This document shows, piece after piece, positions 1 through 64,000 of a stretch of DNA of 64,000 bases. The stretch spans positions 47,492,001 to 47,556,000 of the forward strand of contig JAZHRO010000039.1 in NCBI GenBank assembly GCA_037157565.1, written 5' to 3'. The notes beneath the pieces are model-generated. The model worked only from the letters and a program-made list of their open reading frames with translations, was not told the origin of the DNA and searched no databases. Numbering within the stretch: position 1 is the stretch's first letter; each line of letters begins with the position of its first letter. The DNA comes from Thalassia testudinum. Its lineage: Eukaryota > Streptophyta > Magnoliopsida > Alismatales > Hydrocharitaceae. The position numbers and the translations under genes are program-made.

Positions 1-66
1 GATCTTGGGATTCATCAAGGCAACCCATCCTCGGGTTCTGAAGGAGTCGGGAAAAAGTTGTGACCA
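1..66 (+). repeat. Tail of a Tekay-type LTR (window edge)
   Basis: The first 66 bases align by eye with the last about 80 bases of the Tekay-type solo LTR that ends at 5522: both have a CTTGGGATT core, a CTCGGGT block and a closing GTGACCA/GTGACA. The remainder lies left of the window. No primer-binding site follows it, so this looks like a 3' or solo LTR end, not a 5' LTR. Confidence 0.6.
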
Positions 67-1063
67 CATCAACTCACATACATATCTTAATATTAAATAA
101 ATACATTCAAACATCACATTAATATCACCAATCATTTCATCCATACAGTATTTTATCCTAGAATAACTCTTATCTCACTGCTAAACATAGATTTAACCAA
201 GCTATAACCAATCCTTTTTTAAGCTTGTCAATTATTTTCCTTGAACAAAGAGCTAAAATGGCAAATTTCTCACAACTACTACTATCAAAACACAAACAAA
301 CATGTCTGTAGAAACTACAATACATTAGTTAGTGGAATTTTTAGATGAAAGGAACAAAGTCTCCTCTTTGATCTACAACCAAATCAACCACTTCCACAAT
401 AGAACGCCCTTGCCTGATGCCTCATACTTTCAACAACAACAAATTTCGATTCTTCTGGAATCATCTATACAATCACAAGAAATAACTCTGAAAATGATGA
501 GGTGATGAATTGAATGAGATCCCCCATGTGCCTGCAGTGTTTTAGATGCCAATCTCATATGGACAACCAAAATAAACTGTCCTACACATTGAAAAGCCTT
601 TTAGTATCATATAGTTCCAAACAAGTCAAGTTGCACATTAATCTACCAACTTTTATAGTGGATCTTATAGATGACATTATACCATCATTCCATTACCATC
701 CATAGAATTAAGTATGGGTTGATTAACTCTAAAAACAACGTCATGTTTGGAGAATCGACGAGTAAAGGCTTGAAATTAATTTCATAACATTTTCTCAATA
801 TTCCATGCCCATTTCTTGCTTCATTAGGATAAATACAGATTTTAATATACATGCATCATCCACTCTATACTTTATCAGCAGCTTCTTTTTGTTTTCCACC
901 ATCTTTATCCCGAAACAAAATGTTGTAGGATTTTAGGGCAAATAAAATCTAAAAGAACAATTTGAAGCTAATTAGGGGCATGATTGACATGTTGGCACTC
1001 TACCATAAGGTGGGATTGTTGAAAAGCATAGAAAACTTTATATTTGCACTCTAAAGGATAAAA
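67..1063. other. No gene recognised
   Basis: AT-rich sequence without a credible coding region. It may contain the decayed 3' half of the copia element that follows on the minus strand, but no reverse-transcriptase motif can be read in it. Confidence 0.4.
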
Positions 1064-1873
1064 TCATACATATTTTGAATGGTCATCAATAAAGAGCACA
1101 AAACAACGGTAGCTAGAAATGGAGGAAAGAGGAGATGATCCCCATACATCATTGAACACAAGATGTAAAGGCTGACGGCTTCTTATCCTTATTTCAGGTA
1201 AATTCAGTCTGGTACTCTTACCCAATAAACAAGAAGAACATTTATTTAGAGAACTAAAACAACAAGAAAAACCAAGATGCATGATCGAGAATCTTATTGA
1301 GGGTTACTAGTAGGGGGTACCCCAATTGTTGATGCCAGATGTCAGATGAAAGACTAGAAGAGGCAACCAGAATGGGAGGGGATGAATGTGGAAGACGATA
1401 GAGATCATTCTCAGGTATCCTCTGTAGAAGAATTCAACTCATACGACAATCCTTAATAGCAAGAAACTCATTAGTAAACTCAATGGGGTAGTTATTATCA
1501 TGGCAAAATTTGTAAACAAAGATAGGGGATTTGGAGGAAGATGGAGAGCAAAGTATATTATTTAGGTGGAAGCAGGTGGATTGATACTGAAGGCTATGCT
1601 TATCGACATGAGTGATTGGCGTATTTTGACCATTGCCCACCTAAATGCAATTTGGCCCTTTATAATTATTCGCCAGCTTTGAGCTATATCATTTGTGATG
1701 TAATGAGAGGCCCCTGAGTTCACAAACCAATCACTAGTTGAGGGAGGTGTTGGTGGCAAGTAATTTGCTTGAGGAGATACATTGATTGGAGCAGTGCGAT
1801 GAAAATGGTAGCGATAAGGACATGACAAGGAATGCCACAAATGGGGCAAGGGGATTGATGAGTGAGAATTCAT
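1064..1873 (-). pseudogene. Ty1/copia pol remnant (protease to start of integrase)
   Basis: Reading the minus strand from 1873 downward, a protease-like stretch contains WFVNSGASHYIT near 1729-1694. The family motif is W-F-(V/I)-D-S-G-A-S-H, so the catalytic Asp is Asn here (codon 1718-1720). Near 1350 a WHQQLGYP block matches the gag-pre-integrase domain. At 1282-1064 a Cys-x2-Cys pair is followed by FNDVWGSSP and VLFIDDHSKYV, matching the start of a copia integrase catalytic core (D-V-W-G-P, F-I-D-D-H-S). The pieces lie in different frames with several stops, and no RT or RNase H follows. It is an old, inactive and truncated copy. Confidence 0.75.
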
Positions 1874-2086
1874 CGCGAAAAATTTACGTTTGGAAAACCT
1901 GAGTCATTGTACAATTTGCAAGAAAATCCACTACCAAATATATTTTACTGAAACTCTAGTGAGTCCCAACTCAAACACGGGGAGGTGAACGTTTAATTAA
2001 AAATCGTGTTTAAAATTATTCTCACAAAGCAGAATAGCTGGTTGAAATTAATCTATGCAACCTAAACTACTTAAAGAATAAATAAT
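1874..2086. other. No gene recognised
   Basis: Short AT-rich spacer before the old Tekay-type LTR. It holds no tRNA-like primer-binding site, which argues that the LTR starting at 2087 is not a 5' LTR facing this side. ATAAT (2082-2086) would be its target-site duplication, but its partner is not found. Confidence 0.4.
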
Positions 2087-3046
2087 TGTTACGACTCGAT
2101 CCTTGCTCCCTACAGAAATCGAGAACGGCTCGCCTCGACTAAATCCCAAGACCCAGTCGTCCAACTAGAAATAACTAGATGCATAAATCATTCCACAACC
2201 ACACATACAATGTAACTAAACAAGAATAGAAAATAGACAGCAATGGAAAATAGAACAAAAAATCACAAAGATATCACATGCAACAAGCAGAAAGTACTAT
2301 TATAAACATAGCCATCACAACTAAAGATCTAACAAAAACAGTTACTACAGGCTAAAGATACTACCAACAAAAGGGCTCTGAAACAGAAAGCAGAGAAAAT
2401 ACAACTATGGCTGGGCTCGACTGGACCCAGCACCCTCTGCAGCCGGTGACGCTGGCTGCTCAACTCCCTGACCTGAACATGGTTATATAAATCTGTGATC
2501 AGCTAACGCTAGGTAGAGTGATGGATAAGTCATTTACATGCAATTAAACATAAAGGAACAAGCAACTAACTAATCATACCTTTGTCAGTTATTTATTATT
2601 ATCCATTTCCGTTTATCTCATCTATGTGTTTTTTATTCGATTATTCTAATAAGAATCCACAACATTTCTTAATCCACTTGTTTTCTAAGGGAACGATCTT
2701 GATTGTAGTTTTCCTGTGATGCATGTACACATGGCGCTCTCCTTGCTGAGAGAGCACCCTGTGGTAGTCCTACACCTGGTTTACCACCCCGGGGTCATGG
2801 TCGCGACGTAGCGGTGACTACAGCACACGCAATAAGCGCACGGGTAGCTACCCTACACTAACATGCGGTCAGTCGTTTCCGCTAGCAGGTACGCTCAAAT
2901 GTACAACACAGAACCGAACAGGGGCCACACCCCTCAACAGCTTGCATACCCTCGCCCGGCTATCCCGGTTTGCCCAGTGGGCCTAACAAGAGTCAGTGTA
3001 GGGTAACCAATTCTAACCCCGGGTCCCAACCTAAGGGGAGGCTAGC
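2087..3046 (-). repeat. Old Tekay-type LTR, segment 1 of 3
   Basis: The segment starts TGTTACGACTCG and follows the order of the better-preserved LTR at 5689: ACTCGACTAA-like block, CCCAAGAC(C)CAGTCGTCCAAC, the AGCGTCCTCTGCAGCCG-like block, then the CTCTCCTGGCCGGGAGAG-like region. It is interrupted at 3047 by a solo LTR, resumes at 5528, is interrupted again at 5684, and resumes at 21506. Orientation is inferred from that copy (coding direction is minus). It is the oldest layer of the nest and is clearly more diverged than the other copies. Confidence 0.75.
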
Positions 3047-3081
3047 TCCCCTGAAACGACCCGTCACCTTTCGATCCTTTA

Positions 3082-3140
3082 AGATGTCTGGGATGTTCAC
3101 TAGACATATGTCCAGATGTTTGGACAGAGAGCCAGACGTC
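3082..3140. repeat. Phased palindrome array in LTR
   Basis: Degenerate AGACGTC cores start at 3082, 3102, 3114 and 3134, giving intervals of 20, 12 and 20. Several cores show AGATGTC or AGACAT forms, as expected from loss of methylated CpG. Confidence 0.7.
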
Positions 3141-3489
3141 TGAAAACTCTTTTTCTTTTCGGCACGTACCATGGGCACGCCACTCTCTCGCCCACGCCTC
3201 ATGCCTCACCCTGCAACGACCTCACCCGCACCTTGTACCACTCCCTGCGACAGCCATCCCTCTCCCCTCACCTTCCCTCCCTTTATAATCCCCCTCCTCC
3301 TCTCTGTCTCATACCACCACAGCCAAGCGGGAGAGAGAGAGAGAGCAGGGAGCCAGAGTGAGAGCGAGCGGAGAGCGGAGAGCTGATCGCATCTGAGCGC
3401 GAGAGCGGAGGGCGTTGTGCTGTTTTGCTACAGCGCCTGCGGCGAGGAAAGACAGAGAGGTTCCGCGGAAGTCATTTTTCTGCGGAATC

Positions 3490-3548
3490 AGACGTCCGGG
3501 GCGACATCCAGATGTTTTACCGAACGTCCAAAGGTAGAATGAGACGTC
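3490..3548. repeat. Phased palindrome array in LTR
   Basis: AGACGTC-like cores start at 3490, 3510, 3522 and 3542, again 20, 12 and 20 apart. Confidence 0.7.
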
Positions 3549-3642
3549 TGATAGAGATCTATTTTCCGTATTTCTCCTCTGCCAAAGTCCTGACAGTGTA
3601 CGTATATGTGTCAGGAGTTGGAAGGCGGATCGAGGTAGTTTC

Positions 3643-3779
3643 AGACGTCCGGAAGCACCTCCAAACGTCTGACGAAACCCTTAGACATTGGCACTGTGTT
3701 CCAGACATCCGATAGAGGCGCCCTGAGAGAGGTATGCCTGAGAGTTGATTTAAGACATCTAGGATCTCTTCCAGACGAC
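3643..3779. repeat. Phased palindrome array in LTR
   Basis: Cores start at 3643, 3663, 3683 and 3703 (all 20 apart), then 3753 and 3773 (20 apart after a 50-base step). Forms seen are AGACGTC, AAACGTC, AGACATT, AGACATC and AGACGAC. Confidence 0.7.
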
Positions 3780-5527
3780 TGATTTCTGTCAGAACCCTTA
3801 TTTTTGGCCTCGTTCAAGGCCCAAACGATGTCGATTTTATGTAAATGAAACATCATTGTTTTTCGTACGAATTTCTTCACATAATGGTATCTTGTCTATA
3901 TCTTTTGGAATCCTTTTGACCTGTCCATCCACGTCTTAGGTCTCTAGTCCGTCGAGCGTACGGGACCTACGGAGACGTTGGGAGCTGTTATACGAGCCCC
4001 CATTCCCCCCAGTTATCCTAGTAGAGTGGTTCTAACAAATTCTTCAAGTTAATAAAATGCATACAATTAGTTAAAACCTAGGATGTGAGATGAATCCTAG
4101 GAAGAAATAAATGCATGCTCTAAAATACAGCTATTCAAGTAATCCCGAAGTTATGACATGAACACTAGGGATAGAGAAGACACATGTGTAGAAAGATGGA
4201 TGATTAAATAAATCATAAGCTTCCTATAATGAACTACATTAATGATAGAAAGAAAAAGAACTCGTACTGTGAAACAGAGATGCCTATTCTGTATGTAACA
4301 AACTAGATATGGAACAAAGAAAAGTTCATGTACGAACCCTACGGGGAATGTAGAATGAGATAAGAACACTGCCATACCAGAGAACCTGATGGTTCTGGAA
4401 TTGCCGCCCACGGGTGACCGTTAAGGGAAGTGAGCTGACCTTTGTATACATGGTACCAAAGAGAGCAACTATCCCTTGTAGTGTAGAGGGGAGCTTGCCG
4501 CCCTTGGGTTGAGACCCGCGGTGGATTTGGCCACTCTACATCGACTCTTGCTAGCCCTCGTGTACGTGGTACCGAGGTGAGCTACTTTGTGTAGGGGGGA
4601 GCTAGCCGCCCCATGGGGCTCGGGGTTAGGTATGGCCACCCTATACCGACTCTTATTAGCTCATTGGGCAAACCAGGATAGTCGGATGAGGGTACGCGGA
4701 CTGAGAAGGGGCGAGACCCCTATTCTGTTCTGTTTTGAGAGGGCAAGGCCCTATACTGTTCCGCGTTGTACGTTGAGGCGTACTCGCTAGCGGAAACGAC
4801 TGATTGCGTGCCAGTGCGGGGTAGCTACCCGCGTGCTAATCACGTGTGTCGTAGTCACCGCTACGTCTCGACCGTGACCTCAGGGTGGTAGACCGGGTGT
4901 AGAACTACCACGGAGAGACTCTCCTGGCCAGGAGAGTGCCACATGTTCATCCTACATCACGGAAAACTGCAAGCAAAATTGTTCCTTTAAGGAATAAGAA
5001 GATTAATGAGATGAACCCTGATTAGAGATCTCTACACAGAAAATCGTTATATGATAATTTTAATCGGAAAGTAATATGTTAATCTACCTGTTAAATGTAT
5101 TTTTATGTTAGCCATCACTCTACTCAGCATTAGCTGACTCCAGTTATATAATTTTGTACAGGTCAAGGATTTGAGTAGCCCGAGCTATCGACTGCTGAGG
5201 ACGCTGGGCCTAGTCAAGCCCAGCTGTAGTTTCTACTACTTGTTGTAGTGAGTTCCTGTAGTTACATTTTTTCATCACTTTCCGTTATGTTCTCTATCTG
5301 TACTAGTTCTATTGTGATGGCAGTATTCCTGTTCTTGAAGGCATGTAATATTCTAGAATTACTGTTCTTCATTGCCATTTTCTTTCTGCTTAGCTACTGT
5401 ACTTGTGTGGATGTGGATTGATGCATGTTATTTGGTTATCTCTCGTTGGACGACTGGGTCTTGGGATTAGTTCAGGCGAGCCGGTCTCGGGTCCTGTAGG
5501 GATCTGGGTTCAGGTCGTGACATCCCC

Positions 5528-5683
5528 CCTACACTAAAGTAAAGTAGCTCTCTTCGGTACCGTGTACTCGAGGGCCAGGTCACATTCCATACCCAAGTCC
5601 ATACAACCAACTAGCCTGTAGATAACACATTCCATCACACATCAGATTTCCATATCACCACATTTTGATTCCTTTCTTAGTTC
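5528..5683 (-). repeat. Old Tekay-type LTR, segment 2 of 3
   Basis: Continuation of the LTR begun at 2087, between the solo LTR to the left and the young Tekay element to the right. It holds the GTAGCTCTC(T)TCGGTAC block and ends TTAGTTC next to the CCCGT duplication, in the same order as the 5689 LTR. Confidence 0.7.
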
Positions 5684-7472
5684 CCCGTTGTAATGACCCG
5701 GTTCCCGAGTCCCTACGAGACACGAGAACCGGACCGACTCGACTAATCCCAAGACCTAGTCGTCCAACGAGGAAGTAACCAAAAGACAGTAAAATAAACC
5801 ACATTCAGCATGAATATAACTAACAGTAAGAAAGTACAGCAGTAAGGAAAGAAACTACTACAGTAGGTACCGCCACAACAGTAAAACAGCATTTATCATA
5901 TAACAAGAACTGCAGGTAAAGAAGGTACAGCGGAAACAAAAACTACTCACTAGAACAGAAACAAAAGGGGTACAAAAGGCTGTGGTACTCTACTGGACCC
6001 TACTCGGCCCAGCGTCCTCTGCAGCCGCCGACCCTGGCTGCTCAACACCTGGTCCTAAAAAAGGTAACGAGTGTAACACGTCAGCAAAACGCTGAGTAGA
6101 GTGGCAAACTAACTAAAGGCAACAGTAGAGTGTACAGTAGCTGTTATGTTTTATTACTTCCTTTATTCACATCTTTCAATTTTTCTCACTATTTCATTTA
6201 TTTCTCAGATCCTTTACTTGATCTCGAATGTCCTCGTGGGAACGATCTTGATTGCAGTCTTTTCCAAAAGTAGAAGTAGCACGTGGTGCTCTCCTGGCCG
6301 GGAGAGTCCCCCGTGGTGATCCTACCCTCAGTCAACCACCCCAAGGTCACTGACAGACGTAACGGTGACTACGGCACGCGCGATAAACGCACAGGTAGCT
6401 AGCCCGCACTGGCACGCGGTCAGTCGTTTCCGTTAACGGGTGCGCCCAAAGCACAGCACGGAACCAGGGTAGAGCCCTCTCAGTAACAGGGGTCCAACCC
6501 CTCCACAGTAACCAAACCGGGGCCTTGCCCCTCCACAGTCCGCGCACCCTCGCCTGACTACCCTGGTTTGCCCTAGTGGGCCTAACAAGTCGGTGAAGGA
6601 GGCTAGCAGAACCCCGGGGCCCGTGGGGTAGCTAGTACTCTCCTAACACTACTAGCTCTCCTCGGTACTACGTACACGAGGGCCAACAAGTCGGTACAGA
6701 GCGGCCAATCCTAACCCCGGGTCCCTGGGGCGGCTGGCCCCACTCTGCACTAAACAAGTACAGGTACTTCCCTTGGTACTGCGTACCCAAGAGACAGTAC
6801 AAACTACATCTCAGTTTCCATTCCTTTTTCTTTCCAGGAGTTCCACTCCTAATTCCCCGTAGGGTTCCAGCTATTTATCTCAGAACATCATATGTTTCAC
6901 TTTCCAGATTCACGTTCTCAAAAATCCATGATCTCAATCATGTTTCTTTATTCATAACAGACAGCTATTAATTCAAATTACAGGCAGCTTTATATTCCTT
7001 TCCATTTTTTTCCAAGACTGCAGTATTATACATTCCACTAGTTCTTCCATCCTAGGGTTCATGTCACATCCTAGGATCTAGCATACAACTAGTTTTCCAG
7101 CCCTAGGATTCATGCATCACCTAGGAGCTATCATTCCATACATTTCTCATTCCTAGGATTCATGCAATGTCCTAGCTTCTAGTTATGGTTCCATACTTTA
7201 ACAGATTTTATTAATAAACTTAAGCCACTCTACCAGGTACAACGGGAGTAATGGGGGCGTGATCGGGAATCCCGCGTGCCTCCGCGACTCTCAAGACTGC
7301 AACCGAACGAGGTCCTATCACAAGGATCAAACACAAGGAGTGTCTCAAAACAGTGTATAGCTACTGTAGACGAGTAGAGGAATTAATTCTGAAGAGAACG
7401 CAACTCGAATCGCGGAAAACGGAGCCCGAACGGGCCCTAAACGGGTCGAAAAAGACGATACTGTGCAAAATC

Positions 7473-7650
7473 AGACGTCTGGAACTCCCTCCAGACGTCT
7501 TAAACGGTGGATCAGAGAATTACCTGTTCAGCGTGGTTTCCCAGACGTCCAGAAGTCTGCAGGGATGTCTTTCCTAGATCCCAGACGTCCGATGGTCCCT
7601 CAGGACGTCTGGAGGTCACTCCCGCCGTCTGGTACAACTTCCAGACGTCT
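7473..7650. repeat. Phased palindrome array, six cores at 20-bp steps
   Basis: AGACGTC-like cores start at 7473 and 7493, then after a 50-base step at 7543, 7563, 7583, 7603, 7623 and 7643. The best units extend to the full palindrome CCAGACGTCTGG. The roughly 10 bases between cores differ from unit to unit. The same array is in the 5' LTR from 17877. Confidence 0.85.
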
Positions 7651-7753
7651 GATTCGCAAAAGATGGCGAATCAGCAAACCTGCGCACAGCCAACCCCCTC
7701 CCTCAGTACGATCAGTCGACAAGAAGGAAGAAGAAGGCGGAAACTCACCTTTC

Positions 7754-7812
7754 AGACGTCTGTATGATCTTACAGACGTCGACCTTGCCGTCTGGCTATC
7801 AATCCAGACGTC
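7754..7812. repeat. Phased palindrome array, 20-12-20
   Basis: Cores start at 7754, 7774, 7786 and 7806. The 20-12-20 layout is the same as in the arrays at 3082 and 3490. Confidence 0.8.
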
Positions 7813-8253
7813 TGATTCTGGAAATTTTTCCAGAATCAGGACCCTGCTCGGCCTCCGCTCGCGACGCCGCCCGCGTCGTACCTCGCGCTCCTGCTGCTCA
7901 GACCGCAGCAGGTCCCTCTCCGCGTCGCTCCGCGCCCCCTGCGCCCTCCGCCAGCCGGCCAAGCCGCTCCGGCGAGCTCGCCCCCACGGCAGAGCTCCGC
8001 CCTCGCACGCCGCACCTCCGCGCTCACTGCGGCCGCCGCTGCCGCCCTCGCGTCCGCTCGCTCTCGCGCACAGGAAGGAGAAGAAGAAGGAGGCGGTGGA
8101 GATGGGAGGGGAGGCGCGCCCCTTTTAACGCCGCGCGGAGAGGAGAGAGGAGGTGGCAGGCCGCCTGCAGCCGCAGAGAGAAAAAGGGGGAAAAAGCGGT
8201 CTGCGCGCTCAAGCGCGCAGGCGACTTGCGTGTGTCGAAAATAACGGATTTCC

Positions 8254-8337
8254 AGACGTCTTGAAACTATCCCAGACGTCTTATCAGACGTCTGGTTGTT
8301 ATCCCAGACGTCTTGTCCGACGTCTGAGCCAGACGTC
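8254..8337. repeat. Phased palindrome array next to LTR start
   Basis: Cores start at 8254, 8274, 8286, 8306, 8318 and 8331. The last interval is 13 because this copy lacks 19 bases present in the 5' LTR, where the run is fully regular. Confidence 0.85.
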
Positions 8338-8444
8338 TGGGGCACACATTCGTTACAATATGACAAACTCAAAGGAAGTTTCGTCCCCGAAACTTGCGCC
8401 AACTAGGGTGCGGGAAAAGATGTCCAAAAAAAATCATAACAAAC

Positions 8445-10508
8445 TCAAAGAGGACCGAAGCCGGTCCGAAAAGACGTACCCGCGAAAAGCTCCGGGTACC
8501 GCTCCCGCATTGCCGCCTCAGGCTCCCAGGTAGCCTCCTCGTACCGCTGGCTCCTCCACAAAACCTTTACCAGGGGTACTTGCTTTCGTCTCAACCTGCG
8601 GACGGCTCGGTCTAGGATCTGCACTGGCCGCTCGGGGTAGGTCAGGTCGTCGCTCACCTCGACGCTCTCGTGACTCAGTACGTGACTGGGATCGGCTACG
8701 TACTTCCTGAGGTTGGACACGTGGAACACGTCGTGCACACCAGAAAGCTGCGGGGGAAGGGCAAGTCTGTAAGCAACGGGTCCAACCCGCTCCAAGACCT
8801 CAAAGGGCCCCACGAACCTCGGCGCGAGCTTCCCTCTCACCCCAAACCGCTGTAAGCCCTTCATGGGCGAAACACGAAGGAAGACGTGGTCCCCAACCTC
8901 GAACTGCACCTCTCTGCGTCTGCGATCTGCGTAGCTCTTTTGTCTGCTCCTGACAGTGCGGAGTCGTCTGTGGATCTGCTCAACTACCTCCTGACTCTGC
9001 CGGATCAACCTGGGGCCAACCTCCCACTTGGTCCCCACCTCAACCCAACTCAAGGGTGCCGTGCATTTCCGTCCGTACAGAGCCTCGTAGGGAGCCATGC
9101 CGATGCTCGAGTGATAACTGTTGTTGTATGCAAACTCCGCCAGGGGCAGGTGCTCCTCCCAAGAGCCCCTCCAGTCTAGTATACAGGCACGCAAAAGGTC
9201 CTCAAGTGTCTGTATCGTGCGTTCCGACTGTCCGTCCGTCTGGGGGTGGTAAGCCGTGCTAAACCTCAACCTCGTCCCCAAGGCCTGCTGAAACTCAGCC
9301 CAAAACTGGGACGTAAAGCGGGTATCCCGGTCGGATACGATCTCCCGCGGAACTCCGTGTAGTCGCACCACATCACGGATATACCTCTCTGCCAACTGTG
9401 CTCGTCCCAAAGTGACTCGGATCGGCAAGAATCGTGCCGTCTTCGTCAATCTATCCACTATTACCCAGACTGCGTCGTGTCCTCGCTGGGTAACAGGTAA
9501 GCCCACCACCAAGTCCATGGTGATGCTCTCCCACTTCCACTCTGGCACTGGAAGCAGCTGAAGCGGCCCTGCAGGCCTCTGATGCTCGGCTTTCACCTGC
9601 TGGCACACTAAGCACTACTGCACGAACTCACCCACATCCCGTTTCATCCCTCTCCACCAGAACTCGCGTCTCAAGTCATGGTACATTTTCGTGTTTCCGG
9701 GATGTATGGTGAATCTGGAACCGTGTGCCTCAGTCAGGAGCTCTCTCAACAGCTCCTCGTCTCTGGGGACGCACAACCGTCCCCTCAAGCGTAACACCTG
9801 GTCTGTGAAAGAGAAGTCCCCTGGGTCCCCTGATAGTACTCTGTCGCGCAAAGACTGCAAGTACGGATAGGCCATCTGTCCCGTGATGATGCGGTCTATC
9901 AACTCTGGCCTGGTCTGCCGTGTCACCGTCACTGCCCCACAGTACCCTCGTAACTCTAGAGGTCGCCAACTGCCCACCTCCTCCAAAAGGCTCCAACTCT
10001 GTAACTGTAGACTGGCCAAGTGTGCGGGCGCCTTACGGCTCAAGGCGTCAGCCACCACATTGGCCTTTCCCGGGTGGTAGGAGATGCTGCAGTCGTAGTC
10101 CTTCAGGAGCTCCAACCAACGTCTCTGTCTCATGTTGAGCTCCTTCTGGTCAAAAAGATATCTGAGGCTCTTGTGATTTGTAAAAATCTCGAAGGTCTCA
10201 CCGTACAAGTAGTGCCTCCATGTCTTCAGCGCGAAGACAACAGCTGCCAACTCTAGATCGTGGGTAGGGTAGGTATGCTCATGGGGCTTCAGTTGCCGCG
10301 AAGCGTAAGCGACCACGTGACCCCTCTGCATGAGCACACCTCCTAACCCCTGCAAGGAAGAGTCCGTGTACACAACGAACCCGCCACTACTATCAGGGAT
10401 GGTGAGCACGGGAGCCGAGGTCAACCTCTCCTTCAGCTCCAGAAAACACGCCTCACAGGCGTCTGTCCAAGCGAAAGGCACATCCTTCCGGGTCAACTGT
10501 GTCATAGG
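8445..10508 (-). pseudogene. pol: Tekay polyprotein, C-terminal part: RNase H, integrase, chromodomain
   Basis: The polyprotein resumes here after the nested LTR. RNase H shows [17 protein letters not shown] and VVADALSRK. The block usually reading TDHKSL is TNHKSL (codon 10176-10178), so a catalytic Asp is replaced by Asn. Integrase shows the His pair of its zinc motif, then CLVC, catalytic-core blocks [17 protein letters not shown] and [10 protein letters not shown] (the D, D, E residues), and then the HVSNLRKY region. The last about 60 residues ([11 protein letters not shown] to MRERYPELF) form a chromodomain of the Tekay/Del type, thought to guide integration to heterochromatin. A single in-frame TAG at 9615-9617 lies directly before the zinc-motif Cys pair. 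The frame then runs open to 8445. Confidence 0.92.
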
Positions 10509-10753
10509 ACGCGTGTTCAAGGACGTTTCGTGCGGATTTAAAGCGTATTATGTTGTAGTATAACCGACAAAACGTTCGAACAAATACAAAGTTTTTATTA
10601 CTCGAAGACCGGAGTATCCGAGGTCGAACACAGGGAGCAAATGGAACTTACCACTAAATCAAAATGTAATTGAACACTCTAATTTACTCAAAATATCAAT
10701 TCAGGTATGAATGTATGCGATTAAAAGGAGTTAGGGCAAGAAAATATGAAATT

Positions 10754-10780
10754 GGACGTCTGATCACAAGATCAGACGTC
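10754..10780. repeat. Palindrome pair, 20-bp step, in Athila-like LTR
   Basis: GGACGTC at 10754 and AGACGTC at 10774. Together with the intervening GATC and GATC they form a 26-base inverted repeat with centre ACAA. In solo LTR B the centre reads TTGT, its reverse complement. Confidence 0.85.
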
Positions 10781-11332
10781 TTAAAAGCATTTCTCCTTTT
10801 CTTCTTGATTATTCTTCTTCTTCTGCTGCAGTTTTTGCTCTTTCTTTTCTTCTTCTAATCTCTGCAAAGTCTTCACTTGGCTTCTCTGTGCCTTTGCTTC
10901 TGGCTTGCTCTTTCCTTTCTTCTCCTGCGAAGGCTTCTTTCTTGCTTCTTCTTCTCTGCTGCAGTTTTTGCTCTTCTATTCTTCTCTGCCGTTCCTTCTT
11001 CTTTCCTTCTTTTCCTTCTCGCGGCCAAGTCCTTCTCCTGCGATCAGCTTGCCTGCACAGGAGCAAAACCTAACCCTTCTCCCTCTACCCGCGCGTCTCT
11101 CTCTCTCAAGCAATTCACTCAGACCGCTCTACCAGAGCCACAGTCTTAATCGGGTCGGATCGTACCCGGGACCAGGCGCACCTGCAGGTGTGTGATGCGC
11201 GAGGAGTGCGTAGGTCTAGGTCGGGTCGGATCCGCCAGGTCCGCGTGGTCAGGCCGCGGACGAGGCGGGTGGGGTCAGTGAGGGACCTCACCCCTGTGCT
11301 TTCGAGGCAGTAAACCTATATCACAAAAACTC

Positions 11333-11373
11333 TTTATACCATACCTGTGCCTTGAGATTCCACGATGTGGGAC
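11333..11373 (-). promoter_or_regulatory. snRNA-type USE plus TATA, 24-nt spacing
   Basis: Minus-strand GTCCCACATCG (11373-11363) matches the plant snRNA upstream sequence element RTCCCACATCG. TATAAA follows at 11338-11333 with 24 bases between. Activity is inferred only from motif and spacing. Confidence 0.6.
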
Positions 11374-13213
11374 TAAACGTTCCGCCCTTCCTTTGCGTGC
11401 GCCCGCAGACTCTCGTGTGCAATTGCCCACGCTGAAGGCCCTGCTGGTGCTCCTTGCTGAACTCAGTCACCTCGCAACACTTGCGAGAGTCTGCTGCACC
11501 TGCCGCCTGGGAAGCCTGACGCCTGCTGCTGCTCCAAGCTTCCTGCTGCTTCGGCTGTTAATGGCGGCCAGGGCGTTCACCTGAACTTCCTCAGAACGGC
11601 CTATTGGCCCAATTAGAATAGCTGGAAACCTTCGTCGTAGCACGGCGAAGGCGGTGGGTGATGCTGCAGGTTGCCGGTCGGCCTAGGCGTGCATGCCTAG
11701 GTCAACCTGTGGCCGGAGATGGTGGGTTGTTCGGGGGGTGGTTATGGAGGTCTGGAGTGGCAGTTGTGGGGTGGAGCGAGTTCCTGGTGGTGAGGCGGAG
11801 CTCACGAGGTGGTTGGCGAGCCGTGTGGAGTGGCGGAGTGGTGTGGGCGGCTCGCCGGAGTTCGGTCGGTGATGTGGAAGATGAGGGTGGTCAGCGTCGG
11901 TCGAGGGGTAATCAGATGAGATAACAGGGGGAAAAGAGAGAGGATAGGATGGAGAGGAGTTCTAACCTAATTGTAAGGACGAAAGGGGACAGAAGGCGGA
12001 CAGCAGTACTTGCTGTCGCCGGAGAAGATGACGCCCAGTGGGGGAGAACGGCGGCGACGACGGGGCTGAGGCGGCGTGCGCTGGTACTGCGCGACGCGGA
12101 GGGAGGTCAGGAAGCTAACTCTGCCACTGGTTTTGTGGCAGAGCGAAGAGGGAGGGGAGGGGGGCTCGCCGGAGCTAGCTGGGGCATTTGGCTGAGCAGG
12201 AGGAGAGGAATTGAAGGGGGAAACTCGGCCAAATCAAGCTCAGCCTCTTCGGCCGGAGTTGTGGGTTCTTATATAGGCGCTGGACTTGGTGTGCAGGGCG
12301 TGAAGGGCACGTAATTGCCTGAGGTTGGTCGCCGGAGATGGAAAGGAGTTAGGATACCCAAATCTCTCGTGCGTTCGCACGAGAGATTGGGTTCACACCA
12401 ACGATTGTAATTGACTTTATAAGGAAGGGAATTCCTCAGAGAATCCTCCTTCCATTTCTGGGAGGGAATCTCTGAGGGATTAGAGAGCAATCCCTCTCCG
12501 AACCTCGCCGGAGCTCGGTTCTGCCCTAGCAATGGCGGCAGGACCGGTTTGCAAAGGAGGCGAAGAACCTAGGGGGTTCTCTGCAACGGTATTCAAAAGA
12601 TAGGGACCAATTTGTGATTTGGGTGTACTAAATTGCAAAGTAGGTCAAGATGATCCCTCCTTAGGTCCAAATTTTGGTACAAACCTAATTTGGACCTAAG
12701 GAATCCAATGGAGAAGTTATATTTCAGGTTTGACCTCGTTTGACTGGATATTTTGCGTAAAAACCCAAATTAGGTTAATTGAAGAGCTAGGACCCTAATC
12801 TAGGTCAAACTAGGTTCCAAAGGCCAAATTAAGTGTTCTAAACCCTAGAGTATGTTTTTCCATGATTTGTAGAGGGTTTACTTGCTTTTTGTTCTGACCG
12901 AAACCTTGTTAATTTAAGCGGGTCTGTTTTAGGGTTACCAAGTGTCTTTTAGTTCTTAGATTGCACATGAACCCATTTCTGATTGACTCAACCCACTTTT
13001 TATCTCATTTAGACCATTTGACCTATGTTTTGCCTCTAAGAAATCCTGTTTATCTACTGCAATGGTAAAATTGCAGTTTTAACCTTTATTTCATGTTTTC
13101 TTCTCAGAGCACTTGTTCCTTCAGTTAGGCCTTCTTCTAGGTTATGTAGGAGCTTTTATCTTCTTTATTGGGTCAAAATGAGCTAGTTATGGCTCATGAT
13201 GAGGCTCTCATCA

Positions 13214-14863
13214 ACGCGCAATCTGTGAAAATCCTCTGATGAACCGTCTGTAGTAACCTGCCAGTCCCAGGAAACTGCGAATCTCAGTGACTGAACGCTG
13301 TCTCTCCCACCTGAGCACTGCCTCGACCTTGGCGGGATCCACCGCCAGGCCGTCTCCAGAGATCACATGACCCAAAAAGGTCACCTCCCTCAACCAGAAC
13401 TCGCACTTGCTGTATTTGGCGTACAGCCTGCGTCGTCTCAGAGTGTCCAGAACCATCCGCAAGTGTTGTCCGTGCTGCGTCCGATCTCTAGAATAGATGA
13501 GTACATCATCTATGAAAACCACCACAAACTGATCCAAGTACGGTCTAAACACCCGGTTCATCAGGTCCATGAAAGCAGCGGGGGCATTGGTCAGCCCAAA
13601 CGGCATGACCAAAAACTCGTAGTGTCCGTACCGGGTGCGGAAAGCTGTCTTGGAGACGTCGGTCTCCCTGATCCTCAACTGGTGGTATCCAGACCTCAAG
13701 TCGATCTTGGAAAACACCGTGGCACCCCGCAACTGGTCAAACAAATCGTCGATCCTCGGCAGCGGATATCTGTTCTTGATGGTGACCCTATTCAGCTGTC
13801 GGTAGTCCACACAAAGGCGTAGGGTCCCATCCTTCTTCTTCACAAACAGCACCGGGGCTCCCCAGGGAGACGCACTGGGCCTCACGAAACCTTTCTCCAA
13901 AAGGTCCTGCAACTGAGACTTGAGCTCTCGCAACTCAAGCGGTGCCATCCTGTATGGCGCAGTGGAGATGGGGCTGGTCCCTGGTACTAGTGAGATCTCA
14001 AACTCGATCTCACGCTCGGGCGGTAGTCCTGGTAACTCGTCTGGAAACACGTCGGGGTACTCTCTGACCACCGGGATGCTCTGGAAGTCTGCCACGGGGC
14101 TGTGCTCTGCCACCACACAAGCTAGGAAGCCCTCACACCCCTGGCTCAAAAGTCTCGCCGCCCGAAGTGCCGAAATGCACCTAAAACCTCCGTCCACTGG
14201 CTGCCCGTGAAACTCGAAAGAAGGCAACTCCGGAATGGAGAAGACAATCTTCCTCTCAAAACAGTCTACCAAGGCGTGGTAAGCGGACAGCCAATCCATC
14301 CCCAGAATCACTCCAAAGTCCTCCATCTGTATCATGATCAGGTCAGCTGGCAGGCTATGTCCCCCGATGCTGACCCCGCAACCCGTGTACACCTCCTCAG
14401 CTACGAACAGCTGACCACTCGGACCTCTGATTACGAACGGATTCTCTAACAGTGTATAATCCTGGTCCAAACTAACTGCAAAACTGGCTGCGACAAACGA
14501 GTGCGTAGCGCCGGAATCGAAAAGCGTGTAAACGAGTCTGCCAGAAACTGAAACCATACCTGCTACCACGGATCCCGATGCTCTGGCGTCCCTGTGTGTT
14601 AGGGCGTTGATACGCCCCTCAGCTCTAGGTGCGGACGAAGCAGCCACACTCTGCGTCGGACGGGTAGGTGCTGGCCGGTACCCTCCTCGCGACTGCTGTC
14701 CTCCTCCTCGTGCCTGGGAACCGCGGCCTCCTGCGCGCCCTCCAGTGCTCTGCGCGGGAAGTATCTGCTGACCTCCTGCCCTAGATGGGCAGTCCCTCCT
14801 GACGTGGCCCGGCTGGCCACACTGGTAGCAGAGGGGAACCCGACTCCCGCCCTCAGTGAGTCC
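13214..14863 (-). pseudogene. pol: Tekay polyprotein, middle part: zinc knuckle, protease, reverse transcriptase
   Basis: Open frame following the first TAG. The zinc knuckle [14 protein letters not shown] (C-x2-C-x4-H-x4-C) is at 14830-14789. The retropepsin active site FDSGATHSF has its Asp at about 14518. RT begins around [13 protein letters not shown], contains the [15 protein letters not shown] and [10 protein letters not shown] blocks, and has the catalytic [11 protein letters not shown] with the two Asp codons at 13505-13510. It then reaches the connection segment [12 protein letters not shown]. The frame is cut at 13213 by solo LTR A. Subtracting that LTR and one ACGCG copy keeps the same reading frame into the RNase H part. 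Confidence 0.92.
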
Positions 14864-15913
14864 CTATTGTCGGCTAGGCGGGGGTCCGGTGCTGGCGACT
14901 GGCCCCTGTCGAGGGCCCCCAAAGGCCATTGATGGCCCTGCACAACGTGACGGCTCTCCTGCGGACGCCACGTGTCTCCGTTCTCGCCGGCCCTGTGAGA
15001 AGTCTGGCTGAAAGGGCCTCTTCCGCCCGCCGTCGGTCTCTCGCGCGGACGGGTTGGTCTCCTCGTAAGTCATAGCTGCCTCTACCACCCTCGAAAACGT
15101 CGGCAGCTTCAGGGGTTTGACATACCCCCGGATCGCAGGCCGGAGCCAATCGGTGAACCTCCAAAGGCGCTCCTCCTCAGTGGCTACCGCTGTCGCTGCA
15201 AAGCGGAACAGCTCCAAGAAACGCGTGCGGTACGCACTCACGGTCATCGTCCCTTGGCGGAGAGTGTGGAACTCCCGCCTCCTCTGGTCCTGCCACGTCT
15301 GGGGAAAGTACTGCTCGCAGAAGAGGGTGACGAACTGGTCCCACGTCGGCTCGTCCCTCTCCTGACCCCGGACCGCCCTCCACCACCGGTGTGCCGCACT
15401 CTCCAGCTGGTACGTGGCAAAGGCCACGCGGCACTCCACCGGGGGGCGAAGGGTGTCGAAGATCTTCTCCAGCTGCTCAAGCCAGTCCTCTGCCTCGGTC
15501 GGGTCCTCATCCCCCTTGAAGGAGGGGGGCTTCAGCTTCCGGAACTGTCCGAAAAGCTCGAAGTGGCGCTGTAGGGGAGGTGCTGGTGCACCTCCAGGCG
15601 AAGGTGCCTCGTGTATAGAAGTGTCGGAGGAAGGTGGGGGTGGCAGGGGCCCATCCCCTCCCTCGTGTCCAGCGCCGCGTCCGTCGCGTGGTCCCACAGA
15701 GGACTCCCCCTCTGCAACCCCAGGAGGAGGTGCTCGGGGTGGTGGGTGGAGCTCCTCTCGTACAATATCCCGTATCAGTATGGCGAGGTCCTGGGCCTGG
15801 ATGCCAGGGAGTGGTGGCTGGTCCACCGAGACGTCAACGACAGCACGTCCACCTCGCCGACCTCGCCCTCGGCCACGCCCGCGGCCAGTCTCGCCAGTCC
15901 CGCGACGAGGCAT
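14864..15913 (-). pseudogene. gag: Tekay gag, N-terminal part, ending in an in-frame TAG
   Basis: The start is the ATG at 15913-15911 (MPRRGTGETGRGRG), about 160 bases downstream of the primer-binding site; an upstream in-frame extension has no ATG. The first about 35 residues are Gly/Arg-rich, followed by a Pro-rich linker. The conserved Retrotrans_gag domain runs from LKPPSFKGDEDP through WLEQLEKIF, WDQFVTLFCEQYFP and TVSAYRTRFLELF. A TAG at 14864-14866 (CAA TAG GGA) ends this stretch after 349 residues, yet the same frame continues directly into the zinc knuckle. The simplest reading is one nonsense mutation. Programmed readthrough is possible but unsupported by the downstream context I can see. 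Confidence 0.88.
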
Positions 15914-16073
15914 CTTCTGCAAGGAGACGCGAAACAAAACGGAAACGTCAAAACAAACGGTACCTAATAAAACCTCTAAGAGCTCATGTCAAGAGACATG
16001 TTGTGGTGGCTACTCTAGCTATAAACATGTGAATTGGTTATTTTCCAGTCAGTTGATTCACTTCTCGGGACGA

Positions 16074-16089
16074 CCTTGCTCTGATACCA
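16074..16089 (-). other. Primer-binding site (initiator tRNA-Met)
   Basis: Minus-strand TGGTATCAGAGCAAGG lies three bases inside the 5' LTR end (16093). It is complementary to the 3' end of plant initiator Met tRNA, the usual primer for this group, and fixes which LTR is the 5' one. Confidence 0.9.
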
Positions 16090-16092
16090 TCT

Positions 16093-18123
16093 TGTAACCA
16101 CCCGGTTCCCGAGTCCCTACGAGACACGAGAACCGGACCGACTCGACTAATCCCAAGACCTAGTCGTCCAACGAGGAAGTAACCAAACGACAGTAAAATA
16201 AACCACATTCAGCATGAATATAACTAACAGTAAGAAAGTACAGCAGTAAGGAAAGAAACTACTACAGTAGGTACCACCACAACAGTAAAACAGCATTTAT
16301 CATATAACAAGAACTGCAGGTAAAGAAGGTACAGCGGAAACAAAAACTACTCACTAGAACAGAAACAAAAGGGGTACAAAAGGCTGTGGTACTCTACTGG
16401 ACCCTACTCGGCCCAGCGTCCTCTGCAGCCGCCGACCCTGGCTGCTCAACACCTGGTCCTGAAAAAGGTAACGAGTGTAACACGTCAGCAAAACGCTGAG
16501 TAGAGTGGCAAACTAACTAAAGGCAACAGTAGAGTGTACAGTAGCTGTTATGTTTTATTACTTCCTTTATTCACATCTTTCAATTTTTCTCACTATTTCA
16601 TTTATTTCTCAGATCCTTTACTTGATCTCGAATGTCCTCGTGGGAACGATCTTGATTGCAGTCTTTTCCAAAAGTAGAAGTAGCACGTGGTGCTCTCCTG
16701 GCCGGGAGAGTCCCCCGTGGTGATCCTACCCTCAGTCAACCACCCCAAGGTCACTGACAGACGTAACGGTGACTACGGCACGCGCGATAAACGCACAGGT
16801 AGCTAGCCCGCACTGGCACGCGGTCAGTCGTTTCCGTTAACGGGTGCGCCCAAAGCACAGCACGGAACCAGGGTAGAGCCCTCTCAGTAACAGGGGTCCA
16901 ACCCCTCCACAGTAACCAAACCGGGGCCTTGCCCCTCCACAGTCCGCGCACCCTCGCCTGACTACCCTGGTTTGCCCTAGTGGGCCTAACAAGTCGGTGA
17001 AGGAGGCTAGCAGAACCCCGGGGCCCGTGGGGTAGCTAGTACTCTCCTAACACTACTAGCTCTCCTCGGTACTACGTACACGAGGGCCAACAAGTCGGTA
17101 CAGAGCGGCCAATCCTAACCCCGGGTCCCTGGGGCGGCTGGCCCCACTCTGCACTAAACAAGTACAGGTACTTCCCTTGGTACTGCGTACCCAAGAGACA
17201 GTACAAACTACATCTCAGTTTCCATTCCTTTTTCTTTCCAGGAGTTCCACTCCTAATTCCCCGTAGGGTTCCAGCTATTTATCTCAGAACATCATATGTT
17301 TCACTTTCCAGATTCACGTTCTCAAAAATCCATGATCTCAATCATGTTTCTTTATTCATAACAGACAGCTATTAATTCAAATTACAGGCAGCTTTATATT
17401 CCTTTCCATTTTTTTCCAAGACTGCAGTATTATACATTCCACTAGTTCTTCCATCCTAGGGTTCATGTCACATCCTAGGATCTATCATACAACTAGTTTT
17501 CCAGCCCTAGGATTCATGCATCACCTAGGAGCTATCATTCCACACATTTCTCATTCCTAGGATTCATGCAATGTCCTAGCTTCTAGTTATGGTTCCATAC
17601 TTTAACAGATTTTATTAATAAACTTAAGCCACTCTACCAGGTACAACGGGAGTAATGGGGGCGTGATCGGGAATCCCGCGCGCCTCCGCGACTCTCAAGA
17701 CTGCAACCGAACGAGGTCCTATTACAAGGATCAAACACAAGGAGTGTCTCAAAACAGTGTATAGCTACTGTAGACGAGTAGAGGAATTAATTCTGAAGAG
17801 AACGCAACTCGAATCGCGGAAAACGGAGCCCGAACGGGCCCTAAATGGGTCGAAAAAGACGATACTGTGCAAAATCAGACGTCTGGAACTCCCTCGAGAC
17901 GTCTTAAACGGTGGATCAGAGAATTACCTGTTCAGCGTGGTTTCCCAGACGTCCAGAAGTCTGCAGGGACGTCTTTCCTAGATCCCAGACGTCCGATGGT
18001 CCCTCAGGACGTCTGGAGGTCACTCCCGCCGTCTGGTACAACTTCCAGACGTCTGATTCGCAAAAGATGGCGAATCAGCAAACCTGCGCACAGCCAACCC
18101 CCTCCCTCAGTACGGTCAGTCGA
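16093..18123 (-). repeat. 5' LTR of the Tekay element, 3' part
   Basis: Near-identical to 5689-7695; I count roughly a dozen substitutions by eye. It is interrupted after GTCGA at 18123 by solo LTR B and continues at 20844. Confidence 0.92.
17877..18055. repeat. Phased palindrome array (5' LTR copy)
   Basis: Copy of the array at 7473-7650 with the same 20-base steps (first cores 17877 and 17897). Single-base changes against that copy include AGGGATGTC to AGGGACGTC. Confidence 0.8.
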
Positions 18124-18365
18124 TGTTCACGGCCGTTTCGTGCGGATTTAAAGCGTATTATGTTGTAGTATAACCGACAAAACGTTCGAACAAATACAAA
18201 GTTTTTATTACTCGAAGACCGGAGTATCCGAGGTCGAACACAGGGAGCAAATGGAACTTACCACTAAATCAAAATGTAATTGAACACTCTAATTTACTCA
18301 AAATATCAATTCAGGTATGAATGTATGCGATTAAAAGGAGTTAGGGCAAAAAAAAATATGAAATT

Positions 18366-18392
18366 GGACGTCTGATCTTGTGATCAGACGTC
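18366..18392. repeat. Palindrome pair with inverted centre
   Basis: GGACGTC at 18366 and AGACGTC at 18386, 20 apart. The centre TTGT is the reverse complement of ACAA in solo LTR A at the same place, with identical flanks. Confidence 0.85.
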
Positions 18393-18957
18393 TTAAAAGC
18401 ATTTCTCCTTTTCTTCTTGATTATTCTTCTTCTTCTTCTTCTGCTGCAGTCTTTGCTCTTTCTTTTCTTCTTCTGATCTCTGCAAAGTCTTCACTTAGCT
18501 TCTCTGTGCCTTTGCTTCTGGCTTGCTCTTTTCTTTCTTCTCCTGCAAAGGCTTCTTTCTTGCTTCTTCTTCTCTTGCCTTGTTTCTTCCTCTTCTATTC
18601 TTCTCTGCCGTTCCTTCTTCTTTCTTTCTTTTCCTTCTCGCGGCCAAGTCCTTCTCCTCCTGCGTTCAGCCTGCCTGCACAGGAGCAAAACCTAACCCTT
18701 CTCCCTCTACCCGCGCAACTCTCTCTCTCAAGCAATTCACTCAAACCGCTCTCCCAGAGCCACAGCCATAATCGGGTCGGATCGTACCCGGGACCAGGCG
18801 CACCTGCAGGTGTGTGATGCGCGAGGAGTGCGTAGGTCTAGGTCGGGTCGGATCCGCCAGGTCCGCGTGGTCAGGCCGCGGACGAGGCGGGTGTGGGGTC
18901 AGTGAGGGACCTCACCCCTGTGCTTACTGAGGCGATAAGAGTAAAACACAAAAACAA

Positions 18958-18998
18958 CTTATATGGTACCTGAGGGTTGAATTCCCACGATGTGGGAC
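18958..18998 (-). promoter_or_regulatory. snRNA-type USE plus TATA, 24-nt spacing
   Basis: Minus-strand GTCCCACATCG (18998-18988), then TATAAG (18963-18958), 24 bases between. The module is kept although it lies inside the tract most diverged from solo LTR A. Confidence 0.6.
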
Positions 18999-20843
18999 TA
19001 TCTGGTCTCGCCTTCACGCACGCCTGCAGAAGCCTCGTCGTGCGATTGCCCCGCAGCTGCTGGCTCTGCTAGCGCTCCTTGGCTGGACTCGTGCACCTCG
19101 CGACACTCGCGCTAGTATGCAGCACCTGTAGCCTGGAAGACTGGGTGCCTGGAGCTTCGTGGGAGCTTCATCAGAGGTCGTCCATGGCGGCAGCGGCTCG
19201 AACCCTGTCATACACAAAACGCGCCTCTCGGCCAAATCAGAATAGCTAGAGACCTTCGCCGTGGCACGGCGAAGGCGGTGGGCAGTGCTGCAGGCCGCAG
19301 GTCGGCCTAGGCGTGTGTGCCTAGGTCAACCTGTGGCCGGAGATGGTGGGTTGGTCGGGGGGTGATTGTGGAGGGCTGGAGTGGCAGTGGTAGGGTGGAG
19401 TGTGTTCCTGGAGGTGAGGCGGAGCTTTCGAGGTGGTTGGCGAGCAGTGTGGAGGGCTGGAGTGGTGTGGGCGGCTCGCCGGAGTGCGGTCGGAGGCGAA
19501 GACGATGGAGGTGGTTAGCGTCTGTCGAGGGTCGATCAAGGGAGATAACAGGGGGAAACGATAGAGGAGAGGATGGAGAGGAGTTCTAACCTAACTGTAA
19601 GGACGAAAGGGGACAGAAGGCGGACAACAGTACTTGCTGTCGCCGGAGAAGATGACGCCCAGTGGGGGAGAACGGCGGCGACGACGGGGTTGAGGCGGCG
19701 TGCGCTGGTACTGCGCGACGCGGAGGGAGGTCAGGAAGCTAACTCTGCCACTGGTTTTGTGGCAGAGCGAAGAGGGAGGGGAGGGGGGCTCGCCGGAGCT
19801 AGCTGGGGCATTTGGCCGAGCAGGAGGAGAGGAATTGAAGGGGGAAACTCGGCCAAATCAAGCTCAGCCTCTTCGGCCGGAGTTGTGGGTTCTTATATAG
19901 GCGCTGGACTTGGTGTGCAGGGCGTGAAGGGCACGTAATTGCCTGAGGTTGGTCGCCGGAGATGGAAAGGAGTTAGGATACCCAAATCTCTCGTGCGTTC
20001 GTACGAGAGATTGGGTTCACACCAACGATTGTAATTGACTTTATAAGGAAGGGAATTCCTCAGAGAATCCTCCTTCCATTTCTGGAAGGGAATCTCTGAG
20101 GGATTAGAGAGCAATCCCTCTCCGAATCTCGCCGGAGCTCGGTTCTGCCCTAGCAATGGCGGCAGGACCGGTTTGCAAAGGAGGCGAAAAACCTAGGGGG
20201 TTCTCTGCAACGGTATTCAAAAGATAGGGACCAATTTGTGATTTGGGTGTACTAAATTGCAAAGTAGGTCAAGATGACCCCTCCTTAGGTCCAAATTTTG
20301 GTACAAACCTAATTTGGACCTAAGGAATCCAATGGAGACGTTAGATTTCAGGTTTGACCTCGTTTGACTGGATATTTTGCGTAAAAACCCAAATTAGGTT
20401 AATTGAAGAGCTAGGACCCTAATCTAGGTCAAACTAGGTTCCAAAGGCCAAATTAAGTGTTCTAAACCCTAGAGTATGTTTTTCCATGATTTGTAGAGGG
20501 TTTACTTGCTTTTTGTTCTGACCGAAACCTTGTTAATTTAAGCGGGTCTGTTTTAGGGTTACCAAGTGTCTTTTAGTTCTTTAGATTGCACATGAACCCA
20601 TTTCTGATTGACTCAACCCACTTTTTATCTCATTTAGACCATTTGACCTATGTTTTGCCTCTAAGAAATCCTGTTTATCTACTGCAATGGTAAAATTGCA
20701 GTTTTAACCTTTATTTCATGTTTTCTTCTCAGAGCACTTGTTCCTTCAGTTAGGCCTTCTTCTAGGTTATGTAGGAGCTTTTATCTTCTTTATTGGGTCA
20801 AAATGAGCTAGTTATGGCTCATGATGAGGCTCTCATCAGTCGA

Positions 20844-21500
20844 CAAGAAGGAAGAAGAAGGCGGAAACTCACCTTTCAGACGTCTGTATGATCTTACAGA
20901 CGTCGACCTTGCCGTCTGGCTATCAATCCAGACGTCTGATTCTGGAAATTTTTCCAGAATCAGGACCCTGCTCGGCCTCCGCTCGCGACGCCGCCCGCGT
21001 CGCACCTCGCGCTCCTGCTGCTCAGACCGCAGCAGGTCCCTCTCCGCGTCGCTCCGCGCCCCCTGCGCCCTCCGCCAGCCGGCCAAGCCGCTCCGGCGAG
21101 CTCGCCCCCACGGCAGAGCTCCACCCTCGCACGCCGCACCTCCGCGCTCACTGCGGCCGCCGCTGCCGCCCTCGCGTCCGCTCGCTCTCGCGCACAGGAA
21201 GGAGAAGAAGAAGGAGGCGATGGAGACGGGAGGGGAGGCGCGCCCCTTTTAACGCCGCGCGGAGAGGAGAGAGGAGGTGGCAGGCCGCCTGCAGCCGCAG
21301 AGAGAAAAAGGGGGAAAAAGCGATCTACACGCTCAGGCGCGCAGGCGACCTGCGTGTGTCGAAAATAAGGGATTTCCAGACATCTTGAAACTATCCCAGA
21401 CGTCTTATCAGACATCTGGTTGTTATCCCAGACGTCTTGTCCGACGTCTGAGCCACCTCCCAGACGTCTTAAAAGACGTCTGGGGCACACATTCGTTACA
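20844..21500 (-). repeat. 5' LTR of the Tekay element, 5' part
   Basis: Continues 16093-18123 after solo LTR B, matching 7696-8357. It ends ATTCGTTACA at 21500, the LTR start in coding direction. It contains 19 bases near 21455 that are missing from the 3' LTR, and about a dozen substitutions. Confidence 0.9.
21378..21480. repeat. Strictly alternating 20/12 palindrome array
   Basis: AGACGTC-like cores start at 21378, 21398, 21410, 21430, 21442, 21462 and 21474: 20, 12, 20, 12, 20, 12. This is a 32-bp unit with two cores. Array and LTR start are about 20 bases apart. Confidence 0.85.
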
Positions 21501-22210
21501 CCCGTATGGTTCATGCATAGCATTCATCTCATTTCATCATACTAATCACAATATGATTTCTTAAACACATAACAGGCAGCTCGTGATTCAACAGAATAAG
21601 AACTCATCACAGCAATTAAACATTCAAGTTCTCACAGTAGGGCTTTAACCACATGCATTATCAATTTATAACCAGCTAGGTTCATGCGACAAATATTAAC
21701 ATTCACATTCTATGTCCTAGGGTTCATCTCACGTCCTAGGTTTCAAGTAGACAATTCTAATTTAGCATGCACCTTAAGAAATTTAAACCACAGGAGTAGA
21801 GAGGACCACTCTACTTAGGTAAACGGGAGATGTGGGGGCACGAACAGTAGACCTCATAGCCCCCGCAGATCTTGTGCGCACCATGGATGGATGCCCTATC
21901 CAACATGGTTGGTCAAACTAGACATTAATACTTTGACAAATGTTTCATCAAGTCAAAACTAGCTCAAACAATGGGTAAACGATCTCAGCACATAGGAAAA
22001 TCTGACAGAAGGCCAACGGTACTTCATTTGGGCCCTAAACCAACCCAAACACCCTTCCCGGTTCACTTGAACCGGACCAGGCCGGTGGTCCAGTTGGACC
22101 GGCCTCCTGATGCCTAAAATAGGGAAATCAGACTAATATTAGACACTGGGGTGAGTCCCAGACGTCATAAAAGTGAGCAAAATCCTCACCTTGCTCTTTG
22201 TGTCAGTTTC

Positions 22211-22317
22211 CAACATCTGAAACCCTTCACAGCCGTCTGAGGGTGTCTTCAGATGTCCGGAACTGCTCCTGGTCATCTGGGAGGAAGGTCAGTCGTCTAA
22301 CGATACTTCCAGATGTT
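22211..22317. repeat. Decayed palindrome array with exact 20-bp phase
   Basis: Cores start at 22211, 22231, 22251, 22271, 22291 and 22311. None is a perfect AGACGTC (CAACATC, AGCCGTC, AGATGTC, GGTCATC, AGTCGTC, AGATGTT), yet every interval is 20. Confidence 0.75.
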
Positions 22318-22474
22318 CTAAAGTGCCTTTATCGCAGTGCCAACGCATCTTCCCAACCTTTGACACTTGTGCAGGCACGCGCAGCAGTAGGTTAATGTCT
22401 ACGGTTGCTACAGTAGGGTGTACAGACATCAAAAGCTCGGGTAAGGAAATTACCTTTGAAATCCACGTGCTTTT

Positions 22475-22541
22475 AAACGTCCTGAGCTCCCTCCGAACAT
22501 CCAACAACCCCTCCAGATGTCTAGTAAACAACGTAGATGTT
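22475..22541. repeat. Decayed palindrome array with exact 20-bp phase
   Basis: Cores start at 22475, 22495, 22515 and 22535 (AAACGTC, GAACATC, AGATGTC, AGATGTT). Confidence 0.72.
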
Positions 22542-22838
22542 TGGAATTGTGGAAAAATGCCTCCGTAGAACCCTTCGCGAAGCCTCCCTCTCACACCAGG
22601 AACTGCAGCAGCTCCTACAATGGCACGAAGCACCCTCAACCTCCTCTACGCAAGCTCTCCCCACTCACGGTCTCGTCCTCTCCTTCGTGCTCTCTAGAAA
22701 CTCCTCCTCGCGAGCTTACGCTCCAACAGCTTATCCTCCTTGCGCAGGTAGGGATGCAACGGTGAAGGAAGGGAGAGGTGTGTGGGTGCATCGTTCGAGG
22801 TTGGAGGGGGTGGGGTAGGTGTTGTAGACTCGAGTAGG

Positions 22839-25522
22839 TGATGAGCACCTCATCATGAACCCTAACTAGCACTTTTTGACCTAAATAATTGAACAAAAGC
22901 TCCTACAAAATCAAAGGGTAGACCTAAATCTGGGAATTACAAATCTAAGAATAAAACAATTCATAAGGGGTAAAACTGTAATTTTACCATTACATTGCAT
23001 AAACGAGATTTCTAAGGGTCTAAGCATAGGTCAAATGAGCTTAATAAGAGAAAAACTGGGATGATTTGATCAGGAAAGGGTTATGACAAAATCTGGGAAT
23101 TAAATGACATTCTGTAGCCCTAAAACAAAAGCACTTTAATTCACAAAGTTTCAGGTAAGATAAAAATCAATTAAATCCTCTAAAATTCATAAAAAAATAT
23201 TCCATAGGGTTTAGAACCTTCAATTTGGCCATTGGAACCTATCTTGACCTAAATTGAGAACCATACCCAATTTTTGACCTAATTTGGATTTTTATGCAAA
23301 ATATTTGGTCAAACTTGTTCAAACCTAAAATCCAACCTCACCATTGGATTCCTTAGGTCAAAATTAGGTTTATACCAAAATTTGGACCTAAGGGTTGGTC
23401 ACTTTGACCCACTTTACAAAATGATCCTCAACAATTACTTTTTGACCCTTAGCTTTTTAACTTTTGCAGAGACCCCCCTACCTTTCTCATCTCTTTCTTC
23501 AAAAGGGTCCCTCTACCCCCGCACTGTGCAGGCCCTACCTCCGGTGACTTTTCGCGGAGGATGGCGCTGCACAGACCTGGGGAGCCGACCCCATATTTGA
23601 AAGGACTCCTCGCGTTGTCCTCTTCTACATGGGTCGGCTCCCATGCCCTGCCGACCACCATACCTCTCGTACGAACGCACGAGAAGTATGGGTCTTTCTC
23701 CGACCATGCCTCTGGCAAGGAGCCCATGTCACCTCCTCGAGTTTCCCTCCCAGCCAGCACCTATTTAAGGAACGGCAGCCCCTACCGCTTCCTTCGAGCT
23801 TGTTTTGGCCAAGGAAATACTTCAATCTTTGTCTCCTCCTCCGGCCATTCGCCCGCAGGCTCCGGCAACCCTCCTCCGCTCTCGTCGCCCTGCCACCATA
23901 CCAGTGGCAGGGTTACCTTCGCCGTCGTCCACGATGCCTGGCCATACTAGCAGGCACCCTCCAACACCTCTTCCTCTTCGCCATCTTCTTCCCTGGGCAC
24001 TGTATTCTCCGGCAACGGCAGCACAGCCGCTCGTCGCCTCCTCCCCCTCCTTCGTTTGCTAAGTAGGTAACAACTATTCCCCTTTTTCCTTTCTTCATTT
24101 CCCCCTTATCTATATCATAAATCACTCACTGCCACACGACGACCACCATCACCTTCTCCACCTCTGGTAGACCACCGGCGAGGTGCAGCCACCGCGTCAC
24201 ACCTCTACACGCCTCGCCAGACACCCCACGAGCTCCGCCACAACTCACTAATCACAACCCCCTTCTCCATTCACTGCCACACACTCCTGACACACCCCCC
24301 AAACAAACCCACCTGCACAGCCACAGGGCGACCTGGGCACGCACGCCTAGGTCACCCCGTGGCCAGCTGTCCCCTTCTTCACCTTCGTCGTGATACGGCG
24401 AAGGTTTTCCTGTAGTCTGACAGGGCCGTTTTCATGTCTTGCAGATCCTAACCTCGGCAGCCATTGACAACTGCAAGCAGCTTGCTTGCTTCAGCACTCC
24501 AGGCCACGACCATCCCAGGTCTCTGCCTCAGGTTGTGCAGAAGATACTCGCACATGCTTCGGGGCTATCAATTGGCATCAAACGCAGCAACAGCTGCTAC
24601 GATCAGGGAAGCCTACTGCTGCAGGCGCAAGCGCGGAAGCAGGTGGGACTTTAGTCCCACCTCAGAAGCTTGCGAGCAAGCACCCCCGCTTAAATTGAAT
24701 TTGTGTTTCAAGCTTATCGCCTCAAAACACACTGGGGTGAGGTCCCTCGCCCCCCCTGCCAAGTCTCGTCCGCAACACTTCCCCCGCGGACCTGGCACTC
24801 GGATCCGACTAACCCTACCTGTGCACACCTCGCGCACCACCTACGTCGGTGTGCCTGGTCCCGGGCGCGTCACCCTACTCGCATACCCGGTTAAGGCTCT
24901 GGGAGAGCGAACCCTGGAGTGAATTTGAGAGAAAGGGACGTGGGGAGGATAGGGGTTAGGTTTTGCCTAACCGTGCACTATGCAGGAAAGCAGGAGAAGA
25001 AGGAGGAGGAAGGAGTGCAGCAGTGAGAAGAAGAAGAGAAGGAGAAAGAAGGAAGAAGAAGAAGAAATCAGGAAAGGACTTACACAGCAAAGGAGGAAGA
25101 TGAAGGCGGCACTATAGCCGCAGAGAAGATGAGGCAAAGAAAGAAAGAAAAAGAAGGACTAGGCACACAGCAGAGAAGAAGAGAAGAAGAAGAAGAAGCC
25201 AAGAGGAAGAAGAATCAGCAGCAACGGCAGCTGAAAGGAAAAGGCAAAACACTGTAGCAAGTGGAGTTTAAGTCGTCTGACCCTTAGAGTCAGACATCTG
25301 AAAAGAGAAAGAGAGAGGCAGACAAAAGGAGAAAGAGAGTGAAGAACAGAAGAATCAATTTTCCTTTCTTTAATCTTTTTTTTTGTAAAATAGTATATAT
25401 ATTGTAAATTGTGATTTTGTATGCTTCTAAAATCAAGTGTTGCTCCCTGAATTCGACCTCGGAGATTTTCTATTTTCGAGTAATAAAATACAAACAAACC
25501 GATCGGTCCAAAGCCGCTACCA
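22839..25522 (+). repeat. 5' LTR of the Athila-like element
   Basis: A 2684-bp LTR starting with the hairpin TGATGAGCACCTCATCA and ending GCTACCA, five bases before the primer-binding site. A core TATA-like CTATTTAAGG is at 23761. A 10-bp-stem inverted repeat AGGTGGGACT/AGTCCCACCT is at 24641-24662, overlapping the snRNA-type module. An (A/G)AAG-rich stretch follows (24985-25250), then a degenerate palindrome pair (AGTCGTC, AGACATC) near 25271-25300. TTGCTCCCT and GACCTCGG near 25441-25463 match the 3' ends of the solo LTRs. Confidence 0.85.
24654..24695 (+). promoter_or_regulatory. snRNA-type USE plus TATA-like box, 25-nt spacing
   Basis: GTCCCACCTCA (24654-24664; 9 of 11 positions match RTCCCACATCG) is followed 25 bases later by TTAAAT (24690-24695). 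The block CGCCTCAAAACAC then GGGGTGAGGTCC follows. Confidence 0.5.
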
Positions 25523-25527
25523 ATTTT

Positions 25528-25545
25528 TGGCGCCGTTGCCGGGGA
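25528..25545 (+). other. Primer-binding site of the Athila-like element
   Basis: TGGCGCCGTTGCCGGGGA is the primer-binding site typical of plant Athila/Tat elements (complementary to an Asp-type tRNA 3' end). It shows that 22839-25522 is a 5' LTR and that the element reads on the plus strand. Confidence 0.88.
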
Positions 25546-26477
25546 GTAACGAGCATTTTAGAAGCTATTAAATCACAATTTCTGATTGACTACTGACTTG
25601 ATCTTTCTTTTGTTGTGCAGGCATAGGAAGACAAGAAGAAACAAGCAGCCTCACAACAACTACACCAATGGACAGGTAATCTTCTATCCTCTCTCTTAAG
25701 CCCCTTAAATTCTAAAGAGAAAAAAAAAAGAAAAAGAAAAAGAAAAATCAATCTAGGGTTAACTGTCTTCTATACATAGTAATTCACAAAGTTGCCTGCT
25801 CTTAAATTTCAACACATTTTATCTGCATATCCACTTAAGGTAATTAGGGCTAAAACCTTCTTACTTGAGCTCTAGTTACCCAATCCTGAGGCAACTAATT
25901 GGACAAATTAGAGCCAACCTACGATTCTAAGCTAGGATTTTAGAGATACCTTCTAATCAAGAACTGAAAATTTCAAAAAGAGGTGTGCCTAAACCATTGT
26001 TTGAAAAGACCTATTAAGTGAAACCTTAAGCAATCCGGCTCTTAATTCACTTGAACCATAAAAGAAAGGACCTAATAAACTCTCTCAAGAACTAATAAGT
26101 GAAGTTGATCTCTTGGATCAACCAACCTTTAAATTAGGTCACTTTTTGCACACAAAAAGTTTAAAGTTCAAGTGAAATCCTAAGCACCTTGATCTTAATT
26201 AAAACTGGTAGACTTAAGAGGTCAAGATCCCCATTCTAGTCTACCTAGAATCTCAGTGACAAGAGAGGTCAGGTGGGGGAAACCTTGTAACCCGTGGGGG
26301 TGCTCTACCGTGTAGGGGTCTTCGCGGGACTCACCCTCTCTGGCTGCCCAGGTAATTCTCAGGTGGACGATCTTCTAATTAAAGGGTATCATCCGCCCCA
26401 AACCTCTATAATCACCCAACATTTTGGGTGTCTTGATTGGGTCCAACACCTTCTAATCTCGTCCAATCCATTAATGC
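25546..26477 (+). other. Athila-like 5' untranslated leader
   Basis: AT-rich leader between the primer-binding site and gag with no long open frame. Long leaders are usual in this lineage. Nothing else recognised. Confidence 0.55.
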
Positions 26478-28130
26478 ATGTTCGATAGGAGGTCCTTGAA
26501 ACCTCCTCTAGAAATCCACTCTCCCCGAGGCCAAGCCTCGATACCTTTGTTTGTGCGACAACCACTTCACATAGACCTCTCTTCTGACTCTGAACCTACT
26601 TCCCCTTCTTCTTCCACAATGGCTCAGCCTGTTGAAGAAGAGAATAATCTTGAGCACCAGCTCTAGCGATTCAATGATCTCTTCCAAAACTTCATGAACC
26701 CACCGCAGTGCCCCATGATGCGAGATCACTATAATCCTACTGCGGTGGCAATTAAGCCTCGAGTCAGAATCCCGACTGGAGGACCTGATTCCGAATTGAA
26801 GCCCAACATGATTCATGTTATACCTAAATTCTATGAGATTAACTCTGAAGACCCCTTCCAGCATATCAAACAGCTTAAGCATCTGGCCCAGACTTTCGGG
26901 TCAGATGCACAGAATCGGGATATCTTGCTCATGAAGATGTTCTCTTTCTCCCTTATGGACAAGGTAGCTCATTAGTATTAGACATAGACCCGCCCGATCA
27001 ACACTTGGGAAGAACTTCAATCCGAGTTTTTGAAGAAGTTCTTCCCCGTTGGTCGGACAAACGCCTTGCGCCATCAGATTACCCACTTTACGCAATAGAC
27101 AGGAGAACTTCTTCATGAGACATGGGATCGATTCCAGGATCTCATGAGAAAGTGCCTCCATCACGGAGTTCCTAAATGGAAACAGGTCCGGTCTTTTTAC
27201 AAGGGACTCCGTAAAGATATTAGACTGTTCGTCAATGCAACTTGCGGAGGGAATATCATGGGTCAACATGAAGACACCGTGTGGGAGATTCTCGAGAATA
27301 TGTGAGAGAACTCCATCAACAATGACTTCATGAGATTATTCGACTGGACGAATACCCATGCAGCAACGAACCTTAGGGGAGCAAATGAGACGCAGGGCCT
27401 GTCCGCATCAGTCGACCTGGAATTAATGGCTAGTCGATTGGACAAGGTCTAAATTATTGAGAAGAAGGTGGATGAGCTGACTCAACACCTACAGCGAGCC
27501 ACCTTTGCACAAAACTCCTTCGCACAACCACCTCCCGTACGGGAAACTGTGCAGAACATTTTTCACCGACTTTCTCCTGGGATGGACATGTATCCACCCC
27601 CATCCAACTCCAGGACCGGAGGGACCTCCGATCCTTTCTATTCTTTCCAAGGGAACCCCACTCCCCCATTCTCCGACTTTCCTGAGGCTCCTCAGACCTG
27701 CGAGGACCTCAACGCCATCCAGAATGACCCATTTTCCACCACCTACAACCTTGGATGGCGAAACCATCCCAATTTCCAATGGGCGGGAAATTCTCAGAAC
27801 CCAAGACCACCCTTTCAGCCCCGTCCATAAGCCCCTCGTCCTTACCAGCCGCCTCAGCCTCAGCCCAACACCACTTATCCATCTGGGCCCAACCAGAATC
27901 AAATGTCCCTTATCCTCCAGACTTTGGCTGACATTCAAAGAACGAATGTGGCTATCCAGAAGCAACATAAGGATGAAATCACAGAGGTCCGCAACCAACT
28001 CGCCCAGTTGGCAAATTCTCGCCAACTTGGCACACTTCCTTCTCAGCCTCTTCCGAAGCCAAATAGCGTGCCGGCCCAGCGGCGCGTTATGAACCCAAAC
28101 CCGAGCCAAGAACACATGATCTAACAGGCC
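26478..28130 (+). pseudogene. gag: Athila-like gag, broken by nonsense codons and frameshifts
   Basis: The frame from 26478 reads through SSSTMAQPVEEENN and, past a TAG, into MNPPQCPMMRDHYNPTAV. The conserved Athila gag domain follows: KFYEINSEDPFQHIKQL, MFSFSLMDKVAH, TWEELQSEFLKKFFPVGRT and HGVPKWKQVRSFYKGLRK, with GGNIMG after it. Several TAG/TGA codons stand where the family has Gln or Trp, consistent with C-to-T changes at methylated sites. The tail (27468-28130) is Pro/Gln-rich with a Gln/Leu coiled stretch near 27900-28020. It once encoded the capsid protein; this copy cannot. Confidence 0.85.
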
Positions 28131-28599
28131 CCTTCTATTCATCACCCGACGGGATGGAAGCTTCAACCACCTATGCGGGTTACCAACAGCAGCAGCCCAT
28201 CCTACCAACCCCCAACAAAACCAGGCAAGACTAAATTCGGTAACAACCCGTAGTGGTAAGGCAACCCAAGATCCACCTTATCTAGACCACTACAAGCCTG
28301 GTAGTGACCCAAACCCTAGGACAGTTATCCAGGATGTTCCTATCCCTGTCCCAGATCAAAAACCCAGACCTATCATAGAGGAACCAACCAAGATTCCATT
28401 TTCCGAGGCCTTGACCAAGGGAAAGAGGACAGCTAAACCCGTGGCTCCCGAGGAGGACCTGATCAAGCTCTTTGAGCAGGTCCAAATAAACATCCCCTTG
28501 ATGGATGCAATCCGTCACGTACCGGCTTACGCACGATTCTTGAAGAACGTGTATACTCCTCAGCGTAAGCCGCGAACCAAGAGTGGGAGTCTCATTGTA

Positions 28600-29576
28600 C
28601 TATCAGAGTAAGCCAGCTCTGTAATCCTGAGTAAACTCCTACCCAAGGCAAAAGACCCAGGCACTCCCCTGATTTCATGCAAGATTGGTGAAACCCAGTT
28701 TGATAAAGCACTATTAGACCTAGGTGCCTCCATAAACTTGATACCCACATCCCTACTTAACCACCTAGAAGAATCCGAACTGAAACCAACTGAGGTGACA
28801 TTGCAGTTAGCCGATCGATCTATCAAGTCACCTAAGGGAATTCTTGAGGATGTTATTGTTAGGGTACGGGATTTCTACTTCCTTGTAGATTTTATAGTTC
28901 TGGACATGGACGCACCTGAAAATCCAAGGGATACACCAATCATATTAGGGAGACCTTTTCTGGCCACTGCAAGGGCCAATATAAGTTGTGAAGAGGGCCA
29001 AATAGAGCTGAAATTTGGAAATCAGACTCTTAAGATTGATATCTTTAAGGCCCAACAAGGGATTAATTGTAGTGTCGTTGAACAAATTTGTAACATCAGA
29101 AACGTGGTTGATGAACCACAAATTAAGGACAACATGATTATCCCCCATCAACCACAAGAAGATCTTAAACCGCAATTAGAGGAGTCAGAACTTGATCCAG
29201 ACAGACCTATAACTCCTACCCTTGTACCCCACACTCACTCTGAACTACCCACTGCTGCTGATAATCCCATTCTTGAACTCAAACCCCTTCCCGATCATTT
29301 GAAATATGTCTTTTTGGGTTCCAATCAGACACTTCCGGTGATTATAAACTTCAAACTCACACTTGACCAGGAATCCCATCTGATTGTTGTTCTCCAGCAA
29401 CATCGTAGAGCCATTGGTTGGACTCTTGATGATTTGACTGGAATAAGTCCCTCTTATTGCACACACTGCATTTATTCTGAAGAGGGTGCACAACCTTCAC
29501 GTGAGATGTAGAGACATCTGAATCCTAATCTGCAAGAGGTCCTGAAAAAGGAGATCATTAAGTGCTAGAAGCAGGG
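28600..29576 (+). pseudogene. pol: Athila-like protease and start of RT
   Basis: Open from the ATG at 28738, but the protease begins upstream. LLDLGASINLIP near 28713 is the Athila form of the retropepsin active site (D-L-G-A-S). PIILGRPFLATARA follows at the expected distance. The linker then reads LKPLPDHLKYVFLG, HRRAIGWTLDDLTGISPSYCTHCI, which is the segment just before RT in this family. A TAG at 29509-29511 and another near 29566 break the frame. RT is then interrupted by solo LTR C after ATCAT (29577-29581). Confidence 0.88.
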
Positions 29577-29581
29577 ATCAT

Positions 29582-32471
29582 TAGTAACTGGCGGTAGGGC
29601 GTATCCTGTCTTTATGATTATTTATGGTTTACAATCGTTGTAGTATATGACAAAACAGCTACCAGATTACTACAGAAATTTTTTACTTGGAATAATAAGT
29701 TTTCCCAAGGTCGAACTCAGGGAGCAACTAGAATTTTAGAAGTATAAAAGTTCTCAATTATGTTACAAAAATAAGAAGAGAGAGAGAGAGATAGATAGAG
29801 AGAGTTTTGTTGGCTTCTTCTTCTCTCTTCTTTCTTCTCTCTTTTCTTCTTCTTGGTCGTTCCTCTTCTTCTTCTTTCTTCTTTCTTCTTTTCTTCCTGC
29901 CTTCTTTTTTCTTTAACCTGCGGCTGTGGTGATCTGTTTCTTCTTTCTCCTCTCTTTTTCTTTCTTTCTTTCAGCTGCAGAGTCTTCCTTTCTTCTCAGC
30001 CTACCTTGTTCTTTTCTTCTTTCTCTTCTCTGCTTCCCTCTTTCTTCTCTTTTCTTACGGCTATGTCATCTTTCTTCTTTATCTTCCTTCTTCTTGCTCC
30101 GGCCGCTGCCCTTCCGTCAACTGACTTAATGCTCAGACAACTTAACTGTGGGTTTGCTACAGTGCGGCTTCTTCTCTTCTTCAGCTCCTCCCCTTCCTTT
30201 CTTCTTCAGCTGCTCAATGCGGCTAAAGCTTCGGTCGCTCCTCCTCTCTTCTTCTTCCTTAGATTGCTTCTTCTTCTTCTTTCTTTCTTTCTTTCCTGCG
30301 CGCACACACAATGGTCAGTGCAAAACCTACCCTACCCTTCCCCGCATCTCTCTCTTTCTTAGAATCTCTCTTAGGAATGCTCTCCCAGAGCCGGGTAATC
30401 AGGTTCGGGTAGCGCGCCCGGGACCAGGCCCACCGGCGTGCGGTGGTGGGCGAGGAGTGCGTGGTCGGGTAATCGGATCCGGCCCAGACCCGCGGGGCAT
30501 GAGCGCGGGCGAGGGCGAGCGAGCGCGTGGCACGCTGAGTGCGGGTGAAAAGGACCTGACCCCTATGTATCAAAGGCAACAAGCCTGATACACTTTTCCA
30601 ATTTAAGTGTGGGCGCTCGGCTGAACACTTATGAGGTGGGACTAAAATCCCACCTCCAAATCACGTGCTCGCAGGCGAGGGAGCTACTGCCAATTGGGGC
30701 AGCTGCGAAGCTCACGACCCAATTGTAGGCCTGGGTGCCTTCGCAGCAGCTGTCCGCGCTGCCTGGGATGTGCGCCTGGGCTGGAGAAAGCCTGGAGCTA
30801 CGAGCGAAGGAGCTGCAGCAGCTCAGCAATGGCGGCGAGGGGGCTCTGACCTGAAAACACAATGACGGCCTCTCGGCCACATCAGAAAACGTAGGAAGCT
30901 TCGCTGGAGTGTGGTGAAGACGGTGCGGGGGTCGGCGAGGTGCGAGAGCTCGTGTGGAGGTAGACCTAGGTCAGACTGTGCGCAGGAAGATGGGCTTGTT
31001 CGGGGGGTGGTCGGGCGGTGATTGGCAATGAATGGAGAGGGGGGATCGGTTGAGTGGAGTGAGGGGGAGCCTCTGGGCTGGTCAGCGAGGGGTGAGGAAG
31101 TCTGTGGAAGTGGGATGGCCTCGCCGGAGAAGGTGACTGGAGATGAGGAAGATGGAGTTGGACAGTGGCGATCGGGTGGTTGAAATGGCAAATTAATAGG
31201 GGAAAATTACAAGGAAGAGAGAGAGGAAACTTTGTACCAATTTACTCGATGAAGGGGGAGAGAGCATCATCCAGCTCGTGCCTGCCGGAGCTGAGGGCAA
31301 AGATGCCCGGGAGGAGAGTATCAGCGACAAGGAGGCGATCGGAGGGCGCCAGCTGGTACGACCTATCGCGAACGACAGGACAGAGTAAACTCTGCTGCAA
31401 GTAGGGCAGCAGAGCGACGAGGAGGAGGAGGAGAAGATCGTCGGAAGCTTCGGGCGTTCTGACCGGAGGAGGAAGAGATGAAGTGCGAGGTATTTCTCCG
31501 CCAGAGGAAGCTTGAAGGAGACGGCAGACCTTGCCGCTCCTTATAAAGGCCCTGGCGCGGAGAGGGAATCGAGGTGGCGACGTGCCAGCCTCGCCGGAGA
31601 GTGGCCGGAGAGGATATCCATGCCTTCGTGCGTTCGCACGAGAGGCATGGTTGATGGCAGAGGGCAGGAGAGGGTCCCTAACATAGAGGACGTCGCAGGG
31701 AACCCTCCGTCTGTTCTAGAGGACGGCCGCCCTGCCTTGCGCGGTGCCATCCTCCGCACAAGGTCGCCGGAGGCATGGCGCTGCGCAGAAGTGACAGGGA
31801 GGACCGTTCTGCAAAGAATGACGTGAATTTGGGGCCTAAATGTAAGGGTTTCAAAAGATAAGGGTCAAAAAGTAAATTAAGAGGACCAATTTGTAAAGTC
31901 GGTCAAGATAGTCTTTTCTTAGTCCCAAGTTTTTATACTATATGAATTTGAATCTAAGGATTTTAATGGTAAATTTTGATTTTAGGTTGGACCATGTTCG
32001 ACCGGTCAATTTACGTAAAAATCTAAATTAAGTTATTAATTGGGCATGGTTCTCATTTTAGGTCAAAATAGGTTTTAAAGGCCAAATTGAAGGTTATAAA
32101 CCCTAGGGGATATTTTTCTATGAATTTTAGAGGGTTTAGTTGATTTTTATCCTACCTCAAACCTCGTGAATTAAAGTGGGTTTGTTTTAGGGTTACATAA
32201 TGTCATTTAATTCCTAGAAGTTGCTATAACCCTTTTCAGATCATATCATCCCACTTCCCTTCTCATTAAGCTTGTTTGACTTATGTTTGGACCCTTAATT
32301 ACCCTATTTGCATACTGCATTTGTGAAATTATAGTTTTACCCCTGATGATTTGTTTTATTCTTTAACTCAGAATTCACTGAGTTAAACCTCTCTTTGGGA
32401 TTTGTAGGAGCTTTTTCACACATATTTAGATTAGATTGTGCTAGTTAGGGTTCATGATGAGGTTCTCATCA
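29582..32471 (-). mobile_element. Solo LTR C, Athila-like, TSD ATCAT
   Basis: A 2890-bp LTR between perfect ATCAT duplications (29577-29581 and 32472-32476), inside the host element's RT. Minus-strand start is the hairpin TGATGAGAACCTCATCA (32471-32455). The 3' terminus is TA on the plus strand instead of TG, a single decayed base. TATA box CCTTTATAAGG near 31549-31539. A (GA)/(GATA) microsatellite is at 29773-29806, and a long CTT-rich tract at 29815-30300 mirrors the GAAG tract of its relatives. Confidence 0.9.
30601..30642 (-). promoter_or_regulatory. snRNA-type USE plus TATA-like box, 25-nt spacing
   Basis: Minus-strand GTCCCACCTCA (30642-30632), then TTAAAT (30606-30601), 25 bases between. 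The USE forms one arm of an inverted repeat GAGGTGGGA/TCCCACCTC (30634-30657), as at 24641. Confidence 0.5.
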
Positions 32472-33790
32472 ATCATCTACCCAATCTCCGATAGTCATTG
32501 GGTAAGCCCAATCCAGGTTTTGCCTAAGAAGGCAGGGCTCACCACCATCACGATTGAAACCGGAGAGGTCATACCTACCCATATAGCCAACTCGTGGATA
32601 GTCTGCATAGATTACCGAAGACTCAATTCCTCCATGAAGAAGGATCATTTTCCACTACCGTTTATTTATCAGATTCTCGAGAAGTTAGCGGGAAATAGAT
32701 TCTTCTACTTTCTTGACGGGTACTCCGGTTACAACTAAGTGGCAATTCATCCAGAGGACCAAAAGAAGACCACGTTCACCTGCCCCTTCGGGACTTACAC
32801 GTTCCAAAGGATGCCTTTCGATCTCTGCAATGCACCCGCGACTTTTCAGCGGTGCATGCTTGCCATATTCTCTGATATGGTAGGTGATTATCTGGAAGTC
32901 GTCATGGATGACTTCTCAGTTTTTTGGGCATCATTTGACGATTGCCTCCAGCACTTGGTTCACATACTCAGGCATTATATTGACGTAAATCTGGTTCTTT
33001 CCTAGGAAAAGAGCCACTTTATGGTGCCTGAAGGGATCGTCCTGGGACACTTAATTTCTGAGAGAGACATCCAAGTGGATCGAGCCAAGGTTAGCCTGAT
33101 TTCTAAACTTCCTATGCCTAGCTCGATCAGGTACATCTGATATTTTCTATGGCACATCAGCTTTTACTGTCGTTTCATCCCTGATTTCTCAAAAATTGCG
33201 TGCCCCCTGACCAGTCTTCTCTCCAAGGATGTACCCTTTGAGATTTCCAAGGAATGTACTCAAGCTTTTGAGATCCTTCGTGACCGAGTCACCCAAGCCC
33301 CGATCCTACAGTCCCCTGATTGGTCTCAACCCTTTGAGATCATGTGCGATGCATCTGACTTCGCTGTAGGAGCGATTTTGGGGTAGAAGATTGACGGGAA
33401 ACCCGTGGTCATCTACTATGCTAGCAAGACACTTGACGAGGCTCAACGTAACTACACGATTACAGAGAAAGAGTTGCTAGCTATAGTATTTGCCCTCAAA
33501 AAATTCAGATCTTATCTCCTGGGTTCCCATGTCATAATCTACTCGGATCACACAGCTGTGAGGCATCTCCTTGCAAAGAAGGACGCGAAGCCTCGATTAA
33601 TCCGATGGATCTTGTTGTTGCAAGAATTCGACCTTGAGATTCACGACAAGGCGGGAAGACAGAATGTGGTAGCTGACCACTTGTCTCGCCTTCCTTCTGA
33701 GATCATCGGCACTTCTGGATCCATTACGGAGCATTTTCCTGATGAGCACCTCTTGGCTATTGGTACAGGCTTCCATGGTTTGCTGATATA
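32472..33790 (+). pseudogene. pol: Athila-like RT and RNase H
   Basis: Directly after solo LTR C the RT continues IYPISDSHWVSPIQVLPKK, CIDYRRLNSSMKKDHFPLP, FYFLDGYSGYN and FGTYTFQRMPFDLCNAPATFQRCM. The catalytic VVMDDFSVF has its Asp pair at 32907-32912. RNase H shows EIMCDASDFAVGAILG, YTITEKELLAIVFALKKFRSYL, IYSDHTAVRHL and NVVADHLSRLPSE, with all expected acidic residues present. In-frame stops include 32736-32738 (TAA), 33003-33005 (TAG) and one near 33384. Motifs are well kept despite the stops, so the copy died after a period of constraint. Confidence 0.9.
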
Positions 33791-34780
33791 GTAAACTACT
33801 TGGCATCACACCAGATCCCGTCTGATTGGCCGAAGGCCAAGAAAGACAAGTTGCACTCCGATGCCAAGTACTACATCTAGGAAGACCCGTACTTACTCCG
33901 CATAGGTGCTGACCAAATTATCCGACAATGTGTCCCGGAAGTCGAAATCAATGATATTCTCCCTTTCTGCCATGACCAGGCATGCGATGGCCACTTTTCT
34001 GGGCACAAAACCGCATCAAAAATCCTCCAATGTGGCTTTTACTGGCCCACTATCTTTAAGGATGCATATAGTCACTATAAGGCATGCAGTCATTGCCAAA
34101 CTTTGGGCAACATAAGCCATCACGACATGATGCCATTACAGCCGATTCTCGTATGAGAGATTTTTGATATTTGGGGGATTGATTTTATGGGCCCCTTCCC
34201 TATCGCGGACGGTTTCGAGTACATGTCGCTGTGGACTACGTGTCAAAATGGATTGAAGCCATTCTAACCTGAGCCTGTGATCACAAGATCGTCATCAAAT
34301 TCGTTCATCAGAATATCTTCTCACGGTTCGGGATTCCTCATGCGATCAACTCTGATGGAGGGACCCATTTTACCAATGCTCAGTTTAGGTCACTGATGAC
34401 CAAATACGGGGTGTCTCACTGAATCTCTACTCCTTACCACCCCCAGACTAATGGTCTAGCTGAGCTATCAAATCGGGAGATCAAGAAAATCCTGCAGGTT
34501 ACTATTTGACCTGACAGGAAGGATTGGTCATCCTGACTTCCGGAAGCTTTGTGGACTTATAGGACCGCCCACAAGATCCAATTAAGCATGTCTCCTTTTA
34601 GACTGGTGTACGGGAGGCATGTCACCTTCCCGTCGAACTGGAGCACAAAGCCTATTGGGCAGTACGGAGCTGCAACTTAGGTCTTTCTAAGGCTGGAACC
34701 CACAGAAAGCTTCAAATAAGCAAGATTGATGAATTATGCCTTGATGCGTATGAGAACTCGCGAATCTACAAAGACCCCCA
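33791..34780 (+). pseudogene. pol: Athila-like integrase, broken; C-terminus missing
   Basis: A zinc-binding H/H/C/C region is readable (CHDQACDGHFSGHK, then YKACSHCQ, 33970-34100). The catalytic core follows with WGIDFMGPFP near 34175, SDGGTHFTNAQF near 34352 and PYHPQTNGLAELSNREIKK near 34435, giving the D, D and E positions. Several stops and a frame change occur. Coding similarity ends about 34780, where LTR-like sequence begins. The rest of the internal region, including any env-like ORF, and the first half of the 3' LTR are gone. Confidence 0.85.
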
Positions 34781-34784
34781 CAGA

Positions 34785-35695
34785 CCTTCTCACCGCACGC
34801 CACCACTGCTAACGCCTTTGCAGCATCCACGCGATCCTCCTGAGGTGATTTAATGTGGTCGTGAGGCTGTTCTTTTGCATTTCAGGTATACGCTGTCCGT
34901 CGCTGTTGCCGCCATCATCTCTGACATTATCCACCCGCCTCCAGCCACTTTAGGTTCTAATAACACTCCCAGGTGTTGCGGAAGGAGATCACAAAGTAGC
35001 CTAAGCACTTGATTGAGCAAGGGAAGACCAGCGTAGTGCCAATTGGAGAAGGTTCCATCAGCAATCGCATGCGAAGAGAAGCGGTGGGATTTAGTCCCAT
35101 ATCGTGGGATTTGGAGGTGCAGCTATGACATAAAGTGATTTTGTGATATCGGTTGTTTGCCTCAGACACTTGGGGGTGAGGTCCCCGCTCACCCTTCACT
35201 CCTCGGCAGCAATCTCACGCCCGCAACCCTGGACCCGGTTATGCATACTCGTATACCCGATTATCCGGCTATCTGAGAGAAGAGGAGAGGAGGAAAGGAA
35301 AGAAAAGAGAGAGCGGGGGAGGGGAGGGTTTTGCTCTCTGAAGTACCCAGTGTAACAATTAGCCGTGAGTCTCCTTGTGTGCTGGGAAAGAAAGAAGAGA
35401 AGGACTACAGAGAGGGAAGGTTTGAAAAGAAGGCCCTGAGAAGAAGAAGCTAAGGCAGAGAAGAAAAGAAGAAGGGTCGTGCCAGGAGAAAGGAAGAAAA
35501 GAAAAGAAGAGCCAAGGAAGAAGAAAAGAGAAGGCTTGCTGAAGAGGAAATGAAGAAGAAGAGAAGAGGAGAGTTAAAGGTAGAAGAAGAAGGAGAAGAC
35601 TTGAGAAAAAAAGAAGAGGGTAAGGCAGAAAGATAAGGCTGAAGGACTGTGCCTGAGACTCTGAGAAGAAGCTAAGAAGAATAGAAGCTTGAAAG
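34785..35695 (+). repeat. 3' LTR remnant of the Athila-like element, part 1
   Basis: Begins mid-LTR: GCACGCCACC and TTTCAGGT blocks match the LTRs at 37250/38999 and 56185. It holds the snRNA-type module, the CTTGGGGGTGAGGTCCC block and the GAAGAAG tract. It is cut after TGCTG at 35700 by the inner LTR and resumes at 40047. The missing first half and the direct junction to integrase point to one large internal deletion. Confidence 0.78.
35094..35134 (+). promoter_or_regulatory. snRNA-type USE plus TATA-like box, 24-nt spacing
   Basis: GTCCCATATCG (35094-35104), 24 bases, then CATAAA (35129-35134). GCCTCAGACACTTGGGGGTG follows. Confidence 0.52.
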
Positions 35696-37297
35696 TGCTG
35701 TGATGATAATGTCATCATCATCCATATCTAGCTTTAATTAGTCACATTCCATTGATAAATGCTCCTACATAACCGTTAGAAGATCGTAATTAATTGCAAA
35801 TCCATTCTGAAAGATAAATAGTAAAACATGGGTAAAACTATAGTTTTAACAAAATATCCTAATTGCAAAACAATCATGGGGTTTCCTAGGGGTTTATTAA
35901 AGGTCAAATGGTCATAAATGTCTAATAAGTGAGTTCATGCAAACAACAATGGGTTTTCATATGTTTCAAGGATTAAATGACATCTGAAACCCTAAAAACA
36001 AACCCGCTTAATTCACTGAAGTTTTGGCCAGGATAAAATTCACCTAAACCTTCTACAAATCATAGAAAAATAATTCTTAAGGTTTGGTATCTTTGATTTG
36101 ACCATTGGAACCCAATTTGATCTAAAACATAATCTCAGACAAATAATTGCCTTAATTTTGATTTCTACGTAATTTACCCAATTAAAATTAGTCAAATCCT
36201 AAATCCGACTTCACCATCATATTCCTTAGATTCAAATTAGGTTTATACCAAAATTTGGACCCAATCAGAGATCATCTTGACCTAGTTTGCATTTCAGTCC
36301 AAATAAACTCTTTTTATCACACAATGACCCCTAACTTTTGAAATCCTTACAAAGACCCCCCCAACTTCTTCATCTTCTTCACGAAAAAGCCCCTGCTGCC
36401 ATTGGGGTCAAACCCGACCTCCAAGCATCATTGACCGACCCAAATCCTACTCTAATGGCTATTAAATCCACCAAAATTGATGGGATTGATGTTCACACCT
36501 AGGCAAACAATCTAAGATCAATTTGAAATCCCAAGTCTCCATGGATTGCTCGTACGAACGCACGAGATTCATGGGTTCCTTTCCTTCAAGCCCAATTCAT
36601 GGAATCCCTCTTTCCTGATCCAAAGCTTCTCCTGAACCTCTATAAAGAGCCAACGTCACAACCTTGCTTCCTTAGCTAGGTTTGGGGCCAAAATCTCTTC
36701 TTATTCCCTACCTCCGGCCCCTCCCCTACCAAGCTCCTGTGAGTCCCTCCATCCACCTTTCTCGTCCACCCACATAGATAATAGCGGGTGGATCCTTCTT
36801 CCCCACGATTGTCCACGTCTTGTGGTACCTGCTGATGCCCTCTCCCGCCTTTCCTCACCGCTCCTATCTCCGGAGAACTTCACCTTCCATGACGTCAACC
36901 TGCCAACACCAGTGCCAATCCTTAGCCCTTCGTCCCATTAGACTAGGTAGTTAGGTTTAGTTAGATCCTTAGTTTATTTTTCCTCACTCAAAACCCAAAA
37001 ACACCCCTCGACGCCTCCAATCACCTTCATCTTCATCCGCTCTAGCCACCTCTCCGGCGAGGCGTTTCCTCCACCTCACACTTCCAACAACCTTGCCATC
37101 TACTCCACAACCTCTGCCACATCACCACGAACAAAAGCCCTCTCTTTATTTCATCGTTCATACTCTCACGACCACCACCGGACAAACCCATCACCGGCCT
37201 TCGTCCCTGACTCCATCCAACCACCTCACGACCTATCACGGCACGCCACCGCCACCAACATTTTTGCCGCATTCACGCAAAGCTCTTGAGCACTTTT

Positions 37298-38971
37298 TGT
37301 TGGTGCTAGAGCACCACGATCATTTGTTTTGATGATAACAAAAAACGTGTCATTTAACATTTGTACTTGGAGTCTTAGATTTCAGGATAATTGCAAATGG
37401 AGACGTGATTAGACAAAGTTCGAGCTCGCATCCAGGACGGATTGGAGGAGCTTGATGGAGAACAGAAGAGATTCGCGAGGAGCGATATATTAAAGAAGGA
37501 AGGAGATGAAGAATAGGATAGATTTTCTTCTCTTGTACTCGTATTTTTCGTTTCTTTTGTTGCTCTTTATTTTTGTTACTTAGATTCATGTTAAAGAGCC
37601 TCAAAGTACCCTAACAGTAGTCCGAGGAACACCGGCACAACCCTAGGATACTTAGGTTTTCTGTAGAGAACTTAGAAAACCAATATAGGGTTCAAACATC
37701 ATTTCTAGACGTCTAATTCAAAAATCAGACGTCTGATACTGTGTTTTAAGATAACAATTAGGCTGGACATAGTTATTCTGTTTGATGAAATCAGACGTCC
37801 AGACCATAGTCCAGACGTCTTAGAAGACGTCTGATGACTTTGCCAGACGTCCAATTAGTGGACCGTTGGCTCTCTTAGCATGCACTCAAGGATATGACAG
37901 TTAGAGCCTTACCAGACGTCCTTAAGCCTTTCCAGATGTCTGATAATTGACCGTTTTGCCTCGACTGACCCGAAAATCTCTTCTCAGAGATTTTCTAGCC
38001 GTTGCAAATCCATTCCCACGAAAAAGTAGGTTTCCAGACGTCCAGACATAGTGCTAGACGTCCTGTATGTCGTTTGATGGATTTGCGCTAGAACCCTGTT
38101 TAGATCTGATTCAAGTCAGGAAGAGACCCGCCCAAAATCAGACGTCTGACCTTATTTTCAGACGTCTTAAAGTGGTCTTCCAGACGTCTGATACCAGAAT
38201 TAGACGTCTGATTACCCTGTCAATGCAATCATTGTCCCTGATTTCGGCTTGATTCTCTTGGGCTTTGCACCCAACGGCTATGGAAGCTTTCCTAAGCCTT
38301 CCAAAGCCTTCCTAAGACCTCTATAAATAGAGGGGAGCCTTTGCACACTAAGATACACCCAAGCAACATACTTTCCACTCTTTTGTGTCCAAAAAGAAGC
38401 CCTTGCTCTCCAAGCTCAAGTTCTACATTTAGAGAGCATCAAGCTATTTTGCGCACCCACTCTCCCGCCATAGTTCACGAGAGCGACGTTGCGCCGTCGG
38501 GTGGCTCATGCACCCGCGTCATCAATTCGACGCACTCCTTGCAAATGGGAGTTTCCTAATTCCTATAGAAGCTAGGTTTAAATTACTTTGTTGGCTCTAT
38601 AGGATTATTTGTTATTTTATCTTTGTTATTTCGTTGGGTATTCGCTTTGCGAATTCCCATCTCCTTCGTGGGACAAAATCCTTCTCGTGAAGAGAAGGGG
38701 TTGAGGAACGCTACCCTCGCACTTGTAGCGTGGTTGTAATTGAGGTTGAATCACCCTCGTTTAAATGATTCGGTTAGTGGATTTGATCAACTTGGTTGAT
38801 CGGAAAATCCTAACTCGAGAGTGTTAGGTGGTGGTTTTCACCAGGTTTGGGTTTCCACCTAAAAATTATTGTGTACATTGTCTGTTTGTTTATTTTGTGA
38901 GATTAGTATTTTTTCAATTCCGCATTTTTTACATCACGCTGATCTCACCCCCTTCGAGTAGGGAAATCACA
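37298..38971 (+). mobile_element. Solo LTR, copia type, TSD CTTTT
   Basis: A 1674-bp LTR from TGTTGGTGC to GGAAATCACA between perfect CTTTT duplications (37293-37297 and 38972-38976). The start holds a palindrome TGGTGCT/AGCACCA. Core TATA CTATAAATAG is at 38321-38330, and the palindrome arrays lie 110-615 bases upstream. I class it as Ty1/copia, probably SIRE/Maximus-like, from the LTR start and TTTTGATGATAAC block; no internal domain is attached to prove it. Confidence 0.82.
37707..38208. repeat. Phased palindrome arrays in the copia-type LTR
   Basis: AGACGTC-like cores start at 37707 and 37727 (20); 37793, 37813, 37825 and 37845 (20, 12, 20); 37914 and 37934 (20); 38036, 38044 and 38056 (8, 12); 38140, 38160, 38182 and 38202 (20, 22, 20). 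This is the same core and spacing as in the Tekay-type LTRs, in an unrelated lineage, upstream of the TATA box. Confidence 0.85.
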
Positions 38972-39220
38972 CTTTTAACGTGGCCTCTAGGCTGTCTTCA
39001 TTGTTTCAGGTGTTCGCCCTTCGCCACCATTAACGCAGAAGCTTCAAGCAAGCTTGGAGTTGTGTTCTTGCCACGGCAACTCTAGGTGAGACCTCCAGGC
39101 AACGCGGAAGCATCCCAGGAAGGTGTTCAGGTCTTCAATTGAGGACCCTATCCTTTGCAGTTACTCCAATCACAAAGCGTCTTCAAAGCAGGCGCACATA
39201 AGGAACAAGAGAGATGTTTA

Positions 39221-39261
39221 GTTCCACATCGGGCGTGGATAAGCAGTTGGCTACGCATAAA
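39221..39261 (+). promoter_or_regulatory. snRNA-type USE plus TATA-like box, 24-nt spacing
   Basis: GTTCCACATCG (39221-39231), 24 bases, CATAAA (39256-39261). CGCCTCAAAACAG and GGGGTGAGGTCCC follow. Confidence 0.52.
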
Positions 39262-39436
39262 GTGTTTTTCTCAATAGGCCTTATCGCCTCAAAACAGTTG
39301 GGGGTGAGGTCCCATTCACCCTACACTGACTCGACCTGCCTATCACTCCTCGGCTGCGACCCCATGCACGCAGCCCTGGACCTGGTTATCGTTCGACCCG
39401 AATACCCGATTAAGCCTAGGTCTAAGAGAAGAGGAA

Positions 39437-39477
<41 letters not shown>

Positions 39478-39636
39478 GGGGAGGGGAGGGTTTTACTCTT
39501 CAGGGTAATCTCCCAACACTTAGTTGCAGAGAAGGGTCGTGCCTCTGATGAAGAGAAGCTGAAGAGGAGAAATTAAGAAGAAGAGAAAGAGAAGCAGAGA
39601 AGTGAAGAAAAAGAAGCACTGTAGCAACGACAATTA

Positions 39637-39663
39637 AGTCGTCTGATACACAGACCCGACGTC
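39637..39663. repeat. Palindrome pair, 20-bp step
   Basis: AGTCGTC at 39637 and CGACGTC at 39657, in LTR D, about 380 bases from its 3' end. Confidence 0.65.
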
Positions 39664-40046
39664 TGATCACTATAGCATTCAAGTTACTGTTGGGTTATTT
39701 GGAATAATTGGGATATTTGTGATGCATGCTTAGAGGGCTTATATAGTGATCTTAATCACCATTTTTTGTGCTTCTCTTTACTTTTTATCTCTAGATACAT
39801 TATCTTCATTGAATATTTAATGTAACAGATTAATATTCATTGAAATATCTTTACAGTACCTCGTTTATTGTGCTCATTTGTATTTTAATTAAAGATTAGC
39901 ATGTGAATTCTTATTTGCTCCCTGTGTTTGACCTCGGATTTTCTTGACGACCTTTCAAGTTATAAATTGTATTTGTCTGAATGCATTTGACCTATACTAC
40001 AACTCATATCTTAAATAAAGACGAATTCGCGCAATAAACATATTGT

Positions 40047-40426
40047 AGCAAGCGATAGTTAAGTCGTCTGATTCTCAAATCAAATGTCTGATCACTGTTC
40101 ATTTATTTAACATAATTTAGTTGATATATATGTGTTTAGACTAATAATTGGTGATTCAAATCACCATTATTTTATCTTAGATATCTTTTTGTCCTCTTTA
40201 ACTCTTGAAATACATTGAGCATCATTGAATATTTAATGTAACAGGTTAATATTCATTGAATATCATTATTGTACTTATTTCTGCGCTCATTTATATAAAG
40301 ATTAGTTTGTGAATTTTTATTTGCTTCCTATGTTCGACAACGGACTTCATTTAGATATTCGAGTTATAAATTGTATTTGTTGAAGAACTATTTGTCAATT
40401 GTACTACCACACATTTCTCTAATGTT
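40047..40426 (+). repeat. 3' LTR remnant of the Athila-like element, part 2
   Basis: Resumes after LTR D with TAGCAAGCGATAG and contains a palindrome pair (cores 40063 and 40083, 20 apart), GTGATTCAAATCACC, TTGCTTCCTATGTTCGAC and a terminus near GTACTACCACA or GCCCTGTCA. It looks like a tandem copy of 39620-40041 because the inner LTR inserted just before the homologous point. The exact end and target duplication are not resolved. Confidence 0.7.
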
Positions 40427-41218
40427 GATGAAAAGCCCTGTCAACTAGCCTTCGCAGCGAATTGAGAGGGCTCCACGTGATTCGAATTGGAATCATCCCT
40501 TCATAAACGCAGCGCAAAACCATTGAGCCACGTCATCGAGTGTGTCACACTTTTGAATTAAGGCTCGCACGCTCTCAGCCGTTAGATGGACATCCAATGG
40601 TAGAGATCACACAGACCTTAGCATTCAGCGAGTGTGCAGCACTGGCAAAGGATGACATGGAGCATTCACAGTCATTGGATCAAGATCCAACAGCTGAGAA
40701 CAAGGCTTCTTTGATGAGTAGGAGGAGCATCGATGGCTTTGGGTGGCTTGGATGGCACCACTTGATGCTATCTGGATCGTCCGTCTTCAAATGCTCATAA
40801 ATAGTGCCATGGACATCGGATTGAATCGATTTTCACGCCGTTGGGCTGCAATCGTCAATTCAAACCCATCCATGCAGTTGGATTTATTGTTTGAAGTCAG
40901 GATTTTCACCACCTTGCCCATTTGCCTCTGATTTTTCTCGAACTACATCTGATGTTACAGAGGTCTGATCAGGGCAATCTCAGAGGTATTGGAATCCAAT
41001 CATTGCCCTAATCAGATCCGTATGGTTGGATCTTCAATCCGAGGCCCAGATAAATATCATCCCGTCCCTTGACCACAATAAGAGGCGAATTACTATAAAA
41101 TTTGTACAAATTAATCTAAATGCATGATGATGCATGTTATGTAATATTTATAATGCATGATACCTCTATAATACAAGGAACATGCATAAATATACATTTT
41201 AAGCCAATTAGATGTATG
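40427..41218. other. No gene recognised
   Basis: Moderately GC-balanced sequence with no credible ORF. A TATA-like CTCATAAATAG at about 40795 and phrases such as ATGGACATCCAATGG suggest an LTR or promoter fragment, but no family is assigned. Confidence 0.35.
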
Positions 41219-41223
41219 CACAT

Positions 41224-42944
41224 TGAAAGTTCCCTACTTGGAGGGGTGACGTAATAATATGCGGAAATAAAATATAAAGCAATCTCACAAAAATAAATCA
41301 CAAAATGTACACAGGTATTTTTAGGTGGAAACCCAAACCGGGTGAAAACCACCACCTAACCCTCTCGAGTTAGGATTTTCCGATCAACCAAGTTGATCAA
41401 AATCCACTAAACGAATCACTTTAAACGAGGGTGATTCAACCTCAGTACAACCACGCTACAAGTACGAGGGTAGCGTTCCTCAACCCCTTCTCTCCACGAG
41501 AAGGATTTTGTCCCACGAAGGAGACGGGAATTCGCAAAGCGAATACCCAACCAAAATACAAAGATAAAATAAAACAACAGTCCTATAGAGCCAACAAAAT
41601 TAAACCTAGCTTCTATAGGAAATAGGAAACTCCCCTTTGCAAGGAGTGCGTCGACGATGACGCGGTGCGTGTGCCACGCGATGGCGCTACGTCGCTCTCG
41701 TTATCAACGCCGGGAGAGCGGGTGCGCAACGGTTGAATGCTCTCAAGAAAATGGAGCTTGAGCTTTGAGAGCAAGAGAGTCTTTTCTTTAGACACAAAAG
41801 GTTTGAAAGTGTATTGCAAGGTGTGTGTCTTAGTGTGTATATGTCTCTCTAGGTGTGTATGTCTTGTCTATTTGTGTTACAAAGGTTCCCCTCTATTTAT
41901 AGAGGCCTTAGGAAGGTTTTGGAAGGCTTGGAAAAGCTTCCATAGCCGTTGGGTGCAAAGCCCAAGAGAATCAGGCCGAAATCAGGACAATGATTACTTT
42001 TGACAGGGTTATCAGACGTCTAACTCTGGCATCAGACGTCTGGAAGGCCACTTTAAGACGTCTGATTCCAAGGTCAGACGTCTGATTCTATGCGGGTTTC
42101 TCCCTGACTTGAATCAGATCTAAACAGGGTTTTTGTGCAAGTCCATCAGACGACATACAGGACGTCTGGCACTAAGTATGGACGTCTGGAAACCTACTTT
42201 TACTGTGGGAATTGATTTCCAAACGTTGCAACGGCTAGAAAATCTCTGAGAAGAGATTTTGGGTCAGCCGAGGCAAAAACGGTCATTTATCAGACGTCTG
42301 TAAAGTCCTATGGACGTCTGATAAGGCTCTAACGGTCATATTCTTGAGTGTCTTCTAAGCCAGCCAACGGTCCACTAATTGGACGTCTGGCAAAGTCATC
42401 AGACGTCTCCTAAGACGTCTGGTCTAAGGTCTGGACGTCTGAATTCATCAGACAGAACTAACTATGTCCAGCCTAACAGTTATCAGACGTCTGAAACAAC
42501 AGTCAGACGTCTTAAAATACTTTATCAGACGTCTGGAAATGCTGTTTGAGCCCTATATTGGTTTTCTAAGTATTCTACAGAAAACCTAAGTATCCTGGGG
42601 TTGTGCAGGTGTTCCTAGGACTACTTTTAGGGTACTTTGAGGCTCTTTAACATAATGTTCTAAGGAATCAAAAAGAGCAAGAAAATAAATACAAGAGATA
42701 CATGAAAGGATAAAAAAGAATCTATCCTATTCTTCTTGTCTTCCATCTCCAATCTTTCGCTCCACGCGAACCTCCTTTGTTTTCCGTCAAGCTCCTCCAA
42801 TCCGTCCTGGATGCGAGCTCGAACTCCGTCTAAACACGTCCTCATTTGCAATTGACCTGAAATCTAGGACTCAAATTGCAAATGTTAAATAACACGTGTT
42901 TTGTTATCATCAAAACAAATGATCATGGTGCTCTAGCACCAACA
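41224..42944 (-). mobile_element. Solo LTR, copia type, inverted, TSD CACAT
   Basis: A 1721-bp relative of 37298-38971 in the opposite orientation, between perfect CACAT duplications (41219-41223 and 42945-42949). Its minus-strand start is TGTTGGTGCTAGAGCACCA. The terminus at 41224 reads TGAAAGTTCCC where the other copy gives TGTGATTTCCC. Core TATA (minus) is near 41904-41895. Divergence from the other copy is clear, so the two are separate insertions. Confidence 0.85.
42014..42533. repeat. Phased palindrome arrays in the second copia-type LTR
   Basis: Cores start at 42014, 42034, 42056 and 42076 (20, 22, 20); 42148, 42160 and 42180 (12, 20); 42292 and 42312 (20); 42381, 42401, 42413 and 42433 (20, 12, 20); 42485, 42505 and 42527 (20, 22). 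Confidence 0.85.
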
Positions 42945-42962
42945 CACATCGGGGATTGGCAT

Positions 42963-44250
42963 TGATGAGGTGTGGCTCATCATAGCTAAAATGACCAAGT
43001 TAAGCAAGAAACTAGGTTAAACACTATCTAATTAACACAATAAATGGGTTAAGTGAGGAGTTTAAGGAAAATGACCTAAAATATCAAATTCAGGTTAAAA
43101 ACGCATAATTAGTTCAAATTAATGAGATACTCTATTTACAAATACAAATTGATGATCAAATTGCTAATTGAATACATTTCTGATCTCAAAAGTATAAATC
43201 AAGGGTTGAATTAACTTCTAATATGCTTAATTAAGCTATCATAAAAATACCATTGCATTTGTACATCAACAGGACCTTAGATTTAGCTATTTACATTTAG
43301 GTCCTCATTCATATACATTTTCTTAAGCTAAAACTTTCAAGGACCTATTTGAAAATCTACAAGGGCCTTTCTGTAAGGAATTTTGTATTGCTCTGATTCA
43401 CTTTTAGCCACTTATAGGTTTTTGTGCAAATTGTGTACCGTTTCGCTTAAAGGGCTCATTTGTAATTTTTCAAATACGCCTGCGGCCTGCGTGTGCACTG
43501 TAGCTGCGAAGAACACGGTGCACAGCTGCCCTTGATTTCATAGACCACTCATCCAACAACTGATCCTTGTCCACTATCCGCACGCTCTCGCGTAAAGCAC
43601 CATTGCAGCCCCCAGATCTGATCCAACGGTGTGTTTTTTATTTAAAAACTCCCGCACACCCATCTTCTTCCCAACCTTGATTCACTCGTGTGCCTACTTA
43701 AACACACCCCAGGTCTCGCGCGTAGAGGATCGACCCCCTCCTACATCTCTTGAGTCGGTCATTCTTCTTCTCTAGTGCTTCTTCCATTTCACTCGTGTCA
43801 TTGGTGACAGCAATGGCATTTCTACTTCCTCGATCATCCTTGTTGCTAGGGATGACATATGCCTAAGGGCGACCGTGGAGCTTCACTAGAAGGCTCTTCA
43901 CTCACTGGAGATCTCCCCCATTTCGTCCTCTTCAGCCACCGGCTATTTATCCAAGAGAGTCCCATTCTTCCACTTAGACTAGGATTGAATGTTTTCTAGG
44001 GTAGTTATTAGTGTAGTATAGATCAAGTAGATTAGAATTGTCTAGTTTAATCATAGAATTGGTAGGTGTAGTTTAGCGTAATGCCCTCACACCTCCTCTG
44101 ATCAATTCAGATCAGAGGAGATGATTACACCCCTTCATATTGTTCATACAGCTTCCTCACCATTTCATTTTCATGTTCACTTACTTTCCTCGTGATTTTG
44201 ATCATTATACATCTCCATCCATCAGAACCACTATGGACCTAAAGCTCCAT
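42963..44250 (+). repeat. Athila-like LTR, 5' half only
   Basis: Starts with the hairpin TGATGAGGTGTGGCTCATCA (loop 6 instead of 3) and follows the family order to a TATA-like CTACTTAAAC near 43695 and the sequence after it. The second half, with the snRNA-type module and TTGCTCCCT block, is absent. Copia sequence follows from about 44290. The right boundary is approximate. Confidence 0.7.
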
Positions 44251-44289
44251 AGCTTCTAGATCCATAGAGCATTCAATCCTACTTGACCG

Positions 44290-45000
44290 CGACCATGTCC
44301 TTGAGAAGTTGACAATTTCAACGTAGAAGGAGAAGAACGGCTGGCGATGTTGACAAACAAAGAGTCAGTGGAATTGTGTTGCAGTTGGATCTCATGACTC
44401 TGCAAAATATTGTGAAGTTCGGAGTAGGGAACAGTGATACTTCAAGCTGATAGGGCTGCAACAATGTCAATATATTCGGGTCCAAGGTTGAAGAAGATGA
44501 TTGCATTGAAGTCATCCAGAGTGACTATCTGTCCAAACGTAGAAAGTTCATCTCAGATGTATTTTGTCTTTTGGAGAAAGTTAGTGATGGCTTTTGTGCC
44601 TTTGCAAAGATTATGTAGTTGCATTCGAAGTTGCAAGAGGCATGTATAAGATGGAGCTTTGTAAGTGGCTTGTAGGGTAGTCCAGACATCATAAGCATGC
44701 TCAAGGCCAACAACAGTTGGAAGTACCTCTTCAGAGAGAGAGGATAACAACTAGTTAAGGACTACTTGGTCACCCTTGACCCAGTCTTGCAGAGTAGAGC
44801 CATTTGCAGCGACCGTGGAGGACTCCATAGAGGCTAATGTAAAGGAGTCTAAAGCAAGCGAACATGGCTCGAAGCCATCCACAATGCCTAGTAGGCCATA
44901 CGAGTGTAGTAATGGCACAATCTGCGGTTTTCATAGTAAATAATTTGTGGACTTAAGCTTAATGGAGAGAAAGTGATGAATACTCATTGGTGGGAGCGCA
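44290..45000 (-). pseudogene. gag: Ty1/copia gag, broken
   Basis: The minus strand from about 45000 reads SIHHFLSIKLKSTNYLL then a TGA where Trp is expected, then PQIVPLLHSYGLLGIVDG: the N-terminus of copia gag. EVLPTVVGLEHAYDVWTTLQATY and LQLRMQLHNLCKGTKAITNFLQ follow, the core of the UBN2/Retrotran_gag domain. Two or more stops interrupt it. No zinc knuckle or pol is attached, so the element is truncated at about 44290. Confidence 0.8.
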
Positions 45001-45840
45001 AGTGGAGTTAAAGATGGGGTTATCATTGTCGAAGCGAAGCGTAGTAATGCCTAAACTCACATGTGAGCTAATTCCTTTGAACTAGTATAGCAGGATAAGA
45101 GTTCATGGAGCGAGAAGAGCTTGGAGTGGGAGTAGCTGGAGTGTATTCACTGAAGATGAAGCCAGCACGAACTGAGGGAAATCGGGGGCCTGTTGGTGTA
45201 AATTGTCCTGATGATTTAAATTAGGGAAGGAAAGGGAATAGGGTTGCCCGACAAAAGCAAGGTCAACAAAACACTAGGAAGGTCCGACCGATGCTCGAGC
45301 GTCATAGACGAGGAACGCGCAGCAATCTCGTGAGAGGAGCGAAGGTGTTGTCGAGGACGGGCAGTCCACAATGAGTCACACGGCAACGATGTCTGGTTGG
45401 AGCTCGAGGAAGAAGGGAATCACGTAGTGGGATGTGGTGGACTCGATAATCACCTCGCGATGGGAGTGAAAGGATCAGTGATAACGGTTGACGAAGACAA
45501 GCAAGGTCATCGTGAGTAGAGGATGCTGCTGGGGACTCATCACTCGGCAAACTAACGTTGGAGGTGAGTCGTTGGTAGGAGAGGACCACCGGAGGATGTG
45601 ATGATCACAATAGCTAGACGCAAATAGCGATCAAGAATGGAGTCATATCGTTGTTTATGGTCATGTTGCGCGGCCACAACGAGACAAGGTGGCAGCAAGA
45701 GAAGGAACTCATTCGGCAAGATGGCATGGAGAAGTGGTGTGTAAGAGAGATCACCACCATCATGTGCTCGGGGATGCCAAGAAGAGGTAGCAGCAGAATG
45801 TCGGGTAGGTAGCCAGAAACCCCCTTGGCTTGATACCATA
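45001..45840 (-). other. Copia leader region with primer-binding site
   Basis: Lies between gag and the LTR. Minus-strand TATGGTATCAAGCC at 45840-45827 is the tRNA-Met primer-binding site, next to the LTR. The open stretches in this leader (for example 45552-45839) have no recognisable domain. Confidence 0.65.
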
Positions 45841-46185
45841 TCAGAAGTCTTGAGAAGGTTTTATTGCTCTCACACTACCCAACCTCAGATTGGTGTTGTT
45901 ACATGTATTTACAAGTTACAAGGGAAGAAGATACACTAGATTTTGTTCATAGAAAAAGGAGTTTGTTGTGCTTTCATAACAACTCTGATGACCAAGTTTC
46001 TTGAACGGCTTTGACATTTTCCTTGGCTTGTGACCTCGTCTTCTAGGTTTGTAGGTTTGATTGATAGTTCAATGCCCACTGGTACTTGGTTGATTCAACC
46101 TGAATCAATACACCAAGAACCCGTCCATGCTCAGATAATAGAAAAGTGAGTATGTATGTTTCCAACCAACAAATTTTTCCTAACA
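45841..46185 (-). repeat. 5' LTR of the truncated copia element
   Basis: A 345-bp LTR. Read on the minus strand it starts TGTTAGGAAAAATTTG (46185) and ends CTTCTGA next to the primer-binding site (decayed from the usual CA). The short length is usual for Ale/Retrofit-like copia elements. No second LTR is found. Confidence 0.7.
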
Positions 46186-47540
46186 CATGTTGCATGATTT
46201 TAAGGACTTCTTAGAATTAATTGCCAACAACTTGAAAAAAAAAAACATATAAATCCAAAGTGCAAAATGATTGAAGGCCTTATTTCTAATCTATTCTTAA
46301 ATGCATTTAAATAAGACAGTTCAGAAAACGCTCAATTCTTACAATTCCCTAAGTGCCTCGAAAAGCCAAATGGTCCCTGAGACCTGAAAATGTCTCCACT
46401 CACCGTCCTCAGAAGATAAATTTTCTCTGCAAGTGTAATGTGATGATTAAAAACAATGTTGAATTCAAGAGAATGAATGGGTAAATACCAATTTACCTAT
46501 CTGATCAATGCGCCACACACATTGCCTCCTGTTAACAACATCGTGATTAGTGACATGGCAATATCCCACTGGTTGAGATGTTCACGTTTCAAATGGTTTC
46601 TCTCATGGAGTTTAACATTCTCTCATATGTTGCTACATGTTCAGGATCAACAACTTAGATAAAGAATAAAGTCATTACACCTATGCACCTGCACTCTTAA
46701 CAAATCCTTCTGTGCACATATATATGAACAAATATTCTAATTGGCCATGCAGAACTTCAATTAAGTCAAGACTACCTCCTTTTATAATTTTTGCAACATA
46801 GTCAATCTATAAAAGTTACATTATAGTACCTCAAACTTTTCAGGATGTGGTAAGCAACTAAATCATCTTCTAATGTTTTGTTAACATCAAAAATCACTAT
46901 CTTATAATTAATTATTCATCTTTCAACATTTTATACCTCAATATTCTCCCAATTATATTCTTTATCCTCAACATATTAGGCATATCACTACTGTGCATAA
47001 ATTTCTCACTACATTGGGATGACAAAAAAGGAATTCTATGACCAATGGCAAGGTTACGTGCCTAGGTTATAACGGATGAATATCAAATAATGGTTCAGGT
47101 TGTGAATATGGATGAAATGAGTGAGACCTAGATTAGCTAGTGAAGTATATGCAATACACTTGATAAGTAACCTAGTGATCTACGTGATAACAACACATTG
47201 ATGACACCTTGGGACTAGAGAAGTGAGGTAGGAAACATGTCCACGTAAACTACTTGGTGCCTAACGAATACAAGAGGAATGATACTATTATAAAAAAAAA
47301 GATGCTAGAATGCAATAATGATATGAGTGGTTGGCTTAGTAAGGGTGCAACGAAAGCTTGATAGGCATGTAACATGAATACAACTAGGTTAAAAGTTGAG
47401 CAAGTTCCTAGTTACATTATCTACCCTTGGTTAGTTTGTTTATTTCTTCCTAAGCTTTTAAGTTCGCACTTTTTCCCTTTGTGTATGCATTTAAACATCC
47501 ATGTAGGTTTTAGCGAGAGATTGAAAGATATACACTAAAG
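46186..47540. other. No gene recognised
   Basis: AT-rich sequence with no ORF, RNA gene or repeat that I can identify. Confidence 0.4.
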
Positions 47541-47545
47541 TTAGG

Positions 47546-49697
47546 TGATGACATAGTCATCATCCTCTATTTTTAGCTTAATTTGACTATATTCCAGAGC
47601 TTAATTCACCTAATTTATACATTAAGAGAGCATAATTCAATCAGTAAGGATTAGAGAAAAATTAATGACCAATTAATTTAAAAGGTAGCTAAACAAGCCT
47701 AAGCCGGTCAATCTAGGATTTTTTTGAAAATCAGGCTAAATAATGAATAGTTAAACCCTAATTTCGGCTTAACTAAAATTAAGAAGGTTCCAATGAAAAT
47801 AAAGGTAACCTAACCCTGATATAAATCATCTAAAAATATTCTATAGGGGTTAGGGTAGTCGATTAGGTCAAAGGAACCCATTCTGAGCACAATTAAAAAC
47901 CTAGGTCATTAATTAACATATTTTAGGTCAGAATATAAATTAACTAGTTAAATGACATCAAAATCCAAAATTGAGGTTATAAATAGATTCCCTAGGTTCT
48001 AATTAAGCTACCATAAAAAAGTTGGGCCTAATTTGACCTTAATTGCACCTACTTTGCATTTCAGTCCTTAACTTTCAAAACCCTTTCAAATAGGTCCAAA
48101 ATCATTACTTCCAGGTCCTTTCTATCTTGCATCCAGGTCCCCATCCGACGTCATTCGTCTTCCTCCTCGCCTAGCTTTGACAAAGCAGCTAGTTGAGATT
48201 CAAGCTTGAATCTCGACCACGTCTAACCTTAGATGCGTTCGAGGCCTTTAAAAGACTTGATCCACTCCTCAATCCGCGTTGAACAGCGGTCACATCGTAG
48301 TGTTTGGTCACAACTATGCTCCGTTTTCGTTTGTCAAAGCAAGCTCTACAATTACGAGCTTGTCCAAGCTTATCTCGCAACTACAGGCCCTCAGAAGCTC
48401 CATATTAGGTCTATAAAGACTCGCGAACGTCCTCTAAGGCTCATTGTTTGGAAGTCATATGCCCTAACCACCTCTTCCCCTTCCTCTGTGTGTCACCTTT
48501 TCCAGACCTTGGGGTCTTCTTCAACTCGTTGCTCTGCCAGCTCTCGTCACCAAATGAGAGTGTGGCTGCCCTCTCCCATTCCACGCCGTGCTCCCCAACA
48601 AAGGAGGCAATTCTCCGACCCCTTCTTCAACCTCAATTCCATCCTCGTTTCTTCGTCGGAGGCTTACCACTGTCACCAGTCTCATCGCCTCTTTCTCCCC
48701 AATTTCTTTAGGGTTTCTCTTCGCCACACTCTCCTTTATCTTCTCCACAAGCTCATTTGTTTATCCAAGCATACAGCACCTCCACCGACTACCTCCTTCA
48801 AGAGCTTCGGCGAGCTCCTTCGCCACACCACCTCGCACATCCCCATAGCACTTAGACTTAGGGATGAGCTTTGGAGCTTACCCCAACTGATTTGGGGCTG
48901 AAAGGCCTTATCTTCTGTCCGCAGGTCCTCGTCGAAGTTTGTCTTCATCTCCATCTCTGACGTGCTCACCAATAGCAATTCCAGCCACCTTCGATGAAGC
49001 ACACCACGCCATCTAGAGCCCTGATCAAGGAAGGAGCATGCTAATCAGGAGCGAACAACCACCTTAACCGATCCATGGCCGCATCAGGCAGATCCGCCGA
49101 CCGAGGCACGAGAATCGCACCTAAGCAGTAGATCAAGCAAGTGCGAGGAACATGTGAGACCTTTAGTCCCATCTCGGTAGCAGATAGAGCACCCACGCGC
49201 TATTTCAGCAATTGCGCTCCATACCCGATCACCCGAGCATCACGGGATCGAGACCCCAGCGCACGACCACACACAAGCCCACGCACAAGCCTACAATGAC
49301 CGATTCTAAGCTGAGAAGAAAGAAGGCCCACTATGGGCGTGGGCTCAACTGGATTGAGCCAAGTTTTGCAGCGTAGAGAAAAAAAAAGAACAAATACTTA
49401 GTTGTTGAACGTGGAAGTTTCCTAAGAAGGAAACCATTTTTTATATATTCTCTTTTCTTTTTTGCTTTCAATAACTGCGAATATACATCGAGTTTGCATA
49501 ACTATATATTATATCTCATTTATCAAACTCTTGAGTCTCAGACTTTTGTGCATAACCAAATAGTGATATTTGTGTTTACCTTGCTCCTAGTGAACGATCT
49601 CGAGATATTTTATTTCGAGCAATAGAAATTTTAAGTATTAATTAGCTTAGTCAATAGTACTACAACAATATTTAAACACAACTTAAGCTAGTTAACA
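47546..49697 (+). mobile_element. Solo LTR, Athila-like, TSD TTAGG
   Basis: A 2152-bp LTR between perfect TTAGG duplications (47541-47545 and 49698-49702). It starts with the hairpin TGATGACATAGTCATCA, whose stem shows a compensating change against the GAG/CTC copies, and ends GCTAGTTAACA. Core TATA CTATAAAGAC is at 48411. The 3' end has the TACTACAACA block typical of the family but no AGACGTC pair. Confidence 0.88.
49166..49206 (+). promoter_or_regulatory. snRNA-type USE plus TATA-like box, 24-nt spacing
   Basis: GTCCCATCTCG (49166-49176), 24 bases, TATTTC (49201-49206). The downstream GGGGTGAGGTCC block is not conserved here. Confidence 0.45.
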
Positions 49698-49702
49698 TTA
49701 GG

Positions 49703-50160
49703 ACTTTATCTTAATATCAGGTACTTACCTCCCAACTTTAAATAATTTAAGCTATCGTAATTTATTTTATTTGTATTTCTGTATTTGTGAATGTTAATGA
49801 TAATTTTTATGTTTAATAAAAGCCATTAAGGAAAAGATTTTGGGACATGTTAAGTGATTACCACTCATTCTCCTAATAGGGAATATTAGGGGGTTGGGTT
49901 GTGACCATGAAGAGGTAGTATGGTGGTGTGATGCAACCTAAATATGTACAAGGGCTAAATTAACCTAAAAGACAACTAAACCTATAGTAACTAATCCAAG
50001 AGAGCTTAAGAATGGAGATTAGAGCATCATCCCCAATCCAATGGATAACCCTTGCTTTACATTGTTTCACTCTACTGTGCTTCGTATGAGCTTAACTCTA
50101 GAATGGAGATGATAGCATCATCTTGAATCAAATGACTCAAAAACCTTCTTCCATTGCAAG
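49703..50160. other. No gene recognised
   Basis: AT-rich. Two similar phrases, AATGGAGATTAGAGCATCATC near 50012 and AATGGAGATGATAGCATCATC near 50102, form a short direct repeat. Confidence 0.4.
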
Positions 50161-50431
50161 AAAAAAGATCTTTTTCGGTATTTGTCTCCTAAATGTCCAA
50201 ATACCTTGAGTATTATCTTGACATTTAACCAAAATAAATGTCAAGTTAGGTCTATTATGACATATTCTTTCAAGACGTTTGGACTCAAACGTCAAGATGT
50301 TAAGACCAAGTGTCTCGAAATATTATGTGACAATAGATCTAACTTGACATTTATTTGGTTAAATGTCTAGATAGCACCATAGTTATTTAGACATTTAGGG
50401 AAACAAACCTAAAGAAAAGTCTTTGTTTTAT
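50161..50431. mobile_element. Foldback hairpin element (MITE-like)
   Basis: About 110-bp arms (50165-50270 and 50310-50424) are imperfect reverse complements. Matching blocks include CCTAAATGTCCAAATA with its partner TATTTAGACATTTAGG, and TTGACATTTAACCAAA with TTTGGTTAAATGTCTAG. The loop holds TTCAAGACGTTTGGACTC. It is non-coding. No target duplication or superfamily terminal motif is clear. A microRNA-precursor-like foldback is an alternative. Confidence 0.7.
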
Positions 50432-50597
50432 AGTGTTCTTTCGCTCCAACCCTAAGTTCCATCCTCTCATTCCCTCTCTTTGTCTCCTATACACACTCAC
50501 CTCATGGCAGAACACTCACAAATATTGTAGCCTACCATTCATAGTCTCTCCTTCCCACCAATTGCCAACCTAAGCTGTAGTCCCTCCTCTCCTCCAG

Positions 50598-52905
50598 TGT
50601 TGACGTGCTCCTACCGTGTTTTAAAATTCGTTTATATCATAGTCGATAGAAGCACATTTACATTTAAATTTATAACTCGAATTAAAAGAGAAATCCGAAG
50701 TTGTCTCTGAGAGCAATTAATGCGCAATTACCACTATTTAACTGCCACAGAATTAAACTCAGAAACTAGATGCAGAAAGTTTAGCTTTCAATTACGGGCA
50801 TTCTAGTTTAATAAAGTTAAAAGAACAAGCACTAGGACCATTGAATTTCAAATAACAAAGATGCAATCCACCAATATGTAATTAAGTATGTAAATAATTC
50901 GTTGAGAAATTAATTTTGCACTCTAATTTCAATAATTGTAGATTGCTTGATTAAGTAAAATAAAGTTATTACGATATAGCACTAAATAATTCAATAATGT
51001 CTAACTGATGAGATAATGTAGAGAAAACTCTAAATGCTCAATAATCAAGACAAATCAGATAATATTCTAAAGAGACTACACAGTAGTCCCTGGAAATTAA
51101 AAAAAAAATTGAATATCTTGATGTTTGGTCCCTGTAAATTTACAATTGGGTCCCTGTACCTTGAGAGTAGGTCCCTAGGATTTCCTTTTCTTTCAGATAG
51201 GTCCCTGCTCTCCTTCACCTTCTTCCTCTTCCTCTTCTTCCTCCTTGCGTTGATAGCAGAAGGCATGGAGGAGGTTGCCGGCGAAGTTTAGTTGAGCTCC
51301 TCAAGGCAAGGTGCGACCCATTGGAGGTTGCAAGAGGTTCCTCGTGCCTTTCGGTAGCTTCCCGCAAAGCTTGGGAGCTTACGGATGGCTGAACCGTGAG
51401 GGGCGTTGTCGACGATGATGGGTTCAACGGTGGCAAACGTCTTAGCGATGGAGGCGTCGAAACTCTCAACCAAGAGGGCAGGGACGTTCGCCGTGGAGCA
51501 CTGGAGGTGTTGGTGGTGACGATTCGTTGTGAGGAGGTCAAGGATGGGCTAGCGACCTCAACGAAGACGGCGATAGCGAGGTGAGTCCGATGAGGGTCCT
51601 CAGCGAGCAATCGACCCAATAAACTTGGGGCTTTTGCTCGCGGAGGCATGGTAGTGCTTCTACGGTAGTTGGTGATGTGGGAGATAGCAAGGAGAGTCGT
51701 GGCGAGTTCGCCGGAGACACACCGAAGTGTGGCCAGTGTGGTCACCGTGAGTAGAGAAGTAAAGGGGGAGGATGCGGGAGTTGAAACCTAGTTCTAAGGT
51801 GCCAAACCTAATCTAGAAGAAGAGGGGGAGAAGAAGAGTTACCTAGGAGGAAGAGAGGAGGACAGGGAAGAGGCTGGCATGGCCGCCAGAGTTGGAGAAG
51901 AAGAAGAAGACGGCAAGGATATTGGAGTGATGAGGGGGTAGATGAACCACCTCCTGTGATGGAGAGAACGGCGACGACGAGATGAGATGAAGTCCTCAAC
52001 CAATTTCTTCGGAGGAGTAGTGGTGGACAAAGATTGAGAAGATCCAAGGTCGGTGTTAATGGCAGCGCTCGTGGAGGAAGGAGGGAGTTACACTTGCCAA
52101 AACTTGACGACGTGCAACAACGTGAGGTGGGGAAGGTTTATAGCTTGTTGGTGCACGAGGAGAGGGCCGGAGGTTGCGCGAACAACCTTGCCGGAGTTGC
52201 GTGGCTGGTGGGGTCGGAGGTGGAAGGTGGAGAAGATGCTGGAGGGGGCCTAAATGCAAATAAATTAAAAGTTGAGGGGCATTTGTAAGGAAATCAGGAA
52301 TTAAGGACCAAAATGCAAAGTTGACCGACATGAAGTCAAAATTAACCCAAATTTTTATGGTAACATAATTTTGACATAAGGAAGTTGATGATGACTTCAA
52401 TTTTTGATTTTGATGTCATTTTCATGGTCAATTTACGTTTAGACCCAAATTATACCAAATACCCGTTTATGATTCTGTTTTATGTCAAAATAAGTTTCGA
52501 TCATCAAATTGACTATGTCAAACCTTATAAAATATTTTTAATTTATTTTATAAGGTTTAGATTATATTTACTTCCATCAGAACTATTTTAATTGAAGTGG
52601 GGTTGAAATTAGGGTTTTTAATTAGAATTAAACATTCAATTTGAATGTAAATCCTAAATTACTCAATACCAACCCATTTTTGGGACATTTAAGTTTAATT
52701 GAACTTTAATTAATCATAATTTCACCCTCCAACTCTTCTGCATTCATAAATATTCGTGAAAATTACAGAATTAACCCATTTTTCTATTAATTTCTCTTTC
52801 TTTAGCCTGATTGAGTTATACCCTTTTAATATGTTAATTAAATGAATTTAACTTTAGAACTTAGCCAAATTAAGTTAGTTATACAGAATGATGGTGATGC
52901 CATCA
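50598..52905 (-). mobile_element. LTR, Athila-like, solo, decayed
   Basis: Minus-strand start is TGATGGCATCACCATCA (52905-52889); the other end is TGTTGACG (50598). TTTTAAAATTCG and AACTCGAATTAAAAG near the left end match the 3' ends of relatives reversed. Flanks TCCAG (50593-50597) and CCCAA (52906-52910) could be a target duplication with two transitions, which is weak. TATA-like GCTATAAAC (minus) near 52144-52136. ORFs inside it on both strands have no domain and are read as chance. Confidence 0.7.
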
Positions 52906-54581
52906 CCCAACTACTAATTGCTAGCCATGACCTTAACTTTACCTCATGGTTTCCTACTCTTAGAATGCAATTGCCATTGCCAACCATACTCCTTCCTCCC
53001 GTACAACACATATATGGATTTCTCATATTTATCTTTTTCTATCATGCATTGAACCAATATTATTTAGTCCTAAATATTAAGTGATATTGTGTTGTTTTAA
53101 ATGAACAAGTAGTTAGGTTGTAAAGAAAGTCACGGTGGTAAAGTTATAATAAATTTTGTGAATACATAAGAGGGTGTTCTTTGTTGAAAAAAACAATAGC
53201 AAACATGTTTAAAGCCTATGATGTGCCAAGGCTTAGGCTTGTTCCTAAAAAAGAGAAGAAAATGGGTTTTGGCTCAAGCAAAATTTTGAAAAGATTTTTG
53301 GTCTTAGGCTCAATCTACCTTATCCCACATGGGCTCAACCTAATACTCCACCCTAAAGGGATATGACCTGAGGACATTTGAATAAGCATATCATAAGGCC
53401 TAAGGTAAAGAAGGTTGGATGGGGTTGAAGGGGATGAAATGTGGCCTCTTTTGGACATTTAGAAAGGTGCCCATATGAATTTAATTTAGATATTTGAGGT
53501 TAGCTTCAATGAAGGAGAATACACCCTCAAAAAAGGAATCTCATGACAAGTGAAAATTCACATTGCTTGAGCCCATGCTACACATAAGCCCCGTTGTCGA
53601 TGAAGTTGTTATTGTAGGTATTGGCTCCTAAAGTGGTTTCTCATCCTCTTTTTCATGTTTAGTAATTACATTTGATTATTCTTTTACATTGTTATTTGTT
53701 GATGTTGTCATTACTGCCATTCTTGATGTTGTTGGTGTTGTTGTCATTATTGTTTTACTTCTTGCCATTCTAATTGTTTATGTTTTAGGTTTTGCTATTA
53801 TTTTGATTATGTTTGTCAATGAGGAGTTTTAATCATGTCAATATACGTCCATTCAAGAGTTACTTATGTCAAATCTGGATATATATTATAAACCGCAGGG
53901 AGCGTGTAGCTCACCAGCACCTAAGTTACATGTAGCTTAGGCACATTTCTATACAAGATCAATGTTTCAAAATAAAAACTTAGGACTTGAAATCATTTAG
54001 CAAAAACATAAAGTACCTAAAATTTCATTAAAATTGGATGACCCTAGCACTTCTATTAAGTAGAGCTAAATTTCATACTACTAAGGCCATCGAACTTGAG
54101 CCTCCTTTGATATTAGGAATAAGAGCATCGGATCAACTTGAAATTTTGTACATAATATATTCATATAGAGTGATATGGGTCCCCAAATTTTTCCTCCAAA
54201 TCATTACTCAAAATGAAAGATATTAGTTAAATTTCACCTAAATTATGTGAAGATAAGCTTCATTCTCCCTTTTCTCTATATTATATATCTATATATATGT
54301 TCATGTATTGTCATCTAAGTCTTAAAATATTTGAAATCTACGTACAATTTTAGAAGATTTGATTGGAATATTGTTTGCTACATTAAATTAGGATTCTTAA
54401 AGATTCTTATATCATTTCCTCGATCTTCCTAAATAAATAGTATTAATTTTACATGATTTTTTTTTTGCTTTCCATAAGCAACTAGCTTAGAAAATAATTA
54501 AAATCTCTAAACATGGTGGTATATTAGGGAAATATGGATAGTGTATCAAACTTTTTTTAAGAAATTGCAACTTACATGTAA
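52906..54581. other. No gene recognised
   Basis: AT-rich. No ORF with domain similarity, no RNA gene, no repeat family identified. Confidence 0.4.
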
Positions 54582-54586
54582 CAAAC

Positions 54587-57146
54587 TTATGGGAATATCA
54601 TCATGAGACATAACTAGCTCAATTTGATCTGATTAAGTCATTAAATCTCCTACATAACCGCTAGAGAGACGTAATTCACTGTAAATCCATTTTGAGGGAA
54701 ATACAGTAAAACATGGGTAAAACTGCAATTTTACCGATCATATCTCAATTGCAGAACAATCATAGGTTTTCTCAGGGGTTAATTAAGGGTCAAATGGTCT
54801 TAAGAGTCTAACAAGTGGGTTAATACAGATAGAAAGAGTTTTCGCATGTTTTGAAAACTAAATGACATTTGAAATCCTAAAAACAAACCCGCTTAATCTA
54901 ATGAGGTTATGGTCAAGATAAAATTCACATAAACCCTCTAAAAATCATAGAAAAATATTCTCTAGGGTTTGGTATGCATGATTTAACCATCAGAATCCAG
55001 TTTGACCCAAAATAGAGTCTCAAACAGACTTTTACCCTAATTAGATTTTTTCATAAATTATCCAATCAAACTAGGCCAAAACCAAAATCTAACTTCACCA
55101 TTGGATTCCTTGGATCTAAATTAGGTTTGTACCAAAATTTGGACCCAATCTGAGATTATCTTAACCTAGTTTGCAATTTAGTCCTGTCTGACTTTTTTAT
55201 CTCACACATATGCCCCTAACTTTTGAATCCTTTGCATTTAGGTCCCTATCTTTATCATCATTTTCATAAATAGGTCCTCGCCACCATGAAATCCTAATCC
55301 TACAAACTCCAGCGACCTTAAGATGGCAAGATCTTTGTGATTTCTTGACGAATCCCTGTCAAAATTAAAAGGGAAACTCGTCAAGTAATTATCTTCCAAA
55401 TGAGCCCATCCATGGATCCTAAATCTCTCTAGAATCCTCATGCAAACATTTTGATTGAACGGGTATCCTACGCTGGCGAAGAGCTCGGAGTTTCTAAACT
55501 TGTTTCCAAGCTTGGAACTCTATCTAGAGCCCTATAAAAGGACCCCCGTAGCCTTGTGCATCTCCTCAGCAAGGTTTGGTGAGTCAACCACTTCTCATTC
55601 TCCTCCTCCGACCACCAAAACCCTTGCTCCGGCGACCCTCTTAGATCCTCCTCCAGTCGTCTCTCTCGACTCCTCTCTTCGTCGCAACCCTCCCCAGCCA
55701 AAGGGAGAGCGTATCTCCGCCTACTTCATCATCGCCGTCTCGCCATCTTCTCCTCCTTCTTCAGGGCCGATCTACCACAACCGGCCGTCTCCACCTCCCA
55801 ACATCTCCTTAAGTTCCCTAAACTCTCTCTCCCTCTCCCTCTCCCTCAATCATTTCTACACCTTCAGGACCTCATTTCAACCACCAATACGCCCCTGACC
55901 CCATCGTCGTCCTCCACTCCGGCCACATCTCCAGCAAAGCGTAACCACAGCTCCACACCTCCATCCGCTTTGCCACGACTCACCCTCCAAAATCCCTAAA
56001 GAAATTTAGGGTTTAACACTCTCTACCTCCCAGTCGAACACACCCACCTTTCACCCTCATTCTCATCACTATCAGCCCTCCACACACTCGTACACACCAA
56101 ACCACGGCCATCGTTGACTCGCCGTGGTACGACAAACCTTCTAAGCTCCTTCGATGTGGCCATCAAGCCATATTCTTTGTTTCAGGTCTCTTGCCGATCG
56201 CTGCCACCGTTGCCATCTTCGTCGCCCTGTTCATCGTGTTCCAGCCACACACCTTCCAGGTGCTACGCCCAAGTCACGCGGAGAAGATCCAGGCCAGTCC
56301 CAGGCCTTCAATTGGCATCAACACACGCTCTGTTGCTTCAATTTGGCGAGGGAAGTCCATTGCAGCTATGCGAAGAACAGGGGGACAACTTAGTCCCACA
56401 TCGGAAACAGATGAAGACCCCACAAAGGATAATTGAATTCGTGCTAGTGGCTTATCGCCTCAGCACGCACAGGGGGTGAGGTCCCCACAAGCATGAGCCT
56501 CACGCACGCCCTCACCCGTGCTCACGCCTCGTGGGTCTGGGTCTCAGTCCATTTACCCGGATACCCAGGTCTGTTTTGGTTTGCCTGGTTCTGAGAGAGG
56601 AAGAAGAGAAAGCGAGAGGGGAGGAGGTGAGTTTTGCTCTGTCGCCCTCCTCTCAATACTTGTGATCTCTTAGGGAGGCTTTTGCCTCTATTAGCATTGC
56701 TGAGCCCTGCTTTGTGCCTTCTCTGAAACTTAAGGAGGCAGAAGAAGAGAGAAAGGCAAGGAAGAGGAAAGGTGCACTGAGAGTTCCAGCTGATCTCTGA
56801 AGGGAGTGCATTGTGCACTTATCCGACGTGGAATTAAATTGATTGTTATTACTGTTGAGATATTTGATGTCATTGTTAGGGGTTATTGGTGATTCAAATC
56901 ACCATTTTACCACATTCTTTTTACATTATTGACATTTGCTCTCATTTATATATCATTCTTGTTTGGAGTTCTATTATACATTGCTTATATTACGCTTAAA
57001 TTGCAATCTTGAGAACTATTTTGCTAATTGCTCCCTATGTTCGACCTTGGACTTCCATTCGAGTTATAAATTTTATTTATTTTTCATGCTGATTCAATCT
57101 ATACTGCAACGCATTGATTTTAAAATCCGATTCAGAGTGATTAACA
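54587..57146 (+). mobile_element. Solo LTR, Athila-like, TSD CAAAC
   Basis: A 2560-bp LTR between perfect CAAAC duplications (54582-54586 and 57147-57151). The start reads TTATGGGAATATCATCA, a decayed form of the family hairpin. It ends GAGTGATTAACA. Core TATA CCTATAAAAG is at 55531. It carries an exact USE (GTCCCACATCG) and the CGCCTCAGCACGC, GGGGGTGAGGTCC block. Confidence 0.88.
56393..56433 (+). promoter_or_regulatory. snRNA-type USE plus TATA-like box, 24-nt spacing
   Basis: GTCCCACATCG (56393-56403) is a perfect plant USE. GATAAT follows after 24 bases (56428-56433) where TATA is expected; the box is weak. Confidence 0.5.
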
Positions 57147-57151
57147 CAAAC

Positions 57152-59450
57152 AGCATATATATATACTAAGTCCTAAAAAATGAGTGATAAAGTTATAATT
57201 ATAAGCAACACAATCATTTTTCTTCTTTTTGGTTAACATGTTTCGATCTCATTTCTACTTATTATAGAAGTTCATTTATGAAGATACTCAACCAAATGGG
57301 AAAATATGATTATATGGATGAATTACACTCTATTAACACTTAAGAGACTAGGTTTTGTGAATTCATAAACCACGTATAGGAAAGTTTGATTAGGATACAA
57401 TGATGTCCATGCAAGAATTTTCTTACTTGGCATTATGAGTATGAACGGGTGATTAAAACCTCACATGATTGTTGATCATATATACAAATGAAACGACCCC
57501 TAGTCTTTATATAGAGAGGATCTTGTTTCTGTATCATTGATTATTTGTAGTGCGGATTAGTTTAACCTATCAACACTTTATCAACTAATGATGCCTCAAA
57601 CTTTGATATTGATGCTTGTTGACATTCTAGATGGCTTTTGATGTTTGAATGATGGTATACCCACTAGTCTTAGGGGGTGGTATGATGTTTTTAAGTGATT
57701 GGTTAGAGTCTTTGAAAAATGACTCATAGGAGTATTATTTCTTAAATGTATTTAATAGGATGTTATCCTTTCTTGTTAAGCACCTATATTTGAAATCATA
57801 TAGGAAGTTCAACAGGAAGACCGTGGATGAGATTCTACCGTTGCTACTAAATTTAGTCTTGAGTTTCTAAGTCTTGCCGGAGGATTCATTGGAAGTATTT
57901 TGATGAAATAGGAATAAGACAACCAAAACAATCGATGTCTAGTATGATTGGATATTATTTGGAAAGGAGAATGAAAAGGTTTTGATATGTTCAATTGTAT
58001 AACTTCAAGATACAAGATGAGTCCTTTACCCTCACTTTTCAAAATGATAAATATTCCATCCTGAAAGCTATAGGCATTACGAATTCTCTAACTCTCAACT
58101 GGGACTTTCTAGGATCTCATCGATTTTAGGTGTAGGTTGTGATGTGCCAGCCTATACTACACAATGCCTTGCAATGATTCCTAGTATAATGTTAGCCGTA
58201 ATGCCTATTCTTATCATTCGAGATAACTTCACTCATCATTGGATACAAAAGCACATAATTGTCCTCTGACAAATGGATCTTGTCTTACAAGCACTTGGAG
58301 GTAGGAAAGATCTTTAACACTAATTTCTTGTGGTTTACAACATAAGGCAAAAATTGTTACCATGCAATTGCAGATGAGGTTTTTGCCACTTTCTAAAAAC
58401 ACAAGCCAATAATATAGTACATGGCTTATATTCCTAAGAATATATAATTTGCCACCATAATGAAATCAAACCAATATATGATGATTATGTTTATTCCAAA
58501 CCTTAATTTTCGAGATATAAAGATAGGTTTTTTTCATATTGCATGTTGATTAACTTCATGATTTGTGAGAGTATCGATTGTGTGCTAATGATGCTACTAT
58601 ATAGACTTAGTTCAAGATGCATGTTGTTGCATTGTGAATAATCAACATTTTGTTGCTTATATGATTATGTTCCTTGCAATTCTTCATCTTTTTTTTTAAT
58701 TGACGAAGAGATAGAAAATTTAATGAAATTTTGAAATAGAACCTCCACTTATAGAGATAATAACTTTTAAAATAAGTTGAAGGACCATTGAACACTTAGT
58801 ATAGTGAACATTCGTCCTAAAAGGAGTATCACCATAATAACAAAGATTACAACAAAAAAAAAAAATCAAACTTAATTACAACTTTTATAATAGAAAACAT
58901 AATTTTCAACCTATAACTTAAATGTGATGCACCTCAAGAAAAAATACCTTAAATAGCATTATGGGAGACATTTCTAAACATGGATGGTAAAAACTAAGGA
59001 TACATTGAAGTAAAATTAAATTAACGAGAAAAATCCAAAATGAATTGTGATCATTCATATAATTTGGAGTATGTCAGGATACCATCCACCTCTATAATGC
59101 ATCGAAGGAAAGGTGAAAAAAAAAATTCTAAATCATATTTAATTATTTGTAATTAAATCATTGCAAGTTGAATGTGACTACTAACTTATCCCCGTACTAG
59201 GTAAAATTCCATTGGCTTAGAGACCAATCTGTTTCCATAGGCAACCAAACCACCAAAACAAATTAGAGTTCGACCCATTTGAGTGATCTATCTAGTGGTT
59301 GGATAAGTGGAATCCAGCCAAAAACGAAAATTCAAATGTTGCCTTACTTCAGAAAGGAAAAAGAAAAAAGAAAAAAGAAAAAAGAGCAGCAAGATCGAGT
59401 AACGACAGCCATCGGATCTAGGTCAAAAAGCACCTGTTCATCCGTCGTCC
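57152..59450. other. No gene recognised; right end is the eL34 upstream region
   Basis: AT-rich intergenic sequence with no identifiable TE or RNA gene. It lies between the last LTR and the ribosomal protein gene. Confidence 0.45.
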
Positions 59451-59462
59451 GTTTGCAGGACG

Positions 59463-59468
59463 AGCCCA
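59463..59468 (-). promoter_or_regulatory. Site II-type element upstream of eL34
   Basis: AGCCCA on the plus strand is TGGGCT on the minus strand. TGGGCY (site II) elements are common in plant ribosomal protein promoters. It lies about 100 bases before the start codon. A single copy, so weak evidence. Confidence 0.35.
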
Positions 59469-59568
59469 ATCCTTCCGCCATCTCCACTGCACATTTGATC
59501 CGTAGGCGCCGAACACGCGCACGCACACCTACACGAAGCAGCAGGCGAAGCCGAAGGAGAAGGGGAAG

Positions 59569-61639
<2,071 letters not shown>

Positions 61640-62110
61640 CTTTTTTTTTTTGGAAAAGGAAAAGGGTGGTTAAGGGATGTTAACCCCCTAACTTCAATTA
61701 AGACAAAAATTAGTTGTTAAAAAGCATGCTATGGACCTATGGTGGTGCAAAACTCCATCAATGGACACCCTTTCCCTCCTAAATACCACCCCATTACACT
61801 GCAGCCAAATACACCATAAGAGAAGAAAAGCCAGGGACTCATCTACTACTCTCCTGAGTGACCAGCCTTCTCCTCCTTAACAGCTAGAGGAAGAGTTTAA
61901 CCTTGAATGGAATTCTGCTTTCCCAAATGTTCTTGCATTCCATTTCCAATTGTCGGCAACCTGGGCCACAATTTCCATGTACACAAGATACACCTTCCTT
62001 ATGGAGAAGGCCTCATGTCTCCAAAGCCATCCATTATTTGCTTGACCCGGTTGAATATCAAACAGAGTATGTAAAAGCAGAATCAACTCCTCCGCGAAAG
62101 CAAAGGAAAG
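61640..62110 (-). pseudogene. L1-type LINE 3' end fragment
   Basis: Minus strand from about 62090: a stretch reading NGWLWRHEAFS, then, after a stop, LLLWCIWLQCNGVVFRRERVS, resembling the C-terminal W-x-I-W-L-x-R-N-x-x-x-F segment of plant L1 ORF2. An A-run (CCA then eleven A) at about 61651-61641 on the minus strand fits its poly(A) tail. Stops are frequent and no RT core is present. Confidence 0.6.
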
Positions 62111-62639
62111 TTGAGTCTATTTCTCACATTTAAAAAAAAAAATTATGTGAAACTGATGCTCCATCATATCTTTTTGAGATAGTAGCTGTTTTGTATGATA
62201 TTTATGTCATTAACCTTAGCAAATATATAGAAGTTTGTTGCTTTTTTCCTGAAAGAGATTTTGTTGCATATTTTGTATGCTAAATTCTCTTTGGAAATGG
62301 AGAGTTCTATTAAAAAATATAAGTTTTTTTCCTGAAGATCCAAGTCCATCATCCTGACATTAAGTGAGCAGTCCTTGTTGGAAGGTACAGGGTGTAAGGG
62401 AAAGAGAAACTTCAGTCCAGTAGTTGAATACTAGAGAGAATAGAGTGCACCAGCATAGGACCAAGCCAACCTGTCTGGCAAGTTGGACCAAGAGCTAACC
62501 TTGTACCAGTTGGTTGGAGAAATTTAATGGTTTCGAAAGAGCGCTGGTGAAATATTTTACTATTTATTTTGGGATTGACAAAGATTTCTGCCTAGAGTCT
62601 CTTGGTTTCTAGAGGTAGTTGTCAGCCTTTGCAGCAAGG

Positions 62640-63590
62640 TGGCTAACTACTTTGTGCCTATACTTCACTCAGGAGAGGACTTTCTTTTTTAGAAGGATAG
62701 GTGGTGCTCAGCTGGTCATTCACAGATGATTTTCCTTGCCTTTTTGGCGTCAACAGCAAATTAGGATGCTTGAGTTGCTGATTGCTGGAGTCCTCCCAAT
62801 GATGATGGCATGCTGAAAGGATATGATACCCCATTTTTCTACTGGCACTCTATCTGATAGCTAGACTGATGATCTCCTCCGGTGGCTGGATTCGCTGAGG
62901 AATGTGTAGTCAGGGAGTGGGATAGGCTCCTTGGTTTGGGAAGATGGGGATTTATCCGTGAAGAAGGCTTATAATAAACTAAGATCTCCAGCTCAGTTGA
63001 GAGTGGTGATCCTCTCCAGTGGATGGATTAGCTGAGGAATGGAAGGCGCTCCCGCTCAGTTGAATCCTCCATCATCCATATTGCAGGTTGATCTGCCAAG
63101 TCAAATGCCCCTCAAAAGTCAGAATTTGTGCTTGGCTCCTATGGAGAGGTCTGACCGTCACAAAGGAATTCAAATTAGCATAGCCTGCAGTGAAGGACAT
63201 TTCTTGTGTCACTTGCACACATATCTTCCCTTTTCAAAAAAAAAAAAAAAAAAACACTGCACTATCTTTTCTGAATGCAACTTTACAAGGCAGAATCAAC
63301 TGGCTTTAGATGGGTCAATGTCACAGCTTTGGAAGCTTTTTGGCCCTCCTCTCACCTTGGTAGATGTGAAAATTGAACTGTACTCTTTCAATCTAGGTTG
63401 GAGAGGGCAAGGGCTTTGGCTGTGTTGTGGTCCATCTGGCTAGAGAGGAATGGTATACTGTTTAGGAGGATGAGGCCATAGGTAGAAAATGTTCTGCATT
63501 ATGTGTCACTTTTAGCTTCTGTGAGGGGATGCCTGCAAGACTTGCCCATGCAATATCTTTCTTTGATGTTTAATAAATTAAGAAGCAACT
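62640..63590 (+). pseudogene. L1-type LINE ORF2 C-terminal fragment
   Basis: The plus strand around 62925-63000 reads SLVWEDGDLSVKKAYNKLRS, the segment before the zf-RVT domain of plant L1 ORF2. Near 63098-63225: VKCPSKVRICAWLLWRGLT and DISCVTC match the zf-RVT zinc motif. Near 63415: LAVLWSIWLERNGILFRRM matches the C-terminal W-x-I-W-L-E-R-N block. Frames change several times and an A-run interrupts at 63237-63254. The RT core is not present. It is opposite in strand to the fragment at 61640, so at least two insertions are involved. Confidence 0.72.
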
Positions 63591-64000
63591 AAATTAGAGT
63601 AGCCACCCTTCCACTTTTCAGGGAAAAAGTGCTAGCGTTAACCTGATGGACTGATGTTCAGACTGCTTTGACCAGTCTGGTCCTGTCTAACAAAACCATT
63701 TTGGGACTTTTATTTAAGTCACATGTACGAGAGAACCCCTACCTCAGGCCCTCCCCAAAAGTACAGGTTCAAATATTTTTGTATTAGATCTAGGTTTTTG
63801 GATGTTCTTTGTTATAATATTTTTCTAAACTTTTTCTTGTTGTTTGTGCTTGTACATTGGTTATCTTACTTGCATATTTGTTGGTGGGATTTGTATTTTA
63901 ATGAATATGTTATACATGTATTTAATGTTATAGAGGTTTCAGAAATCCAATCCTAACAGTCTGATTGCTTGAAAGAAGGCAGCCTAGTTTCATCTTGTTT
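63591..64000. other. No gene recognised
   Basis: AT-rich sequence to the window end. No eL34 exon 3 and no clear repeat. Confidence 0.4.

Follow-up and report, generated by a model that had tools for sequence, protein, structure and literature searches.

Results

LTR retrotransposons in the window

The stretch of Thalassia testudinum DNA analysed here, in the following called the window, is 64,000 nucleotides long and contains LTRs and coding sequence of several retrotransposons (Table 1). One element is a Ty3/gypsy chromovirus, a class that rests on its integrase with a C-terminal chromodomain (PF00385, E 3.2e-6, 27.4 bits against a cut-off of 25.1); the subclade label 'Tekay' is the name used in the original prediction. 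A protein search with its gag gave 20 matches of at most 42% identity over 17-57% of the query, and among the best 120 of 7,958 matches to its RT those covering at least 97% of the query share 42-59% identity. Related sequence lies at 2689-2915, which is 76% alike to 6238-6465 of the chromovirus LTR. The groups at 3082 and 3490, whose middle cores are decayed, add to the sites described before.

The LTR family at 37298 and 41224 belongs to the copia-type elements. The LTR ends alone were not accepted as proof of this label, which was supplied by the gag (Retrotran_gag_2, E 2.1e-8 and 1.6e-9), the primer site and the PPT. The primer site, TGGTATCAGAGC, which we take to be the initiator-Met primer string, is found a few bases from the LTR end in two further stretches (L013 and L017). 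Several features point to the Sireviruses: an AT/TG attachment site past the terminal PPT, extra PPT copies, an inverted repeat around the junction and, near the LTR 3' end, a C-rich signal (CACCCCC). These junction features were read by eye at one 3' junction (L013, 7600-7700), with a GGGGAGAT/TGTTGG junction, an upstream GGGGGAGG copy and the inverted arms TTTTGTCATCATCAAAA / TTTTGATGATAACAAAA; the exact PPT octamer is absent from the text consulted. In the copies seen, the internal part measures about 1.5-2.1 kb and carries gag alone, without pol, and the probable Sirevirus placing rests on gag, primer site and PPT/junction features. The core of this family is AGACGTCT and does not have the CGG-CCG signature of Sireviruses. 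A protein search with its gag gave two matches, both on short JGI contigs.

A third lineage is of Athila/Tat type. At window position 25527, after the putative end of an LTR that is 67% like 11063-13213, we found the primer site TGGCGCCGTTGCC, presumably the Asp-type primer string of Athila/Tat elements. The chromodomain integrase, the copia-type gag with its Sirevirus junction, and the Asp-type primer site that follows an LTR related to the Athila-type one agree with the original prediction that three separate lineages are involved.

Table 1. Retrotransposon features and core arrays, in window coordinates
Feature	Position	Strand	Details
Decayed 20-12-20 group	3082..3141	.	offsets 0, 20, 32, 52; near chromovirus-related LTR sequence
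Second decayed 20-12-20 group	3490..3549	.	same stretch as the 3082 group
Two further 20-bp pairs	3643..3780	.	3643/3663 and 3753/3773
Chromovirus (Tekay-type) 3' LTR	5689..8357	-	outer flank CCCGT recurs after 21500 (target-site duplication)
Array	7473..7650	.	pair 7473/7493 and 20-bp ladder 7543-7643
20-12-20 group	7754..7813	.	
20-12-20-12-13 array	8254..8338	.	LTR 5' end; 32-bp units
Chromovirus coding region	8445..15988	-	gag, protease, RT, RNaseH, chromodomain integrase; interrupted by solo LTR
Athila/Tat-type solo LTR	10514..13213	- (orientation inferred)	in chromovirus pol region; target-site duplication ACGCG; pair 10754/10774
Chromovirus 5' LTR, first part	16093..18123	-	array 17877-18054
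Second Athila/Tat-type solo LTR	18124..20838	-	target-site duplication GTCGA; pair 18366/18386
Chromovirus 5' LTR, second part	20844..21500	-	20-12-20 groups at 20878 and 21378-21481
Solo LTR, gag-only Sirevirus-type copia family	37298..38971	+	target-site duplication CTTTT; TATA at LTR position 1024
Array	37707..38209	.	seven 20-bp pairs, one 20-12-20 group at 37793
Single 20-bp pair	39637..39664	.	Athila-like LTR fragment (lineage putative)
Second solo LTR of the 37298 family, inverted	41224..42944	-	target-site duplication ATGTG
Array	42014..42534	.	seven 20-bp pairs, one 20-12-20 group at 42381

Spacing and position of the palindromic cores

Palindrome pairs at exact 20-bp spacing in these LTRs are real. 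The cores, AGACGTCT, are paired at exactly 20 bp. Stacking of such pairs at 12 or 22 bp is frequent, 22 bp being a third distance besides the 20 and 12 bp noted earlier. The sites named in the original prediction are present, namely the ladder 7543-7643 in 20-bp steps (7563 and 7623 with two mismatches), the cores 7754/7774/7786/7806 (7786 with two mismatches), those from 8254 onward, 37793/37813/37825/37845 and 42381/42401/42413/42433, and the pairs 10754/10774 and 39637/39657. The 20-12-20 group was likewise found in both chromovirus and copia-type LTRs (7754; 37793; 42381). With up to one mismatch the window holds 98 cores, and a 20-bp pair appeared in none of 100 dinucleotide shuffles of each of seven tested window regions at this threshold. 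With up to two mismatches (303 sites) we counted 46 distances of 20 bp, none of 19 and one of 21, together with 15 of 12 and 22 of 32 bp.

The peaks at 20 and 12 bp extend beyond the listed copies, as seen in 190 kb of unselected stretches (L013-L015 were kept out, having been fetched at known arrays). This sample contains 68 pairs at 20 bp with none at 19 or 21, 18 at 12 bp with none at 11 and 13, and 33 at 32 bp with none at 31 and 33. Over the whole 4.26-Gb genome we counted 160,485 forward and 160,143 reverse CAGACGTC pairs whose gap is 8-12, compared to 139 and 156 for the control; because gaps 8-11 leave just 822 and 875, gap 12 accounts for about 99.5% of the pairs in this range, larger gaps being counted in the 190 kb only. 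In the 162.7 kb not recognised by BLAST as belonging to any of the three LTR families, cores are no more frequent than by chance, with 65 counted and 58.7 expected. The first core position is A in 0.86, G in 0.10, C in 0.03 and T in 0.00 of cases (153 pairs, both strands), in cores taken at up to one mismatch, which excludes TGACGTCA itself. The proposal that the cores lie on one DNA face holds only roughly: at 10.5 bp per turn, 20, 12 and 32 bp correspond to 1.9, 1.14 and 3.05 turns.

In all 15 LTR copies inspected (nine copia, six chromovirus), the lattice cores lie entirely upstream of a TATA box. These copies represent two unrelated LTR families, one from a Ty3/gypsy chromovirus and the other from a gag-only copia element with Sirevirus hallmarks. 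For the Athila-type LTRs the predicted pair is present, and its reading as an array has to be corrected: it stands alone, about 220-255 bp short of the LTR 3' end and downstream of three same-orientation TATA-like strings. The Athila-type pair may be different from the chromovirus and copia arrays.

Conservation of cores and distance

In nine copies of the copia family the substitution rate is 0.031 in cores versus 0.164 in spacers, and in nine chromovirus copies 0.061 versus 0.166; both comparisons omit partial and overlapping copies. Larger sets, which likewise omit some partial and overlapping copies, take in one additional divergent copy per family (an L018 and an L029 copy); with majority-called cores they give core/spacer rates of 0.066/0.203 (copia) and 0.068/0.184 (chromovirus). 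Among cases in which the alignment contains the two core starts of a pair, 528/528 in copia and 418/418 in the chromovirus retain the 20-bp distance, compared to 4771/5508 and 8235/9827 in control windows. Conserved distance with variable spacers, as originally claimed, is thus borne out by spacers diverged by about 16%, cores by 3-6%, and an unchanged distance. CpG is kept in 896/979 core positions versus 1194/1489 elsewhere in copia, and in 709/806 versus 5485/6772 in the chromovirus. In the chromovirus, divergence of the cores (0.061) matches that of the remaining aligned LTR part (0.065), and their conservation is only relative to spacers (0.166) and the in-between sequence (0.136). Individual copies lack core columns more frequently than other columns, with gap rates of 0.042 versus 0.016 in copia and 0.084 versus 0.037 in chromovirus LTR copies, and therefore single units are dispensable or turning over. 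A direct comparison of the 37298 and 41224 arrays gives differences at 9/115 core and 26/96 spacer positions, a figure inflated by a misaligned block (37707-37727 versus 42485-42527), and the nine-copy rates are the better estimate.

These data bear on two possible origins. The lattice might arise neutrally, as a minisatellite or through quasi-palindrome correction, and 32-bp tandem units and an inverted spacer do exist. However, a neutral repeat should lose both cores and distance, with core CpG decaying first, whereas here spacers diverge far more than cores and the distance stays unchanged where both cores are present; we regard such an origin as extremely unlikely. Alternatively, recombination or template switching could recently have carried one array from LTR to LTR, with retention by chance thereafter, in line with the core and the 20-12-20 group common to both superfamilies. 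Spacers of chromovirus and copia arrays are, however, no more alike than shuffled ones (the best spacer identity is reached by 156/200 and 100/200 shuffles, though spacing and cores match), so that nothing in them points to a recent move in one piece, consistent with what had been proposed. Chance retention is also at odds with the conservation of cores and distance and with the exact gap 12 genome-wide, and a recent move appears very unlikely.

Discussion

The arrays are probably enhancers in the LTR promoters, read by one factor that acts as a dimer of dimers and is most likely a host transcription factor. As a cis-regulatory part of the promoter, the array would be built from palindrome pairs, about YCAGACGTCTGR, with centres exactly 20 bp apart, and two DNA-binding dimers, rigidly joined to each other, would bind each pair. 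The stacking of units at 12 or 22 bp would add further sites. Driving their own transcription may be the reason why the chromovirus and Sirevirus-type lineages each acquired or retained the array. Our first guess for the factor is a C-box-binding bZIP protein. The AGACGTCT core does not contain the TGACG pentamer that an as-1-like element has in each palindrome, and TGA factors are therefore no obvious fit.

Alternatively, the pair could act as a hairpin in RNA or extruded DNA, the self-complementary cores and two to three inner bases forming a stem with a loop of 6-12 nt. Across the pair, complementarity at the inner spacer positions 1, 2 and 3 exceeds that in shuffles (0, 1 and 3 of 500 reach the observed value; 153 pairs, relatedness uncorrected). 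With one representative per group the signal is confined to positions 1 and 2 (13.1 and 10.3 of 22 groups versus 8.0 and 5.8, with z values near 2.2 and 2.3) and comes from several pair types. The 18366/18386 pair has a spacer inverted relative to that of the 10754 pair (GATCACAAGATC / GATCTTGTGATC), as expected if a loop can flip, and maize Sirevirus palindromes are reported, in the part of PMC10760457 consulted, to form structured regions rich in small RNAs. On the other hand, a hairpin would tolerate 19 or 21 bp and does not need palindromic arms. Positions 0 and 4-5 have no excess of complementarity in either test, and position 3 has none once grouped. One-sided core variants are mostly uncompensated: among 164 pairs, edge variants are confined to one core in 33, double edge variants are complementary in 13 and non-complementary in 9, 51 pairs are without variants and 58 involve other variants. 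We consider a hairpin function improbable.

The arrays might also address a trans-acting anti-silencing factor, element-encoded or domesticated and exploited by other lineages, as VANC does in VANDAL elements. They resemble VANC21 motif arrays (PMC5735166, in part) in being dense arrays of short motifs in non-coding element DNA that apparently grow by tandem units, and the end of the chromovirus LTR consists of arrayed 32-bp units whose spacers have diverged. Differences are that VANC21 motifs (YAGTATTAY), according to the portion of PMC5735166 consulted, are non-palindromic, form same-orientation arrays in one DNA transposon family and are rare in other elements. A chromovirus copy (L022) has only about 0.65 kb beyond its single open frame and LTRs, if the flanking LTRs are its own, and no second gene was found in the gag-only copia copies seen, with 166 residues of one L015 frame unexplained. 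A candidate gene for an element-encoded array-binding protein was not seen in the few copies read, and we judge an anti-silencing address to be quite improbable. A wider version, in which one factor encoded or captured by one lineage reads the 20-bp-phased double palindrome and sets chromatin state at about 10^5 sites, chromoviruses, Sirevirus-type and Athila/Tat elements having independently evolved the same address to form one network, seems rather unlikely to us.

The claim that no such array had been described does not stand, since palindromic repeated motifs upstream of TATA have been published for Sirevirus LTRs (PMC2829016). There, at least eight palindromic boxes per element are clustered in the upper LTR half and form CpG islands, a CGG-CCG signature is present in 12/13 elements, and the motif of the Usier element, GTCGGACGTCCGAC, holds GGACGTCC (PMC2829016). 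The motif was called Sirevirus-specific and absent from classic, non-Sirevirus elements, whereas here it also occurs in a Ty3/gypsy chromovirus; fixed spacing is not given in section 9 of that paper (PMC2829016). In maize, the palindrome CACCGGACNNNGTCCGGTG occurs in structured regions of Copia and Helitron elements, likewise a single palindrome common to two transposon superfamilies within a genome, with another sequence and, in the portion consulted, no stated exact spacing (PMC10760457). What is new here is the exact spacing and its sharing across superfamilies; palindromic arrays in Sirevirus LTRs were already in print. The palindromes of as-1 have a centre distance of 12 bp, which is the second distance here. 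The as-1/TGA bZIP double palindromes also combine two ACGT palindromes at a set distance, bindable by two dimers (PMC9360754, in part), but the main distance in our arrays is 20 bp and the core is without TGACG. Preferred ACGT spacers of gene promoters have been described in PMC3622567, in the consulted part of which the terms GACGTC, C-box and 20 bp are absent. Our literature searches did not find the 20-bp spacing in print, and matches listed for the exact strings CAGACGTC/GACGTCTG were unrelated by title.

One spacing grammar is thus used in two unrelated superfamilies and is exact in more than 99% of about 160,000 pairs per strand (gaps 8-12). This exactness makes it testable what palindromic LTR arrays bind and whether unrelated transposons depend on a common factor. 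For DAP-seq or pull-down, the 20-bp pair could serve directly as the probe, 19- and 21-bp versions being the natural controls. A host activator in this role would be a shared weak point of elements abundant in the Thalassia testudinum genome, and an element-encoded factor would be a new anti-silencing system.

A three-core pattern in four viral contigs (G+C 0.63-0.71) had no lattice and was taken as chance. As a side observation, we noted an open, plastid-type matK copy of 509 aa.

A fixed 20-bp distance between cores

At up to one mismatch the palindromic core AGACGTCT occurs 98 times in the window, and 78 of the 98 lie inside arrays. With two mismatches allowed, 46 pairs of cores start 20 bp apart, none 19 bp and one 21 bp apart, and 15 and 22 pairs stand at 12 and 32 bp, respectively. 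Symmetric a-b-a groups of cores were scored across the window with a and b each from 9 to 30, and 20-12-20 (9) and 20-20-20 (8) led, all remaining groups scoring at most 3. The nine 20-12-20 groups reduce to five distinct places (see table), the others being their sister-LTR counterparts or a neighbouring group within one array; as originally predicted, the group is present in both Tekay-type (7754 and 8254) and copia-type (37793) LTRs. Ten Athila-like or unassigned single sites were aligned by eye; nine of them, including the predicted pairs at 10754 and 39637, have the 20-bp distance, site 25271 has 21 bp and site 40062 carries two mismatches in its second core.

The 64-kb window belongs to a 4.26-Gb genome assembled in 237 contigs. 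Genome-wide, CAGACGTC-N8-12-CAGACGTC matches 160,485 times on the forward and 160,143 times on the reverse strand, counts that are not additive because a full palindromic pair matches both strands, compared with 139 and 156 for the reversed pattern as control. At gaps of 8-11, 822 and 875 matches are left (control 132 and 144), hence about 99.5% of the pairs in this count, which covers gaps 8-12, have a gap of 12, that is, the 20-bp distance. The gap 8-11 pairs are about six times as frequent as the control, and by eye several of those listed look like decayed copies in which a common 12-base spacer has lost one base. A scan of core distances and a comparison inside and outside LTRs had been proposed together with the original prediction; for gaps of 8-12 genome-wide and for the stretches described next, both agree with it. 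In 19 unselected stretches of 10 kb (190 kb), sited blind to arrays, 207 cores form 68 pairs at 20 bp and none at 19 or 21; ten stretches have at least one such pair and nine have none. In the first 15 stretches none of the other eight-base palindromes (256 in all) is as common as AGACGTCT (82 occurrences, the runner-up having 18), and none has more than one 20-bp pair, whereas AGACGTCT has 22. Where BLAST recognises no member of the three LTR families, cores are about as dense as chance would give (65 versus 58.7 expected in 162.7 kb), although nine pairs in four stretches are nevertheless found there.

LTR families carrying the motif

The motif was claimed to lie in LTRs of three unrelated lineages, and the sequences within and next to the elements bear this out. 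The chromovirus, with CCCGT common to both outer flanks, encodes gag, protease, RT, RNaseH and an integrase bearing a chromodomain, and has been invaded by two solo LTRs of a second family. One lies in the pol region, the other in the right LTR, and both show a target-site duplication of 5 bp. This second family is Athila/Tat-type: an Asp-type primer site follows a relative in the window, and in another stretch (L024) an LTR of the family adjoins RT, RNaseH and integrase arranged as in Ty3/gypsy elements. A copia-type gag encoded in the interior marks the third family as copia, and an initiator-Met primer site comes after its LTR. BLAST matches between the LTR families are limited to the arrays and short stray ones. 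Proteins of the LTR elements have named relatives in flowering plants among the matches listed; these, a plant snoRNA in the window and matK-type copies elsewhere in the assembly mark the genome as that of a plant. One copia-family copy (stretch L013) carries at its 3' junction the Sirevirus hallmarks given in PMC2829016.

Paired copia-family LTRs lie 1.5 kb apart in L013 and L017 and 2.1 kb apart in L015; the 1.5-kb distance shows that, in the copies seen, the family is short and has gag alone, and it seems to need a partner to supply RT and integrase. The gag pieces encoded in the interior in L013 and L017 have a coiled coil, and their tail is rich in Arg. In the L015 open frame, residues 167-334 are 85% like the L017 gag frame, which accounts for all but the first 166. 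Elsewhere in the assembly, matK-like matches occur at 115 places, three of which cover the whole model, and a 70-codon matK-like stretch recurs with equal score in 33 contigs.

Features of the window and of other stretches of the same assembly (L numbers)
Feature	Position	Strand	Remarks
Chromovirus LTRs	5689-8357, 16093-21500	minus	coding region between
Copia-family solo LTRs	37298-38971, 41224-42944		target-site duplications at both
20-12-20 groups	3082, 3490, 7754, 8254, 37793		
Athila/Tat-type relative	22839 to ~25.5 kb		
Single sites aligned by eye	10754, 18366, 25271, 39637, 40062		
Single sites aligned by eye	L024 1695; L023 916; L014 5272; L026 1614, 8814		
Copia-family elements	L013 4594-9363; L017 957-5866		LTRs ~1.7 kb, interior only ~1.5 kb
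Open frame between copia-family LTRs	L015 2421-3422		334 aa; no Pfam match
Plant snoRNA R71	27063-27170	minus	full-length match, 43.1 bits (cut-off 40); flanked by Athila-type LTR sequence
Predicted tRNA-Ser (aga)	59755-59845	plus	
LINE-type element	L028 417-3251		945-aa open frame; the two searched pieces gave RVT_1 and zf-RVT

Conservation and turnover of the arrays

Nine copies each of the copia and chromovirus LTRs were compared, with columns classed by one copy and the remaining copies compared mutually. Where both core starts aligned, the 20-bp distance was retained in 528 of 528 copia and 418 of 418 chromovirus comparisons, which are not independent because of the relatedness of the copies and the repeated use of each pair; among control 20-bp windows, 4771 of 5508 and 8235 of 9827 were unchanged in length. 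Substitutions per site in cores, spacers, between pairs and in the rest were 0.031, 0.164, 0.124 and 0.101 for copia and 0.061, 0.166, 0.136 and 0.065 for chromovirus. Thus the distance is conserved and the bases between cores are not, as had been claimed, and the difference between core and spacer runs the same way in both families. CpG retention is higher in cores than elsewhere (copia 896/979 versus 1194/1489, chromovirus 709/806 versus 5485/6772). However, chromovirus cores show no better conservation than LTR sequence beyond the array (0.061 versus 0.065), and gap rates in cores and spacers exceed the rest in copia (0.042 and 0.056 versus 0.016) and chromovirus (0.084 and 0.080 versus 0.037), which we interpret as gain and loss of entire units. 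It is in such units that the arrays change: the end of the chromovirus LTR consists of 32-bp units (20 + 12) with spacers differing between units, and sister LTRs differ by one array unit.

Spacers of the chromovirus resemble those of copia no more than shuffled spacers do, so that a recent move of one array segment with matching spacers between these LTRs is not supported; an old exchange between LTR families, followed by spacer turnover, may have taken place. The kind of array is already known. Like the arrays described here, the Sirevirus motifs of PMC2829016 are palindromic, repeated and in the same place of the LTR; they are termed Sirevirus-specific there, and in 12 of 13 elements their core is CGG-CCG. 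In PMC10760457 one maize palindrome is reported from both Copia and Helitron elements, and such arrays are viewed as cis-regulatory. The statement that no description was known is hence not supported as to the kind of array; in searches of an open-access library we found no description of the exact 20-bp distance or of an array common to a chromovirus and a Sirevirus-type element.

Possible function of the core pair

Among 153 related pairs the outer flanks are A/T-rich and the inner flanks start with G-R, which makes the pair, rather than the single core, look like the unit. A less likely reading is that the core pair works as a hairpin, an RNA or DNA stem. A weak signal of complementarity at inner spacer positions 1 and 2 (z ~2.2 and ~2.3, 22 groups) points this way; it was stronger before grouping, with related pairs pooled, and then extended to inner position 3. 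The spacer is also inverted between two Athila-type solo LTRs (GATCACAAGATC at 10754-10781, GATCTTGTGATC at 18366-18393), possibly by hairpin-loop inversion. Against a stem stands the exact 20-bp distance while the spacer sequence is free, and because of this we favour protein contact between two bound dimers. It appears fairly probable that the arrays act as enhancers and that a single dimer-of-dimers factor reads them. From the ACGT centre one might guess at a bZIP protein, TGA factors being unlikely readers on sequence grounds. In the 15 LTR copies examined (nine copia, six chromovirus) a TATA box lies 110-490 bp downstream of where the lattice cores end.
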